From the NCBI GenBank assembly GCA_919901855.1, contig CAKKQC010000040.1, positions 124,001-188,000 on the forward strand: a DNA stretch of 64,000 nt, in the 5' to 3' direction. Position 1 is the first letter of the stretch. Each line of letters opens with the position of its first letter. A program made the translations under genes and the position numbers. This document shows positions 1-64,000 of the stretch, in pieces. The notes beneath the pieces were generated by a model. It made no database searches and was not told the origin of the DNA. It worked only from the letters and a program-made list of their open reading frames with translations. The DNA is from a bacterium. GTDB lineage: Bacteria > Oederibacteriota > CAKKQC01.

Positions 1-3000
1 GCGGGCCGGGTGGTCAATGCGGGCCAGGTCGAGGACGGGTTCCTGGGGCAGTTCAACTGCGCCACCGGAGCCATGGTCTGGAGCCGGACGATCAACATCA
101 ATGGGGTCAACCAGTTCGACGAACTGATGGCCGTGGCGGGGGAACCCAGCGGGAGCGTCTTCGCGGGCGGCGATATCTCCCCCGACGTCACCGCGCAGGC
201 GGATATCTGGGTAGGCAAGTTCGACTTCTACGGCAATCTCCTCTGGACCAGGACATTCGGCGCCGCTCCCCTGGCCAACGAGTTCTGCAACGGGCTCGCG
301 CTGGCCGCGGACGGGTCGCTCTATGCCGGGGGCCAGCAGGACGCCGATTACCCGGTGCAGGTCCGGAACTCGAAGGCCTGGATCCGCAAGTACGCGCCGG
401 GCGGCGCGGGCGCGTGCGCGCCGGCCATCACGGTCAGGGCGCTGAATCCCGAGCCGTTGTACGCGGCCGGGGGAGACGAGGTCCTTTACCGGTTCTCGTT
501 CAGCGTGTCGGGCAACATCACGGTGTTCAACCTGACCATCACCGCCTCGGCCACGGGAGGCGCGGGGGCTCGAACCTATGTCGCGCCGTCGCTTTCCGTC
601 ACCGTGTTCGGCGGGGGAGGACTCCTGCATTTGGGATACTCGCCGGACGGGATCAACTGGTTCCCGGGCGAGGCGGCGGTGCCGGAGCCATTCTACCTGC
701 GCTGGGTGGTCTCCCAGGTCTTCCCGGGGCGAAGCGGGATCATCTCGTTCCGGGCGTCCGTGGCGGGTGGATCCCCGCAGCTCCTCCAGGTCTTCTCTGG
801 TTCGTCGACCTGCTCGTGCGATCCCGGGCTCACGACCAGCGCCGCGTTTTCCTACGCGACGACGGCCACCGGCCGCCGCATCGCCCCGCCGCTGATGGGA
901 CTCAAGACCTACGACGGCCCGGCGGACAGCGACGACACCGCCAACGCTATCGCGGTGGACGGGAGCGGGAACGTGGTGGTGGCGGGGTGGGAGACGGGCG
1001 TCGCCGGCGGGGACAACTGGCTCGTGCGCCGGTACGACCCCACGCTGAAGACGCTCCTGTCCTCGACCGGCTACAACGGCCCCGGGAACGGGACCGACCG
1101 GGCGTCCGCCGTGGCCGTGGACGGGAGCGGGAACGTGGTGGTGGCGGGATACGAATGGGGCGCCGGCGGATCGTACAACTGGCGGGTGCGCAAGTACGAC
1201 GCGACCCTCTCGACGCTCCTGGCCACCATCGACTACGACGGCCCGTCGACCAGCGCGGACATCGCCTACGCCGTGGCGGTGGATGGGAGCGGGAACGTCG
1301 TGGTGGCGGGATGCGACTGGGATGCTTCGGCCGAACGCGAGTGGCATGTGCGCAAGTACGACCCGACGCTCTCGGCCCTGCTGGCGAGCGTCTCCTACGA
1401 CAACCCGGTCTTGAGCGACGACTACGCCCGCGCCGTGGCCGTGGACGGGAGCGGGAACGTGGTGGTGGCGGGGAGCGCATGGCGCAGCGACGGCAGGCCG
1501 CACTGGCACTTGCGCATATACGACGCGGCGCTTTCCGGGCCTTTGACGAGCACCGACTACGCGGGTCCTGGAACCGGTTATGACTCCGCCAACGCCGTGG
1601 CGGTGGACGGGAACGGGAACATACTGGTGGCGGGGGACGAGGACGGTATCGCCACGGGGGTCGATTGGCGGATCCGCAAGTACAACCCGGCGCTCACGGC
1701 GGTGCTGGCGAGCGTCTCCTACGACGGGCCGGCGAACGGCGACGATTTCGCCAACGCTTTGGCGGTGGACGCGAACGGGAACGTGGCGGTGGCGGGATAC
1801 GAATGGAACGGCTTCTCCCAGCAGGAGGCCTGGCGGGTGCGCCGGTACGACCAGGGGCTGAACCTGGTCGATTCGCAGGCCCACGACGGCATGTCCGCTT
1901 ACGCCGACAAGCTTTATGGCGTCGCCGTATGCGGAACCAGCACGGTGTACGTGGCGGGCGGCGAATCGGTCATGGGACAGGGGGCCGACTTCGCCGTCGC
2001 CCGTTACGAGCTCATCCCCGGCCCTCCTCCGCCCTGCAATCCCGCCGTCACGCTCAAGGCCAGGGCTCCGGAGCCGCTGTACGCCGCCGCCGGGGAACAG
2101 CAGTTGTGGCGGTTCTCGTTCAGCAATGCGGGTCCGGATCCGGCGTACGGGCTGACCATAACCACGGAATCGTTCGCCGGGGGCGGAGTGTGCTCGTTCA
2201 CGGCGGATTCGGCGAGCGCAACCATTATTGGAGGAGGAACGCTCACGGCGTCCGCGTATTCGACGGTTTCCACGTCCGGCCCCTGGTTCCCGGGTACGCC
2301 GCCGGGCGGCACGCCGGAACCCTTCTACATAAAGTGGACGATGTCCTCGCTGCCCGTGGGAACGAGCGGGGAAATATCGTTCCGCGTGACGATGGGAAGC
2401 GGGGCGGAGCAGCCGATCCAGTCGTACGCCAGCGCCACGATGTCGTGCGACGCGGGGCTGGCCAGCAACAAGACGCTCGACTACTCGACCACCGCGACCG
2501 GCAAGCGGATCGTCCCGCCGCTGATGGCGGTGCGGCTGCACGACGGCCCCGCGCACGCCTGGGACGACGCTGCCGCCGTCGCGATTGATCCGGGCGGGAA
2601 CGTCCTGACGGCGGGGAAGGAGCGCGGGCTGTCGGGCGCGCCAAGGTGGCTCGTCCAGAAACGCGACGCGGCGCTTTCCGCCGTTCTGGCGAGCACCAGC
2701 TACGATTCTCCGGCCGGCATTGCGGCGGAGGCCGGCGGGATCGCCGTGGGCGCGGCTGGTCTGCCGGTCGTGGTGGGCCGGGTGGCCATGACGGTGGGCG
2801 GTTACGACTGGGTGATCCGCAAGTACGACGCGGCGCTCTCGATCCTGCTCGCGAGCACGGAATACGGCGGACCCGCGGGCGACATGGATGGCGCGTTGCC
2901 GGTCGTGGTCGAGCCGGGGGGGAACATCCTGGTCGGCGGCTATCAGACTGTCTTGGCGGGTGGGACCGACTGGATGCTCCGCCGATACGACCAGAACCTT

Positions 3001-6000
3001 TCCGTCCTCCTGGCGAGCACCGATTACAGCAGTTCGGGGGCCAACTGGGACGCGATCGGCGGGCTGGCCCTGGACGCCGAGGGCGATGTCATAGCGGTCG
3101 GCTACGCTTTCGGCGCGGGGGGGGCGCTCGACTGGGCGATCCGCAAGTACGACGCGGCGCTCTCGACGCTTCTCGCCGCGACGGATTACGACGGGCCGGC
3201 TGGGGGTGACGACGTCGCGTACGCGGCGGTGGTGGACCGGAACGGCAACGTCTTCGTCGCCGGCTACGAGTGGGCCGGGACTGATTACAATGCGCGGCTA
3301 CGCAAGTACGACTCGACGCTGACCACTCAACTGGCTTCCGTGGACTACGCAGGGGCGGCGGGCCTCGATGACTTCTTCGGGTCGTTGTCATTGGACGCGC
3401 GCGGCAACGTGGTGGCGACGGGGGGGGAGACGCTGCCGGGCGGGAACATGAAGTGGATCGTCCGCAAGTACGACAACGCGCTGAACCTGGTCGGGGCGGC
3501 CGAGCACGCGAGCGTGAACGGGCTGGACGGCCAGTCCGAGTGCGTGGCCGCGTGGGGCACGGCCACGGTGTACACTTCCGGCTACGAAGTGGTTCCGGAG
3601 CAAATGCCGGACTACGCCGTCGCCCGGTTCGAGCTGGCGGATTTCGTCCCGCCGGGGACCCCGTCGGGACTGACCGTCCAGCCGTACGCGTCGCCGGACC
3701 GGATCGGACTCCAGTGGACTCCGGCGACCGCCGGCACCCGCGCGGTCTCGGGCTACCGCATCTACCGGCAGACCTTCGCCGGCGTCTTTGAGTCAGCTAC
3801 GGCATTTGTTGCCCAGGTGAACGGTGCGACGGCCTCCACGTACACCGATGTGGCGATCGCGGCGGGTACCTCCTATTTCTACCGCGTCCTGGCGGTGGAT
3901 GTGATGGGGGCGAAATCGGGATTCACCGAGGAGCGGAGCGCAATGACGGCCTGCGCGCCCGCGTTCAAGATCAAGGCGTTCAACCCGGGCCCGCTCTACG
4001 TGGCTTCCGGCGCCCAGACGGTCCGGTTCGGGTGGAGCAACACCGGCGCCCAGCCCGTCTACAACGCGAGCGTCACGTACGGCATCGACGGCGGAGCGGG
4101 CCGCCAGTACAACGCCGGGGGAGGCGGGGCCGCGGGTTGGGGATCGTGGGGTGCGACCGCGATCGCCTGGGCGACCAGCCCGGCCGGGCCGTGGACCGAC
4201 GGCGGACCACCCGACGGCCAGCCGGAGCCGTTCTACATCCGCCGGACTTTTTCCAGCATCGATCCCGTAGCCGGCAACTGGTATGACGTCGGCGTATGGG
4301 TGGCGGCGGGCGCGGAGCAGGCCCTGCCGTATTACTTCGTGAGCGCGACGATGTCGTGCGACGCCGGGGGGCTGTCCCCGTACGCGGTTCCGTTCAGCGA
4401 CACGGCCACCGGCCGGCGCATCACCTCGCCCCTGATGGCTCTCAGGACGTTCAACGGTCCGGGGAACTCGAATGACTATGCCTACTCCGTCGCGGTGGAC
4501 GGGGCGGGGAAGATGGTGGTAGCGGGATCCGAGACCGGCATCACTGGCGGAGTCAACTGGCGGGTACGGCGATACGATCCGGATCTGAGTCTGCTGCTGT
4601 CAAGCACCGACTACAACGGACCGGCGAACAGCATTGATACTGCCAACGCCGTGGCGGTGGACGCGTCGGGTGACGTGGTGGTCGCCGGTTCGGAAACGGG
4701 CAGTGCCGGGGGAACGAACTGGCGGGTGCGCCGGTACGATCCGGCGCTGGTCACGGTCATGGCGAGTATTGACTACAACGCCGGGATCGCCACCGACATC
4801 GCCTATTCCGTGGCTCTGGACGGAACGGGGAACGTGGTGGTGGCGGGGTACGAGACGAACCCCACGACCGGCATCAACTGGCGAATCAGCGTCTACGATC
4901 CCGCATTGTCGGTGCTGTTGTCGACCACGGACTTCAACGGAACGGCGGGCGGGGTCGACGCCGCGACCGGTGTGACGGTGGACGCGAGCGGCAACATCGT
5001 CGTGTGCGGGTATGAGTCGGATGGGACGGTCGACAAGTGGCGGATCCGCGTATACGACGCGTCGCTCACCACGCTTCTTGGCGGCACCGTCTACGGCAGT
5101 CCGCAGGTTCTGGGGAACGCATACGCGAATGCGGTGACGACGGACGATGCGGGAAACGTGGTGGTGGTCGGATACGAGACCGGCCTGCTGGGGGGGAACA
5201 ACTGGCGAATCTGCCGCTGGAATCCGGCTCTGACGGTGTTGTTGGGAACAACCGACTACAACGGCCCGGGTAGCGGGACCGACGTTGCCTACGGCGTGGC
5301 CCGGGACGCGAACGGAAACCTGGTCGTGGCGGGCAACGAGCTGGGCGCGGCAGGTGGCTCGAACTGGCGTATTCGCAAGTACGACACGGCGTTCAATCTC
5401 CTCGATTCCCTGTCCCATGACGGGCTATTGACCGGGAGTGACATCCTGCGGGGCGTGGCCGCGTTCGGGACGAGCAGCGTGTACGTGGCCGGTCAGGAGA
5501 CCGTGCGGAACAATGGCGCCGACATGGCCGTGGCCCGCTACGAGCTCGCGCCGTTCCTGCCTCCGACGGCGCCGCTACCGCTTACGGCGCGGGGGCAGAA
5601 CCGGCAGGTTTATCTGAACTGGGCTCCGGCGGCGCCCGGAACCCGCTCGCTCTCCGGATATGTGGCCTATCGGTCGAACTGCGCGGGATGTGCGCCGGTT
5701 CTCGTCGGGGCGTATCCGCTCTCGGTCACGGCGATCACGGATGCCGGGCTCGTGAACGGGGAGGTTTACACCTACTCGGTTCGGGCCGTGGATGTTCTGG
5801 GCGCCGAGAGCTCGACGAGATTCGTCGCGACAGCGGTCCCGCTCGACGAGAACCTGAACCCGCCGCCGTGCTTCGCGGCCAGCCAGCGGGGGACATCGAA
5901 CGTCGTGGACCTGTCGTGGTGCTTCTCGCCTGCCGCGACCCACCCGGCCACCGGCTACGCCGTGTACCGGTCGCTGCTGCCGGACTTCGACATATCGGCT

Positions 6001-9000
6001 GGCGCCGTCGCGGTCGTGGATGCCGCGACGAACTCGTATGTCGACCGGGCTCCCGGGCCGGGGACGTACTACTACCACGTCCGCGCCATCGGATCGCTCT
6101 CGGACCCGTCTCCGGGGTCCCCCGGGATCTCGGTGACCGGCACGCCGCCGTCGGTGCCGACGGGGCTCGCGGCGACGCGCGAGCTCGAGCGGATCAGGCT
6201 CGACTGGAATCCCTCGACGCCGGGCACCTTCCCGGTCGCGGGGTACTACATCTATCGTGGGACCTACACGGGAGGGGAGTCGGCCGCCTTCGTAGGCCAG
6301 GTGTTCGGTATCAATAACACGACCTTCACCGACTTCGGGGTGACGGTCGGGACGCTCTACTACTACACGGTCAACGCTTTCGATGACCAGCTCTCGCCCA
6401 ACACGAACGAGTCCGGGGCGTCCGCCGAGGTGTCCGCGAGTTCCATGATTGACGCGGTCGGGTTCGCGTACGTGAACGCCGAGGGCAGTGTCGTCGCTTA
6501 TGCCGTGAACGCGAAGGGGTTCATGGACCCGGTGCCCGGGATGCCGTTCGCAACGGCGCCGAGCGGCGGATGCACCATCGGGACCGCCGTCTACGACGAC
6601 GTTCACCACCGGCTGTACGTCGCGAACCCGGTCGCGAACAGCATCTCGGGATTCTCCGTGAACGTCGCCACCGGCGTGTTGTCACCCCTGCCGCTCTCTC
6701 CCTACTTTCTCTCTTGCTGCGTTCCGGCCCCCGGTGGCGGCGCTCCGACGGCACTGGCGCTGGACGCGAAACGCAAGTTCCTGTACGCCGGCCGTGGCAC
6801 CGGCGGGAACGACGGCGTCGACGGGTTCAAGATCAACGCCGACGGATCGCTGACGCTGGTTCCGGGGGCGCCGTTCGCGACGGGGGCGTCGTCCGGGATC
6901 ACCGCGGTCAACGATTCCGTGGAGAATACGATTCTCACCGCCGGCGGGGGCGGGATGATGCAGGTGCTCAAGGTGCAGGCGGACGGCTCCCTGGTGGCGA
7001 TCCCCGGTTCGCCGTTCCTGGGACTCGGCGGCGCCGTGATCGCGTGCGATGTCTCTCCCGTCCGCCGCGAGCTGGCGATCTCCGTGGGGGGCGGCACGGT
7101 GGGCGGTTTTGCCCTCCAGCCCGGGGGCGGGATCGGACCGAACGTGACATCCGGCGCGGGACCTTCCGCGGAAGTCACGTACGCTCCAGACGGGAACCGC
7201 CTCTACGGGCTGGCCGGACCGGCGCACCAGATTTACGGATTCAGCGCCGCTGCGGGCCCGTCCTACACATCGCTTCCCTGGACCTGGGTTCCCACGGCCG
7301 CCCGCTACGGGCTGGCGATCTCGGACGACGGCGGCCTGGCGCTGGCGGCGGGCGGGGCGGGCAACATCGAGACGTTCACGCTCAACCCGGCCGACGGCTT
7401 CCCGGCGTCGGTTCAGACCAAGACCTACGTTTCCGGGGGGTGCGGCAATGGGATCGTGTTCGTCGGGCACTCGGCCCTGAGCCTGACGAAGGAAGTCTCG
7501 AAGACCCAGGCCGCGCCCGGGATGCCTCTCGAGTACTCGATCGCGTGGACGAACCCCGGATCGGAAACCGCCTTCAACATCACGGTCTGGGACACGCTGC
7601 CGGCCGGGGTCACGTACCGGGCTCCGAGTCTCGGGATCTGGCGGGAGCCGGACGGCTGGGGCGTGCCGGGGGTGGTCGCGGTTGAATACGCATCCTCGCT
7701 CGCGGGTCCCTGGACGGCCGGCGAGCCCGCCGATGGCCAGGGCACGCCCCTGGTCCTGCGTTGGATCGTGGACCGGGCCGCGCCCGGGATGTCCGGGATC
7801 GTCCAGTTCAAGGTCAAGCTCGACGGCGGACTCGCCGACGGGACCCTCGTCGCGAACCGGGCCTCGGCGACGAACTCGATTGATTCCGTGCCGCGCTCGA
7901 GCCCGTTCGCGGCGACGGAAGTCACGCGTCCTCCTGTTTCATATGTGTACGTGAACGCGGAGGGGACGGTGGCGGGGTACGGGGTGAGCGAGAGCGGGGT
8001 ATTGCGCGCGGTGGCGGGGAGTCCGTTCGCGACGGTGGGGAGCGGGTGGTGCAACATCGAGACGGCGGTGTACGACGGGGTGCGGCACGTGGTGTACGCG
8101 GGGAATCCGGGGATGAGTTCGATCACGGCGTTGCGGTTGAACCCGGCGACGGGGTCGTTGACGGTGATCGGGACTTACGGGTTGAGCGGGTTGCAGCCGC
8201 TGGGGCCCGGGGCGCCGACGGAGCTTGGCATCGACGCGACGGGGCAGTATTTGTACGCTGGGCGCGGGACCGGGGGGAGCGACGGGGTGGACGGGTTCGC
8301 GATCCAGGCTGACGGGTCGCTGGTGCTGCTGGGTTCTTCCCCGTATTACCAGGGCTGGGCGAACACGGGTCAGACGCTTGCGGTGGACGTGGTGGAGAAC
8401 ACGGTGATCACGGGGAGCGGGACGCAGGTGCGGGTGTTGCGGGTGAACGGGGGTACGGGGGCGCTGGCGGAGATCCCGGGTTCGCCGTACTGGGTGGGGA
8501 GTGGGCAGCAGACGCTGGAGGTGAATCCGTGGGGGCGTGAGCTGGCGGTGACGGATCCGATGGCGGCGCCGGAGCGGATGAACGGGTACGGGATTCTTGC
8601 AGGGGGCGGGTTGACGGGGCAGACGGACAGCGAGCTGGGTCCGCGGAGCGGGATGCGGTGGACGCGAGGGGGGAGCCGGACGTACGCGGTGAACGGGACT
8701 AGCCTGTACGGGTACAGCGCGGGAGTGGGGCCGATGTGGAACGCGCTGTTGGGGAGTCCGTGGGGATTGCCGTCGTGGTCGTACAACGTGGCGTTCACGG
8801 ATGATGGCCGTCACCTGCTCGTGAACGGGAACAACACGCTGATGTCGTACGTGGTGGACGGGGTGACGGGACAGCCGACGTGGGCGGCGAGTGTCACGTA
8901 CGCGAACGGGGGGTGCGCGGCGGGGGTGCTGGTGGCGGATGCGGGGGTGGTGGAGGTGACGGGGCGGGTGGAGCCGGCGGGTCCGGTGCGGGCTGGGAGC

Positions 9001-12000
9001 GTTCTGGAGTACGAGTTGTCGTGGAGCAACTGGGGGACTGAGACGGCGTTCGATCTCATGGTATGGGACACGCTGCCTACGGGCGTCGCGTACCGGAGTC
9101 CGAGCCTGGCGGGATGGGCGGCACCGGACGGGCAGGGGGTGCCGATGATCTGGCCGGAGTGGGCGGCGACGCTGGCTGGTCCGTGGACGGGAGGGGAGCC
9201 CGGGGACGGGGCTGAGGGGGTGGTATTGCGGTGGCGGGTGGAGCGGGTGGCGGCGGGGTCGAGCGGGTACGTGCGGTTCGGGGTGAGGGTCTCGGGGACG
9301 CTTGTCGACGGGAGCCGGGTGGTGAACGCGGCATCGGCGACGAACTCGGTCGATTCGGCGGAGCGAGTTACGCGGCCGATGACGACGGAAGTCACGCGTC
9401 CTCCTGTTTCATATGTGTACGTGAACGCGGAGGGGACGGTGGCGGGGTACGGGGTGAGCGAGAGCGGGGTATTGCGCGCGGTGGCGGGGAGTCCGTTCGC
9501 GACGGTGGGGAGCGGGTGGTGCAACATCGAGACGGCGGTGTACGACGGGGTGCGGCACGTGGTGTACGCGGGGAATCCGGGGATGAGTTCGATCACGGCG
9601 TTGCGGTTGAACCCGGCGACGGGGTCGTTGACGGTGATCGGGACTTACGGGTTGAGCGGGTTGCAGCCGCTGGGGCCCGGGGCGCCGACGGAGCTTGGCA
9701 TCGACGCGACGGGGCAGTATTTGTACGCTGGGCGCGGGACCGGGGGGAGCGACGGGGTGGACGGGTTCGCGATCCAGGCTGACGGGTCGCTGGTGCTGCT
9801 GGGTTCTTCCCCGTATTACCAGGGCTGGGCGAACACGGGTCAGACGCTTGCGGTGGACGTGGTGGAGAACACGGTGATCACGGGGAGCGGGACGCAGGTG
9901 CGGGTGTTGCGGGTGAACGGGGGTACGGGGGCGCTGGCGGAGATCCCGGGTTCGCCGTACTGGGTGGGGAGTGGGCAGCAGACGCTGGAGGTGAATCCGT
10001 GGGGGCGTGAGCTGGCGGTGACGGATCCGATGGCGGCGCCGGAGCGGATGAACGGGTACGGGATTCTTGCAGGGGGCGGGTTGACGGGGCAGACGGACAG
10101 CGAGCTGGGTCCGCGGAGCGGGATGCGGTGGACGCGAGGGGGGAGCCGGACGTACGCGGTGAACGGGACTAGCCTGTACGGGTACAGCGCGGGAGTGGGG
10201 CCGATGTGGAACGCGCTGTTGGGGAGTCCGTGGGGATTGCCGTCGTGGTCGTACAACGTGGCGTTCACGGATGATGGCCGTCACCTGCTCGTGAACGGGA
10301 ACAACACGCTGATGTCGTACGTGGTGGACGGGGTGACGGGACAGCCGACGTGGGCGGCGAGTGTCACGTACGCGAACGGGGGGTGCGCGGCGGGGGTGCT
10401 GGTGGCGGATGCGGGGGTGGTGGAGGTGACGGGGCGGGTGGAGCCGGCGGGTCCGGTGCGGGCTGGGAGCGTTCTGGAGTACGAGTTGTCGTGGAGCAAC
10501 TGGGGGACTGAGACGGCGTTCGATCTCATGGTATGGGACACGCTGCCTACGGGCGTCGCGTACCGGAGTCCGAGCCTGGCGGGATGGGCGGCACCGGACG
10601 GGCAGGGGGTGCCGATGATCTGGCCGGAGTGGGCGGCGACGCTGGCTGGTCCGTGGACGGGAGGGGAGCCCGGGGACGGGGCTGAGGGGGTGGTATTGCG
10701 GTGGCGGGTGGAGCGGGTGGCGGCGGGGTCGAGCGGGTACGTGCGGTTCGGGGTGAGGGTCTCGGGGACGCTTGTCGACGGGAGCCGGGTGGTGAACGCG
10801 GCATCGGCGACGAACTCGGTCGATTCGGCGGAGCGAGTTACGCGGCCGATGACGACGGAGGTGACGCGACCGCCATCGGCGTACGTGTACGTGAACGCGG
10901 AGTCCGGCATCGCGGGGTACGCGGTCACCGGGCAGGGCTCCCTGCGCGAGGTGCCGGGCAGTCCGTTCGCCGTGGCGCCCGGGGGCGTGTGGTGCGTCGT
11001 GAACTCTCTCGTCCATGACCCCGTCCATCGCACGGTGTATGCGAGCGTGCCGAATACCGGACTGGTCCACGCCTTCGGTGTGGATCCATCGACGGGATCG
11101 TTGAGTCCGATCGGATCCTACGGGCTCTCCGGATGCTGTCCCTCGCCCGGCGGGAGCGCTCCCACGGAACTGGCGCTCGACGCGACCCGGTCCTACCTCT
11201 ACGTGGGCCGGGGGAACGGCGGCTCCGACGGGGTGGACGGGTACGCGATCAACCCCGACGGGTCGCTGTCGTTGCTGGCGGGGTCGCCGTTCGCGACCGG
11301 CACCATGGGGGGGCGGACGGTCGCGAATGATCCCGTGGCGAACACGATCCTGACCGGCGCGGGCAACTGGACGCAGGTCCTGGCCGTGAATCCGGGGACC
11401 GGGGCGCTGACTCCCGTCCCCGGGTCCCCCTTCGCGACGAGTCCGATTCCGCAGAGCATGGCCGTTTCGCCCGCCCGCCGGGAACTGGCCGTCGCGGACG
11501 GATTCATCCCGGATGTCCGCGGGTTCGGGATCCAGGCCGGGGGCGCGCTGACGGGACAGACGAGTTCGGCGGGGGGGCCGCTTGCCGGCGTCCGGTGGAG
11601 CCCCGACGGGAACCGGCTCTACGGCTCCAACGGAGGCCAGATTCTCGGCTACTCGGTGGCAGCGGGCCCGCTGTTCTCCGCGTCGGGTTGGAATCCCTAC
11701 GTGCCCGGGGTGGCCAATATCTTCAATATGGAGTTGTCGCGGGACGGGCGGCTCATGTTTACCGTCGGGGGCGGCACGCTCGCCGTCCACTCGGTGGACC
11801 TGGGCACCGGCCAGCCGAGCCTGCTGGGCGTGAAGGCGCACGCCACCGGGGCCGGATGCGCCGCGGGCATCGTCGTGGTGGAGGCGGCCCCGGTCGAGGT
11901 AGTCAAGCGCGCGACGCCTGCGGGAGGGGTCGGGACCGGGGCCGTGCTCGAATACGAACTGGCGTGGGCCAACCACGGCACGACCACGGTCTTCGATCTC

Positions 12001-15000
12001 CTGGTGTGGGACACCGTTCCAGCGGGGCTGACTTGCCGGAGTCCCAGCCTGTCGGCCTGGGCTGCGCCGGACGGATACGGGATACCCGGCATCTGGCCGG
12101 AGTGGGCGGCATCGCTGGCGGGCCCGTGGACGGCGGGCGAGCCCGGCGACGGGGCATCGGGCGTGGTCCTGCGTTGGCGCGTCGAGCGTGTCGCGCCGGG
12201 CGCCAGCGGATTCCTCCGGTTCGAGATGGCGGTGCCGGCGGGGGGGCAGGGCCAGCTGTTCGTGAACCGGGCGTCCTCGACGAGTGCGGTGGATCCGATC
12301 GAGCGCGTGACCGCCGCGACGACGAACGCCCGACTCGATCCGCCCGTGGGCCTGACCGTCTCCGCCATCGGTTCGCGCCTCGCGTTCCTCCAGTGGACTT
12401 CGCCCGCGCCGGGCGACACCGGCATCGCGGGCTACCGCGTCTACCGCGCCCTGGACCCGGCGGGTCCTTTCACGCTTGCCGAGGACGTGGCGGGCGAGTC
12501 CCGAACGATGTCCTTCGACACGCCGATTCCGAACGGGGTCAGGTACTGGTGGAAGGCCGTCACCTACGATGCGGCGGGCGACGAGAGCCGGTTCACGGAG
12601 ACGGTGACGGGAGAGCCGTTCGAGCCGCCGGCGCCGTACATCGTGGCGTGGACGAAGAGAAAAGACCTGGCCGAGCCGCACTTCGGCCACGAGATGCAGG
12701 TGGTGGGCGAGAAGCTGTACGTCTTCGGCGGCGAGCGGGCGCCGGGGGTCTTCCATCAGGACATGGAGTACCTGGACTTCTACCGGGTCAATGCGCCGTG
12801 GCAGGTGCTGTCGACGCCGGGTTTCCGGCCGAGGCGCAACTTCGGTTCGGCGATGCTGGGGGGGAGTTTCGTCGCGTTCGGCGGCGACGACGGGGCATCC
12901 GCGCTCGCGGCCCTCCAGGGCTTCCAGTTCACGTCGAGCAACTGGACCGATTCGTGCCTGCCCGCGGAGCCCTGCAATACGACGTTCACTCCGGTGGTCG
13001 GTCCCGCCTCCACGGCGCTCTGGGGGCGGCCGTTCGCGTTCGGCGGCGAGAACTCGGGGCTCTTCTACGACCTGCGGCAGGCCTACCTCTATGAGACGGG
13101 GACGTGGGAGGTGTCGTCCAAGGTCGCGACCGCGTCGTTCCGCGGCGCGGCTACCGTGGGGGCGGGGATCTTCCTCATCGGCGGCCGCAACCTCGGGGCG
13201 CCCCTGCGGACGACCGAGGAGTACCTGTGGAGCAGGAACCAGACCGTCGCCCACGCCGATCTGCCCCTGCCGGCCAGGTGGGCGCTCGCGGGGGCGCCCC
13301 TGGATTCGCGCGCGTACGCGATCGGCGGAGACGACGGCGGAACGGGGCTCGATCTGGTGCAGGAGTATGTCCCGGCGCTGGGCGTCTGGAAGGACCGGCG
13401 CGCCCTGCCCGGGCCCCGCCGGTTCGCGAAGGCTGCCGCCTATCTCAAGAAGATCTTCCTGACCGGCGGCTGGGACGCGAATCCCCTGAGCGAGGTGCTC
13501 GAGGGCAAGCCCGTCGAGGCGGTCGGCGGCGACGACCAGGTGGGCCTCCAGTGGGGGTTCGACCAGGGGACCTGGCCTCTCCGGAACGCGGGCACGTACC
13601 GGGTCTACCGCACGACGTACGCCATGATGCCCGGGCTTTTGGGGACGCCGATCGCGACTTTCGGCGGCGGCGGAGCGGCGGCCACGGCGTTCGTGGACTC
13701 GACCGTGACCAACGGCAACTCGTACTCCTACATCGTGGAGGCGGCCGACGACCGGGACAACACGAACTGGGCCTGGGACCTCGTCCATCTGCCGGCATCC
13801 GCGCCGCAGAACCTCCTCACGCAGACCGGAAGCGGGCAGGTCAGGCTAACCTGGGACCCGATCCCGAATTGGGCGGCCGAGAACGTCCGGGATTACATCA
13901 TCTACCGGTCCACGTTCGCGGGGCTGGCGGCGATCGACATCGTGGACGCCGGGGTATACATGATCGCGTACGTGAATGCCGCCGCCGACACGTACCTCGA
14001 CAAGGGGCTGGCGCCGGGGACCACGTACTTCTACGTCGTGCGGGCTTCCTCGGCGCTCACGGGGTACGGCCTGCCGAGCACCGAGGTGAGCGCCCAGCCG
14101 GGATCGATCGCGCCGCCGTCGATGCCCCTCAATTTCGCGGCGACGGGCGGAGAGGACGAGGTGGTCGGGCTGTCGTGGGAGGGGTCGATCGCCGGAGACC
14201 GGGCGGTCTCGGGATACCGCGTCTACCGGTCCACGACGGCCGCGATCGATCCCGTGACCCTGGGAGAGCTGATCATGGAGATCAAGCTCCCGCTCACGGT
14301 CACGGTCACGCTGGGGGCGATCGATCAGGCGGCGTGGCTTACCTTCACGCCCGGATACGCCTATCGGGTCGCGGCGTTCGACGATTGGGACCCGCCCACG
14401 GAGTCGGCGCCCTCGGTCCTCGCGTCCGCCGTCCCGCTGGGCGGGAGCTGGAAGACCGCGCGGGCGAACGGGTATGCGACCGGCCGGTCGCAGGCGGGGC
14501 GCACGATGAGCAGCTCGCCCGCGATCCGGTGGGCGTTCGACACGGGCGCCGGCGGCGGGACGGTGTGGTGTACGCCCGCGATCAGGGACAAGGACGGGAG
14601 CATGTACTTCACGGCGGGGACGAACCTGTTCCACCTGAACGAGGACGGGTCCGTGGCGTGGATCCGGCCGCTGTTCGACGGCGTCTTCACCGAGGAGGCC
14701 ACCGAGTCCTCGCCGGCGCTGGCCTACGCGGACACGGCCGGGAACGTGGACCGGATCTACGTGGGGGCGAAAACGCCGTCCGGCACCGGCGGGTCGCTGT
14801 TCGCCTTCGACGCCGGCGGCAACCTGGTCTGGACGGCGCCGATGGCGGATGCGGTCCGGATCTCGCCGCTCGTGCTCCCGGACGGGTCCGTGATCATCGG
14901 CGACCAGTCCGGGCTGGTCCGGCGCGTTTCCCGGAGTGGCGCGCCGATCTGGGGGCGCGTCCTCCCGGGGCCGGTCCCGGCCGGCCAGCCGCTCCAGATC

Positions 15001-18000
15001 AACGACGCCCGCGGATACGGCGGATGGGCGGCGGTCGGGGTCGGGTGCGGCGACTGGCGGATGTACGGACTCCACGTTCGGACCGGCGCTATCCTCGGCA
15101 GCTTCCAGGCGACCGGGACCCCGACCGGCGTTGCCCTCGACGCGAACGCCGGGGTGATGTACGCGGCGACGGCCGCCGGGGAACTCATGGTGATCCCGAA
15201 GGACGGACCGGGCCTGCCGCTGACCCTGACCGTGACCGGGAGCTTCGCGGCCGGGCTGAACACCATGATCGGCAATGGGGGGGACATGGTGTTCGCCACC
15301 AACACGAACGGCTTCCTCTACTACTTCTCGGCGAACAACCCGCTCGGTTCCCTGGGGTCGTCGCCCACGGGTCCGAGCCGGTCCACGCCCGCGTTCGCCA
15401 CGCTCTCGGACGGCCTGGTCTGGGGTGCGGATGAGGGCCGCATCTGGCAGGTGTCCGCCCCCGGGGCGACGGTCTTCGATGTCCCCGGCGCGCCCGCTTT
15501 CGGCACCGCGTCCCCCGCGCTCTGGCACGACGCGTCCAGCCGCCCCACCTTCTACAACGGGGCGGTCGACGGCCGCATGTACTGCTTCGTGGACGGCCCC
15601 CTGCCGCCGACCGGGCTCTCGGCGCTGGCGGCGCCCGGGCAGGTGAACCTGACGTGGTCGTTCTCCGGTCAGGGGTACTTCTCCGTCGACGGCTACCGCG
15701 TGTACCGGGCGACGTGCGACTGCGAGGGTTCGGCGGTTGCGATCGGCAAGACGACCGGCCTATGGGCGACGGCGTTCGTGGATACGTCGGCGAAGCCCTA
15801 CACGGACTACTGGTACACCGTACGGGCTCTGGATTCCAGCCCCTACGCGAACCTTTCCTCCTGGTCCCTGCGCGTGTTCCTGACCTCTTCTTCGACCGGC
15901 AAGGGCGTTGTAACGCTGTACGCGCGAAATCCCGAGCCGCTCTACGTGAGTGAGGGCGAGGCCCAGCTCTGGCGGTTCTCGTTCAGCAACGCCGGGAGCC
16001 AGACGGTGGCGAACCTCGTCATCACCACGCTCGGGAAGCCGGCCGGGAGTTCCATGCTGGGACGAATGTACGCGGGGCCGTCGCTGAGCGCGACCGTCTG
16101 CGGCGGTGGCGCGCTCGCGACGTCGGCGTGGGCTACCAGCCTCGGCAGCGCCTGGACGCCCGGCGAGCCGCCGGACGGACAGCCGGAGCCCGTGTACCTG
16201 CGCTGGGTGATCGGCGAACTCAACATAGGGCGGAGCGGGGAGCTGTCGTACCGGACGACGGCGGCGGGTCCGCCGACGACGCTCAACCTCGACACGATCG
16301 TCACGGCCACGGGCTCGACCGATGCAGCCGGTTTAAACGGTTTCGTTCTTTCGTATTCGTCCACCTCGACCGGCCAGCGCATCGCCCCGCCGCTGATGGC
16401 TATCCGGCTCCGGAACGGTCCCCCGGCGGGGAGCGCGGATTACGGGTACGGCGTGGCGGTCGGACCCGCCGGCGACGTGGCGGCCGTGGGGAGCGAGTAC
16501 AACCTCGTCGGCGGCGACAACTGGCGCGTTCTGAAGGCCGACTCGACGCTCGGGAGCCTGCTGGGGACGACGACCTACAACGCGCCGTCGGGGCTGGGCG
16601 ACTTCGCCTACGCCGTCGCGGTCGACGGGTCCGGGAACGTCGTCGTCGCCGGGTCCGAAGTGGTGGTCACCTCGAGCAACGACTGGCGGGTCACCCGGTA
16701 CGCCCCGAACCTGTCCGCCGTCCTCTCGACGACGCGCTACAGCGCGCCCTCCGCCGGGCCGGACCGTCCCTACGCGGTGGCGCTGGACGGAGCGGGGAAC
16801 GTGGTGGTGGCCGGGAACGAGACCGGCGGTGGCGGCACCTTCAACTGGCGCGTCAACAAGTACGACGCGGCACTCGGGACGAAGCTCGCCTCGACCGACT
16901 ACGACGGAACGGGGGGCATCGACGACTACGCCTACGCCGTGGCGGTGGATGCAGCGGGGAATATCGTGGTGGCGGGCCGCGAGTACGGCAGTGCCGGGGG
17001 CGACAACTGGATGGTGCGGAAGTACGATCCGACGCTGACGACGCTCCTCTCTTCGACCGACTACAACGGCCCGGGGAACAGCGCCGACATCGCCTACGGC
17101 GTGGCGGTGGACGGATCCGGGAACGTGGTGGTGGCGGGGAGCGAGTCGGGCAGCGCGGGCGGGTACAACTGGCGGGTGCGCAAGTACGACGCGACGCTGG
17201 GCACGTTGCTGGCGACGACGAGTTACAACGGGGCGGGAAACGGGAACGACTACGCCTACGCGGTGTCCTTGGACGCGCGCGGAAACATCCTGGTCGCGGG
17301 CTCGGAGGTCGGATCGGCGGGCGGGATCGACTGGCTCATCCGCAAGTACGACGGCGCGCTCAACCTCGTCGATTCCCGGTCGCACAACGGAGTGCGCGGT
17401 GCGACGGACACGTTGCGGGCGGTGGTCGCGTGGGGATCGGCGACCGTGTACGTCGCCGGAGACGAGGGGGTGCGGGACGAGGCCATCAACATCGCCGTGG
17501 CCCGGTATGAACTGGCGGAGTTCTCGCCGCCCCGGATGCCGTTCACGCTCACCGCGGCCGCCCTGGCGAGCGGTATCCGCCTCGAGTGGACTCCGGCGAC
17601 GGCCGGGGACCGGGCGGTGTCGGGGTACCGGATCTTCCGGCAGACCTTCGCCGGGGTGACGGAGGCCGCTCCCTCCCTCCTGGCCCAGGTCGATGCGATC
17701 ACGGCGTCGTGGTACACGGATTCGTACGTCGACTCCTCCGCCGTCCCGGGTACGACGTACTTCTACCGCGTTCTCGCCGTGGATTGGATGGGGGCCGGGA
17801 GCGCGCTGACCGAGGAGCGGAGCGGCACGGCGGCGCCGTGCGCGCCGGCGATCGCGATCAAGGCCTTCAATCCGGCTCCGCTCTACGTGTCGGGTGGCGA
17901 GACGCAGTTGCTCCGGATGGGGTTCAGCAATACCGGCGTCCAGCCCGTGTACAACCTGACGATCGTGTACGGCATCTGGGGTGGCGCCGGGGCGCGGATG

Positions 18001-21000
18001 GTGGTGAACACCCCGGGCAGCGGCACCCTCTGGGGTGGAGTGGCGTACACCGACAACGCGTGGGCGACGAGCCCGGCGGGCCCGTGGACGCCCGGCGACG
18101 TTCCCAACGGCACCTTCGAGCCGTTCTACATCATGGAAACCTACGGGTCGGTTCCTCCGGGCGCGGGTCTGGTCGGCCATCTGGAGGTTTCCATTGCCGG
18201 CGGGCCGGAGCAGAACCTGCCGTATTCCATCGTCTCGGTCACGATGTCCTGCGATGCCGGCGGGCTGTCGCAATACGCGGTGCCGTTCTCCGATACCGCG
18301 ACGGGCCGTCGCATCGTCCCGCCGCTGCAATGGGTCCGCACGTTCGATTGGGCGGGGGCGGGGTACCCCGAGGCGGCGAACGGCGTGGCGACCGACGAGA
18401 ACGCCAACGTCTACGCCGTCGGGACGACGTACGACGCCGGCTTCTACAATCACTGGTTCGTCCGCAAGTACGACGAGAACGGGTCGCTGGTCTGGTTCCG
18501 TACCTTCCAGGACCCGGTCGGCGGGACGAACTCCGCCAACGGGGTCGCGGCCATGCCCGACGGGACGATCGCGGTCGCGGGGCTTCGGTACAACAGCGTC
18601 ACCTCGTCGAACGACCTCGGCATCAATCTCTACGACGCGGCGGGCACCCTCCAGTGGAGCCGGTCGTACAACAGCGCGGGAGCCAACTACGACCAGGGCA
18701 ACGCGGTGGCCATTGATGCATCGGGCAGCGTGTACGTGGCGGGCCAGGAGGACCGGTCCGACGTCGGGCAGGCGGTGAACTGGGTCGTGCAGAAGTACGA
18801 TCCCGCCGGGGCGCTCGTGTGGTCGGTCACATACAACGGCGCGGCCGACAACGCCGACGCCGCCCACGGTATCGCCGTGAACGACCGCGGGGAAACGGTC
18901 GTCGTGGGCTTCGAGAGCACCGCGGGCGGAGGGAACGACTGGTTGATCAGGAGGTACGACGGAAGCGGGGCGCTCGTCTGGCAGCGGTCCTACTCGACCC
19001 CCGCGACCGACCGGGCCCTGTCGGTGACGCTCGATGAGAACGGCAACTGTTACGTCGCCGGGTCCGCCAGTTCGGACTGGCTGGTTCGGAAGTACGATCC
19101 GCTCGGCAACCTCGCCTGGAGCCGGAACTTCGTGAACCCGCTGAACTCGGGCGACGCGGCGTACGCGATCGCCCGGGATCCGGCGGGGAACCTCCTGGTC
19201 GCGGGCGAGGAGTTGCGGCTCGACCTCGGGCAGGCGCTGAACTGCCTGCTGGTCAAGTACGACAACGCCGGGAACGAGTGGGAGGTGCAGACGCGGAACG
19301 GCGTGCGCAGCGCCGGCGAACGGTCCTTCGGCGTGGCCGGGATGCCCTGGGACCAGTCGGCGATCGTCGCGGGACGGGAGGACGTCCGCGACACCATCGA
19401 GGACGCCGCCGTGTCGCGGCACTCCCTCGGCCTGTTCTACCCGCCGGAGGGCCCGTCCGGGCTGACCGCCTCCGCGTACGCGGGGTACGTCGGACTCCAG
19501 TGGACGCCGGAGGCCGCCGGGCACCGGCCGATCTCGGGCTACGTCATCTACCGGGCCACCTACGCGGGATTCCCGGTAACCGTCACGCAGATTCCGGCGG
19601 CCCTGGCCACCCGCCTCGTCCAGGTCGATGGGGTGTCGGTGAGCTCCTACCAGGACGCCTCCGCGGTTCCGGGACAGCCGTACTTCTACCGCGTTCTCGC
19701 CGTGGACGTCGCCGGGGCGGAATCGGGGCTGACCGAGGAACGCAGTGTCGCGATGGCATGTCCCCCGGTCTCATTGACCGTCGTCAAGACGCAGACGCCG
19801 TCGTCGCCGGTGACCGGCGACCGGGTCACCTGGCGGATCACCGTGGCCAACACGGGCGCGGGGACGGTTGTCGGGTTGGTGGTCGTCGACACCGTTTCGG
19901 CCGTGCTCGTCGGCGTGGCAACGGACCAGCCGGCCGCGCTGGGCCCGCCGACTTCGACCCCGGTCGGAGGCGGGGGCGGCATTGCGTTCCGGTCGGCGGC
20001 CTCGGGGACGAACGGCTCTTCGCAGACCCCGAGCCTGACGATCCCGGGCCCGGCCGGGCTGGTCGACGGCGACGTCATGATCGCCTCCGTCTCGCATTCG
20101 GACTTGGGCGGGCAGACGGTCACGCCGCCCGCCGGCTGGACGCTCGTGCGCCGGATCGACAGCGGCGATCTGACCCTCACGGTGTTCGTGAAGGTGGCGG
20201 CGGGCGAGCCGGGAAGCTACATCTGGAACTTCGGGGCGGCGGTGCGGGCGAACGGCGGAATCGTGGCCTACAGCGGCGTGGACCCGGTCGCCCCGATCGA
20301 TGCCGAGAACGGCGTCGCGACTCCGGGCAACACGACGCATGCCACGCCGTCGATCACGACCACCGTCCCCAACGCGATTCTGGTGGCCAGCTTCGCCACG
20401 CCGGAGCAGGTGTCGTGGAATCCGCCGGGCGGGATGGCGGAACGGTACGACATCTTCAATCCCGGCGGCGGCACCAACTTCAAGCCGACGACGGCGGTGG
20501 ACGACGAAGCCTGGGCCGTGGCGGGCGCGACCGGGGCGCGGACGGGCGTATCCACCGTGGCCGACGTCGGCGCCGCCCACCTGCTCGCGCTGAGGCCCAA
20601 GGCCGCTACCGGCTACCGGTACGTCTGGAGCGCGGCGGTGGCCATGTCCCCGGGCGCCGATTACACGATGACGATCACGGGAGGCGTGCCCGAGAACTGC
20701 GCGGCGGTTCCGGTCAGCAACACGGCCTATGCCGCCGCGGTGACGGATTGCGGTTCGGGGAACGCCCTCAGCAACGCAGTCGGGTTCACGATCCCTCCGT
20801 TGACCATGTCGTTCACCGCCGTCAAGGAGCAGGTGCCGGCGGCCCCGGTTATCGGGGAGCAGGTGACCTGGCGGATCGTGGTTCAGAACAACGGGACCGC
20901 CACGATCACGAACCTCACGGTGACGGACACGGTGACGGGCGGGCTCTCCGGAGTCGCGACCGACCAGCGGGCCCCGTTCGGACCGCCCACGGTGACCAGC

Positions 21001-24000
21001 CTCGGCGGCGGGATTGCCCTGCGGTCGGCCTCGACGGGGGAAAACGGGAACGACGTCTCGAGTGTCCTGACGATCCCCGTTCCGGCGGGCGTCGTGAACG
21101 GCGACGTCCTGGTGGCGACCGTGGCGCAGGGCGAGGCGGCCCCGCTCCTGGTGGAGACGCCTCCCGCGGGCTGGACGCTGGTGCGGCAGACCAATAACCC
21201 GACCAAGGTCGGGCTGTCGGTCTACGTCCGGGTGGCCGCCGGCGAGCCCGGAAGCTACAACTGGACCTACTCCGGCGTCGTCCGGGCCGCCGGCGGCATC
21301 GCCGCGTACTCGGGCGTGGACCCGGTGTCGCCGGTCGACGGCGAGTTCGGGAACACGACCCCCGCCAGCAACAACCATGATGCGCCCTCGGTCACGACGA
21401 CGGTCCCGAACGCCGTGCTCGTGGCCTCCTTCGTCGTTCCCGAGTGGGTGACCTGGGCGGCCCCGGGGTCCATGAGCAAGCGGTACGAGATCTCCAACTC
21501 GGGCGGCGGAGCGTCATTCAAGCCGACGGTGATGATGGCGGACGAGTCGCAGGCAGCGGCGGGGGCGAGCGGTATCCGCACCGCCGTCGCCAGCCTCTCC
21601 GACGTGGGGGTGACCCACATGCTGGCGCTCCGGCCGGGCTCGGGCGTCCGCTACGCGTGGGCCGCGGGGCTGACCATGGGCCCCGGCGCGGTCTACACCT
21701 TCTCGATCACGGGCCAGGTCGCGGGCGTCTGCGCTCCGGCCGCGGTCAGCAACACCGCGTTCGTCACGGCCGGGTCGGTTTGCGGGACGCTGGCGACCCC
21801 GACCAACGGCGTCGGGTTCACGTTGAACCCTACGGCGGCCGGCGTCACGATCGCGAAGTCGCAGACGCCGGCGAATCCCGGGATCGGGGAGATGGTCCGG
21901 TACCTGATCGTGGCGGTCAACACGGGGACGGCCACGATCCAGAACGTTTGTACGACGGACACGGTCGCGGCGACCTTGGTGGACATCGTGACCGATCAGA
22001 CGGGCCCGCCGCCTGCGCGGACGCCGGTGGCGGCCGGGACGCTCCTGACCTGGGCCGGGACCGGGATCGGCTGGGGTCCGGGGGTCGTCATGACCGCGAC
22101 CATCACGGCGCGGGTGGCGAACGTGTGCGCGCCGACACCGGTGACCGGGGAGGCGCAGACCGTGGTGGCGGGCGACTGCCCGGGGTCGGTGACGGCGGTC
22201 TCGAACCAGACCTCGTTCACCGTGAATCCGGCGACGACCTCGATGACGGTGGTGAAGACGCAGACTCCGGCCAATCCGGCGGTGGGCCAGGCCGTGACCT
22301 ACGCGATCACGGTAGCCAATACGGGTTCGGCGACACTTCAGTCCATCCTCGTGGTCGACACCATCTCGCCGGTCATCGTTTCCGCCACGACCGCGGAGCC
22401 GTCGGCGTTCGACAGCCCCGCCGTGACCCAGGTCGGGGGATCCGGGACGAGCTACGACTGGAGCGGATTCCGCGGACTGGTCTGGCGGCCCAAGGCTCAG
22501 ATGTCCACCGCGCGGGAGGGTCTGGGCGTAGCCGTGGCGAACGGCCTGCTCTACGCGGTGGGCGGAACGAATGGACCGTTCCTGGCCAAGCTCGAGGTAT
22601 ACGACCCGGCGGCGGACTCCTGGACGACCAAGGCCGGCATGCCGACGGCGCGCGGCTACATGGCAGCCGGCACGTTGAACGGGCAGGTGTACGCGGCGGG
22701 CGGCTATACCGGGGGCTGGTCGGCGAAGGTCGAGTCGTACGATCCGGCTACGGACGGCTGGACGACCCGGGCGAACCTTCCCACGCCGCGGGGCATGCTG
22801 GGAGGTTGCGCGCTGGGTGGCACCTTGTACGCGATCGGGGGGTACAACGGCGGCTATCTGGGCACGGTCGAGGCCTACGACCCCGCCACGAACACGTGGA
22901 CGACGAAGGCCAGTCTGCCGACGCCGCGGCGCGGTCTCGCCGTGGCGGTACTTAACGGAACGATCTACGCGGTCGGCGGGGAAGGGGGTTCGGGCTGGAC
23001 CGGCATCGTCGAGGCCTACGATCCGGCCACCAACACCTGGACGACGAAGACCAGCGCGCCGTTCGCTTCGCGCTACCTGGCGGCGGCCGCGATGGACGGC
23101 CGTGTCTATGCGTTTGGCGGGGATACCGGTGCGTCCTTCGCGATCACGGACGTGGCGGCATACGATCCGAACACGGACTCGTGGACGCCAAGGACTCCCC
23201 TGTCCGTCCGCCGCCGCGGCCCCGCGGCCGCGGTGCTCGCCGGCGAGCTCTATTGCGTCGGCGGAAACGACGGGTCGTACCTGAATACGGTCGAGGCGGC
23301 CACCGCGGGCATGCCGCCCGGCTACTCGTTCACCTTCACCATCACCGGCCAGGTTGGGGCGGTGTGCGCGCCGACCGCGGTCTCGAACACGGCGTTCGCC
23401 GTCGCGCAGGCGCCCTGCGGGGCGGTGGCCGCAGGCTCGAACGTGACCGGATTCATCGCGGCAGGGGGAGCGGTGTCGGTCACGATCTCGAAATCGCAGA
23501 CGCCGGCGAGTCCCGGGATCGGGGAGCTGGTCCGGTATCTGATCGTGGCGGTCAACACGGGGACGGCCACGATCCAGAACGTGGTGACGACCGATACGGT
23601 TGCGGCCGTTCTGGTCGATATCGCCACCGACCAGACGGGCCCGCCGCCCGCGTGGACGCCGGTGGCGGGCGGGACGCTACTCACCTGGGCCGGGACCGGG
23701 ATCGGGTGGGGCCCGGGGGTCGTCATGACCGCGACCATCACGGCACGGGTGTCCAACGTGTGTTCGCCGACTCCCGTCTTCGGCGAGGCTCAGACCGTGG
23801 TGGCGGGCGACTGCGCAGGGTCGGTGGCGGCGGTCTCGAACCAGACCTCGTTCACGGTCAGTCCGCCGGTCACGTCCATGACGGTGGTGAAGACCCAGAC
23901 GCCGGCCAGCCCGGTGGTGGGCCAGACCGTGACCTACGCGATCACGGTGGCCAACACGGGGACGGCGACGGTTTCCGCGTTCTCGGTGATTGATACGGTG

Positions 24001-27000
24001 TCGCTGGCGCTGACCGGACTGGATTCGGCGAAGCCGGCGGGGTTGACGCTGAGCGTGACAGGTGCTCCCGGCGGTACGCTCTTCGTCTGGTCCGGAGACG
24101 GGATGACTTGGTCGCCGATCGCCCCGACGGCGACGAGCCGGATGATGTCGAACGCGTCCATCCTGAATGGACGGGTGCACATCGTGGGCGGCGCTGCGCC
24201 GCCGACCGATTCCCACCAGGCCTGGGATCCGGCCACGGGGGTGTGGACGGCGCGGGCCAACCTCCCCGTGACGCGATTCAGTATGGGAGTGGCGGTCGCC
24301 GGAGGCACCTTGTACGCCATTGGCGGGACGACAGGCGCGGACACCGACACGGTGGTCGCCTACGATCCGTTTACGGATTCCTGGACGAGCCGGGCCAGTC
24401 TTCCAGCCGCGATGTGCTGTGTCGGTGCCGATACGGCATTCAACGGCAGGATCTACGCGTTCGGCCCATCGCTGCCCGACGTTCTCGAGTACGACCCGGC
24501 TGCGAATGCCTGGGCGACGCGGGCGAACATCGGCGCGGGCCGCCAATTCCCGTCGGTGGTGGCCGCGGGAAACTACGTGTACATCATCGGGGGACAAGAT
24601 GGTTCGTACACGAACCGGATGACCCGCTACGACCCGGTCGGCAATACGTACGTCGACCTGGCGCCGATGCCGACGGGCCGGAACCGGATGGGGGCGGCAC
24701 TGCTCGACGGAAAGATCTACTGCTACGGCGGATTCAACGGCACTTCCACGCTCGCGTTGATGGAAGTTTACGACATTGCCGGCGATTACTGGACTAGCGA
24801 CGCGGGCGGCATGACCGCGCGACAGGACAACCCCATGGTGGCGATTGCAGGCCGCCTGGTGGCGATCGGACCGGGGACGACCGCCGAGCAGGGCATCATC
24901 GGGCTTACGCCCGGCCAGGCGTTCACGTTTACCATCACAGGCCAGGTGGCGGCCGCGTGTGGGCCGACCATGGTGTCCAACACGGCGTTTGTGACGGCGG
25001 CCTCGTCGTGCGCGGCGCTGACGCAGAACTCGAACGCGACCGGGTTTACCATCGCGGCGCCGACCACCTCATTCACCGTGGCGCAAATCCAGACGCCGGC
25101 ATCGCCGGGGATCGGCGACCCCGTGACCTACCTGATCATCGTCTCGAACACGGGCACGGCGACGATCCAGGACATCGTCTTCACCGACACGCTCTCGCCC
25201 GTGATAGTGGGTGCGACCGCCTACGGCAGCGGGACCCCGACGATGACGGTCACGCAGGGAACGGCGGGGACGATCTACTCCGTCTCCGGGACCGGCGTCA
25301 ACTGGGGGCCGGGACAGTCGTTCACGATCACGATCACGGGGTTCGTGGGCGCGGTGTGCGCGCCGGCGGCGGTCTCGAACACGGCCTACGTGCTGGCGGG
25401 CGGGTCTTGCGGTTCGGCAGAGGGCTCCGCCCAGGCGGCCGGGTTCACGGTCGCACCCCAGACCGCCTCGATCTCGGTGGTGAAGAGCCAGATTCCGGCG
25501 AACCCGGTCGCGGGGGGAGCGGTCACCTATCAGATCGCGGTGACGAACACGGGAACGACCCCGATCGGCAACCTGACGGTCACCGACACGGTCTCACCGA
25601 TCGTGACCGGAGTCGTCGCGGGGCAGCCGGGTGGGCTGGCGCCGCCGTCGGTCACCTCGGTGCCGGGATCGGGAACGCTCTACGCCTGGACGCTCTCCGG
25701 TGGGACAGCGATCTCACTCCGCGGCGCGACGACGGGCAATAACGGCGCCGGCACGCCTTCGCTGACGCTCAGCGTTCCGCCGGGAACCGTGGCGGGAGAC
25801 GTCATGATCGCGAACTTCGTCATGGAGGCGCCCGCGTGGAACAACACGCCCGCCGGCTGGACCTACATCGGCCAGAGCCAGGTTGGCACGATGCGGATAT
25901 GGACCGGATGGCGGCTGGCGGGGGCCGCCGAGCCGCCGAGCTACATGTGGGATTGGGACGGGGCGAACCGCATCGCCCTGGGAGGCATCGCGTCGTACTC
26001 CGGTGTCAACACGACTTCGCCCATCGACGATACGACAACCGCCGGCAAGACCGCGATGTGCGATACGGGGCTGGCCACCGGCAGTGTGACCACGACAACC
26101 GCCGGTGACCTGCTGGTGGGGGTATTCGCCAGTGCTTTCAGCCCCGGGGCATGGACTCCCGATCCCGCCATGACGGAGGTTTTCGATGCGACATACGCGG
26201 GAGCGGGCCGGTACGCGATCGAGTTCGCGCACGAAGTCGTTCCGGCGACCGGCCCGACGGGGCCGCGGAACGCGAACCTCTCGTCCAGCTTCTGCGATGG
26301 CACTACGCGGGCGATTGTGCTCCGTCCTGCCGTCCCCGCGCTGGCCCCCGGCGGGACGTTCACATTCTCGCTGGACGGCGCGGTTGGGGCCGTCTGCGCG
26401 CCGGCGGCGGTGTCGAACACGGCGTTCGCCGTGGCGCAGGCGCCGTGTGGGGCGGTTGCCGCGGCGTCGAACGTGACCGGATTCACGGCCAATCCGGGCG
26501 CGATCGGACTGACGATCACCAACAACCAGGTGCCGGCCAATCCGGGAATCGGCGACCCCGTGACCTACCGGATCGTGGTGACGAACACGGGGACGGCGAC
26601 GATCCAGGACATCCTGTTGACCGACACGCTGTCGCCCGTGCTGACAGGAGCCACGGCCTATGGCGATGGCGTCCCGGCGATCACGATCACCCAGGGCCCG
26701 TCCGGCTCGATCTACACCGTGGCGGGCTCCGGGCTCGATTGGGGGCCGGGCCATACCTTCACGGTTACGATCACGGGGTACGTAGGGCAGGTCTGCGCCG
26801 CGACGGCGGTGTCGAACACGGCCTACGTGCTGGCGGGCACCGGGTGCGCCATTGCCGGCCAATCCGCGCAGGCCGCCGGGTTCTTGCTGGCGCCGCCGTC
26901 CGCCGGGCTGGTCATCGTGAAGGAGCAGGCTCCGGCCGTGCCGGGCATCGGGTCGCCGGTCACCTACCGGCTCTTCGTGACTAACACGGGGGCCGCCACG

Positions 27001-27738
27001 ATCACGAACCTGACGGTCGTCGACACAGTATCGCCGATTGTCCAGAGCATCCTGACCGACCAGCCCTCGGCGATGGGGCCGCCCGCGGTCACGTCGGTGC
27101 CGGGCGCCGGAACCCGGTATGAGTGGACCGGCGCCGCCGCGTCCCTGTTGTCCCCTTCGGCTTCATTTACCTTCACCATCACGGGGGTAGTCGGGATCAC
27201 GGCCACGACCACGCAGGTCAGTAACACCGCGTACGCCGCCGCGGCGACGGCCTGCTTCTCGATCGAGGGAACGTCCGGGGCCGTCGGATTCGAGGCCGTG
27301 CCTTCGCTCTCGATCTCGGTGTCGCCCGGAGCATACAGCTTCGGGACCGTCGTCGTGGGCGCGCCCATCCCGTCTTCTTCTTCCGTGGACGTGCAGAACA
27401 TCGGCAACGTCCCGGTCTCGCTCACTTTCAGCCTGACGAACACGGCCGGCAGGTGGCGGCCGGTGGCGACGGGCTCGCCCGGCGTGGACGAATGCGAGAT
27501 CGCCGGGCAGTTCAACACGGTTGCACCGGGTTCATGGGTAACGGCGAATCATGCCCTGCGTGCGGCGCCGCCGGGGCCCGATCTGTGCACGGCTTCCAGG
27601 TTTGCGGGTGACGAAACGGGCGAAGGCGTGCCCGCGGGGGAGACTCGGCATCTGTGGCTGAGGCTGATGCCTCCGACGGGGACGACGGATCCCACAGGAC
27701 AAAACTTCCAGGTGACCGTCACGGCGGTCCTGCCGTGA
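1..27738 (+). CDS. Giant multi-domain beta-propeller/DUF11 surface protein, 5' partial
   Basis: The frame is open from base 1 (no stop before the GTG at 10, and the first residues already lie inside a propeller), so the true start is upstream. It runs 9,245 codons to TGA at 27736-27738. Domain order by nucleotide: broken propeller 1-410; three NPEPLY-sandwich plus SBBP-propeller modules 415-5555; FN3 domains 5560-6440; four lactonase-like propeller plus DUF11 units 6451-12330; FN3; kelch 12640-13500; three FN3; PQQ-like propeller 14445-15590; FN3; two more NPEPLY-SBBP modules 15898-19440; FN3; ten DUF11 domains 19765-27300, five carrying large insertions; C-terminal domain 27301-27738. Cys pairs in most DUF11 copies suggest disulfides and an extracellular location. 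No catalytic residues were recognised. Likely a surface or secreted adhesive/fibre protein; the role is inferred, the domain make-up is read directly. It is followed after 34 bases by the small secreted gene, so probably co-transcribed. Confidence 0.93.
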   Translation, partial: AGRVVNAGQVEDGFLGQFNCATGAMVWSRTININGVNQFDELMAVAGEPSGSVFAGGDISPDVTAQADIWVGKFDFYGNLLWTRTFGAAPLANEFCNGLALAADGSLYAGGQQDADYPVQVRNSKAWIRKYAPGGAGACAPAITVRALNPEPLYAAGGDEVLYRFSFSVSGNITVFNLTITASATGGAGARTYVAPSLSVTVFGGGGLLHLGYSPDGINWFPGEAAVPEPFYLRWVVSQVFPGRSGIISFRASVAGGSPQLLQVFSGSSTCSCDPGLTTSAAFSYATTATGRRIAPPLMGLKTYDGPADSDDTANAIAVDGSGNVVVAGWETGVAGGDNWLVRRYDPTLKTLLSSTGYNGPGNGTDRASAVAVDGSGNVVVAGYEWGAGGSYNWRVRKYDATLSTLLATIDYDGPSTSADIAYAVAVDGSGNVVVAGCDWDASAEREWHVRKYDPTLSALLASVSYDNPVLSDDYARAVAVDGSGNVVVAGSAWRSDGRPHWHLRIYDAALSGPLTSTDYAGPGTGYDSANAVAVDGNGNILVAGDEDGIATGVDWRIRKYNPALTAVLASVSYDGPANGDDFANALAVDANGNVAVAGYEWNGFSQQEAWRVRRYDQGLNLVDSQAHDGMSAYADKLYGVAVCGTSTVYVAGGESVMGQGADFAVARYELIPGPPPPCNPAVTLKARAPEPLYAAAGEQQLWRFSFSNAGPDPAYGLTITTESFAGGGVCSFTADSASATIIGGGTLTASAYSTVSTSGPWFPGTPPGGTPEPFYIKWTMSSLPVGTSGEISFRVTMGSGAEQPIQSYASATMSCDAGLASNKTLDYSTTATGKRIVPPLMAVRLHDGPAHAWDDAAAVAIDPGGNVLTAGKERGLSGAPRWLVQKRDAALSAVLASTSYDSPAGIAAEAGGIAVGAAGLPVVVGRVAMTVGGYDWVIRKYDAALSILLASTEYGGPAGDMDGALPVVVEPGGNILVGGYQTVLAGGTDWMLRRYDQNLSVLLASTDYSSSGANWDAIGGLALDAEGDVIAVGYAFGAGGALDWAIRKYDAALSTLLAATDYDGPAGGDDVAYAAVVDRNGNVFVAGYEWAGTDYNARLRKYDSTLTTQLASVDYAGAAGLDDFFGSLSLDARGNVVATGGETLPGGNMKWIVRKYDNALNLVGAAEHASVNGLDGQSECVAAWGTATVYTSGYEVVPEQMPDYAVARFELADFVPPGTPSGLTVQPYASPDRIGLQWTPATAGTRAVSGYRIYRQTFAGVFESATAFVAQVNGATASTYTDVAIAAGTSYFYRVLAVDVMGAKSGFTEERSAMTACAPAFKIKAFNPGPLYVASGAQTVRFGWSNTGAQPVYNASVTYGIDGGAGRQYNAGGGGAAGWGSWGATAIAWATSPAGPWTDGGPPDGQPEPFYIRRTFSSIDPVAGNWYDVGVWVAAGAEQALPYYFVSATMSCDAGGLSPYAVPFSDTATGRRITSPLMALRTFNGPGNSNDYAYSVAVDGAGKMVVAGSETGITGGVNWRVRRYDPDLSLLLSSTDYNGPANSIDTANAVAVDASGDVVVAGSETGSAGGTNWRVRRYDPALVTVMASIDYNAGIATDIAYSVALDGTGNVVVAGYETNPTTGINWRISVYDPALSVLLSTTDFNGTAGGVDAATGVTVDASGNIVVCGYESDGTVDKWRIRVYDASLTTLLGGTVYGSPQVLGNAYANAVTTDDAGNVVVVGYETGLLGGNNWRICRWNPALTVLLGTTDYNGPGSGTDVAYGVARDANGNLVVAGNELGAAGGSNWRIRKYDTAFNLLDSLSHDGLLTGSDILRGVAAFGTSSVYVAGQETVRNNGADMAVARYELAPFLPPTAPLPLTARGQNRQVYLNWAPAAPGTRSLSGYVAYRSNCAGCAPVLVGAYPLSVTAITDAGLVNGEVYTYSVRAVDVLGAESSTRFVATAVPLDENLNPPPCFAASQRGTSNVVDLSWCFSPAATHPATGYAVYRSLLPDFDISAGAVAVVDAATNSYVDRAPGPGTYYYHVRAIGSLSDPSPGSPGISVTGTPPSVPTGLAATRELERIRLDWNPSTPGTFPVAGYYIYRGTYTGGESAAFVGQVFGINNTTFTDFGVTVGTLYYYTVNAFDDQLSPNTNESGASAEVSASSMIDAVGFAYVNAEGSVVAYAVNAKGFMDPVPGMPFATAPSGGCTIGTAVYDDVHHRLYVANPVANSISGFSVNVATGVLSPLPLSPYFLSCCVPAPGGGAPTALALDAKRKFLYAGRGTGGNDGVDGFKINADGSLTLVPGAPFATGASSGITAVNDSVENTILTAGGGGMMQVLKVQADGSLVAIPGSPFLGLGGAVIACDVSPVRRELAISVGGGTVGGFALQPGGGIGPNVTSGAGPSAEVTYAPDGNRLYGLAGPAHQIYGFSAAAGPSYTSLPWTWVPTAARYGLAISDDGGLALAAGGAGNIETFTLNPADGFPASVQTKTYVSGGCGNGIVFVGHSALSLTKEVSKTQAAPGMPLEYSIAWTNPGSETAFNITVWDTLPAGVTYRAPSLGIWREPDGWGVPGVVAVEYASSLAGPWTAGEPADGQGTPLVLRWIVDRAAPGMSGIVQFKVKLDGGLADGTLVANRASATNSIDSVPRSSPFAATEVTRPPVSYVYVNAEGTVAGYGVSESGVLRAVAGSPFATVGSGWCNIETAVYDGVRHVVYAGNPGMSSITALRLNPATGSLTVIGTYGLSGLQPLGPGAPTELGIDATGQYLYAGRGTGGSDGVDGFAIQADGSLVLLGSSPYYQGWANTGQTLAVDVVENTVITGSGTQVRVLRVNGGTGALAEIPGSPYWVGSGQQTLEVNPWGRELAVTDPMAAPERMNGYGILAGGGLTGQTDSELGPRSGMRWTRGGSRTYAVNGTSLYGYSAGVGPMWNALLGSPWGLPSWSYNVAFTDDGRHLLVNGNNTLMSYVVDGVTGQPTWAASVTYANGGCAAGVLVADAGVVEVTGRVEPAGPVRAGSVLEYELSWSNWGTETAFDLMVWDTLPTGVAYRSPSLAGWAAPDGQGVPMIWPEWAATLAGPWTGGEPGDGAEGVVLRWRVERVAAGSSGYVRFGVRVSGTLVDGSRVVNAASATNSVDSAERVTRPMTTEVTRPPVSYVYVNAEGTVAGYGVSESGVLRAVAGSPFATVGSGWCNIETAVYDGVRHVVYAGNPGMSSITALRLNPATGSLTVIGTYGLSGLQPLGPGAPTELGIDATGQYLYAGRGTGGSDGVDGFAIQADGSLVLLGSSPYYQGWANTGQTLAVDVVENTVITGSGTQVRVLRVNGGTGALAEIPGSPYWVGSGQQTLEVNPWGRELAVTDPMAAPERMNGYGILAGGGLTGQTDSELGPRSGMRWTRGGSRTYAVNGTSLYGYSAGVGPMWNALLGSPWGLPSWSYNVAFTDDGRHLLVNGNNTLMSYVVDGVTGQPTWAASVTYANGGCAAGVLVADAGVVEVTGRVEPAGPVRAGSVLEYELSWSNWGTETAFDLMVWDTLPTGVAYRSPSLAGWAAPDGQGVPMIWPEWAATLAGPWTGGEPGDGAEGVVLRWRVERVAAGSSGYVRFGVRVSGTLVDGSRVVNAASATNSVDSAERVTRPMTTEVTRPPSAYVYVNAESGIAGYAVTGQGSLREVPGSPFAVAPGGVWCVVNSLVHDPVHRTVYASVPNTGLVHAFGVDPSTGSLSPIGSYGLSGCCPSPGGSAPTELALDATRSYLYVGRGNGGSDGVDGYAINPDGSLSLLAGSPFATGTMGGRTVANDPVANTILTGAGNWTQVLAVNPGTGALTPVPGSPFATSPIPQSMAVSPARRELAVADGFIPDVRGFGIQAGGALTGQTSSAGGPLAGVRWSPDGNRLYGSNGGQILGYSVAAGPLFSASGWNPYVPGVANIFNMELSRDGRLMFTVGGGTLAVHSVDLGTGQPSLLGVKAHATGAGCAAGIVVVEAAPVEVVKRATPAGGVGTGAVLEYELAWANHGTTTVFDLLVWDTVPAGLTCRSPSLSAWAAPDGYGIPGIWPEWAASLAGPWTAGEPGDGASGVVLRWRVERVAPGASGFLRFEMAVPAGGQGQLFVNRASSTSAVDPIERVTAATTNARLDPPVGLTVSAIGSRLAFLQWTSPAPGDTGIAGYRVYRALDPAGPFTLAEDVAGESRTMSFDTPIPNGVRYWWKAVTYDAAGDESRFTETVTGEPFEPPAPYIVAWTKRKDLAEPHFGHEMQVVGEKLYVFGGERAPGVFHQDMEYLDFYRVNAPWQVLSTPGFRPRRNFGSAMLGGSFVAFGGDDGASALAALQGFQFTSSNWTDSCLPAEPCNTTFTPVVGPASTALWGRPFAFGGENSGLFYDLRQAYLYETGTWEVSSKVATASFRGAATVGAGIFLIGGRNLGAPLRTTEEYLWSRNQTVAHADLPLPARWALAGAPLDSRAYAIGGDDGGTGLDLVQEYVPALGVWKDRRALPGPRRFAKAAAYLKKIFLTGGWDANPLSEVLEGKPVEAVGGDDQVGLQWGFDQGTWPLRNAGTYRVYRTTYAMMPGLLGTPIATFGGGGAAATAFVDSTVTNGNSYSYIVEAADDRDNTNWAWDLVHLPASAPQNLLTQTGSGQVRLTWDPIPNWAAENVRDYIIYRSTFAGLAAIDIVDAGVYMIAYVNAAADTYLDKGLAPGTTYFYVVRASSALTGYGLPSTEVSAQPGSIAPPSMPLNFAATGGEDEVVGLSWEGSIAGDRAVSGYRVYRSTTAAIDPVTLGELIMEIKLPLTVTVTLGAIDQAAWLTFTPGYAYRVAAFDDWDPPTESAPSVLASAVPLGGSWKTARANGYATGRSQAGRTMSSSPAIRWAFDTGAGGGTVWCTPAIRDKDGSMYFTAGTNLFHLNEDGSVAWIRPLFDGVFTEEATESSPALAYADTAGNVDRIYVGAKTPSGTGGSLFAFDAGGNLVWTAPMADAVRISPLVLPDGSVIIGDQSGLVRRVSRSGAPIWGRVLPGPVPAGQPLQINDARGYGGWAAVGVGCGDWRMYGLHVRTGAILGSFQATGTPTGVALDANAGVMYAATAAGELMVIPKDGPGLPLTLTVTGSFAAGLNTMIGNGGDMVFATNTNGFLYYFSANNPLGSLGSSPTGPSRSTPAFATLSDGLVWGADEGRIWQVSAPGATVFDVPGAPAFGTASPALWHDASSRPTFYNGAVDGRMYCFVDGPLPPTGLSALAAPGQVNLTWSFSGQGYFSVDGYRVYRATCDCEGSAVAIGKTTGLWATAFVDTSAKPYTDYWYTVRALDSSPYANLSSWSLRVFLTSSSTGKGVVTLYARNPEPLYVSEGEAQLWRFSFSNAGSQTVANLVITTLGKPAGSSMLGRMYAGPSLSATVCGGGALATSAWATSLGSAWTPGEPPDGQPEPVYLRWVIGELNIGRSGELSYRTTAAGPPTTLNLDTIVTATGSTDAAGLNGFVLSYSSTSTGQRIAPPLMAIRLRNGPPAGSADYGYGVAVGPAGDVAAVGSEYNLVGGDNWRVLKADSTLGSLLGTTTYNAPSGLGDFAYAVAVDGSGNVVVAGSEVVVTSSNDWRVTRYAPNLSAVLSTTRYSAPSAGPDRPYAVALDGAGNVVVAGNETGGGGTFNWRVNKYDAALGTKLASTDYDGTGGIDDYAYAVAVDAAGNIVVAGREYGSAGGDNWMVRKYDPTLTTLLSSTDYNGPGNSADIAYGVAVDGSGNVVVAGSESGSAGGYNWRVRKYDATLGTLLATTSYNGAGNGNDYAYAVSLDARGNILVAGSEVGSAGGIDWLIRKYDGALNLVDSRSHNGVRGATDTLRAVVAWGSATVYVAGDEGVRDEAINIAVARYELAEFSPPRMPFTLTAAALASGIRLEWTPATAGDRAVSGYRIFRQTFAGVTEAAPSLLAQVDAITASWYTDSYVDSSAVPGTTYFYRVLAVDWMGAGSALTEERSGTAAPCAPAIAIKAFNPAPLYVSGGETQLLRMGFSNTGVQPVYNLTIVYGIWGGAGARMVVNTPGSGTLWGGVAYTDNAWATSPAGPWTPGDVPNGTFEPFYIMETYGSVPPGAGLVGHLEVSIAGGPEQNLPYSIVSVTMSCDAGGLSQYAVPFSDTATGRRIVPPLQWVRTFDWAGAGYPEAANGVATDENANVYAVGTTYDAGFYNHWFVRKYDENGSLVWFRTFQDPVGGTNSANGVAAMPDGTIAVAGLRYNSVTSSNDLGINLYDAAGTLQWSRSYNSAGANYDQGNAVAIDASGSVYVAGQEDRSDVGQAVNWVVQKYDPAGALVWSVTYNGAADNADAAHGIAVNDRGETVVVGFESTAGGGNDWLIRRYDGSGALVWQRSYSTPATDRALSVTLDENGNCYVAGSASSDWLVRKYDPLGNLAWSRNFVNPLNSGDAAYAIARDPAGNLLVAGEELRLDLGQALNCLLVKYDNAGNEWEVQTRNGVRSAGERSFGVAGMPWDQSAIVAGREDVRDTIEDAAVSRHSLGLFYPPEGPSGLTASAYAGYVGLQWTPEAAGHRPISGYVIYRATYAGFPVTVTQIPAALATRLVQVDGVSVSSYQDASAVPGQPYFYRVLAVDVAGAESGLTEERSVAMACPPVSLTVVKTQTPSSPVTGDRVTWRITVANTGAGTVVGLVVVDTVSAVLVGVATDQPAALGPPTSTPVGGGGGIAFRSAASGTNGSSQTPSLTIPGPAGLVDGDVMIASVSHSDLGGQTVTPPAGWTLVRRIDSGDLTLTVFVKVAAGEPGSYIWNFGAAVRANGGIVAYSGVDPVAPIDAENGVATPGNTTHATPSITTTVPNAILVASFATPEQVSWNPPGGMAERYDIFNPGGGTNFKPTTAVDDEAWAVAGATGARTGVSTVADVGAAHLLALRPKAATGYRYVWSAAVAMSPGADYTMTITGGVPENCAAVPVSNTAYAAAVTDCGSGNALSNAVGFTIPPLTMSFTAVKEQVPAAPVIGEQVTWRIVVQNNGTATITNLTVTDTVTGGLSGVATDQRAPFGPPTVTSLGGGIALRSASTGENGNDVSSVLTIPVPAGVVNGDVLVATVAQGEAAPLLVETPPAGWTLVRQTNNPTKVGLSVYVRVAAGEPGSYNWTYSGVVRAAGGIAAYSGVDPVSPVDGEFGNTTPASNNHDAPSVTTTVPNAVLVASFVVPEWVTWAAPGSMSKRYEISNSGGGASFKPTVMMADESQAAAGASGIRTAVASLSDVGVTHMLALRPGSGVRYAWAAGLTMGPGAVYTFSITGQVAGVCAPAAVSNTAFVTAGSVCGTLATPTNGVGFTLNPTAAGVTIAKSQTPANPGIGEMVRYLIVAVNTGTATIQNVCTTDTVAATLVDIVTDQTGPPPARTPVAAGTLLTWAGTGIGWGPGVVMTATITARVANVCAPTPVTGEAQTVVAGDCPGSVTAVSNQTSFTVNPATTSMTVVKTQTPANPAVGQAVTYAITVANTGSATLQSILVVDTISPVIVSATTAEPSAFDSPAVTQVGGSGTSYDWSGFRGLVWRPKAQMSTAREGLGVAVANGLLYAVGGTNGPFLAKLEVYDPAADSWTTKAGMPTARGYMAAGTLNGQVYAAGGYTGGWSAKVESYDPATDGWTTRANLPTPRGMLGGCALGGTLYAIGGYNGGYLGTVEAYDPATNTWTTKASLPTPRRGLAVAVLNGTIYAVGGEGGSGWTGIVEAYDPATNTWTTKTSAPFASRYLAAAAMDGRVYAFGGDTGASFAITDVAAYDPNTDSWTPRTPLSVRRRGPAAAVLAGELYCVGGNDGSYLNTVEAATAGMPPGYSFTFTITGQVGAVCAPTAVSNTAFAVAQAPCGAVAAGSNVTGFIAAGGAVSVTISKSQTPASPGIGELVRYLIVAVNTGTATIQNVVTTDTVAAVLVDIATDQTGPPPAWTPVAGGTLLTWAGTGIGWGPGVVMTATITARVSNVCSPTPVFGEAQTVVAGDCAGSVAAVSNQTSFTVSPPVTSMTVVKTQTPASPVVGQTVTYAITVANTGTATVSAFSVIDTVSLALTGLDSAKPAGLTLSVTGAPGGTLFVWSGDGMTWSPIAPTATSRMMSNASILNGRVHIVGGAAPPTDSHQAWDPATGVWTARANLPVTRFSMGVAVAGGTLYAIGGTTGADTDTVVAYDPFTDSWTSRASLPAAMCCVGADTAFNGRIYAFGPSLPDVLEYDPAANAWATRANIGAGRQFPSVVAAGNYVYIIGGQDGSYTNRMTRYDPVGNTYVDLAPMPTGRNRMGAALLDGKIYCYGGFNGTSTLALMEVYDIAGDYWTSDAGGMTARQDNPMVAIAGRLVAIGPGTTAEQGIIGLTPGQAFTFTITGQVAAACGPTMVSNTAFVTAASSCAALTQNSNATGFTIAAPTTSFTVAQIQTPASPGIGDPVTYLIIVSNTGTATIQDIVFTDTLSPVIVGATAYGSGTPTMTVTQGTAGTIYSVSGTGVNWGPGQSFTITITGFVGAVCAPAAVSNTAYVLAGGSCGSAEGSAQAAGFTVAPQTASISVVKSQIPANPVAGGAVTYQIAVTNTGTTPIGNLTVTDTVSPIVTGVVAGQPGGLAPPSVTSVPGSGTLYAWTLSGGTAISLRGATTGNNGAGTPSLTLSVPPGTVAGDVMIANFVMEAPAWNNTPAGWTYIGQSQVGTMRIWTGWRLAGAAEPPSYMWDWDGANRIALGGIASYSGVNTTSPIDDTTTAGKTAMCDTGLATGSVTTTTAGDLLVGVFASAFSPGAWTPDPAMTEVFDATYAGAGRYAIEFAHEVVPATGPTGPRNANLSSSFCDGTTRAIVLRPAVPALAPGGTFTFSLDGAVGAVCAPAAVSNTAFAVAQAPCGAVAAASNVTGFTANPGAIGLTITNNQVPANPGIGDPVTYRIVVTNTGTATIQDILLTDTLSPVLTGATAYGDGVPAITITQGPSGSIYTVAGSGLDWGPGHTFTVTITGYVGQVCAATAVSNTAYVLAGTGCAIAGQSAQAAGFLLAPPSAGLVIVKEQAPAVPGIGSPVTYRLFVTNTGAATITNLTVVDTVSPIVQSILTDQPSAMGPPAVTSVPGAGTRYEWTGAAASLLSPSASFTFTITGVVGITATTTQVSNTAYAAAATACFSIEGTSGAVGFEAVPSLSISVSPGAYSFGTVVVGAPIPSSSSVDVQNIGNVPVSLTFSLTNTAGRWRPVATGSPGVDECEIAGQFNTVAPGSWVTANHALRAAPPGPDLCTASRFAGDETGEGVPAGETRHLWLRLMPPTGTTDPTGQNFQVTVTAVLP
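415..5555 (+). repeat. Three NPEPLY-sandwich + SBBP-propeller modules
   Basis: Each module starts with a DUF11-like sandwich carrying a motif such as LNPEPLYAAGG (near 415, 2035, 3952) and a Ser-Cys-Asp-Pro/Ala-Gly close to its end. A linker of the form TATGRRI-x-PPLM follows, then a propeller of about seven blades. In the first array the blade core (DGSGNVVVAG, then NW-x-VRKYD, then TDYNGP) recurs at 967, 1129, 1291, 1453, 1615 and 1777, an exact 162-base (54-codon) period without indels. The last blade is a divergent cap with the form GTSTVYVAGGE followed by AVARYEL. The blade type matches the SBBP beta-propeller repeat family. FN3 domains separate or follow the modules. Confidence 0.85.
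5560..6440 (+). repeat. Three consecutive FN3 domains
   Basis: Three fibronectin-type-III-like domains, each about 95-100 residues, with the usual PS-x-L-x-A, L-x-W-x-P, GY-x-VYR and YYY-x-V signatures. The middle one has the unusual start LDENLNPPPCFAASQRG, which reappears almost unchanged in the second giant at about 40620. They act as rigid spacers between propellers. Confidence 0.8.
6451..12330 (+). repeat. Four tandem units of lactonase-like propeller + DUF11 sandwich
   Basis: Four units of about 490 codons begin with the strand YVNAEG (tyrosine codons at 6469, 7948, 9418 and 10888; spacing 1479, 1470, 1470). Each has a propeller of the 6-phosphogluconolactonase-like fold (repeated NPATGSL, GSPFATG, DGVDGF-x-I-x-DGSL, AV-x-P-x-RRELAV) of about 340 residues, then a DUF11 sandwich (LEYELSWSN, VWDTLP, GPWT-x-GEP, VNRAS). 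The YVN-led propeller and the sandwich alternate strictly. The second and third units are identical to each other; the first and fourth are diverged. No lactonase active-site residues can be claimed. Confidence 0.85.
7913..10859 (+). repeat. Exact 1,470-bp tandem duplication
   Basis: Bases 7921-9390 and 9391-10860 are the same at every position compared, except the last base (9390 is A, 10860 is G); identity extends leftward to 7913/9383. The duplicated stretch is one lactonase-DUF11 unit of 490 codons, so the frame is kept. Its codons are strongly biased to third-position G (GTG, GCG, GGG), unlike the flanking diverged units, which mix C and G. Confidence 0.93.
12640..13500 (+). other. Kelch-type propeller domain (giant 1)
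   Basis: Kelch-like blades with the Gly-Gly pair and a Tyr/Phe-x-Phe-Gly-Gly strand (LYVFGGERAPG, AFGGDDG, FLIGGRNLG, YAIGGDDGG, FLTGGWDANP) and aromatic-rich turns. It follows an FN3 at 12345 and is followed by three FN3 domains. The same segment order recurs in the second giant from 45710. Confidence 0.75.
14445..15590 (+). other. PQQ-like (quinoprotein-type) propeller domain (giant 1)
   Basis: An outer-membrane-assembly-factor-like or quinoprotein-like propeller: repeated strands such as SSPAIRWAFDTG, GSMYFTAGTNLFHL, SLFAFDAGGNLVWTAP, GSVIIGDQSGLVRRV, MVFATNTNGFLYYFSA. No PQQ-ligating residues can be assigned, so the fold is likely structural. An FN3 with a Cys-Asp-Cys motif follows at 15600. 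Confidence 0.7.
19978..20600 (+). other. GDVMIA/AYSGVD insertion domain in DUF11 copy 1
   Basis: About 208 residues beginning IAFRSAASGTNG and ending HLLALRP, with GDVMIASV, PPAGWTLVRR, EPGSYIWNF and GGIVAYSGVDPV between. Related copies lie at about 21010-21636 and 25705-26330. It is a beta-rich module with an unknown role; I do not recognise a named family. It begins and ends between two core strands of the host sandwich. Confidence 0.7.
21010..21636 (+). other. GDVMIA/AYSGVD insertion domain in DUF11 copy 2
   Basis: Second copy of the inserted module: starts IALRSASTGENG, contains GDVLVATV, PPAGWTLVRQ, EPGSYNWTYSG, GGIAAYSGVDPVSPVDG and ends HMLALRP. Clearly related to the copy at 19978 and placed at the same position of its host domain. 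Confidence 0.7.
22480..23310 (+). other. Six-bladed kelch propeller inserted in DUF11 copy 4
   Basis: Six regular kelch blades of about 47 residues: LYAVGGTNG, VYAAGGYTG, LYAIGGYNG, IYAVGGEGG, VYAFGGDTG, LYCVGGNDG, each followed by YDPA-x-x-x-W-x-x-K and a P-x-x-R turn. The propeller interrupts the host sandwich after SYDWSG and the sandwich resumes at MPPGYSFTFTITG. Confidence 0.85.
24109..24900 (+). other. Kelch propeller inserted in DUF11 copy 6
   Basis: Kelch blades HIVGGAAPP, LYAIGGTTG, IYAFGPSLP, VYIIGGQDG, IYCYGGFNG and a weaker last blade RLVAIGPGT, with YDPF-x-DSW, YDPAANAW and YDPVGNTY turns. The host DUF11 resumes at LTPGQAFTFTITG. The insertion site is equivalent to that at 22480. 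Confidence 0.8.
25705..26330 (+). other. GDVMIA/AYSGVD insertion domain in DUF11 copy 8
   Basis: Third copy of the inserted module: starts AISLRGATTGNNG, contains GDVMIANFVM, TPAGWTYIGQ, PPSYMWDWDG, GGIASYSGVNTTSPIDD and ends AIVLRP, after which the host sandwich resumes at LAPGGTFTFSLDG. Here the host strand LYAWTLSG is complete before the insertion, so the site is shifted by a few residues relative to copies 1 and 2. Confidence 0.7.
27301..27738 (+). other. C-terminal domain of giant 1, shared with the next gene
   Basis: The last ~145 residues, from SLSISVSPGAYSFGTVVVG to the stop, differ from DUF11. They align over their whole length with the mature protein encoded at 27773-28348: SFGTVVVGAP against ALGTVTASQI, LTNTAGRWRP against VSNSVGGWTI, HLWLRLMPPTG against NFWIRFGAPSG, and QNFQVTVTAVLP against QSFTVTINAVAP. 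It may be a surface-docking or assembly domain; the function is inferred only. Confidence 0.75.
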
Positions 27739-27756
27739 TGGTCGAACAACTACACA

Positions 27757-27762
27757 AAGGAG
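27757..27762 (+). promoter_or_regulatory. Shine-Dalgarno of the small secreted gene
   Basis: AAGGAG ends 10 bases before the ATG at 27773. It is only 4 bases before an in-frame TTG at 27767, so the ATG is preferred. The 34-base gap after giant 1 holds no hairpin, which favours co-transcription. Confidence 0.75.
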
Positions 27763-27772
27763 AGAATTGACA

Positions 27773-28348
27773 ATGAACAAGCTGGCCAAGGCAATTGCGG
27801 TTATCGGGACAATCGGACTCGCGGGGGGCGCATCCGCGCTGACCCCGGCGACTTTCAATATCACGGTTGACATGGGCGGATCGGCTCTAAGCGTCGTGAT
27901 CGTGTCCGGGGCGCCGGTGGCGCTCGGTACGGTCACCGCCAGCCAGATCCTGGGCAATCCGCTCGGGACGCCGGTCGTGGTCCGGAACGACTCGAGCGGC
28001 CTGATCGAGGACTACGAGATCAGTGTCTCGAACTCGGTGGGCGGGTGGACGATCGGGGCGGCGCAGGCCTCCGATACGGCGACCCTGCACGTGTTGTTCA
28101 ACGCCTTGACGCCGACCACGTTGCCCGGGTTGGGTGACTTCCTGGCGGCGGACCAGTTGTCCGGTGGCGCGCTTCCAGTGCTCTCCGGCACTCTCGGTAC
28201 CGAGGCATTCGTCGGCACCCAGGACGGCCAGGAGGTTCTGCCGAGCGAGGACAACAATTTCTGGATCCGGTTCGGGGCGCCCTCGGGCGACACCACGGGC
28301 GGAGCGGCCCAGTCGTTCACGGTAACGATCAACGCGGTTGCTCCCTGA
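27773..28348 (+). CDS. Small secreted beta-rich protein, paralogue of the giant-1 C-terminus
   Basis: 191 residues from ATG 27773 (an in-frame TTG at 27767 would add two). A classical signal peptide (MNKLAKAIAVIGTIGLAGG, cleavage after ASA at residue 22) leads into a mature chain starting LTPATFNITVDM. The rest is Ser/Thr/Gly/Val-rich, without Cys, and predicted beta-sandwich. It aligns end to end with the last ~145 residues of giant 1, including the closing WIRFGAPSG and FTVTINAVAP. Its mature N-terminus also resembles that of the 956-aa protein (NPAQFAITVSM). It lies 34 bases after giant 1 and 35 bases before the next gene, so probably in one operon. It could be a subunit that self-associates or caps giant-1 molecules; a pilin- or S-layer-like role is possible but unproven. 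The family was not recognised by name. Confidence 0.88.
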   Translation: MNKLAKAIAVIGTIGLAGGASALTPATFNITVDMGGSALSVVIVSGAPVALGTVTASQILGNPLGTPVVVRNDSSGLIEDYEISVSNSVGGWTIGAAQASDTATLHVLFNALTPTTLPGLGDFLAADQLSGGALPVLSGTLGTEAFVGTQDGQEVLPSEDNNFWIRFGAPSGDTTGGAAQSFTVTINAVAP

Positions 28349-28364
28349 GGAGGGACGCGCATTG

Positions 28365-28371
28365 AAGGAGG
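28365..28371 (+). promoter_or_regulatory. Shine-Dalgarno of the two-domain secreted gene
   Basis: AAGGAGG lies 12 bases before the ATG at 28384, a little far but strong. It sits in a 35-base gap after the small gene's TGA. Confidence 0.7.
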
Positions 28372-28383
28372 ATTGCTGAGCGG

Positions 28384-29313
28384 ATGAAGGCGACGAGTCC
28401 GATTCGCCTCGCATCGCTCCTGGCCGGCTTGGCGGCGGGGCTGTCCCGCCCCGCCGCCGCCGGGTTGGGCATCACGACGAACTTCGTCGAGGTGCTCGTG
28501 GAGGATGTGCCGGCGGGGTCCCGGTATGCGATCACGGAGAAACTCGTGGACGTCAAGAACAACAGTGACGTCGCGCTCCGCATCAGGTTTGAGGCGGAGG
28601 AGCCGTCGGCCGGCCTCATGCGGCCGGGGTACGAGCCGATACCGGATCCGGCCTGGGTGGGATTCGAGCCGCGGACGGTGGAGGTCAAGCCCGGGGAGAC
28701 GGTCACGGCGAAGGCGGTGTTGAACGTGCCCGACGATCCCGAGTATGTGGGGAAACGGTTCCAGGTCATGGTCTGGATCCATCCCGTGGAAGGGGCGGGG
28801 ACGCTGGGCATTTCGGTGGGATTGAAGCCGCGCCTGCTGTTCTCGATCGCCCCGAAGGGGAGACCCGGAGGACCGAAACTGACGAATCTGCCGCGCAAGT
28901 TGGCGGTGGCGAAGCCGTATGTGAGTGGCGGGGTGGCGAAGGAGATCGTGATCGAGTGCGATCCGGTGGTGGTGGAAAACCACCAGGATGCACCGGTGAC
29001 GTACGAGTTCGTACCCGGCCCGGCGGCGCCAAAACGACTGGATCTGAGGCCAGGGGATCTGCTCATGGATCCCGAATGGGTCGAGGTATCACCACGCACC
29101 GTGATTCTGCCCCCGCTGAAGGGGACGCAGTTGGCGGTGCGGGCGCGGATTCCGATCGGTGCCGCGCAGTTCGGCCGGATCTACATGGGGTCTCTGCACC
29201 TCGTGGCGACGCGAACGGGGAACAAGCCGGTGGAGATCTGGAACGTGGTCCGGGTGTCGTTGCCGATGCTGTCGGGAACGAACATGGCCGGATCGGGGAC
29301 GACATTCCGATGA
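28384..29313 (+). CDS. Secreted protein with two tandem Ig-like domains
   Basis: 309 residues with a signal peptide (MKATSPIRLASLLAGLAAGL, cleavage near PAAA-G at 26). Two related domains follow. Residues ~27-150 contain DPAWVGFEPRTVEV (from residue 88) and end in VGLKPRLLFSI. Residues ~165-297 contain DPEWVEVSPRTVIL (from residue 229) and end in VRVSLPML. The layout (VKNNSDVALRIRF, then an A-x-LNVP strand, then GKRFQVMVWI) resembles the Ig-like DUF916/WxL-type and periplasmic-chaperone-like sandwiches, but I cannot assign a family. No Cys, no anchor and no transmembrane segment after the signal peptide. Its position between the small subunit and the 956-aa protein suggests it helps secrete, fold or attach the giant proteins. 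That is inference from context only. Confidence 0.88.
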   Translation: MKATSPIRLASLLAGLAAGLSRPAAAGLGITTNFVEVLVEDVPAGSRYAITEKLVDVKNNSDVALRIRFEAEEPSAGLMRPGYEPIPDPAWVGFEPRTVEVKPGETVTAKAVLNVPDDPEYVGKRFQVMVWIHPVEGAGTLGISVGLKPRLLFSIAPKGRPGGPKLTNLPRKLAVAKPYVSGGVAKEIVIECDPVVVENHQDAPVTYEFVPGPAAPKRLDLRPGDLLMDPEWVEVSPRTVILPPLKGTQLAVRARIPIGAAQFGRIYMGSLHLVATRTGNKPVEIWNVVRVSLPMLSGTNMAGSGTTFR

Positions 29314-29538
29314 GGAGGGCCTTGCGGATGACCGCGAGAGCGCGGGACGGGTGAACGCACGGGCGGGACCCAGTCCGCCGCGACGGCCGACGGGGATCAG
29401 CCCCGGACCGCCCGGTGAGACGGGGACCCGCGGGTACGGTGCCTGGAGACGGAAGGCGGAGGCCGGAAAACGGTCCGACGCCGGATGGGAAGGCTTTGTT
29501 TGCCCGAAAGGGCGGGAAAGAGACAGGCAGGAGGAAGG
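29314..29538 (+). other. Intergenic region with hairpins and a possible micro-ORF
   Basis: This 225-base stretch lacks a convincing gene. GAGGAGG at 29313-29319 precedes ATG 29328, giving an eight-codon ORF (MTARARDG, stop 29352-29354). A 5-bp hairpin CGGGG-ATCAG-CCCCG lies at 29391-29405. A second hairpin GGCCG-GAAAA-CGGTC (one G-U pair) lies near 29463-29477, and a GCCC-GAAA-GGGC hairpin near 29503-29514. The GAAA loop is a GNRA tetraloop. This suggests a structured 5' leader for the 956-aa gene, but it matches no riboswitch class I know. I saw no clear promoter. Confidence 0.4.
29529..29534 (+). promoter_or_regulatory. Shine-Dalgarno of the leader micro-ORF
   Basis: A perfect AGGAGG, 4 bases before ATG 29539 and 10 bases before the in-frame ATG 29545. 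It is much stronger than anything directly before the 956-aa gene. Confidence 0.65.
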
Positions 29539-29583
29539 ATGTCGATGAACGACTTGACGATGGACGGGAGGCTGGCCGGGTGA
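29539..29583 (+). CDS. 14-codon leader ORF coupled to the 956-aa gene
   Basis: ATG 29539 opens a 14-residue ORF (MSMNDLTMDGRLAG) ending in TGA at 29581-29583. The next gene's ATG starts at 29585, one base later. The good Shine-Dalgarno belongs to this ORF, and the downstream ATG has only a distant GGAGG (29567-29571). This is the layout of translational coupling by re-initiation. No run of regulatory codons is present, so a classical attenuation leader is unlikely. It may start at the second ATG (29545, 12 residues). Whether the peptide itself has a role is unknown. Confidence 0.5.
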   Translation: MSMNDLTMDGRLAG

Positions 29584-29584
29584 G

Positions 29585-32455
29585 ATGAGATCACTCCGGC
29601 TCGGACTCGCCACGCTGCTGGGCCTGATCGGCCTGGCGGGGATCGCCGGGCTGCCGGCGGGCGCGCGCGCGGCCAACCCGGCCCAATTCGCGATCACGGT
29701 GTCGATGGTGCCTGCGCCCGTGCCGGCGGTTTCCAAGACGGTCACGCCGGCCGTGCCGGGCATCGGCGGGCCCTTGGCCTACCGCATCGTGGTCACGAAC
29801 GGGGGCGCGGGAACGGTCACGTCCCTGACGGTCGTTGACACGGTTTCGCCCGTCTTCGTGAACCCGGTCACGGACCAGCCGGGCGGGTTCGGCGCGCCGG
29901 TCGTGACGCAGGTGCCGGGCGCCGGCACCCGGTACGAGTGGAGCGCCGGGAGCCTGAGTATGGGCCCCAATGCCTCGCTGACCTTCACGATCACGGGGCA
30001 GGCCGGGTTCGTCTGCGCGGCGCAGGCCGTGAGCAACACGGCTTACGTGATCGCGACCGGGCCGGGCGGCACAGCCGCCGTCTTCTCGCCGTCCGCAGGA
30101 TTCGTCCTCCAGCCCGCGGTGGCCGCACTTTCGGTGGCGAAGTTCATGGCTCCGGTGAGCCCAGTGGTGGGCGGGCCCGTGACCTACACCCTCGTCGTGA
30201 CCAACACGGGGGCGGCCACGGTGACGTCGCTGGTCGTCACGGATACGGTCTCGCCGGTCGTGACCGGGGCGGCGACCCAGCAGCCCGCGCCGTTCGGCGC
30301 GCCCGCGGTCGTTTCCGGAACGTCGGGGACGCTCTATGCCTGGAGCGCGGCGGTGGCCATGACCCCGGGCCTGACGTACACGTTCACGGTTTCGGGGACG
30401 GTCGGGCCGGTGACGGCGACCACGACCATCGGGAACACGGCCTACGCTTCGGGGGCGGCGGGTTGCGCGCCGGTTCAGGATTCGGCGCCGGGGCCGGCGT
30501 TCACGGTCGCGGGCGCGGCAGCCCTGGTGGCCACGGCGACGGCCACCCCGTCCCCCGTGTGCTCCGGGGCACCGGTCCTCGTTGTCGTGAACATCACGAA
30601 CACGGGGACGGTGGCGGCGAACGGCGTGAACGTCAGTCCGTTCCTGACCTCGGGGGGCGGCTCGTTCGGGGCCTTCGCCGGGCCGACGCCGGCCCTCCCG
30701 GCCGTGATTCCGGGGGGAGGGTCCCAGTCCTTCTCCTGGACGACGTCGGGCGGGGTTTCGGGCGCGGCCTGGGTGACGACGACGGCGACGGGGACCGATG
30801 CGGTCAGCCTTCTGCCCGTGGCCTCGGGCGCGGCGACGACGGGGGTCGTGACCGTGAACGCCCCGGCGGTACTCGCCGGGGCGCTGTCGGTGCCGCCGAC
30901 GGCGTCGGTGGGGCAGACGGTCACGGTGGCGATGACGGTTACCAATACGGGCGACGTGAATGCGACGGGGGTGGGGGTGAGCGCGACCACATCAGCGGGA
31001 TCCGGCACCTTCGGGGCCGTGCCCGCCAGCCAGACGATTGCGCCCGCCGGGAGCTGGACCTACGCGTGGAGCTACACCGTGGGTACGGCGGGCACCAACT
31101 CGTTCAGCGTGACCGCATCCGGGCTCACGTGCGGGTCGACCCCCGTGTCGATACTCGGCACCGGGACGTTGAATGCGGTCGCGGCGGCCGCGTTCTCGGC
31201 CACCTTGATCGTGACGACGCCGGGCACCACCGTCCAGGGCCGGCTGGTCGTCGTGACGCTGACCGTCACCAACACGGGGTCGGCGAACGCCAACGGCGTG
31301 ACCGCGAACCTGACGCCTGGCGGCGTCACGGGTACGTTCGGCGGACCGATCCCCGCCGGGCCGGTCGTCATCGCCGGCGGCGGATCGGCCCAGACGTTCA
31401 TCTGGACCTACACGACCACGGGGGCGGGCGGGCTGTCGTTCAACGCGAGCGCGGGGGGGACGGACGCCAACAGCGGGTCCCCGGTCGGCACGGGCGGGCT
31501 CACGTCGTCCGGGATCACCGTCCAGACGCAGGCGCAGCTCGTCGTGAGTTCCCTCGATGTCCTGGCCGGGATCCGCGTTGGCGAGGTGCTCTCGGCGACG
31601 GTCACCGTCCAGAACACGGGACAGGCGGATGCGAATGGGGTGACGATGGTCAGGCTCGTGGGGGATCCGAACGGGGCGCTGGGCGCTCCTTCTCCGGCGA
31701 TGCCGGCGCCGTTCACGCTGGTCGGAGGCGCCAGCTCGTCCTTCGCTTGGGTTTACCCGAGCACGTCATGCGGCCCGCTGACGGTGTCGCTCACCGTTAC
31801 CGGGACCGAGGCGTTGACGGGGGCTCCGCTCTTCGCGAGCGCGATGGCTTCCTCCGGGGTCGCGGGCCTTCCGTCGTTCGTGGTCATGAGCGCCAACCCG
31901 GCCCGGGGCAAGGTCGGCACGCTCTCGACGATCTCGGTGACCGTCTACGACTCCTGCGCGCCGGCCCAGCGGGTGCCGGGGGTCGCGGTCAGCCTCGCGG
32001 TCATCCTCGGGAACGGCGTGGTCGAGGCGCCCGCGGGGACGACGTCGACGAGCGGCGTCTACGGGTCCCGGTTCCGGCTGGGGACGACGGTGGGGACCAA
32101 CGGGGTCCGGGCCGACGTCGCGGGCACGACCGGCGGCACCGTGTTCGTCGAGGGCACGACGCCGGGGGAGGTCCAGGACTTCCTGACGAAGAACTTCTTC
32201 GATCCAAGACGTGGACAGAAGGTCCAGGTTCGCGTCTTCGTGCCGGCCGCGGTCCGCGTCTCCGTCCGGGTCTACAACCTGGCCGCGGAGCTCATCCGCG
32301 TGGTCCGCGAGGAGGATGTCCAGCCCGGGCTGACGGCCTGGGAATGGGACGGTCGGAACGAGGCGGGCCAGATCGTCGGAAACGGCACTTATTTCATCCA
32401 AATTGTGGCCGGGAAGGACACCCAGATCAGGCGGGTCATCGTCCTCAAGCAGTGA
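29585..32455 (+). CDS. Secreted DUF11/CARDB repeat protein with FlgD-type Ig C-terminus
   Basis: 956 residues. Signal peptide 1-29 (MRSLRLGLATLLGLIGLAG, cleavage after ARA). The mature N-terminus ANPAQFAITVSM resembles the small secreted protein. Domains: two DUF11 sandwiches (~45-172 and ~180-305), four CARDB-like Ig domains (~313-425, ~430-535, ~536-650, ~650-760), an Ig-like domain of the invasin/Big_1 type (~760-870, SANPARGKVGTLSTISVTV, TSTSGVYGSRF), and a C-terminal FlgD-like Ig domain (~872-956, VRVYNLAAELIRVV, WEWDGRNEAGQIVGNGTYF, ending RRVIVLKQ). The FlgD-type end is a common C-terminal, possibly sorting, domain of secreted proteins in several candidate phyla and Bacteroidota-like groups. 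Its first three CARDB-like domains correspond to the repeat types in the second giant. The start is set by the signal peptide and by coupling to the leader ORF. Probably a smaller surface partner of the giants. Confidence 0.9.
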   Translation: MRSLRLGLATLLGLIGLAGIAGLPAGARAANPAQFAITVSMVPAPVPAVSKTVTPAVPGIGGPLAYRIVVTNGGAGTVTSLTVVDTVSPVFVNPVTDQPGGFGAPVVTQVPGAGTRYEWSAGSLSMGPNASLTFTITGQAGFVCAAQAVSNTAYVIATGPGGTAAVFSPSAGFVLQPAVAALSVAKFMAPVSPVVGGPVTYTLVVTNTGAATVTSLVVTDTVSPVVTGAATQQPAPFGAPAVVSGTSGTLYAWSAAVAMTPGLTYTFTVSGTVGPVTATTTIGNTAYASGAAGCAPVQDSAPGPAFTVAGAAALVATATATPSPVCSGAPVLVVVNITNTGTVAANGVNVSPFLTSGGGSFGAFAGPTPALPAVIPGGGSQSFSWTTSGGVSGAAWVTTTATGTDAVSLLPVASGAATTGVVTVNAPAVLAGALSVPPTASVGQTVTVAMTVTNTGDVNATGVGVSATTSAGSGTFGAVPASQTIAPAGSWTYAWSYTVGTAGTNSFSVTASGLTCGSTPVSILGTGTLNAVAAAAFSATLIVTTPGTTVQGRLVVVTLTVTNTGSANANGVTANLTPGGVTGTFGGPIPAGPVVIAGGGSAQTFIWTYTTTGAGGLSFNASAGGTDANSGSPVGTGGLTSSGITVQTQAQLVVSSLDVLAGIRVGEVLSATVTVQNTGQADANGVTMVRLVGDPNGALGAPSPAMPAPFTLVGGASSSFAWVYPSTSCGPLTVSLTVTGTEALTGAPLFASAMASSGVAGLPSFVVMSANPARGKVGTLSTISVTVYDSCAPAQRVPGVAVSLAVILGNGVVEAPAGTTSTSGVYGSRFRLGTTVGTNGVRADVAGTTGGTVFVEGTTPGEVQDFLTKNFFDPRRGQKVQVRVFVPAAVRVSVRVYNLAAELIRVVREEDVQPGLTAWEWDGRNEAGQIVGNGTYFIQIVAGKDTQIRRVIVLKQ

Positions 32456-32474
32456 CGGCGGGCACATCTTCAGA

Positions 32475-32507
32475 GCCCCAGAGGGGTAAAATACCCGTAT
32501 CTGGGGC
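32475..32507 (+). terminator. Bipartite inverted repeat between the 956-aa gene and giant 2
   Basis: GCCCCAGA (32475-32482) pairs with TCTGGGGC (32500-32507), eight perfect bases. Inside, GGGTA (32484-32488) pairs with TACCC (32492-32496) around an AAA loop, leaving a small asymmetric bulge. No T-run follows, so it is not a textbook intrinsic terminator. It could end transcription of the upstream genes, protect the RNA 3' end, or hide the GGGG (32503-32506) that would serve as ribosome site for TTG 32513. It also looks like REP-type dispersed palindromes. Confidence 0.45.
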
Positions 32508-32512
32508 ATGTC

Positions 32513-35500
32513 TTGAGCAGGCGGTGCGACTCGACTGACGGTTCGAACACAATCCGGGCGCTATCAATTCGCCTGGCCCTTCCTATGTTGCTCTGGGCTT
32601 CCGCGAGCGTCGCGGCCGACCCATTCGATCCCGTAGACGACCTGCGCATTTCCGGGAACTGGGTGACCGCGCTCTCGACCACGGCCTGGTCCCAGCCGCA
32701 CACGCTCGACGCCGTCGATGCCGTGGACTGGTACCGGGTCTGGCTGTCGGAAGGCGTCAGTTACGTCTTTTCTTCCACCTTCACCGGGGCGGCGGCGTCG
32801 ATGGGAGCCGGCGACGTCCGGGCGTGGCTCTACGACGATCCGGTCAGCATGACCGCGGTGGGCAGTGACGACGACGGGGGCGGCAATTCGCAGTTCAACC
32901 TGTCGTACACGGCGATGGTGAGCGGCACGCACTATCTCGAGGTGCGCACCTACACCCTCGGGCAGACGTGGGCCGGTGCGGTCCGGGTTTTTACCGAGCC
33001 CGCCCGGCTCGCATCCAGCCTCTCCATGGTGCCTTACGTCGTCCCGGTGGGCGGATGGACGGAGGTGCGACTAACGGTAACCAACACCGGCGGTACGGTG
33101 GCGAACGCGGTCCTGCCCGCCCTCCAGATCAACACGGGCGCGGCCGCGGTGGCATTGATCGGCGGTCCCGTGCCCCCGGGGCCGATCCCGCTGTCGCCGG
33201 GGAACGCGGTCACGTTCGTGTGGACGTACAGCGGGAGCGGAGCGGGGATCGTCCGGTTCACGGGGACGGCCGCGGGCACCGAGGCCGGGACCGGGGCGCC
33301 CAAGCTCGGAGCCGCGTCGGGCAACCTGATCGTGACCACGCTGGTGGGGGCCTTGTCGGTCGTGCCGGGGACTCCGGTCGGCGGCACGATGGCGCAGGTG
33401 ATCTTGACCGTGACCAACCAGGGGGCGGCGGTCGCGAACGGGGTCACCGTGACGGTGTGGAACGATGCGGCGGATGGCGAATGGACATTCGCGAGCGGTC
33501 CCGTGCCGGCCGGCCCCCAGACGATCGGGCCGGGGGCCTCGCTCTCGTTCGCCTGGTCGTACAGCGTGGCGGGATGCTCGGCCGCCGTGTTCACGGCAAC
33601 CGCTACCGGTTCGACCGGTGTGGCGATGGCCTCGCGGCTGGCCGTGCCGACGAGCGACGCCTTCGACCCCGCCGACGACGACGGGATGACGACGCCCACG
33701 GTGCTAACGCCCACGCTGGTGATGCAGTCGCACGGTCCGCACCGGCTGTGCGCCGGCGATCTCGCGGACTGGTTCCAGATACCGCTGAATATCGGGGAGA
33801 CCATCATCCTGACCTCCACGTACGCGGGAGCGGCGGTGTCGATCGGGGACGGAGACACCTACGGCGAGCTTTACAGCGATGCGGCCGGGACGAATGAAGT
33901 CGCCTACGACGACGACAGCGGCGACGCCAACCGCCAGTTCCGTGTCTCTTACATGGCCGAAGCGACGCAGACCTACTATCTCCGGGCTCGGACTTACACC
34001 GCGGGATCCCGTTGGCAGGGGTCGATCCGGTACTGGAAGATCGCGGCTCCGATCGCGCCGCCGGCGCCGGGCGTTACCGCCGTTCCGGGGCCGCATCAGG
34101 TCACGCTGTCCTGGCCGCTGCTCAACACCAGCCCGACCTCGGGACTGCCCATCAGCGCCTACCAGGTCATGCGGGCGACGGGGCCGCTGGGCCCGTTCTC
34201 GGTGCTCAAGTGGATCGGGGCTCCTGCGGGCGGGTTCTCCGGCACGGGGACCACGATCTTCGTCGATCCGTCGGCCAGCCCGGCGTACGGACATACCTGG
34301 TATTACCGCGTGAGGATTCGCGACAGCTTCCCCGCGTTCTCCGATGCGCTGGTTGTCTCGGCAAAGCCCGAGTGGTCCGGCTGGCACCGGTTCCGCGGCG
34401 ATGCGTTCCTCTCCGGCCGGTCCCCGGTGTCCGTGCCGGACCGGCTCGAGTTCATGTGGAAGACCGCGGTCCTGCCGAACGGGCTCCACCAGGCGGTCCA
34501 GCACAAGGGGACCGTCTACCTCACCGATACGGGAGGCGCTCTGCGGCCCTACGACGCGTTCACGGGCGTGGCGGGGACGCCGGTGGCAAACAGCACGAAC
34601 CCCATCTACATGGCGCCCATGGTCGGCCTCGACGAGATCATCTATTACTCGGCCATGGACTCCAACGGTAAGACCGGGCTGTACGCCTGGAACATGCCGG
34701 GGCTCGGGGTGAAGTACGGGGCGATCATGACCTCGTCGAAGGGGTATGAGGGGGCCTGGATGAACCTCTCGATGCTGGCGCCCGGCGAGGTCTTCACCGC
34801 CAACGACTACGGCGACTACTATCTGCTCGACGCGACTCCAGCGGTTGATTGGAAATACGTCGACATGCCTGGGCAGATCGGCGGGTCCGCCGTGCTCATG
34901 AACGGGGATGTGGTGTCGTTGCAGTGGACGACCGCCGGCGATGTGCTGTGCCTCACGCCGGAAGGCGATGTCCGGTGGACCTTCTCTATGGGGTTCTACC
35001 CTTCCGGCAAGTCCTACGAATCGAACCTCGCGGTCGGTCCCGATGGGACCGTTTTCGCCGCCACGGGCGACTCCAAGGCGGCTACGAATTACCTGTTTGC
35101 GATCCACCCGAAGACCGGAGCGCAGATCTGGACGGTGTCGGTGCCCGGGATGATAGGCGGGATCGCTTGTGGTCTGGACGGCTTCGTCTACCTGACGCGT
35201 ACTGATGTCGGACAGGGATTCGTCCAGAAGGTGACTCCCGGGGGTAGCCTCCTCTGGACGGTCACGCTGGGCGGGGGAGCCGGGGGAGAGGCGGCGCCGC
35301 CCGTCCTAACGGCGAACGATCGAATCCTGGTCGCCTACAAGGTGGGGACGACTGAGAATGGCCTCGCGCTCCTGCGGGCCTCGGATGGCGGCTTCCTGTG
35401 GGACTGGCGGTCGGGCACCGCCACGGTGGCCAACGCTCTCGCCGCGCCGATCCTGACGCCCCAGGGCCGCGTGTATGCGTCTCTCGACAAGATCATGGCC

Positions 35501-38500
35501 TCGTTCGCGGTGCCGCCCGTCGTCTCCCTGACCAAGCAGGTGTCGGCGCCGGTGGCCGTGGCCGGAGACCAGTTGACCTACACGATCGCGTGGAGCAACG
35601 CGAGCGTCACCACCGCGACCAACGTCTGGATCTGGGACACGCTTCCGGGCTGGTGCGCGTACGCGAACCCGAGCCTCGCGGTCAGGGTGCCGGCGGCGGT
35701 GACCGTGAGCGCGCTGAGCGCGACCGGGCTGTCCGGGCCCTGGGCGGCAGGGGAGCCCGCCAACGGCGCGGTCGCGCCCCGGATCATGGAGTGGCTCGTC
35801 TCGAGCATTCCCCCGTTCACGAGCGGCTCGCTTTCGTACACCGTGAACCTGAGCCTCACCATCACGGGTTCGCCGGCCCTGATTTCGAACCAGGCCAGCG
35901 GGACCTGGTTCTTCGGTTCCACGACCACGATGCAGTCGAGTGGGGTGGTCATGACGACGGCGTGGGGGAGCCCGGCTGTCGCCCTCAACGTGCGGCGTCC
36001 CGATCCCGTGTACGCCGCGGCCGGCGAAGTCCAGACCTGGCGGATCGACATGGGCAACACCGCGGTGTCCGCGACGGCATTCAACCTCGTGCTCACGAGC
36101 CGCACCTTCAACGGCCGGGCCTACGAGGCGGGGAGCCTCTCGACGTGGGTGGGCGGGGTGGGGACGGTGACGTCTTCGTGGGCGACCGCAGGCGGGGGGC
36201 CGTGGACGCCGGGAGAGCCCGCCGGCGGGACGCAGGAGCCGCTCCTGCTGAGGTGGACCGTCGCGCAACTACTTCCCGGGATGAGCGGGTACGTACAGTG
36301 GCAGGTGCGCCCGGTGGCAACGGGGAGCTCCCGGCTGGGCGTCACGCTCTCGGCCACGTTCTCGTGCGATCCGTCGCTCGCCATCGGCCGGGCGGTGTCT
36401 CCCGACGACATCGAGCGCGGCGGTCGCGTCGATCTCCCCATGCAGTGGATCAGGCTGCACGACGGGGCGTGGCCCCGCCACGGCACGCCCCAGAGCGGTC
36501 GGGCCGTCGCCGTGGACCCGGGCGGCAACGTGATCGCGGTCGGGTACGACGACCTCACGGCGTTCGGGATGAACCACGACTTCCTGATCCGGAAGTACGA
36601 CCCGGCGGGGACCCTGATCTGGAGCCTGACGTACAACTTCAACGCCGCGGTGCCGAACACGGACGAGGCGTTCGGGGTGGCGACGGACGCCACGGGGAAC
36701 ATCGTGGTGGCGGGGAACACGGTGCTGGCGAAGACGGACTGGCTGGTTCTGAAGCTCGACCCGTCGGGGGCGATCCTGTGGACGCGGACGCTGAACGCGC
36801 TGGGGAACGGCGACGACTTCGTGGGCGGGTCGACGGGCACTAGCGGGTTCGGGAATCCCGTGGGCATCGACGCGAGCGGGAGCATCTACGTGGCGGGGAC
36901 GGAGCGGAACGCGAGCTTCCAGAACGCGTGGCTGATCGCGAAGTACGACCCGGCGGGCACGTTGCTCTGGACGAAGACGTGGAATGGAGCGGCGTCGGGA
37001 GGCAGTACCGCAAACGCGATTGCCGTGGATCCGGCCGGCAACTTCGTCGTGGCGGGCACGGCCGGCTTCGGGGGATCGGGGACCGAACTGGTCCGCAAGT
37101 ACGACTCCGGCGGGAACGAGGTCTGGACGACGTCGTGGACCAACCCGGCGGCGATGATGGGGCTGGGCGCCCTCGGGGTCGGTCTCGACCGGGACGGGAA
37201 CGTGTTGGCGGCCTGTTTCGAGAGCCTCCAGTGCATGCAGGGGGACTGGAAGATCCGGAAGCTGGATCCGCTCGGGATCCCCCTGTGGGAGCGCGGATTC
37301 GATGCGGGGGGCGGATGCTCCGAGGACGAGCCGTACGGGGTCGCGGTCGACGGGGCCGGGAACTGGCTGGTGGGGGGGATGGCCAGGCCGCCATCCGTGC
37401 CGGGGTACTGGATGCTGCGCAAATATGATCCGGCCGGCAACCTGGTGGACGCGATCGCCCGGAACGATCTCACGGACTCTGGCGGGTTCCCCGGCACGCG
37501 CCTCCTGGGGGTGGCCGCCGCGGCGGGGAGCCAGGACGCCTGCCTCGCCGGGGACGAACAGATGCTGGAGGGCAACTACGACATGGCGGTGGCCCGGTAC
37601 GCGACGGCGCCGTTCAGCGCGCCGTCGCCTCCGGTCACGCTCACGGCGAACGCGACGGGGTTCGCGATCACCGTAGGCTGGTCGCAGGCTGGCGCCGGGA
37701 CGAACCCGGTGGCGGGCTACCGGATCTACCGCCAGACCTGGCCGGGCGTGCTTTCGACGGCGGGGGTGCTGGTGGCCACCGTTGCGGGCGCGACGTCGAC
37801 GTACTACCGGGACGCGTTCGTAGTGCCGGGCGTCCAGTATTCCTATCGCGTCCTCGCGGTCGATACCGCAGGCGTGCCGGGCTACCTCTCGCCCGAGGGG
37901 TGGGCGGCGATCACGGGGTCGCCCGCGTGCGTGCACAAGCAGGGCTCGCCGGCGGGGCCGATGTGCGTGGGTGCGGTGATGACCTACACGATCTCGTGGA
38001 GCAACGCCGGCGCGGTGACGGTGACCGGGCTCACGATCACGGACACCCTGCCGGGGGCGGTCGGGTATGTGGGGGCGAGTCTCGTGACGTGGATGCAAGC
38101 CGACGGGTCGGGGACGCCGGGGCTCTCGGCCTCGGCGTACGCGCCGTCGCTGGGCGGCCCGTGGACGCCCGGCCAACCCGCCAACGGGACCGTGGGCGTG
38201 GTCCTGCGGTGGGTCGTGAACCGGGTGGTGCCGGGGGCGTCCGGGTATCTCACGTTCCAGGCGGCCGTGCAGGACAGCGGGGCGCTGGGCGACGGGGCGT
38301 CGTTCGGAAACCAGGCGTCGTCCACGAGTTCGATCACGAGCGATCCGCTGATGACCGAGGCGGCGGCGAACACGGCCAGCCGGCCCCCGCTTCCCGTGTC
38401 GCTCTATCTCAGGAATCCGGACCCGCTCTATGCCTCCATCGGCGACGCGATCCAGTATGCGCTGACGGTCTCCAACGGCAGTTCGGTGACGGTTACGAAC

Positions 38501-41500
38501 CTGGCGGTCATGACGCGGCCGGGCATGTTCGCGAACCGGTCGTACGTCACGCCGTCATTCAGTGCCCTGATCCTGGGTTCGAACGTGACCTCGTCGGCTT
38601 GGGGCGTCACCGAGTTCGGACCGTGGATACCGGGAGAGCCGCCCGACGGCACGGCCGATCCGGTCTACGTGCGCTGGACCTTCGACGTGCTGAGGCCCGG
38701 GGGGGCGGGTACCATCCAGTTCCGGGCGCGGGCGCTCGCCGGTGGGACGACCATGCTCTATGGGTACGCCGGGGCCACGGGTGATACGGGGGTGGGGTGC
38801 CGTGCCGGCTTGCCCTACACGACCACGGACACCGGCGAACGCCTCTTCCCGCCCCCGTTGGCATGGATCCGGCTGACGTCTACGGGCGCAGTGAACATGG
38901 GGTCGGGGTCCGTGGACGTCGCCTACGGGGTGGCCGTGGATGCGTCCGGCGGCGTCGTGGTGGCGGGCGCGGGCGACCGGAGCGACATCTTCCAGGGCAA
39001 GAACTGGCTCGTGCGGAAGTACGACGCCGCCGGGAATCCGGGCTGGACCGACAACTTCGACTCGGGGATGGGCGACGACAAGGCGGAGGCGGTCGCCATG
39101 GACGGCGTGGGCAACGCCTACGTGGCCGGGGTTACGGGCGGGTCGGACTGGCTCGTGCGCAAGTACGGCCCGGGCGGCGGCCTCCTGTGGAACCAGACGT
39201 ACAACGGACCGGGCAGCAGCATGGACGAGGCGACCTCCATCGCCGTGGACGCAATGAGCGGGAGCGTCTACGTCGGCGGCTGGCAGTGGACGGGCGGGGC
39301 GGCGGGGTACGAGTGGGCGGTGCGCAAGTACGATTCCGGGGGCGGACTCGTCTGGATGCAATCCGGCAACGGCCCGCGCGCCAACAGCGAGTACCTCTAT
39401 GGCGTGGCCGTGGACCCGTGGGGCGACATCGTGGCTGGCGGGCACGAGACGAACCTGTCGACCGGCCAGGACGTGTCCGTGGCGATGTGGGACGCCACGG
39501 GGTCGCTCCTCTGGAGCCGGAGCTGGGCTGCATCCGGCATGTCGGACGACGAGGCGAGGGCCGTGGCCACGGACCGGAACGGGAACGTGTATGTCGCCGG
39601 CATCTCGAATCCCGCCTCGGCGTACAACTGGCTGGTCCAGAAGTACGACAACGCGGGCAACCTGGTGTGGACCCGCAAGTACGCGAATCCCGGCAACAGC
39701 AACAACTGCGGGGCGTACGGGATCACGGTGGACGACGCCGGCAATGTGGTCGTGACGGGACAGGTCGACTACGGGATGAGCACCGAGGACATGTGGAACT
39801 GGGTGACGCGCAAGTACGACAACGCCGGCAATCTGATAGGTGTCGAGGAACACACGGGCATTGTGCCGACGCCGCTGGGCGGAGTGGGGGGGCCTCACGG
39901 TAAGGACGGCCTCAATGCCGTGGCGCCGGTGCCCGCGAGCCAGGCGGTCGTGGTCGCGGGGTCCGAGGATGTGCAGGGCGAGGTCCAGAACTTCGCGGTC
40001 GCGAAGTACATACTCACCCCGTGGTCGCCGCCGCAGGCGCCTCTCAACATGACGGCCGCGGGCGGAGGCCTGCAGGCGGCGCTGTCGTGGACGCCCGCAG
40101 CGGCCGGCAGCCGCCCGGTTTCGGGCTACCGGATCTACCGGCAAACTTGGGGCGGCGTGCGGCCGGTCGTGCAGACGCTCCTGGCCGAGGTGAACGGCCC
40201 GGCGTCGGGCGCGTTCACGGACTTCGCGGTGACGGCCGCGACGCGCGTGTACTACCGCATCCTGGCCGTGGACGACCAGGGCGCGGAGAGCCGGCTCACG
40301 GACGAGGTGGATGTGCTGCCGGTTGTCTCCTTGCCTCCATCCGCGCCGCCGTCGTTGACCGCCCTCGGTCAGAACCAGCAGGTTGCCCTGAACTGGGCGC
40401 CGTCGACGCAGGGAACCGATCCGCTCGCGTTCTACGACATCTTCCGCGCGACGTGCGCGGACTGCCCGTACAACATCGTCGGAGGGGTGGCCGCGACGAC
40501 GACGTCCACGCTCGATCCGGGCGGGCTCGTCAATGGCACGACCTACTGGTACAAGGTGCGGGCGGGGTCGACCGTTCCCGACTACAGCGCCTTCTCGATG
40601 ACGGCTTCCGGAACGCCGCTCGACGAGAATCTCAACCCGCCCGGGTGCTTCACTGCCGCCCAACGTGGGACTTCCAACGTGATCGACCTGGCCTGGTGCT
40701 TCGCCCCGGCGGGAACGCACCCCGCGACCGCGTACGCGATCTACCGGACGACATATGCGGGCCCCGCGCTGGGGGCCGTGGCCGTGGTGGATGCCCTGAC
40801 GAACGCGGCCGTGGACCGGGTTCCCGCCCCCGGGACCTATTGGTGGCATGCCCGGGCGGTGGGATCGCTCTCCGATCCGAGCCCGCTGTCGGGCCCGATC
40901 GTGATCGCGGGTTCGCCTCCCGGCGTGCCGATGAACCTGACCGCGATCGGGCAGGTCGCTGCGATCGCGCTGGCGTGGGACGCGTCCGTCGCGGGGACCT
41001 ACGCCGTGTCCGGGTACTTCGTCTATCGCGGGAGCTTCCCCGGCGGCGAGTCGCCGGCCTTCATCGCCCGGCTGATCGGCATGTATGCGACCGCGTACAC
41101 GGACACGGCGATCCTTCCCGGGATCATGTACTACTACACGGTCAACGCCTACGACGCGCTGCTGCCGATTCCGAACGAGAGCGGAGCGTCGGCGGAGGCA
41201 ACGGCCGCCGCGCTGGCCCCCCTCGTCGCGGGTGCCGGCACCTGGATCGAGCAGTGGAACCCTTCACGGACCTACGTTCCGGGGAGCACATTCTTCCTGC
41301 AGGACGTCGCCTCCCCGTCCCGGAAGGTCGGGTACGCGGTCGGGTTCAACGGGACCGTCCTTAAGACCGTGGACGGCGGGCTGGATTGGAAGCGGCTGGC
41401 CTCCTTCGGTGCCGTCACCGACCTCTACGCGGTCGCGTTCAGTGACACCTCGACCGGTGTCGTCGCCGGGGGGGCGAGCGGTTCCGGTAACTACATCTGG

Positions 41501-44500
41501 CGCACGTCGGACGGCGGCCAGTCCTGGGTCGTGACCGGATCGGCGACCCAGGCGGTGCGCGCCCTGGCCTTCACGACATCGTGGACCGGGTTCGCGGCCT
41601 CGCTCAACGGGGAGGTGTACCGGACGGACACCGCCGGCGCCTCTTGGACGCTCCTGCCGACTGCCGTCTCCGAGAACCTGAACGGCATCTCGGCCGTCGA
41701 GGTCTCGCCCGGCGTCGAGCATGTCTGGGCGGTAGGGGCGGCCGGCCGGGTGATCAAGTCCGTGAACGGCGGGGCGGGCTGGGGGACCTACGTGCTGGGA
41801 TCGGGCAAGGCCGACATGGAGGATGTCGCATTCGGGGGGCCGGACGTGGGGTGGATCGTGGGAGCCCCGGCGGATGCCTTCATGACGAACGCCGGCGGCG
41901 ACACCGCGGTCGAATGGGTGAACATGACGGTCGGCGGGGCGGCCAAGTACGGCGTGACGTTCACGGACACGGTGTCGGGATGGATCACGGGGAGCCGGTC
42001 GGGGGTCGTTGACGGGATCATCAAGATGACCAAGAACTCGGGTCTCACCTGGGCGGATGAGGCGACTCGCAGCTACCTCTCGATCAGCACCGGTCCCCGG
42101 AGTTTCCGCCAGTCGGCGTTCGCCGGGGTGGCGGACGGGTGGGCGGTCGGGGAGAAGGGGATCGTCGTCCGCCGGACGCAGGACGATCCGCCCGTGCCCC
42201 CGCTGGACCTCAGCGCCCGGGCGGGAAGCGATCGCGTCAACCTCTCGTGGTCGGAGGCCACCCCGGGCACCTACCCGCTGTCCGGGTACATGGTCTACCG
42301 TTCCACGTATACGGGCGGCGGCTACGACCGCATCCAGAGGCTCTACGATCCGCTGACGACGACGTTCACGGACTTCGGCGTGACCGTCTCCTTGCGAGTG
42401 TATTACGTCGTCCGCGGGTACGACACCGACGGTATCGAGAGCGCGAACTCGAACGAAGCGAATGCGATGCCGTCCGGGGGATTGCCCAATCCCCCCGGGG
42501 CTCCGTCGGCGCTGACAGGCAAGCCGATGGACGCGATGGCCCGGCTCGTGTGGCGGCCATCACCGGTGGGCACGTACCCGGTCTCCGGCTACCAGGTGTA
42601 TCGGGCTACCTACTCCGGTTTCGCGCTGGCCGGCGGCACCTACATCGGACGGACTTGGGGCTTGAGCGCGACGGGCTACCTCGATTCGCCCCTCGTGAAT
42701 GCGACGCCGTACTACTTCCGCGTACGGGCGCTCGACGACCAGGCGACACCGAACTACAGCCTGCCGTCGGGCGAGCTCTTCGTCCTCACCTTCCGGCCAC
42801 CCCTGCCGAACCTGGTTTGGACCCAGGGCGCTCCGGCCCTGTTCACGCACTACATGCCGGCGGTCGCGGAGCTGGACGGATACGTCTACGCGGTCGGGGA
42901 CGGCACAAACTGGAGCCAGAAGACCGAACGGTATCATCCCGGCACCGGGGTCTGGACGGAACTTGGCGACCTCGACAGCGGACGCAGCGGGCCGGGCCGG
43001 TTCGAGGTCGCGGCATTGGGCGGGACGCTGTACGCGCTCGATCCGTACGGCGGCAGCTCGGTGGAGCGCTTCGATCCGGCGACGGGTAAGTGGATCCTGA
43101 CCGGGGTCGCGATCGCGGGGACGCGGACCCGGTTCGACTACGCGGGAGACGCGCTGGGCGGGAGCTTCTACTTCTTCGGTGGTTCCATGTCCATCCTGAC
43201 CGACAAGCAGGTGGACTCGTTCACGGTGCCGGCCGCGTACACGGCGCATCCGAACTGGACTTTCTCCCGCAGCGGCTACGACGCCACGACTTTCGGGTCC
43301 CGGATATACGTGACCGGCGGGAGCGAATACACTAGCCTGAGCCGGGTCGAGGCCTACGATCCTGGTGCCGAGTCGTGGACAATGCGCGAGCCGATGCCCA
43401 CGGGGCGGTATGGACTCCGCACGGAGAGGCTGGGCGGGCTCATCATCGCGATGGGCGGCATGTCCTGCACCGGCGTGGTCGAGGCCTACGATCCCAAGGC
43501 CGATATCTGGTACCGCGGGTTCAAGGCCATGCCCGTGAGCGGCGATAACTTCGGGTCCGTCGTCGTCGGCGGCAAGGTCCGGGCGGTGGGCGGGGTGACC
43601 TCGTCGTCGTTCAATGGCGAGGCGCGCATCCTGGAGGCAGTCGGCGGACCGGGCCGGGTCGGTCTGCAGTGGGAGTACCAGCCGGGGACGTGGCCGATCG
43701 CGCAATTCCGGATCTGGCGGGCGACGTACTCGGGGGGTCAGAACCTCCTGGGCGCGCCGCAGTTCCCGATGGCGGGAACGGCGACGGCGACCGTGGACTC
43801 GGCGGCCGTGGACGGCATCACCTACTTCTACGTCATGGACGCGGTGGACACCCGGGGCAACCGGAGCCCTATGTCGCCGGAGGTGTACGCCGCGGCGTTC
43901 GTCCCGCCTTCGGCGCCCGCGTCCGCGGTCGTGTCGGACGCGGGGGATGCGTATCTCGAAATCCAGTGGTCGCCGTCGGTGCCCGGGTCCTTCCCGATAG
44001 ACGGATACAACGTCTACCGCGGAGGTTTCCCCGGGGGGCCCTACTCGCTCATCGCGTCCGTTTCCGGGGCGTATGCGACGACGTACACGGATGCCGGGAT
44101 CCTGAACGGTTTCCCCCGGTACTACGTGATCCGGGCGCGGGACAGCCAGCCCGCCCCGCTCCCCCCTGCGCTGAGCGGTCCCTCTCCCGAGGCGTGGGGG
44201 ACTCCGGCGGCGCCGCCCCTGCTCGGGCTGGAGTGGCGTTTGCGGTCGAAGATGGCCGCGGCCCGGAAGGGGTTCGCCCTCGGACTCATCGACGGCAAGA
44301 TCTACGTGGCCGGCGGCGAGGGTGCCATGTTCGGCAACGACGTCCCCACTGTCGAGGTCTTCGACCCGTTCACGAACAAGTGGAGCCCCCGCAGCAACCT
44401 CGGATTCACGTCCCGGAAATGGCTCTCCTCCGCCGTATGGGGCGGCCGCCTCTACACGTTCGGCGGTGACATCGCGAACCTGCCCCAGACGACCGTCGAG

Positions 44501-47500
44501 GCCTATGACCCCGCGACAGACAGCTGGTCGGCCAAGTTCCCCCTGCCCCGCGCGCGCGAGAAAACCGGGGCAGCGCAACTCGGCGGCCTGGTCTACGTCA
44601 CGGGAGGGGCTCCGCCGGGGTTCATGGGGAACACGTGGATGGACATCTACAATCCCGCGTCGGACACTTGGCAGGCGTTCCCTTCCGATATTCCGACGGC
44701 CCGGTCGTACCACATCAGCGACGTGCAGGACGGCCGGGTGTGGCTGGTCGGGCACGAGTCGATGACGTTGACACCCTACGATGCCCTCGATCCGGCCACC
44801 GGCACGTGGCGGACCTACGACGACGAGGGAATGCTGACACCCGGGGGCATGACCCAGCACAGCCACAACTTCTTCGGCGGCAACTGGCAGGACAAGATCC
44901 TGATCATCGGCGGCACATCGGGCGGCCCGGCCAGCCCCATCGTGGACGTCTACTACCCGCGCGGGCGGACCATGCGGCGGACCGGGGACCTGAACGTGCC
45001 CCGCGGGCTCGGCCGGCTGGTTACCACGGAAGTCGGCAAGGTCTACGCGGTCGGCGGCGACATGAACCCGACGACATCCGACGACTGCGAAGAGGGCCGG
45101 TCGCTGATCGTCAGGAACCGGAACGGGAACGCGATCGACCTGCGATGGGTCCACCAGAAGGGGACGAACAGCATCCTGAACTATCAGGTGTTCCGCGCGA
45201 CCTTCTGCGGCGGCGGCACGCTCTACCAGCGGGTCGCGGCGCTGGATGCCCTGAATGTGCCGCCCGCGACGCAGACGACGAGCCTGTACGCGGACCTCAC
45301 CGTAGTCCCCGGCACCTGGTATTACTACCAGGTCAGGATCACGGACAACGCGGGCAAGAGCGCGATCACGAACGAGGACTGGGCACTCGCGGCGGTTCCG
45401 CCTTCGGCGCCGACGAATCTGACCGTCCTGACCGAGGGGTCGCGGTTCCTGATCTTGAGCTGGGCGCCTTCGGCCAGCGGCGGCACCTACGGGATCACGC
45501 GGTACGCCGTGTACCGGAGCACCGGGTCGGACGGGCCGTTCATGCCGGCGGGGACCACGCTGGACGCGGGGACCACGGCGTTCATCGACATGTTCCTGAC
45601 CGACGGCGTCAGATACACGTACGCGGTCGCGGCGCAGGACGCCGCGGACCCGGCGAACGAGGGGGCGTGGTCGGCCACGAACTCGGGGGAGCCCTACGAG
45701 CCGCCCGCGCCGTTCATCGTGGCCTGGACGGCTCTCCCGTCGCTGAACACGGCCCGGTGGGGCCACGGGCTCGCGGCCTGGAACAACCAGTTGTACGCGT
45801 TCGGCGGCGACGGCGGGGCCGGCACGCTTGCCTCGATGGAAGTCCTCAGCCCGCTCGCGTTCGGCTCGCCGTGGGTCCCGCTGGCGCCGTCGGGCGTGCC
45901 GTTCGTCGCCCGCCGGCTGTTCGGATGCACCCTCCGGGACGGCAAGTTCTGGGTCGTGGGCGGCAACAGCGGGCTCTCGGTCACGCCCATCACGGCGATG
46001 CAGGTGTTCGACCCGTCGACGACCGGATGGAGCGACGTCGTGACGGCCGGATTCGACCCCATGGAGGGCTTCGGGATGGAGGCCGATCCGGTGACCGGCT
46101 GGCTGGTCGCGTTCGACGGGTACAACGGGTCCGGTTACTCGTACGAGCTCCAGTACCGGAACCCGGTCTCGTCGGGCTGGACCGTGATAAGCAATCCCAT
46201 GTTCGGCGGCTGGCCGGCGCGGTCGAGGCTCGGGAGCGCGACGTCGGGGTTCAGTGCCTTCTTCTTCGGAGGCGACAACGGGAGCGCCCAGAACGCGGTC
46301 CAGGAGTACGTCTTCTGGCGGCAGGACCTCGTCGACCACCAGTGGATGCCGGTGGCGACGGCGGGGCCCGCGGGGGCAACCCTCGTCTACCGCCCGTACG
46401 CGATCGGCGGCAACGGGCTGATCGCCGCGGGGACTACGCCCGTCATGGAGTACAACCCCTCGAAGCGGACCTGGGCCACCCGGGCGGCGCTTCCGGCGCC
46501 GCGCACGGACGCGCGCGCGGTGAACATGAACTTCAAGCTCTACGTGGTCGGGGGCCGGACCGCGGTCGGCGGCGCGGCGCTGGCCTCCGCCTTCGAGGGG
46601 GAGCCCCTGCATGCCGTTCCCGGCGACGACGTCGTCGGCCTGAACTGGGGCGTCGAGGCCGGGACGTACCCGCTCGCGTCGTACAAGCTCTACCGGTCCA
46701 CGAGTTCCCCGGAGAGCTGGGGGGGGCTCGGAGCTCCGGCCTACTCGTTCGGGCCGGGGACCACTTCGTATACGGACGCGGCCGTCACGAACGGAAACGC
46801 CTACTTCTACATCGGCGTCGCCGACGACGTGCGGGGCCACCAGGGGCTGATGTGGGACGTCGCGACCCTCCCGATCAGCGCGCCGGCGAACCTCACCGCG
46901 GTCGCCGGGAGCTCGGCCATCGCGCTCTCGTGGGATCCGATCGCGAACCCCGACGGCGAGAACCTCATCGGCTACTCCGTGTTCCGGACGACGTACGCCG
47001 GGGTCGGGCTGATCGACATGCCCTCGGCCAGCCTTTACATGGCGGGCATGGTCAGCCGCAACCAGACCTGGTTCACGGATGTGGGGCTGACCAACGGCAC
47101 CAAGTACTTCTACGTCGTGCGGGCGATCTCGTCCCAGACGTTCTGGGGCAACCCGTCGAACGAGGCCTGGGCGACCCCGGCGTACATCCAGCCGCCGGGC
47201 GTCCCGCAAGACCTGGTGGCCACGCCGGGACTGGACCAGGTCGTGAAGCTGACCTGGACGGCGTCGTGCGCCGGAGGCGCCGCGATCACGGGGTATCGGG
47301 TGTGGCGGACGACGATGCCCGCCACCAGCCCGAAGGTGACCGGTATCCAGATCGCGAGCGTAATCCTTCCGCAGTCCGCGACCGTCTTCATGATGCTCGT
47401 GGACCAGACGGCCTCCGCCGCCTTCGGCCGGACATACTACTACGCCCTCGATGCCCTCGACGAGAACAAGCCGCCCACGCTGTCGGGCGAGTCGGCGGTG

Positions 47501-50500
47501 GCCTCCGCGATGCCGGGCGCCGGCTACTGGCGCATGGCGCGCGGCGATGTGGAGGGGACGGGCCGGTCCCAGCTTGCGGACGGCCTGCGGACCTCGCTCG
47601 CCGTGGGCTGGTCGATCCCGACTTCGGGAACGGTCTGGGGAACGCCGGCCGTCAACGCGGCCGACGGGAGCCTGTACGTCACGGACGATGGCGCCCTGGG
47701 AGGATTCCTCTACCACATCGATGCGACGGGCGGGGTGCTCTGGAGCCCGGCGCTGCCGGTCGGGGGGGTAGGCACAGTGTCCTCGCCGTCGATCTCCTAC
47801 GCGGACGAGTTCGGGACCGTGGATCGGATCTACGTGGGTGGACGCAGTGGTGCTGCCGGATACCTCTACTCATTCGACAACGCCGGCGTCCTCGTCTGGT
47901 CGCGCCTGCTCGGGGGGCCGGTGAACGCTTCACCTCTGCCCCTGCCGGGTGGTGGCGTGATCGTCGGCGCGGACAACGGAGTCGTCCGGGCCTACCAGAG
48001 GGACGGTTCCATCGCGTGGACCGCGAACCTGCCGGGAGCGATCGTCGGGGCCGTTGGCTTCGTCAACGATGCGATCGTGGTCGGGTGCGGCGACTGGAAC
48101 CTGTACGGCCTGCGGCCCGACGACGGTCTCGTGCTCGGGTCGATCGCGCTGACGGGGACCCCGTCCGGGTTCTCCGCCGACCCGGTCCGCAAGCATTTGT
48201 ACGTTGCGACCCGGGGCGGACGCCTGCACGACGTGGATGTCAACGTCGGGCCGACAATCGCCTGGACGGGGAACGCGGGCGGCGCCTTTGTCGGGGCGCC
48301 CGCCTTCGACCAGACGACGGGGAACGTCTTCGCCGCCTGCACGGACGGCCTCGTCTACGGGTTCAACGTCGCGGATCCGGCCGGCACGTTTGCGTCGGAG
48401 GATACGGGCGCGCCCATCCTCTCGTCGATCGCGGTCGCGGCCAAGGGCCGGCTCTATTGGACCGACGAGGCCGGTCGCGCGGTGGAGGCGGCTGGTCCCG
48501 GGGTGGGCCTGTCGGTCTGCGCGCCCGCGGGCGCCGGGCCGTTTGGGACCGCGTCGCCGGCGCTGTGGCAGGACGGATCGGGCCGGGGGCGGGTCTACGC
48601 GGGTTCGCGGTCCCAGGCCGTCCACGCGTTCGTGGACGCGCCGGGCCGGCCGCAGGGGCTGGTCGCGACGACGCTGCCGGGGGCGGTACGGCTAGACTGG
48701 ACCGTTTCCGTCGCGGGCTTCTACCCGGTCTCTGGCTACACGGTCTGGCGGGCGACCTGCGCGGCCTGCCCGGCGTCGTGGGCGGGGTACACGCCTGATG
48801 CCCTGTCCACCACGTGGGCCGACACGACCGTCGCCCCGGCGACGCCGTACTGGTACAGGTTGTACGCCTACGACGACAGTCCGTACCTGAACCCGAGCCT
48901 CGCGGCGACGGTGACGGGCACCTCGGGCGGGGCATGCGCGCCCAGCTTGACCCTGAAGGCCCGGAATCCCGAGCCGCTGTACGTCAACTGCTCGGAACAG
49001 CAGCTCTGGCGCGTCGCGTTCAGCAATCCCGGGGCGTCCACGGTCTTCAACCTCACGATCACGGCGAAACTGCCCCAGCTCGCGGAGCGCTACTACGCGG
49101 TCGAGTCCTTCAGCGCGACGCTGACCGGCGGGGCCGCCATCACGGCCTCGGCATGGGCCCAGTTCGCGGGGTACACGCCTGGCGAGCCGACGCTGGGGAC
49201 CACGACGGATCCCCTGTACCTGCGCTGGACGGTCGGGGCGCTGGGACCGGGCCGGAGCGGGGAGGTCTCGTTCCGGACGATCGCGGCGTGCAACCCGCCG
49301 GAGGCCCTCCTCGAGGTGATGGTGTCCGCCACGATGTCGTGCGACCCGGGCGGCGTCTCCCAGTTCGTTGTGCCGTACAGCGACACGGCGACCGGCAAGC
49401 GCATCGAGCCGCCGCTGTACGCCTTGAGGTTGCGATCGGCTCCGGGGATGGCTGCGACTCCGTTTGACATGGACACTGACAGTGCCGGCAACGTGTATGT
49501 CGTCGGGCGGGAGGCGAGCGCCGCCGGGGACATCAACGGACGAATCTGCAAGTTCAACCCATCCGTGGCGGCGCAACTGGCAACGACGACCTACGAGGGC
49601 ACCGCCGGCGGTACCGGCGAGGCCCTGGGGGTTGTCGTGGATGCCGGCGGCAATCCAATCGTGGCGGGGTACGAGAACATGACCCTGGGCGGATACAACT
49701 GGCGTATCCGCCGGTACGATCCGTCCTTGACGGCCGTGCTGGCCTCCACGACCTACGATGCGCCGAACGGTGGATCCGACCGGGCGATCGCGATCGCGCT
49801 CGATGCATCGGGCAATGTATTCGTGGGAGGCAAGGAGGACGGGCCCGGTGGCCAGGACGAGTGGAGTCTTCGCATGTACAACCCGGCACTGTCGGTTCTG
49901 CTGGGCGCGACCATCTGGGGCGGGGCCGATGCGCTCGACGACCAGGTCGAGTCTCTCGCCCTCGACGCCTCCGGAAACGTGTACGCGGCCGGCCTCGAGA
50001 CCACCGTGGCCGCCGGTAACAACTGGCGCATACGCAAGTACGGCCCCGGGCTCGCGACGCTGCTTGCCTCGACGAACTTCGATGGTTCGGCAGGAGGCAA
50101 CGACGAAGCGCGGGAGATCCTCGTGGACGCCGCCGGATTCGTCTACGTGGCGGGCTGGGAACTCGCCGCCGCGGGTGGCAATAACTGGCTGATCCGCAAG
50201 TACGATGCATCGCTCTCGACGGTGCTGGCGATCGCCTCCTACAACGCGCCGACGAACGGCTCGGACCGCCTCTACGGTGCGGCACTCGACCGTGCCGGGA
50301 ACCTCGTCCTGGCCGGGAAGGAAGACGGTCCCGGAGGCGTGGACAACTGGTCCCTGCGCCGCTACGACAATGCGCTCAATTTCCTGGACGGCCTCACGCA
50401 CGACGGCATTGCGGCCGATGAGGATAATCTGATGGCCGTTCGTCCGTTCGGCTCCGGCACGGTGTACGTGACGGGACTCGAGACGGTGCGCGGCGGCGAG

Positions 50501-53500
50501 AGCCAGGCAGCCGTGGCACGCTATGTCCTGGGGTCGTGGTATCCGCCCGCCGCCAGTATCGGCCTGACCGCCACCGCAGGGCTGTCCCTGGTGACGCTCG
50601 CATGGACGCCCGCCGTGCCGGGGACGCGTTCCGTCTCCGCCTATCGGATCTACCGACAGACCTTCGCGGGTGTCATTCCTGGAGAGGGCGGATTCCTGGC
50701 CCAAGTGGACGGCGCGACGGTCAGCGCCTACTCGGACTCGACGGTGGCTGGCGGAACGACCTACTTCTACCGCGTGCTCGTCGTGGATCTGGCGGGGGCC
50801 GCGTCCGTTCCCTCCATGGAGTCTGCCGCCACACCACTGGCCGCGTGCGTGCCGAACCTGACGCTCAAGGTGCGGAACCCGGAGCCGTTGTACGTGAACG
50901 GCGGCGAGGTCCAGCTCTGGCGGATCGCATTCAGCAATTCCGGCGCGCAGACCGTGTTCAACCTCACGGTCACGACCGCCACCGGCGGGTTCTTCTCGCA
51001 GACGTACTCGGCCGGGCCGTCGCTGAGCGTCACGGTCACGGGCGGAGGCTCGCTGGCGTCCGCCGCCTGGTCCTCGGACGGGATCGCCTGGACGCCGGGG
51101 GAGTGCTCCGGCGGGTGCGGCGGGCCGCTCCAGCTCCGGTGGGTGGTGTCTCCGCTGGGCCCGGGCCGGAGCGGCGAGCTCTCCTTCCGGACGACGATGC
51201 TGGGCGGCGGGGAGCAGGCGGTCGACGTGACCGTGTCGGCCACGATGTCGTGCGACCCCGCCGGGTTGGCTGGTGCAGTCCTGTCCTATTCCGACACGGC
51301 CACGGGCAAGCGCATCGAGCCGCCGCTCATGGCGCTCCGTTCTTACGACGGCCCGGCGAGCGGGGTCGATATCGCCCACAGCGCGGCGACCGATGCGGCG
51401 GGAAACGTCTATGTGGCGGGCCGTGAGGCGGGCCTTGTCGGGCTCGCTAACTGGCGGGTGCGTCGTTACGATCCGGAGCTGTCCGCGGTGCTGTCGTCGA
51501 CGGATTTCGACGGACCTGGAAGCAACAGCGAAGCCGCGTACGACGTGGCAGTGGACGGGGCGGGCAATGTCCTGGTCGCCGGTTCGGAATTCGATTTCGC
51601 GGGGGGGGGCAATTGGCGGATCCGGAGATACGACCCGACGCTCACGGCGCTCCTATCGTCGGCCGTCTACAACGGTCCAGGCAACACCAACGACTCCGCC
51701 TACGGCCTGGCCATCGACGGCGCGGGCAATGTCGTGGTGGCGGGATACGAAACGGGCAGTGTCGGCGGCACCAACTGGATGGTGCGCAAGTACGACGCGA
51801 CGCTCGGGACGCTTATCGCAGCGACCGATTACAACGGCCCGGGGAACGCGGGCGATTTCGCCTACAGCGTGGCGGTGGACGCGAGCGGCAATGTGGTGGT
51901 CGCGGGATCCGAGACGGGCACCGTCGGCGGTACGAACTGGTCGGTGCGAAAGTACGACCCCATGCTCGCGGTGCTGCTCGGGTCCACCGACTATGACGGA
52001 CCGGCTGGGGGCTCCGACATCGCCCGCAGGCTGGTGGTGGATGGCGCGGGAAATGTGGTGGTCGTTGGCCGCGAAGCCGGTAGTGCCGGAGGCGTCAACT
52101 GGCGGATTCGCCGTTACGATCCATCGCTGACGGTCCTGCTGTCCACGACCGACTATAACGGCCCAGGCAATCTGTCGGACGATGCATGGACGGTGGCGCT
52201 GGATGGAGTCGGAAACCTGGTGGTGGCCGGGTCCGAGTGGGGTGCCGTGGGCGCCAATAACTGGCGGATTCGCAAGTACGACAGCGCCCTCAACCTGATC
52301 GACTCGCAGGCCCACGACGGCCTGGTTGCCGGTGGTACCGAGGTGGCGGGCTACAGGATTGCGGTCGTCGGGAGCGCGACCGTGTATGTCCCGGGCCAGG
52401 AGGACGTGCGGGACGAAGGCACGAACTTCATGATAGCGCGATACGAACTCGCCTCTTTCTTCCCGCCGGCCACCCCGGCGGGGCTGACGGCATCGGGGTA
52501 CGTCGGATATGTCGGTCTCCAGTGGACGCCGGCGGCGGCGGGAACCCGGGCCGTCTCGGGCTACCGGGTCTTCCGTCAGACGTTCGCCGGGGTGCAGGGC
52601 AGCGGCCTGCTGGTCGATCTGGCGAATGTGACCACGAGCACGTACAACGACGCGAGCGCGATTCCGGGGACCCCGTACTTTTACCGCGTCCTCGCCGTGG
52701 ACTGGATGGGGGCGGAATCCGGACTCTCGATGGAGGCGACAGGCTCGCCGCTGGCCGTGTGCGTACCGAGTCTGACGCTCAAGGCCAGGAACCCGGAGCC
52801 GCTGTACGTGAGCGCAGGCGAGCAGCAGTTGTGGCGGATCGCTTTCAGCAATTCGAGCGTCCAGACCGTATACAACCTCACGATCACGACCCAGGCGGGC
52901 TCGTTCGGCGAGCGCACGTACGTGCCCGCGTCCTTCAGCGTGACGGTGGCAGGGGCCACGGTCACGGTTGCGCACACGACGAACATGGCGGCGGCGTGGG
53001 CCCAGGTCGAGCCGCCCGCGCCGCAGACCGATCCCCTGTACCTCCGTTGGGTGATCTCCTCGCTGGGGCCGTCCCAAAGCGGAGAGCTTTCATATAGAAC
53101 GACGGCGATCGCAGGCCTCGAGATGGCGTATGCCACCGCCGTGACGGCGACCATGGCGTGCGATGCGGGCGGGCTATCCGGCGTGTCCCTGTCCTACTCG
53201 GACACCGCCACGGGCAAGCGCATCGCCCCGCCGTTGATGGCCCTGCGGACGTACAACGGTCCCGTGAGTGCCGGGGACTACGGCAACGCGGTGGCGGTGA
53301 GTCCCGCCGGCGATGTCTTCGTCGCCGCGAGGGAGAGCGGGCTCGCGGGCGGGTTCAATTGGCGGATCCGGAGTTACGACGCCACGTTGGGAACGCTGCT
53401 GGCCAGCACTGACTACAACGGGCCGGCGAACGTCAGCGACGAGACGACGGGCATCGCCGTGGACGCGGCGGGGAACGTGGTCGTGGCCGGCTACGAGACG

Positions 53501-56500
53501 GGACTCGTCGGCGGCGGCAACTGGCGGATCCGGAAGTACGACGCGACACTGACCGTCCTGCTGGCGTCCACGGACTATGACGGACCGGGATCGGGCACCG
53601 ATCTCGCGAACGGCGTGGTCGTCGATGCGGCCGGCGGGATCGTCGTCGTGGGACTCGAGCGAGGTTCCGCGGGGAGCGACAACTGGCGCATCCGGCGTTA
53701 CGACGCGACACTCTCGACCCTCCTGGCGGCGACGGACTATGACGGGCCCGCGAACGGGGCGGATGCCGCCCTCGCGGTGGCCCGGGACCCGGCGGGCGGG
53801 GTCGTCGTGGTCGGTCGCGAAGACGGGAGCGCGGGCGGATACAACTGGCGCGTCCGGCGGTACGACGTGACGTTGTCGACGCTTCTCGCCACGACGGATT
53901 ACAACGGTGCGGTGGGCAATGTCGACATCGCGACCGCGGTGGCCGTGGACCGGGATGGACGGATCTTCGTGGCGGGGTCCGAGTGGACTCCGGGCGGAGG
54001 CGACAACACCCGCGTGCGCTGCTACGACTCGTCCCTTCAGTTCCTGAAGGCGTCCGCCATGTTCGACAGCCCGATCACGGCGCTGGACACGGCGGCCGGG
54101 GCGTCGCTGGACTCGTCGGGGAATCTCGTGCTCGCGGGATACGAGGTCGGCGCCGGGAGTACCTACGACTGGTGGGTCCGCAAGCTCGACAACGCGCTGA
54201 ATCCGGTGGGAGCGAAGATCTCGCATGACGGTCTTCTGGCCGGCTACGACATCCTCAGGGCAGTGGCCGCCAACGGCACCGCGTCCGTGTATGTGACGGG
54301 CGTCGAGACGGTGCGGGACGAGAACAGCAATGCCGCGGTGGCCCGGTACGAACTCCCGGCCTTCTACCCGCCAGCCGCTCCCGCCGGGCTGACGGCATCG
54401 GGATACCCGGGTTACATCGGGTTGCAGTGGACTCCGGCGGCCGTGGGCACGCGGGCCGTGTCCGGTTACCGGTTCTTCCGCCAGACCTGGGCGGGGGTGA
54501 CGGAGGGGAGCTACCTCGGCCAGGTGTCGGACGGCACGACCAGTACGTTCCAGGATGCGACAGTCGTCGGCGGGGTCCAGTACTTCTACCGCGTTCTCGC
54601 CGTGGACTGGATGGGCGTCGAGTCGGCGATCTCCATGGAAGCGACGGCGACGGCGTGTCCCGGCCTCCTGCCGCTCGTCACGATGGAGCAGGCGCCCGCG
54701 AGCCCGGGCATCGGCGATCTGGTCACATACCGGATCATCGTGACCAACCCGCCCGGCGGGGCCACTGTCACGAACGTGACGGTCTTCGACACCCTGTCGC
54801 CCGTGATCGCCGGGCCCGCGGCCGTCGTCAGGCCGGGACAGGTGGCGGTGTTCTCTCCCGTCGCGGGCGGGACCCTCTTCCGGACGGTCGGGGTGCCGCT
54901 GTCCCCGCTGTCGCCGGGGGCAACCTTCACCTACACGGTCACGGGACGGGTGGCCGCCGTGTGCGGCGTGACGACGGTTGCGAACGTCGCCTTCGTGGAG
55001 ACGTCCGGTCTTTGCGGCGGCGGCGCGATGCTGTCCGGCACCGCCTCCTTCACGGTCAATCCAGCGGCGGCCTCGTTCGCGGTGGCGCAGACGCAGGTGC
55101 CGGCCAGTCCGGGTATCGGCGCGACGGTCACCTACCAGATGGTGGTGACGAACACCGGGGCCGCGACGCTCCTCGACGTCTTGGTCGTCGACACCCTCAC
55201 CGCCGTCGTCGTGGGCGTGACGTCGGCGCAGCCCGCGGGCTTCGGGCCGGTGGTGGCGGGGGTCGCGGGTTCCGCGTCGACCTACACGTTCAGCGGAACC
55301 CGGCTGACCTGGACGACGAAGCCGCCGATGCCGGGGTCGCTCAGCGGGCTCGGAGCCGCGGCGATCAACGAGAGCCTGTACGTCGCGGGCGGAACCAGCG
55401 GCGGCGCGCCGCTCGCCTCGGCCTATCGCTACGACCTGTCTACGGATTCGTGGGCCCCGATCGCGCCGCTGCCGACCGGCCGGACCGGTGTGACTCTTGC
55501 CGCGGTGGGCGGAACGGTCTATGCGTTCGGCGGGTTCGACGGCGGCTCGTACCTCCAGGAGGTCCAGGCGTACGATCCCGCGACCGACACCTGGACACTC
55601 AGGAACAACGCCATGCCCACCGCCCGCAACGGGATGGCGGTCGCGGTCGTCGGCGGGAATGTGTACCTCATCGACGGATTCCAGTCGGGCTCGCCCCAGG
55701 ACGCGGTCGAGGTCTACGATCCAGTCGCGAACACGTGGGCGGTCAAGGCTCCCGATCCCGATCCGCGCACGGGCGCCGGGGCGGGGGTGGCGGGTGGGCT
55801 GATCTACGTCTTCGGCGGCACGGACAGCGGCGGATACACGGCCCTGACCGAGGTCTTCGATCCGGTCGCGAACACGTGGTCTACGAAGGCGTCCCTGCCC
55901 ATGGCGCGCGGCGAGATCGCGGGCGTCAGCCTCAATGGCCGCGTCTACGCCGTCGGAGGCGTGGACGGCGGCGGCTATGGCCCGGCGGTGGTCGAGTATG
56001 ACCCGGCGAACGACCGCTGGGTCGCGCAGCCGAACATGGCGACGGGGCGGGGCAGCCTGGCGTCAACGGCTTTCGCCGGCCGGATCGCCGCGGTCGGCGG
56101 TTTCTCGGGCGTCACCGCCCTCAAGACCCTGGAGCTCGGCGCGCCGGGATTCGGCCCCGGGGCCGTCCTGACCTTCACGATCACGGGGCAGGTCGGGGTG
56201 GTGTGCGGCACGACGGGGGTGTCGAGCACGGCTTTTGCGACAGGGTCCACGGCTTGCGCCGAGCTCGACCAGTTCGGCGGCGTATCCGGATTCGTGCTTG
56301 CGCCGCCGCCCGTGCCGGTGCTCTCGGTCGTGAAAGCGCACGCGCCAGCCTCGCCGCTGCCGGGGACGGCTGTCACCTACACGACCGTCGTCACCAACGC
56401 GGGGGCGTCCACAATCACCGCCCTGGTGGTTACGGACACCCTGGCGGCGGGGCTGACGTTCACCGGGCAGTCGACATCGGCGGGCCTCGCGTGGAACGGG

Positions 56501-59500
56501 GCCACGACGGGCGTGATCGCGTGGTCGGGCACCGTCACGCTCGCGCCGGGGGCCAGCGTGACGGTCATTCTCGACGCGACCGTGGCGTGCGCAGCGGGCA
56601 CGATCTCGAGCACCTCGTGGGCGCGCGGGACGCGCGGCTGTGTGTGGGGTGAGGCCGCGAGTGCGCCCGATGCCTTCACCGTGGTGTCGCCGGGGGCTCT
56701 GGCAGCCGCGGTTTCCGCGCCGGCCATCGTGTCGGTGGGGCAGATCTTTGCCGTCACTCTCACCGCGACCAACACCGGGGGAGCAGCGGTCGGGACGCTC
56801 ACTGCGACCGCGTTCGTGGGGCCGGGGGTCGCAGCCGTCCTGGGGCCGGTGCCGGCGGGCTACGGGGTCTTGGCGCCGGGGTTGGGGGACACCTTCGCAT
56901 GGACCGTGACGGCGACGGCCGCCGGGCCGGTTACCTTCACGCTGACGGCGGCCGGGTTCGCGTGCGGGACGACGACGGTGCTGGCGGCTTCGACGGTGGT
57001 CACGACCGTGCAGACGCCACCCGCACTGGCAGTTCACGTGGCCGCATTCCCCGATCCAGTCGTCCAGGCGAGCACGTTCCTCGTGACCGTCACCGTGACG
57101 AACACGGGTCAGGCGGGGGCCTCCGGGCTCGTCTTCGACGCGTTTGCGCAGGCGGGTGCCGGCGGAGCCTCGTTGTCGTCCGCTCCCGTCCTGCCGGGGG
57201 CCCTCGCCGGGGGAGCGGCGGTAACCCTGACCTGGACGTTCACGGGCTCGACCATCGGGTTGGTTGCCTTTACGGCAACCGTCTCCGGGGTCGACGTGAA
57301 CTCGGGGGCCATGGTGGCCGCCGCCCGGGACACCTCGGTCCCGGTGACGGTCACCTCGCCCTCGTCCCTGGTCGCCGCGATCTACGCGTCCCGCACGTCG
57401 GTCAGCGTCGGGCAGGTCATCGAGCTCAGCCTCACCGTGACTAACACCGGCGGTGTCGCGGCGACGAACGTGGCCGCGGCGGCTTGGCAGTCGGGTGGCG
57501 CGGGGACGGCTACGCTGAGCCCCGCCGCACCGGTGTTGGTGCCCTCCATCGCGACGAACGCGGGCGCTCTCTATACGTGGAGCGTGACGGCCACGGGGGC
57601 GGGCACCCTGTGCCTGTCGGCGACTGCGACCGCGGATGGCCCGATTGTCTCGGGGGCGTCCTCGGTCTGTATCGGCGTGGAGACGCCGGCGTCGCTCGCG
57701 GCAACGGCGACGTTCCTGCCCGCGACCGCGTGCGTGTTCCAGAGCGCGCTCTTCGTCCTAGATGTCGCCAACGCGGGACAGGCCGCGTCGTCCGGGACGA
57801 CCGTGAACCTCTGGCCGTCCGGCGGCGCGGCCGGTTACGTGACGATGGGCCCGAACCCGGCCGGCCCGATCGCGATCCCGGGCGGAGCTTCGGTGTCGTT
57901 CACGTGGACGGTCATGGGCACGTCGGCGGGTACGCTCTCGTTGACGGCGACCGCCTCGGGAGCGGATGTCAATACGGGAGCGGCGGTCGTGACCGCACCC
58001 GCCGCCGCGGGCCCGGTCACGTTCTCCGATCCCGCGGACCTGTCGCCCGGCCTCACGGTTGCCGGGGTCGCGTCGGTGGGGCAGGTGGTGCCGCTCTCGT
58101 TCTCGCTGCGGAACGTCGGCGGCACCGATGCGACCGGTGTGACGCCCAGCGCGACGACGACATCGGGTTCGGGTTTGCTCGGACCGATGGTGCCGGCCAG
58201 TCAGGATGTTCCGGTGGGCGCGACTCGGCTCTTTGCATTCGACTACACGGTCGAGACGCCGGGGGTTCACGTGTTCAGCATCACGGCAACCGGGCTGACG
58301 TGCGGGACCGCGACGACCTCGGCTTACATCACGGGAAGCCTGACGGCCGAAATGCCGGCCGTCCTCTCCGCGACCGCGATCGTGACGACGCCCGCGACGG
58401 TGACGGTGGGAGAGGTCGTGGTCGTGACGATGACCGTCACGAACACGGGGGAGGCGTCCGCGACGGGTGCGGCGGCGAACCTGCTGGCCGCCGGGGCGGC
58501 GGGCCTGCTCGGCGGACCGTACCCGGCCGGTCCCGTGGCGATCGCGGGGGCCGCGAGCCAGACCTTCGTCTGGACCTACACGACGACGGCGGCCGGGGCG
58601 GTAACCTTCACGGCGACCGCGGCGGGGGCGGATGCGAACAGCGGGGTGGTCACGGCCGTCGGGCCTCTCTCGATCCCGGGGGTCATGGTCCTGACGCCGG
58701 CGGGCCTCTCGGCGGCTGTGTCGGTCTCGCCGGCGGCCGTGTGCTCCAGCCAGACCTTCCAGGTGCGCCTCACGATCACGAACTCGGGGATGGCGGGCGC
58801 GACGGGGGTCGACGCGGGCGCGTTCGTGGTGTCGGGCGGCGGCGCGGCGACGCTGGTCGGCGGTCCGACCCCGGCCCTCCCGACCGGACTGGCGGGAGGC
58901 CTCTCGCGCGTGTTCACTTGGACCTTCACGGGTTCCTCGGCGGGCGCCGTCTGGTTCACGACCACGGTCTCCGGGACCGATTCCGTGAACGGGGCCGCTC
59001 TGTCGACGGGCCCCGTGACATCGGCGGCCGAGGCGGTCGCGACGGGCGCCGTTCTCGCGGCGGCGCTCTCCTTCACGCCCGCGGTGGCCTCAGTGGACCA
59101 GGTGGTTGCCGTCGTGCTCACGGTCAGCAACACCGGTGACACGGCCGCGCTCGGGGTCGGCGCGAGCGCGACGACGGTAACGGGGGCGGGCCTCATGGGG
59201 TCCGCGGTTCCGGCGAGCCAGGGTGTGCCCGCGGGTGGGTTCGTGACGTTTGCATGGACGTACACGGCCTCGGGTACGGCGCCCTCGCACGTCTTCAGCG
59301 TGACCGCGTCGGGGACGGCATGCGGCGGGCTGGTGGCGATGGCGGCGACGACCGGGACGCTGCCGGTGGAGACGGCGGCGGCGCTGTCGGGGACCCTGAT
59401 CGTGACGACTTCGGCGATCGTCGAGGTGGGGCAGCTCATCGTGCTCACGATGACGGTGACGAACACGGGGGCCGCGGACGTCACCGGCGTCTATCCGATC

Positions 59501-62500
59501 CTGAGTCCGTCGTCAGGAATCGTCTCCGGCACGCTTCTGTCGCCCGTCGGGCCGGTTGCCGTCGCCGGCGGGGCGGCGCAGACCTTCGTGTGGACCTACA
59601 CCGCGACGGCGAGCGGGTTCGTGTCCTTCGCCGGGAGCGCGGCGGGGGCTGACGAGAACAGCGGTATGGCGGTCGGGACGGGAGCGAAGGTGACGCCCGC
59701 GGTACAGATCATGACGCCGGCGAACGTGTCGGCGGCGATTACGATATCTCCCGTCGGCGTGTGTGTCGGGGAGAGCTTCCAGGTCCGGCTGACCGTGTCG
59801 AACACGGGTGAGGTGGATGTCCTGTCGCTCGACGCCGGGGCTTTCGTGGTTTCCGGCTCCGGGGGAGTGGTCCTGGTCGGTGGGCCGTCGCCCACGCTGC
59901 CGTCCACGGTCGGCGGCGGGCTGACGCGTACGTTCACGTGGACGTTCACGGGAGGGGCTGCCGGAAGCGTCTGGTTCACGACGACGGCCACGGGGTTGGA
60001 CGCGCTGACCTCCGCGGCTCTCTCGACCGGCCCGGTGACGTCGCCGGCGGAGGCGGTCGCGACCGGCGCGGTCCTGTCGGCGGCGGTGTCGTTCACGCCC
60101 GCGGTGGCCTCGGTCGGCCAGCCGGTTGCGGTCACGCTCACGGTCAGCAACACGGGAGACACGGCGGCCACCGGGGTCGCGGTGAGCGCGACCACGGCCA
60201 CGGGGGCGGGGCTCCTGAGCGCGGCGGTGCCGGCCAGCCAGGGCGTGCCGGCGGGCGGATTCGTGACGTATGCGTGGACGTACACGGTCTCGGGCACGGC
60301 GCCCGGGCACATCTTCAGCATGACCGCCTCGGGCACGGCCTGCGGCGGGCTGTTCGTGGGCGCCCCCGCCTCGGGGATCCTGACCGTCCAGGCGGCGGCC
60401 GCGCTCTCGGGGACGCTGATCGTGACGACTCCGGCTATCGTCGAGGTGGGGCAGCTCATCGTGCTCACGATGACGGTCACGAACACGGGGGCCGCGGACG
60501 CCAACGGCGTCTACCCGCTCATGAGCCCGTCCTCCGGCATCGTGTCCGGGACCCTCCTGTCGCCGACATCTCCGGTCGTCCTGGCCTCCAATGCCTCGCA
60601 GACGTTCGTGTGGACGTACACGACGACGGCTGCCGGGTCGGTGTTCTTCGACGGGCGCGCCGATGGGACGGACGCGAACAGCGGCTTCGCCGTGGGGACC
60701 GGTCCGATGCCGGTGCCGGCGACGCAGGTGCTGACGCCTCCGAGCCTGGCGGCCGCGGTCACGGTTGAGCCGGTCTCGGTCTGTTCCGGGCAGGACTTCC
60801 AGGTCCGGCTCACGATTACCAACTCGGGACAGGTGACCGCGAATGGCGTGGATGCGGGTGCCCTCGTGCTCTCGGGCGCGGGCGCGGCCCTCGTCGGCGG
60901 GCCGACACCCGCCCTGCCAATGACCTTCGCCTCGGGTGTGTCCCGGACATTCACCTGGACGTTCACGGGTGCGGCTGCGGGGAGCGTCTGGTTCACGACC
61001 ACGGTCTCGGGAACCGACGCGATCACGGCGGCGGGGCTGTCGACCGGCCCGGTGACTTCGGCGCCGGTCGCGGTTTCCACGCCGGCGATCCTGGTGGCGA
61101 GCGTCTCGGCGCCGACGACGGCGTGCACGAGCTCGGTGGTGACCGTAGTCCTGACGGTGACGAATACGGGCGGCGTGGACGCGACGGTGGTGGCTCCCAG
61201 CGCGACGACGACATCCGGCTCCGGGTCGTTCGGCGCCCCGGCTCCCGCCAGCCAGACGGTGCCCGCAGGCACGATGCGGACCTTCTCGTGGGCCTATACG
61301 GTCGACACGGCGGGGTCGCACGTGTTCAGCGCGACGGCCAGCGGGTTGACGTGTGGATCGTCCGCGGTCTCGGGGGACGCGATGGGGACGCTGGCGGCGA
61401 CCGCCGCGGCCTCGCTGTCGGGGACCCTGATCGTGACGACTCCGGTGCCGACCGAAACGGGCCAGATGATCGTGCTGACGATGACGGTCACGAACACGGG
61501 GATGGCTGTGGCGACGGGGGTCACGGGATCGCTGGTGCCCGGCGCGGCGTTGGGCGTGCTGGCAGGGCCGTTCCCGGCCGGGCCCGTCTCGCTGGCGTCG
61601 AGCACGTCGCAGACGTTCGTCTGGACCTACACGACGACGGGGGCCGGGGGCGTCAGCTTCACGGGTGGCGCGACGGGGACGGATGCCTGCGGGTCGGCGT
61701 TGACCATCGGCTCTCCGGCGACGCCTGCCGTCCAGATCCTGACGCTTCCGAGCCTGGAGGCCGCGGTGACGGTCGAGCCGATCTCCGCGTGCTCGGGGCA
61801 GTCCTTCCAGGTTCGCCTGACGATCACGAACTCGGGTGAGGTGACCGCGAACGGCGTGGACGCGGGCGCCCTCGTGCTCTCGGGCGCGGGCGCGGCCCTC
61901 GTCGGCGGGCCGACGCCCGCTCTGCCGATGGCCATTGCCGGGGGGGTCTCCCGGACATTCACGTGGACTTACACAGGCGCGGCTGCGGGGAGCGTCTGGT
62001 TCACGACCACGGTCTCGGGGACCGATGCGCTCACGGCGGCGGGCCTGACGACCGGTCCGGTGACGTCGGTGCCCGTGACGATCTCCACGCCAGCGGTCCT
62101 TGTTTCGAGCGTCTCGGCTCCGCCGGCCGCCTGCACGGGTTCGGTCGTGACGGTGACGCTGACGGTGACCAACGCGGGCGGCGTGGACGCGATGGCGGTT
62201 TCGCCCAGCGCTACGACGACATCCGGATCGGGGCTGTTCGGCGCCCCGACTCCCGCCAGCCAGACGGTGCCCGCGGGCACGATGCGGACCTTCGCGTGGA
62301 GCTACACGGTAGGGACGGTGGGAGCGCACAGCTTCAGTGCCACGGCGAGCGGGCTGACCTGCGGCTCCTCGGCGGTGTCGGGCGCGGGAGCCGCGAGCCT
62401 GGCCGCGACCGCGGCCGCCGCGTTGTCGGGAACCCTGATCGTGACGACGCCGGTGCCGCTGACCGTGGGCCAGGTCGTCGTGATGACGCTGACGGTGACG

Positions 62501-64000
62501 AACACGGGGGCCACCGCGGCCACGGGCGTGACGGCCTCGGTCGTGCCCGGCGGGCCTTTCGGGATCCTGGGCGGGCCGTATCCTGCCGGGCCGGTCGGGA
62601 TCGCTGGCGGCGGGGCCGCCCAGACGTTCATGTGGACCTATACGGCCACGGGCGCGGGCGGCGTGAACTTCACCGGGGGCGTGGTAGGGACGGACGCCTG
62701 CGGGTCGGCGTTGACCATCGGCGCTCCGGCGACGCCTGCCGTCCAGATCCTGACGCCCGCGAGCCTCGCTGCGGCGGTCACCGTGGCTCCCGTGGCCGTC
62801 TGCGGCGGCCAGATCCTCCAGGTGCGGCTGACGGTCACGAACTCCGGACAGGCGGGAGCGGTGGGGGTAGATGCGGGGCTCTTCGTGGTCTCCGGCGGCG
62901 GCACGGCGGCCCTGGCGGCCGGGCCGTCTCCGGCGCTGCCGGTGGCGCTCGCGGGCGGCTCATCGCGCACGTTCACATGGACGTACACGGGTGGAACCGC
63001 CGGGAGCGTGTGGTTCACGACGACGGTGACGGGGACTGATGCGGTCTCGGGCGCGGCCCTCTCCACCGGTCCCCGCGTGTCGAGCGCGGCCGTGATCAGC
63101 ACGGGCGCCTCGCTTGATGCGAGTCTGTCGGCTCCCGTGGGAGCTTCGAACGGCCAGGTGGTTGCGGTGACCCTTACCCTCACCAACACGGGTGGCGTCG
63201 ACGCCACCGGCGTCGCGCCCGTGATCGGAGTCGTGGCCGGAACCGGCACGTTCGGGGCGCCGTCGCCCGTGAGCCAGACCGTGCCCGCCGGAGCCATGCG
63301 GACGTTCTCGTGGAACTACACGGTGGGGGCGGTGGGGACGCACGCCTTCAGCGCGACCGCCAGCGGGCTGACCTGCACGTCCCTGCCCGTGTCCGCCTCG
63401 GCCGCCACGAGCCTCGCCGCGGTGGCCCCCGCCGCCCTCGCGGGCTCGCTCGTGGTGACGACGCCCTCGCCGCGCACCGTCGGGGAGCTGATCGTGATCA
63501 CGATGACCGTCACGAATACGGGCGGAGCCGGGGCGTCGGGCGTCACGCCGGTCCTGAGCCCGACCGCCGCTCTCGGGGTCCTGGGCGGCCCCGTGCCGGC
63601 CGGCCCGGTGGCGATCGCGGGCGGCGGGAGCGCCGTGACGTTCGTCTGGACCTACACCGTCACGGGGCCGGGCACGGTGTCGTTCAACGGCAGCGCCGCG
63701 GGGGCCGATGCCAACAGCGGGCTGGGCGTCTCGACTGGCGGACTCGCGACCGGCAACGTGATCGTGACCGCCGCGGGAGCCCTGGCGGTTACCTCGCTCC
63801 TGATCTCGCCCGCGCCGAGCGTGAACACGGGCGACGGATTGACGGTCACGCTTACGGTCCGCAATCCGGGAGGCAACCCCGTGAACCTGACCGGGGTGAC
63901 GCGCACGACGGGCAATCCGGCCTCGTTCGGGGCGGCCTCGGCGCTCGCGCCGGCGGTGCCGGTTACGGTGAACGCGGGCGCGTCCACGGTATTCACCTGG
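32513..64000 (+). CDS. Second giant multi-propeller/FN3/CARDB secreted protein, 3' partial
   Basis: The frame is open from the TGA at 32453-32455 to the last base (codon TGG 63998-64000), so the gene leaves the window. From TTG 32513 it has 10,496 codons. TTG is chosen because it gives a good signal peptide: n-region with Arg, core RLALPMLLWASASVAA, mature start DPFDPVDD. The only nearby ATG (32585) would leave just 11 residues before the cleavage site. Order: two PPC-like domains around two CARDB-like ones (32620-34050), FN3, PQQ-like propeller, DUF11, two NPEPLY-SBBP modules (35985-40020), FN3 runs with a Ycf48-like propeller and three kelch propellers (40025-47500), PQQ-like propeller, three NPEPLY-SBBP modules (48940-54360), DUF11 including one with an inserted kelch, then 22 CARDB-like domains from 56690. 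No catalytic motif seen. Likely a huge extracellular or surface adhesin/fibre; function inferred. Confidence 0.92.
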   Translation, partial: MSRRCDSTDGSNTIRALSIRLALPMLLWASASVAADPFDPVDDLRISGNWVTALSTTAWSQPHTLDAVDAVDWYRVWLSEGVSYVFSSTFTGAAASMGAGDVRAWLYDDPVSMTAVGSDDDGGGNSQFNLSYTAMVSGTHYLEVRTYTLGQTWAGAVRVFTEPARLASSLSMVPYVVPVGGWTEVRLTVTNTGGTVANAVLPALQINTGAAAVALIGGPVPPGPIPLSPGNAVTFVWTYSGSGAGIVRFTGTAAGTEAGTGAPKLGAASGNLIVTTLVGALSVVPGTPVGGTMAQVILTVTNQGAAVANGVTVTVWNDAADGEWTFASGPVPAGPQTIGPGASLSFAWSYSVAGCSAAVFTATATGSTGVAMASRLAVPTSDAFDPADDDGMTTPTVLTPTLVMQSHGPHRLCAGDLADWFQIPLNIGETIILTSTYAGAAVSIGDGDTYGELYSDAAGTNEVAYDDDSGDANRQFRVSYMAEATQTYYLRARTYTAGSRWQGSIRYWKIAAPIAPPAPGVTAVPGPHQVTLSWPLLNTSPTSGLPISAYQVMRATGPLGPFSVLKWIGAPAGGFSGTGTTIFVDPSASPAYGHTWYYRVRIRDSFPAFSDALVVSAKPEWSGWHRFRGDAFLSGRSPVSVPDRLEFMWKTAVLPNGLHQAVQHKGTVYLTDTGGALRPYDAFTGVAGTPVANSTNPIYMAPMVGLDEIIYYSAMDSNGKTGLYAWNMPGLGVKYGAIMTSSKGYEGAWMNLSMLAPGEVFTANDYGDYYLLDATPAVDWKYVDMPGQIGGSAVLMNGDVVSLQWTTAGDVLCLTPEGDVRWTFSMGFYPSGKSYESNLAVGPDGTVFAATGDSKAATNYLFAIHPKTGAQIWTVSVPGMIGGIACGLDGFVYLTRTDVGQGFVQKVTPGGSLLWTVTLGGGAGGEAAPPVLTANDRILVAYKVGTTENGLALLRASDGGFLWDWRSGTATVANALAAPILTPQGRVYASLDKIMASFAVPPVVSLTKQVSAPVAVAGDQLTYTIAWSNASVTTATNVWIWDTLPGWCAYANPSLAVRVPAAVTVSALSATGLSGPWAAGEPANGAVAPRIMEWLVSSIPPFTSGSLSYTVNLSLTITGSPALISNQASGTWFFGSTTTMQSSGVVMTTAWGSPAVALNVRRPDPVYAAAGEVQTWRIDMGNTAVSATAFNLVLTSRTFNGRAYEAGSLSTWVGGVGTVTSSWATAGGGPWTPGEPAGGTQEPLLLRWTVAQLLPGMSGYVQWQVRPVATGSSRLGVTLSATFSCDPSLAIGRAVSPDDIERGGRVDLPMQWIRLHDGAWPRHGTPQSGRAVAVDPGGNVIAVGYDDLTAFGMNHDFLIRKYDPAGTLIWSLTYNFNAAVPNTDEAFGVATDATGNIVVAGNTVLAKTDWLVLKLDPSGAILWTRTLNALGNGDDFVGGSTGTSGFGNPVGIDASGSIYVAGTERNASFQNAWLIAKYDPAGTLLWTKTWNGAASGGSTANAIAVDPAGNFVVAGTAGFGGSGTELVRKYDSGGNEVWTTSWTNPAAMMGLGALGVGLDRDGNVLAACFESLQCMQGDWKIRKLDPLGIPLWERGFDAGGGCSEDEPYGVAVDGAGNWLVGGMARPPSVPGYWMLRKYDPAGNLVDAIARNDLTDSGGFPGTRLLGVAAAAGSQDACLAGDEQMLEGNYDMAVARYATAPFSAPSPPVTLTANATGFAITVGWSQAGAGTNPVAGYRIYRQTWPGVLSTAGVLVATVAGATSTYYRDAFVVPGVQYSYRVLAVDTAGVPGYLSPEGWAAITGSPACVHKQGSPAGPMCVGAVMTYTISWSNAGAVTVTGLTITDTLPGAVGYVGASLVTWMQADGSGTPGLSASAYAPSLGGPWTPGQPANGTVGVVLRWVVNRVVPGASGYLTFQAAVQDSGALGDGASFGNQASSTSSITSDPLMTEAAANTASRPPLPVSLYLRNPDPLYASIGDAIQYALTVSNGSSVTVTNLAVMTRPGMFANRSYVTPSFSALILGSNVTSSAWGVTEFGPWIPGEPPDGTADPVYVRWTFDVLRPGGAGTIQFRARALAGGTTMLYGYAGATGDTGVGCRAGLPYTTTDTGERLFPPPLAWIRLTSTGAVNMGSGSVDVAYGVAVDASGGVVVAGAGDRSDIFQGKNWLVRKYDAAGNPGWTDNFDSGMGDDKAEAVAMDGVGNAYVAGVTGGSDWLVRKYGPGGGLLWNQTYNGPGSSMDEATSIAVDAMSGSVYVGGWQWTGGAAGYEWAVRKYDSGGGLVWMQSGNGPRANSEYLYGVAVDPWGDIVAGGHETNLSTGQDVSVAMWDATGSLLWSRSWAASGMSDDEARAVATDRNGNVYVAGISNPASAYNWLVQKYDNAGNLVWTRKYANPGNSNNCGAYGITVDDAGNVVVTGQVDYGMSTEDMWNWVTRKYDNAGNLIGVEEHTGIVPTPLGGVGGPHGKDGLNAVAPVPASQAVVVAGSEDVQGEVQNFAVAKYILTPWSPPQAPLNMTAAGGGLQAALSWTPAAAGSRPVSGYRIYRQTWGGVRPVVQTLLAEVNGPASGAFTDFAVTAATRVYYRILAVDDQGAESRLTDEVDVLPVVSLPPSAPPSLTALGQNQQVALNWAPSTQGTDPLAFYDIFRATCADCPYNIVGGVAATTTSTLDPGGLVNGTTYWYKVRAGSTVPDYSAFSMTASGTPLDENLNPPGCFTAAQRGTSNVIDLAWCFAPAGTHPATAYAIYRTTYAGPALGAVAVVDALTNAAVDRVPAPGTYWWHARAVGSLSDPSPLSGPIVIAGSPPGVPMNLTAIGQVAAIALAWDASVAGTYAVSGYFVYRGSFPGGESPAFIARLIGMYATAYTDTAILPGIMYYYTVNAYDALLPIPNESGASAEATAAALAPLVAGAGTWIEQWNPSRTYVPGSTFFLQDVASPSRKVGYAVGFNGTVLKTVDGGLDWKRLASFGAVTDLYAVAFSDTSTGVVAGGASGSGNYIWRTSDGGQSWVVTGSATQAVRALAFTTSWTGFAASLNGEVYRTDTAGASWTLLPTAVSENLNGISAVEVSPGVEHVWAVGAAGRVIKSVNGGAGWGTYVLGSGKADMEDVAFGGPDVGWIVGAPADAFMTNAGGDTAVEWVNMTVGGAAKYGVTFTDTVSGWITGSRSGVVDGIIKMTKNSGLTWADEATRSYLSISTGPRSFRQSAFAGVADGWAVGEKGIVVRRTQDDPPVPPLDLSARAGSDRVNLSWSEATPGTYPLSGYMVYRSTYTGGGYDRIQRLYDPLTTTFTDFGVTVSLRVYYVVRGYDTDGIESANSNEANAMPSGGLPNPPGAPSALTGKPMDAMARLVWRPSPVGTYPVSGYQVYRATYSGFALAGGTYIGRTWGLSATGYLDSPLVNATPYYFRVRALDDQATPNYSLPSGELFVLTFRPPLPNLVWTQGAPALFTHYMPAVAELDGYVYAVGDGTNWSQKTERYHPGTGVWTELGDLDSGRSGPGRFEVAALGGTLYALDPYGGSSVERFDPATGKWILTGVAIAGTRTRFDYAGDALGGSFYFFGGSMSILTDKQVDSFTVPAAYTAHPNWTFSRSGYDATTFGSRIYVTGGSEYTSLSRVEAYDPGAESWTMREPMPTGRYGLRTERLGGLIIAMGGMSCTGVVEAYDPKADIWYRGFKAMPVSGDNFGSVVVGGKVRAVGGVTSSSFNGEARILEAVGGPGRVGLQWEYQPGTWPIAQFRIWRATYSGGQNLLGAPQFPMAGTATATVDSAAVDGITYFYVMDAVDTRGNRSPMSPEVYAAAFVPPSAPASAVVSDAGDAYLEIQWSPSVPGSFPIDGYNVYRGGFPGGPYSLIASVSGAYATTYTDAGILNGFPRYYVIRARDSQPAPLPPALSGPSPEAWGTPAAPPLLGLEWRLRSKMAAARKGFALGLIDGKIYVAGGEGAMFGNDVPTVEVFDPFTNKWSPRSNLGFTSRKWLSSAVWGGRLYTFGGDIANLPQTTVEAYDPATDSWSAKFPLPRAREKTGAAQLGGLVYVTGGAPPGFMGNTWMDIYNPASDTWQAFPSDIPTARSYHISDVQDGRVWLVGHESMTLTPYDALDPATGTWRTYDDEGMLTPGGMTQHSHNFFGGNWQDKILIIGGTSGGPASPIVDVYYPRGRTMRRTGDLNVPRGLGRLVTTEVGKVYAVGGDMNPTTSDDCEEGRSLIVRNRNGNAIDLRWVHQKGTNSILNYQVFRATFCGGGTLYQRVAALDALNVPPATQTTSLYADLTVVPGTWYYYQVRITDNAGKSAITNEDWALAAVPPSAPTNLTVLTEGSRFLILSWAPSASGGTYGITRYAVYRSTGSDGPFMPAGTTLDAGTTAFIDMFLTDGVRYTYAVAAQDAADPANEGAWSATNSGEPYEPPAPFIVAWTALPSLNTARWGHGLAAWNNQLYAFGGDGGAGTLASMEVLSPLAFGSPWVPLAPSGVPFVARRLFGCTLRDGKFWVVGGNSGLSVTPITAMQVFDPSTTGWSDVVTAGFDPMEGFGMEADPVTGWLVAFDGYNGSGYSYELQYRNPVSSGWTVISNPMFGGWPARSRLGSATSGFSAFFFGGDNGSAQNAVQEYVFWRQDLVDHQWMPVATAGPAGATLVYRPYAIGGNGLIAAGTTPVMEYNPSKRTWATRAALPAPRTDARAVNMNFKLYVVGGRTAVGGAALASAFEGEPLHAVPGDDVVGLNWGVEAGTYPLASYKLYRSTSSPESWGGLGAPAYSFGPGTTSYTDAAVTNGNAYFYIGVADDVRGHQGLMWDVATLPISAPANLTAVAGSSAIALSWDPIANPDGENLIGYSVFRTTYAGVGLIDMPSASLYMAGMVSRNQTWFTDVGLTNGTKYFYVVRAISSQTFWGNPSNEAWATPAYIQPPGVPQDLVATPGLDQVVKLTWTASCAGGAAITGYRVWRTTMPATSPKVTGIQIASVILPQSATVFMMLVDQTASAAFGRTYYYALDALDENKPPTLSGESAVASAMPGAGYWRMARGDVEGTGRSQLADGLRTSLAVGWSIPTSGTVWGTPAVNAADGSLYVTDDGALGGFLYHIDATGGVLWSPALPVGGVGTVSSPSISYADEFGTVDRIYVGGRSGAAGYLYSFDNAGVLVWSRLLGGPVNASPLPLPGGGVIVGADNGVVRAYQRDGSIAWTANLPGAIVGAVGFVNDAIVVGCGDWNLYGLRPDDGLVLGSIALTGTPSGFSADPVRKHLYVATRGGRLHDVDVNVGPTIAWTGNAGGAFVGAPAFDQTTGNVFAACTDGLVYGFNVADPAGTFASEDTGAPILSSIAVAAKGRLYWTDEAGRAVEAAGPGVGLSVCAPAGAGPFGTASPALWQDGSGRGRVYAGSRSQAVHAFVDAPGRPQGLVATTLPGAVRLDWTVSVAGFYPVSGYTVWRATCAACPASWAGYTPDALSTTWADTTVAPATPYWYRLYAYDDSPYLNPSLAATVTGTSGGACAPSLTLKARNPEPLYVNCSEQQLWRVAFSNPGASTVFNLTITAKLPQLAERYYAVESFSATLTGGAAITASAWAQFAGYTPGEPTLGTTTDPLYLRWTVGALGPGRSGEVSFRTIAACNPPEALLEVMVSATMSCDPGGVSQFVVPYSDTATGKRIEPPLYALRLRSAPGMAATPFDMDTDSAGNVYVVGREASAAGDINGRICKFNPSVAAQLATTTYEGTAGGTGEALGVVVDAGGNPIVAGYENMTLGGYNWRIRRYDPSLTAVLASTTYDAPNGGSDRAIAIALDASGNVFVGGKEDGPGGQDEWSLRMYNPALSVLLGATIWGGADALDDQVESLALDASGNVYAAGLETTVAAGNNWRIRKYGPGLATLLASTNFDGSAGGNDEAREILVDAAGFVYVAGWELAAAGGNNWLIRKYDASLSTVLAIASYNAPTNGSDRLYGAALDRAGNLVLAGKEDGPGGVDNWSLRRYDNALNFLDGLTHDGIAADEDNLMAVRPFGSGTVYVTGLETVRGGESQAAVARYVLGSWYPPAASIGLTATAGLSLVTLAWTPAVPGTRSVSAYRIYRQTFAGVIPGEGGFLAQVDGATVSAYSDSTVAGGTTYFYRVLVVDLAGAASVPSMESAATPLAACVPNLTLKVRNPEPLYVNGGEVQLWRIAFSNSGAQTVFNLTVTTATGGFFSQTYSAGPSLSVTVTGGGSLASAAWSSDGIAWTPGECSGGCGGPLQLRWVVSPLGPGRSGELSFRTTMLGGGEQAVDVTVSATMSCDPAGLAGAVLSYSDTATGKRIEPPLMALRSYDGPASGVDIAHSAATDAAGNVYVAGREAGLVGLANWRVRRYDPELSAVLSSTDFDGPGSNSEAAYDVAVDGAGNVLVAGSEFDFAGGGNWRIRRYDPTLTALLSSAVYNGPGNTNDSAYGLAIDGAGNVVVAGYETGSVGGTNWMVRKYDATLGTLIAATDYNGPGNAGDFAYSVAVDASGNVVVAGSETGTVGGTNWSVRKYDPMLAVLLGSTDYDGPAGGSDIARRLVVDGAGNVVVVGREAGSAGGVNWRIRRYDPSLTVLLSTTDYNGPGNLSDDAWTVALDGVGNLVVAGSEWGAVGANNWRIRKYDSALNLIDSQAHDGLVAGGTEVAGYRIAVVGSATVYVPGQEDVRDEGTNFMIARYELASFFPPATPAGLTASGYVGYVGLQWTPAAAGTRAVSGYRVFRQTFAGVQGSGLLVDLANVTTSTYNDASAIPGTPYFYRVLAVDWMGAESGLSMEATGSPLAVCVPSLTLKARNPEPLYVSAGEQQLWRIAFSNSSVQTVYNLTITTQAGSFGERTYVPASFSVTVAGATVTVAHTTNMAAAWAQVEPPAPQTDPLYLRWVISSLGPSQSGELSYRTTAIAGLEMAYATAVTATMACDAGGLSGVSLSYSDTATGKRIAPPLMALRTYNGPVSAGDYGNAVAVSPAGDVFVAARESGLAGGFNWRIRSYDATLGTLLASTDYNGPANVSDETTGIAVDAAGNVVVAGYETGLVGGGNWRIRKYDATLTVLLASTDYDGPGSGTDLANGVVVDAAGGIVVVGLERGSAGSDNWRIRRYDATLSTLLAATDYDGPANGADAALAVARDPAGGVVVVGREDGSAGGYNWRVRRYDVTLSTLLATTDYNGAVGNVDIATAVAVDRDGRIFVAGSEWTPGGGDNTRVRCYDSSLQFLKASAMFDSPITALDTAAGASLDSSGNLVLAGYEVGAGSTYDWWVRKLDNALNPVGAKISHDGLLAGYDILRAVAANGTASVYVTGVETVRDENSNAAVARYELPAFYPPAAPAGLTASGYPGYIGLQWTPAAVGTRAVSGYRFFRQTWAGVTEGSYLGQVSDGTTSTFQDATVVGGVQYFYRVLAVDWMGVESAISMEATATACPGLLPLVTMEQAPASPGIGDLVTYRIIVTNPPGGATVTNVTVFDTLSPVIAGPAAVVRPGQVAVFSPVAGGTLFRTVGVPLSPLSPGATFTYTVTGRVAAVCGVTTVANVAFVETSGLCGGGAMLSGTASFTVNPAAASFAVAQTQVPASPGIGATVTYQMVVTNTGAATLLDVLVVDTLTAVVVGVTSAQPAGFGPVVAGVAGSASTYTFSGTRLTWTTKPPMPGSLSGLGAAAINESLYVAGGTSGGAPLASAYRYDLSTDSWAPIAPLPTGRTGVTLAAVGGTVYAFGGFDGGSYLQEVQAYDPATDTWTLRNNAMPTARNGMAVAVVGGNVYLIDGFQSGSPQDAVEVYDPVANTWAVKAPDPDPRTGAGAGVAGGLIYVFGGTDSGGYTALTEVFDPVANTWSTKASLPMARGEIAGVSLNGRVYAVGGVDGGGYGPAVVEYDPANDRWVAQPNMATGRGSLASTAFAGRIAAVGGFSGVTALKTLELGAPGFGPGAVLTFTITGQVGVVCGTTGVSSTAFATGSTACAELDQFGGVSGFVLAPPPVPVLSVVKAHAPASPLPGTAVTYTTVVTNAGASTITALVVTDTLAAGLTFTGQSTSAGLAWNGATTGVIAWSGTVTLAPGASVTVILDATVACAAGTISSTSWARGTRGCVWGEAASAPDAFTVVSPGALAAAVSAPAIVSVGQIFAVTLTATNTGGAAVGTLTATAFVGPGVAAVLGPVPAGYGVLAPGLGDTFAWTVTATAAGPVTFTLTAAGFACGTTTVLAASTVVTTVQTPPALAVHVAAFPDPVVQASTFLVTVTVTNTGQAGASGLVFDAFAQAGAGGASLSSAPVLPGALAGGAAVTLTWTFTGSTIGLVAFTATVSGVDVNSGAMVAAARDTSVPVTVTSPSSLVAAIYASRTSVSVGQVIELSLTVTNTGGVAATNVAAAAWQSGGAGTATLSPAAPVLVPSIATNAGALYTWSVTATGAGTLCLSATATADGPIVSGASSVCIGVETPASLAATATFLPATACVFQSALFVLDVANAGQAASSGTTVNLWPSGGAAGYVTMGPNPAGPIAIPGGASVSFTWTVMGTSAGTLSLTATASGADVNTGAAVVTAPAAAGPVTFSDPADLSPGLTVAGVASVGQVVPLSFSLRNVGGTDATGVTPSATTTSGSGLLGPMVPASQDVPVGATRLFAFDYTVETPGVHVFSITATGLTCGTATTSAYITGSLTAEMPAVLSATAIVTTPATVTVGEVVVVTMTVTNTGEASATGAAANLLAAGAAGLLGGPYPAGPVAIAGAASQTFVWTYTTTAAGAVTFTATAAGADANSGVVTAVGPLSIPGVMVLTPAGLSAAVSVSPAAVCSSQTFQVRLTITNSGMAGATGVDAGAFVVSGGGAATLVGGPTPALPTGLAGGLSRVFTWTFTGSSAGAVWFTTTVSGTDSVNGAALSTGPVTSAAEAVATGAVLAAALSFTPAVASVDQVVAVVLTVSNTGDTAALGVGASATTVTGAGLMGSAVPASQGVPAGGFVTFAWTYTASGTAPSHVFSVTASGTACGGLVAMAATTGTLPVETAAALSGTLIVTTSAIVEVGQLIVLTMTVTNTGAADVTGVYPILSPSSGIVSGTLLSPVGPVAVAGGAAQTFVWTYTATASGFVSFAGSAAGADENSGMAVGTGAKVTPAVQIMTPANVSAAITISPVGVCVGESFQVRLTVSNTGEVDVLSLDAGAFVVSGSGGVVLVGGPSPTLPSTVGGGLTRTFTWTFTGGAAGSVWFTTTATGLDALTSAALSTGPVTSPAEAVATGAVLSAAVSFTPAVASVGQPVAVTLTVSNTGDTAATGVAVSATTATGAGLLSAAVPASQGVPAGGFVTYAWTYTVSGTAPGHIFSMTASGTACGGLFVGAPASGILTVQAAAALSGTLIVTTPAIVEVGQLIVLTMTVTNTGAADANGVYPLMSPSSGIVSGTLLSPTSPVVLASNASQTFVWTYTTTAAGSVFFDGRADGTDANSGFAVGTGPMPVPATQVLTPPSLAAAVTVEPVSVCSGQDFQVRLTITNSGQVTANGVDAGALVLSGAGAALVGGPTPALPMTFASGVSRTFTWTFTGAAAGSVWFTTTVSGTDAITAAGLSTGPVTSAPVAVSTPAILVASVSAPTTACTSSVVTVVLTVTNTGGVDATVVAPSATTTSGSGSFGAPAPASQTVPAGTMRTFSWAYTVDTAGSHVFSATASGLTCGSSAVSGDAMGTLAATAAASLSGTLIVTTPVPTETGQMIVLTMTVTNTGMAVATGVTGSLVPGAALGVLAGPFPAGPVSLASSTSQTFVWTYTTTGAGGVSFTGGATGTDACGSALTIGSPATPAVQILTLPSLEAAVTVEPISACSGQSFQVRLTITNSGEVTANGVDAGALVLSGAGAALVGGPTPALPMAIAGGVSRTFTWTYTGAAAGSVWFTTTVSGTDALTAAGLTTGPVTSVPVTISTPAVLVSSVSAPPAACTGSVVTVTLTVTNAGGVDAMAVSPSATTTSGSGLFGAPTPASQTVPAGTMRTFAWSYTVGTVGAHSFSATASGLTCGSSAVSGAGAASLAATAAAALSGTLIVTTPVPLTVGQVVVMTLTVTNTGATAATGVTASVVPGGPFGILGGPYPAGPVGIAGGGAAQTFMWTYTATGAGGVNFTGGVVGTDACGSALTIGAPATPAVQILTPASLAAAVTVAPVAVCGGQILQVRLTVTNSGQAGAVGVDAGLFVVSGGGTAALAAGPSPALPVALAGGSSRTFTWTYTGGTAGSVWFTTTVTGTDAVSGAALSTGPRVSSAAVISTGASLDASLSAPVGASNGQVVAVTLTLTNTGGVDATGVAPVIGVVAGTGTFGAPSPVSQTVPAGAMRTFSWNYTVGAVGTHAFSATASGLTCTSLPVSASAATSLAAVAPAALAGSLVVTTPSPRTVGELIVITMTVTNTGGAGASGVTPVLSPTAALGVLGGPVPAGPVAIAGGGSAVTFVWTYTVTGPGTVSFNGSAAGADANSGLGVSTGGLATGNVIVTAAGALAVTSLLISPAPSVNTGDGLTVTLTVRNPGGNPVNLTGVTRTTGNPASFGAASALAPAVPVTVNAGASTVFTW
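32620..34050 (+). other. N-terminal PPC-CARDB-CARDB-PPC segment of giant 2
   Basis: Two copies of a pre-peptidase C-terminal (PPC)-like domain: DAVDWYRVWLSEGVSYVF with DDDGGGNSQF and YLEVRTY (to ~33005), and GDLADWFQIPLNIGETIIL with YDDDSGDANRQF and YYLRARTY (33655-34045). Between them are two CARDB-like sandwiches, VTNTGGTVANAV and VTNQGAAVANGV. The Asp/Asn-rich loops of the PPC copies could bind calcium, as some PPC domains do; this is not demonstrated. Confidence 0.75.
34380..35510 (+). other. First PQQ-like propeller of giant 2
   Basis: Quinoprotein-like blades: WHRFRGDAFLSGRSPV, GTVYLTDTGGALRPYDAFTG, GVKYGAIM, GDVLCLTPEGDVRWTF, GTVFAATGDSKAATNYLFAI, KTGAQIWTVSVPG, GFVYLTRTD, GSLLWTVTLGG, NGLALLRASDGGFLWDW, GRVYASLDKIM. 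It follows an FN3 (34055-34370). Confidence 0.75.
35511..40020 (+). repeat. DUF11 and two NPEPLY-SBBP modules of giant 2
   Basis: DUF11 (35511-35985, VSLTKQVSAPVAVAGDQLTY), then a sandwich opening RRPDPVYAAAG, then an SBBP propeller (36430-37610). An FN3 and another DUF11 follow (37615-38390), then a sandwich opening LRNPDPLYASIG and an SBBP propeller (38855-40020). These blades are the variant with YDPAGTLIWSLTYN / NLVWTRKYANPGN strands, like the propeller at 18315-19440 in giant 1. Confidence 0.8.
41222..42160 (+). other. Ycf48-like (photosystem-assembly-factor-type) propeller
   Basis: Repeated blades of the BNR/Ycf48 type: VGYAVGFNGTVLKTVDGG followed by LDWKRL, TGVVAGGASG, YIWRTSDGGQSW, TGFAASLNGEVYRTDTAG, VWAVGAAGRVIKSVNGG, VGWIVGAPADAFMTNAGG, SGWITGSRSG, GWAVGEKGIVVRRTQ. 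The Gly-x-x-x-x-T-x-D-G-G-x-x-W turns are typical. It is the only domain of this type in the window and sits between FN3 runs, so it is a structural or binding module rather than a photosynthesis factor. Confidence 0.8.
42800..46600 (+). repeat. Three kelch propellers alternating with FN3 pairs
   Basis: Kelch propellers at about 42800-43620 (VYAVGDGTN, LYALDPYGG, IYVTGGSEY, AMGGMSC), 44210-45090 (IYVAGGEGA, LYTFGGDIA, VYVTGGAPP, KVYAVGGDM) and 45710-46600 (LYAFGGDGG, FWVVGGNSG, FFFGGDNGS, LYVVGGRTA). Each is followed by two FN3 domains (43625-44205, 45090-45705, 46605-47190). The first ends in a propeller-to-FN3 joint, EAVGGPGRVGLQW, equivalent to EAVGGDDQVGLQW in giant 1 near 13520, so propeller and FN3 were copied as a unit. 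Confidence 0.8.
47510..48640 (+). other. Second PQQ-like propeller of giant 2
   Basis: Begins GYWRMARGDVEGTGRSQLAD, the counterpart of GSWKTARANGYATGRSQAGR in giant 1 at 14445, and keeps parallel strands (GTVDRIYVGGRS against GNVDRIYVGAKT; IVGADNGVVRAYQRDGSI against IIGDQSGLVRRVSRSGAP). An FN3 with a CAACP motif follows. Confidence 0.75.
48940..54660 (+). repeat. Three NPEPLY-SBBP-FN3 modules of giant 2
   Basis: Sandwiches opening ARNPEPLYVN, VRNPEPLYVN and ARNPEPLYVS (48943, 50848, 52768) each end with TMSCDP or TMACDA and a YSDTATGKRI linker. SBBP propellers follow at 49400-50525, 51310-52445 and 53220-54360 with blades of the VDASGNVVVAGSETG type. Each closes with a divergent cap (SGTVYVTGLE, SATVYVPGQE, TASVYVTGVE) and an AVARYEL or MIARYEL strand. 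FN3 domains follow each module. Confidence 0.85.
55300..56150 (+). other. Six-bladed kelch inserted in a DUF11 of giant 2
   Basis: Blades LYVAGGTSGG, VYAFGGFDGG, VYLIDGFQSG, IYVFGGTDSGG, VYAVGGVDGGG, IAAVGGFSG with YDPATDTW / YDPVANTW turns. The host DUF11 (from about 55065) is interrupted after STYTFSGTRL and resumes at FGPGAVLTFTITG. This is the same arrangement as the two insertions in giant 1. Confidence 0.8.
56690..64000 (+). repeat. At least 22 tandem CARDB-like Ig domains
   Basis: Domains of 105-115 residues, each with a strand such as VGQ-x-x-x-VTLTVTNTGG, a middle F-x-W-x-Y-x-x-TAAG strand and a final A-x-GTDA-x-SG or A-x-GLTCGS strand. Starts are spaced about 320-345 bases, from 56695 to 63780, the last being cut by the window edge. 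From about 58360 they fall into three alternating types (see the triad feature). They resemble CARDB/DUF11 adhesion-stalk domains. Confidence 0.85.
58360..63440 (+). repeat. Five A-B-C three-domain super-repeats
   Basis: Type A (LSGTLIVTTPA-x-VEVGQ, AGPVAIAGG, QTFVWTYTTTAAG) starts near 58360, 59387, 60405, 61415 and 62424, with a sixth near 63440. Type B (AAVTVEPVSVCSGQ, FQVRLTITNSG, LVGGPTPALP, GSVWFTTTVSGTDA) follows about 345 bases later. Type C (VSAPTTACTSSVV or SFTPAVASVGQ, SATTTSGSG, PASQ-x-VPAG) comes about 345 bases after that. The super-period is 1,009-1,027 bases. Copies 3 and 4 (60405-62420) contain stretches of well over 30 identical bases, for example within 60850-60900 against 61860-61910. 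Confidence 0.85.

Follow-up and report, generated by a model that had tools for sequence, protein, structure and literature searches.

The giant gene that fills the right-hand half of the analysed stretch, here called g3, is confirmed as a real, unbroken single coding sequence, and its product of 10,734 aa is predicted from domain models to consist of about 70 Ig-like, FN3 and beta-propeller modules and to end in a domain resembling the FlgD-Ig/type IX (T9SS) sorting domains. We consider it probable that g3 serves as a long surface adhesin or stalk without enzymatic activity, that it is exported first by Sec and then by a T9SS-like route, and that it grew by duplication of multi-domain units. 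The window is the whole stretch of 64,000 nucleotides that was analysed (G000:C40:124001-188000), and positions past 64000 are given in window-equivalent numbering. It comes from a MAG that totals 4,681,141 bases over 91 contigs (completeness 93.5%, contamination 0.7%), and the same-family comparison was made with one genome, G001, the Candidatus Coatesbacteria MAG nzgw597. The features at gene level within the window are as follows:

1..27738, + strand: second giant, g2, 9,699 codons from stop to stop (C40:122639-151738), same module set without the FlgD_ig tail.
29585..32455, + strand: 956-aa secreted relative directly upstream of g3, with DUF11/CARDB, FlgD_ig and a C-terminal 400 aa in common with g3.
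32475..32507, + strand: stem-loop GCCCCAGA-GGGGTAAAATACCC-GTA-TCTGGGGC in the 57-bp gap from the 956-aa gene to the TTG of g3.
32513..64000, + strand: part of the g3 coding sequence inside the window, from the ORF, the contig extension and GC by codon position; the gene ends at C40:188717.

The reading frame of g3 (codons starting at positions 3k+2) follows a TGA at 32453-32455 and is open from 32456 to 64000, as the first-pass annotation had reported from the letters alone. The first common start codon in the ORF listing is TTG at 32513, with no obvious ribosome-binding site, which counts against our preferred reading. That annotation had also described a gene without a stop; this holds inside the window, but on the contig the frame ends at a TAG (C40:188715-188717, window-equivalent 64715-64717), which was found by following the contig 715 nt to the right of the window. 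Thus, g3 "never stops" because the window edge cuts the gene, and a whole-contig caller sees a complete ORF rather than missing it; the accompanying warning of false antisense genes was fair, with minus-strand shadow ORFs of up to 1,718 aa over the region. The complete product exceeds the minimum of 10,496 codons that had been foreseen. At the GC content of the stretch (0.702), an independent-bases model gives a probability of about 1e-87 that 10,496 codons contain no stop, and frame +1 contains 327 stops over the same stretch, whereas no in-frame stop turned up within the frame of g3. GC by codon position is 0.63/0.59/0.89 and near-constant across all 3-kb blocks, the high third-position value holding throughout.

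It is very improbable that g3 is an assembly artefact or chimera of shorter genes joined in silico. The fetched part of contig C40 contains 0 N bases, and the longest exact repeats (47 bp within g3 and 28 bp between g3 and the upstream sequence) are too short to mislead a read-based assembly, so that repeat-driven misassembly is unlikely. In addition, the protein has one candidate signal peptide at its start, one sorting-like domain at its end and a uniform composition in between, and the same modules occur in long ORFs of the independent family mate. In the adjoining g2, window positions 7913-10859 hold a base-perfect tandem duplication of 1,470 bp (490 aa; exact match of 1,477 bp), which arose very recently or else is an assembly error, and which has no counterpart in g3. 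This duplication, the MAG origin of the data and the lack of a full-length g3 orthologue in the relatives searched are the points that speak for an artefact. Two other long frames were set aside: a 5,934-codon frame at C6 of the same genome crosses a 100-N gap, and a 24,245-aa frame in a same-phylum genome (G006:C1:223268-296005) arises from 72 kb of masked N and is not a gene. Window- and contig-edge ORFs and N-masked stretches skew giant-gene counts both ways.

The first-pass annotation had read the translation as a coherent series of extracellular domains behind a signal peptide. The series is upheld, with Pfam, NCBIfam and own-HMM matches running from end to end, and the N terminus is a plausible signal-peptide candidate on inspection of the translation. 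From the N terminus, the architecture of g3 within the window reads:

32513..32620, + strand (aa 1-36): signal-peptide-like N terminus, by inspection of the translation (MSRRCDSTDGSNTIRALSIRLALPMLLWASASVAA followed by DP).
32621..34036, + strand (aa 37-508): PPC-like domain, two CARDB-like Ig domains and a second PPC-like domain (own HMMs).
34061..35512, + strand (aa 517-1000): FN3 (own HMM) and a PQQ-type beta-propeller (by inspection).
36503..40009, + strand: two SBBP/delta-60-type beta-propellers (aa 1331-1655 and 2139-2499) with Ig and FN3 between them (Pfam SBBP, NF047494/TIGR02608, own HMM).
41294..42172, + strand (aa 2928-3220): Ycf48-like (PSII_BNR) beta-propeller (PF14870, E 3e-9; NF010237, E 1e-11).
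42815..46576, + strand: three Kelch beta-propellers (aa 3435-3700, 3908-4149 and 4404-4688) with FN3 pairs between them (PF01344, E 9e-43; own HMM).
47525..48637, + strand (aa 5005-5375): PQQ-type beta-propeller (PF13570, sub-gathering for the whole model).
48947..54616, + strand (aa 5479-7368): three tandem units of ~630 aa, each with an NPEPLY Ig-like domain, an SBBP propeller and FN3 (own HMMs; 48-55% mutual identity).
55085..56314, + strand (aa 7525-7934): DUF11-type Ig domain split by a six-repeat Kelch propeller (aa 7599-7874, nt 55307-56134; alignments, AlphaFold/Foldseek).
56603..64000, + strand (aa 8031-10504): array of 22 CARDB-like Ig domains, ending 24 nt past the window (lag identity, Pfam CARDB).

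Modules were counted with HMMs built on the g3 protein itself, beside the Pfam and NCBIfam scans. The own HMMs give ~35 Ig-like domains (DUF11, CARDB and "NPEPLY" variants), 19 FN3 domains, 34 SBBP repeats, 21 Kelch repeats, one C-terminal domain and two PPC-like domains, the name "PPC" having been given by inspection with no Pfam match listed. The beta-propellers number 12 (two PQQ-type, one of them by inspection, five SBBP, one Ycf48-like and four Kelch). Families matched in Pfam and NCBIfam are Kelch, fn3, DUF11/DUF7507, CARDB, SBBP, Ycf48-type, PQQ-like, FlgD_ig and T9SS type A sorting, while the scanned pieces of g3 have no enzyme family at curated cut-off and no SprB-specific family in either collection.

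How the protein grew can be read from several of these modules. The three ~630-aa units share 48-55% of their residues. Their differences are greatest at third codon positions, and residues that are identical are encoded by different codons in about half of the cases; thus, the coding frame has been maintained, and the units are old in-frame duplications. Their closest copies outside g3 are in g2 (40-48%), followed by copies at other places in the genome and in that of the family mate (41%). Within the 22-domain Ig array, mean identity is 0.56 at lag 3 as against 0.34-0.35 at lags 1, 2 and 4, which points to expansion in three-domain blocks of ~1,010 bp. A further mode of growth is nesting: the DUF11 domain at aa 7525-7934 contains a Kelch insert of 283 aa, beyond which it continues at model position 73 of 131, and an alignment of the three nested copies includes two more such cases in g2. 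Three further DUF11 domains of g2 carry inserts of 212-218 aa unrelated to Kelch. Several of the nested domains resume near position 71-73 of 131, and three g2 cases split less cleanly. The nested Kelch insert is modelled confidently by AlphaFold and matches Kelch domains in Foldseek, whereas the Ig halves of the nested DUF11/Kelch model, built with 3 sequences only, have low confidence. Because the model is confident for the propeller only, the nesting claim rests on the alignments. By position, the three g2 domains with non-Kelch inserts, of a "GxxGNNG..TPSLTIPVPAG" type, lie in window 19950-26360 (g2 aa ~7105-9240), near the Kelch-bearing loop.

The neighbourhood of g3 is itself rich in giants. 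In the same direction upstream lies g1 (C40:103109-122227, 6,351 aa), besides g2, whose modules are those of g3 but which lacks a sorting-type tail, a point counted against our preferred reading. Other long frames in the genome have 5,454, 5,113 and 4,710 codons. Downstream of g3 are a Nramp-type transporter, a 757-aa FlgD_ig/Big_1 protein and tryptophan-type genes (IGPS and a PALP-family enzyme). At window 27767-29313 (+) there is a 193-aa secreted-looking protein (TPATFNITVDM...SFTVTINAVAP) that by eye resembles the last ~150 aa of g2; the 309-aa secreted-looking Ig-like protein after it could be a chaperone, making a possible fimbria-like pair, and Pfam finds almost nothing in the two. The stem-loop at 32475-32507 has a fold z of -2.3, lacks a terminator T-run and is not terminator-like; a search of the genome allowing up to 3 mismatches finds it nowhere else, and the window has no Rfam family.

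The 95-aa tail at the very C terminus of g3 scores 38.5 bits against FlgD_ig in Pfam (cut-off 27) and 25.6 bits against the T9SS sorting domain TIGR04183 in NCBIfam (cut-off 23), which suggests a sorting-like domain of the FlgD-Ig/T9SS family. The last 400 aa are common to g1, the 956-aa protein and g3 at ~45% identity. A profile built from 22 sequences of relatives has flagellar FlgD as its first match, followed by the C-terminal domains of PorU and PorZ and, weakly, of RgpB. In the AlphaFold model, seven strands, the number in the Ig-like sandwich of T9SS CTDs, are counted in residues 108-197 at a pLDDT of ~95, and the best Foldseek matches of a two-domain model are tandem-Ig proteins such as intimin rather than CTDs. 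That the tail is a hook-cap FlgD was considered and rejected: the protein has 10.7 kaa, FlgD equivalogs score far below cut-off, and the genome has 52 FlgD_ig matches.

It is doubtful that the FlgD-Ig tail is just another Ig module and that g3 uses a different outer-membrane route. FlgD itself carries this C-terminal fold, which counts against T9SS export, but TIGR04183 is above its cut-off, and in all aligned paralogues the sorting-type tail lies at the C terminus. Moreover, the genome encodes a SprA homologue of 1,951 aa (263.5 bits, cut-off 200; the solved SprA matched at 8e-19) and 66 PorV-family matches (PorV/PorQ, NF033709), the best of them above cut-off; the one protein tested against the equivalog PorV model does not reach its cut-off. 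A different route is favoured by the fact that GldL, GldM and PorU went undetected: no PorU homologue is above cut-off in the genome, the PorU model being matched only via its tail, and GldL, GldM and peptidase C25 (PorU) have no genome matches. Since the control genomes were equally silent, no absence of GldL, GldM or C25 can be claimed. The literature also speaks for another route, as T9SS genes are stated to be absent outside the FCB phyla (PMC11285876, from 2024) and an earlier survey found T9SS only in Bacteroidetes (PMC4793230); by the same token, finding SprA and PorV-family proteins here is of some interest. CTDs, moreover, can be specific to a species (PMC11285876). Across the genome (G000; L097 and others), T9SS-like outer-membrane proteins and cargo-like tails are greatly expanded. 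Near a PorV-family gene, the gene at L097:2850-5114 (-) encodes a protein of 754 aa whose middle part resembles PorZ (NF052228 at 97 bits, which is below cut-off).

Taking g3 as an exported adhesin or stalk, we infer its secretion route, surface location, length and binding function as follows. The single 10,734-aa protein would be exported by Sec via its signal peptide and would then take a type IX-like route through the outer membrane, to which its C-terminal sorting-like domain would direct it and which the genome's own SprA and PorV-family proteins would serve. The ~35 Ig-like and 19 FN3 domains may act as a flexible spacer string, on which the 12 beta-propellers would be binding heads; at 3.5-4.5 nm per domain, the extended protein would reach ~0.2-0.3 micrometre. 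As an adhesin or stalk rather than an enzyme, it would attach to surface polymers, to particles or to other cells, and it would have grown as units of several domains were duplicated within a cluster of similar genes. The label "adhesin" rests on module composition.

A competing reading, in our judgement unlikely, is that the giants of the cluster form an extracellular matrix, sheath or coat packed around the cell, instead of binding foreign targets. Three giants and smaller relatives with modules in common do stand close together, and Ig arrays, which are common in S-layer and coat proteins, also favour a coat. In addition, such a role has been proposed for an Omnitrophota giant (PMC10066038). 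However, twelve propellers of four kinds resemble binding heads more than a repeating lattice, and the domain scans of g3 found no S-layer-type domain. Returning to an adhesin or stalk, one could speculate further, with little confidence, that a lineage outside the usual T9SS phyla exports a cluster of beaded fibres of 6-11 kaa through a reduced T9SS (SprA with a large family of PorV proteins but no canonical motor), and that a loop of the Ig fold is a socket for repeated, unrelated inserts (Kelch and a ~215-aa fold) that place heads off the stalk.

Giant proteins form a well-known class. Counted over all life, UniProtKB contains more than 41,000 with a length of 5,000 aa or above, mainly eukaryotic ones (PMC11573180), and g3 falls among the "huge proteins" defined in that study as single ORFs of at least 5,000 aa. 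The first-pass annotation had placed it among the largest bacterial proteins; this is loosely right, in that it lies in the upper tail, but it is far from the record, as bacterial ones reach ~40 kaa. What g3 adds to the class is an unusually readable architecture: it is a well-supported, gap-free bacterial giant with nearly all modules nameable, and its growth can be followed in three-domain Ig units, 630-aa propeller units and nested insertions. It is distinctive in adjoining two other giants and in its type IX secretion-like tail, and, in an uncultured lineage, it connects giant surface proteins with an export route that can be tested, through SprA, PorV and the FlgD-Ig tail. None of the papers searched deals with Coatesbacteria giants.

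SprB of Flavobacterium johnsoniae, compared here as a functional analogue only, is a T9SS-secreted mobile adhesin of ~6,500 aa. Like g3, whose adhesin role and sorting signal are predicted, it is a giant repetitive surface adhesin ending in a T9SS signal, and its host likewise encodes SprA and PorV homologues. In contrast, g3 is larger, has other modules and carries a type A/FlgD-like tail rather than SprB's own type, and the GldL/GldM motor of the SprB host is undetected in the g3 genome, as it is in the control genomes. Secreted proteins with FlgD_ig/T9SS-type tails in Eisenbacteria, Krumholzibacteriia, WOR-3 and Calditrichota have a C-terminal domain as in g3, but mostly the tail alone is matched, at ~30-46% identity. 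Omnitrophota encode giant ORFs of up to 39,678 aa, for example in Velamenicoccus archaeovorus; these too belong to uncultured bacteria, with a surface or adhesion role proposed, but they have predicted transmembrane helices and few annotated domains (PMC10066038), whereas nearly every residue of g3 lies in a recognisable module and the protein ends in a sorting-like tail. Finally, Giant1-5 of Apilactobacillus kunkeei, surface proteins of 3,000-8,000 aa, are likewise encoded by a cluster of consecutive genes (PMC12863079), although in a Gram-positive bacterium and with beta-solenoid heads, other domains and another mode of export.
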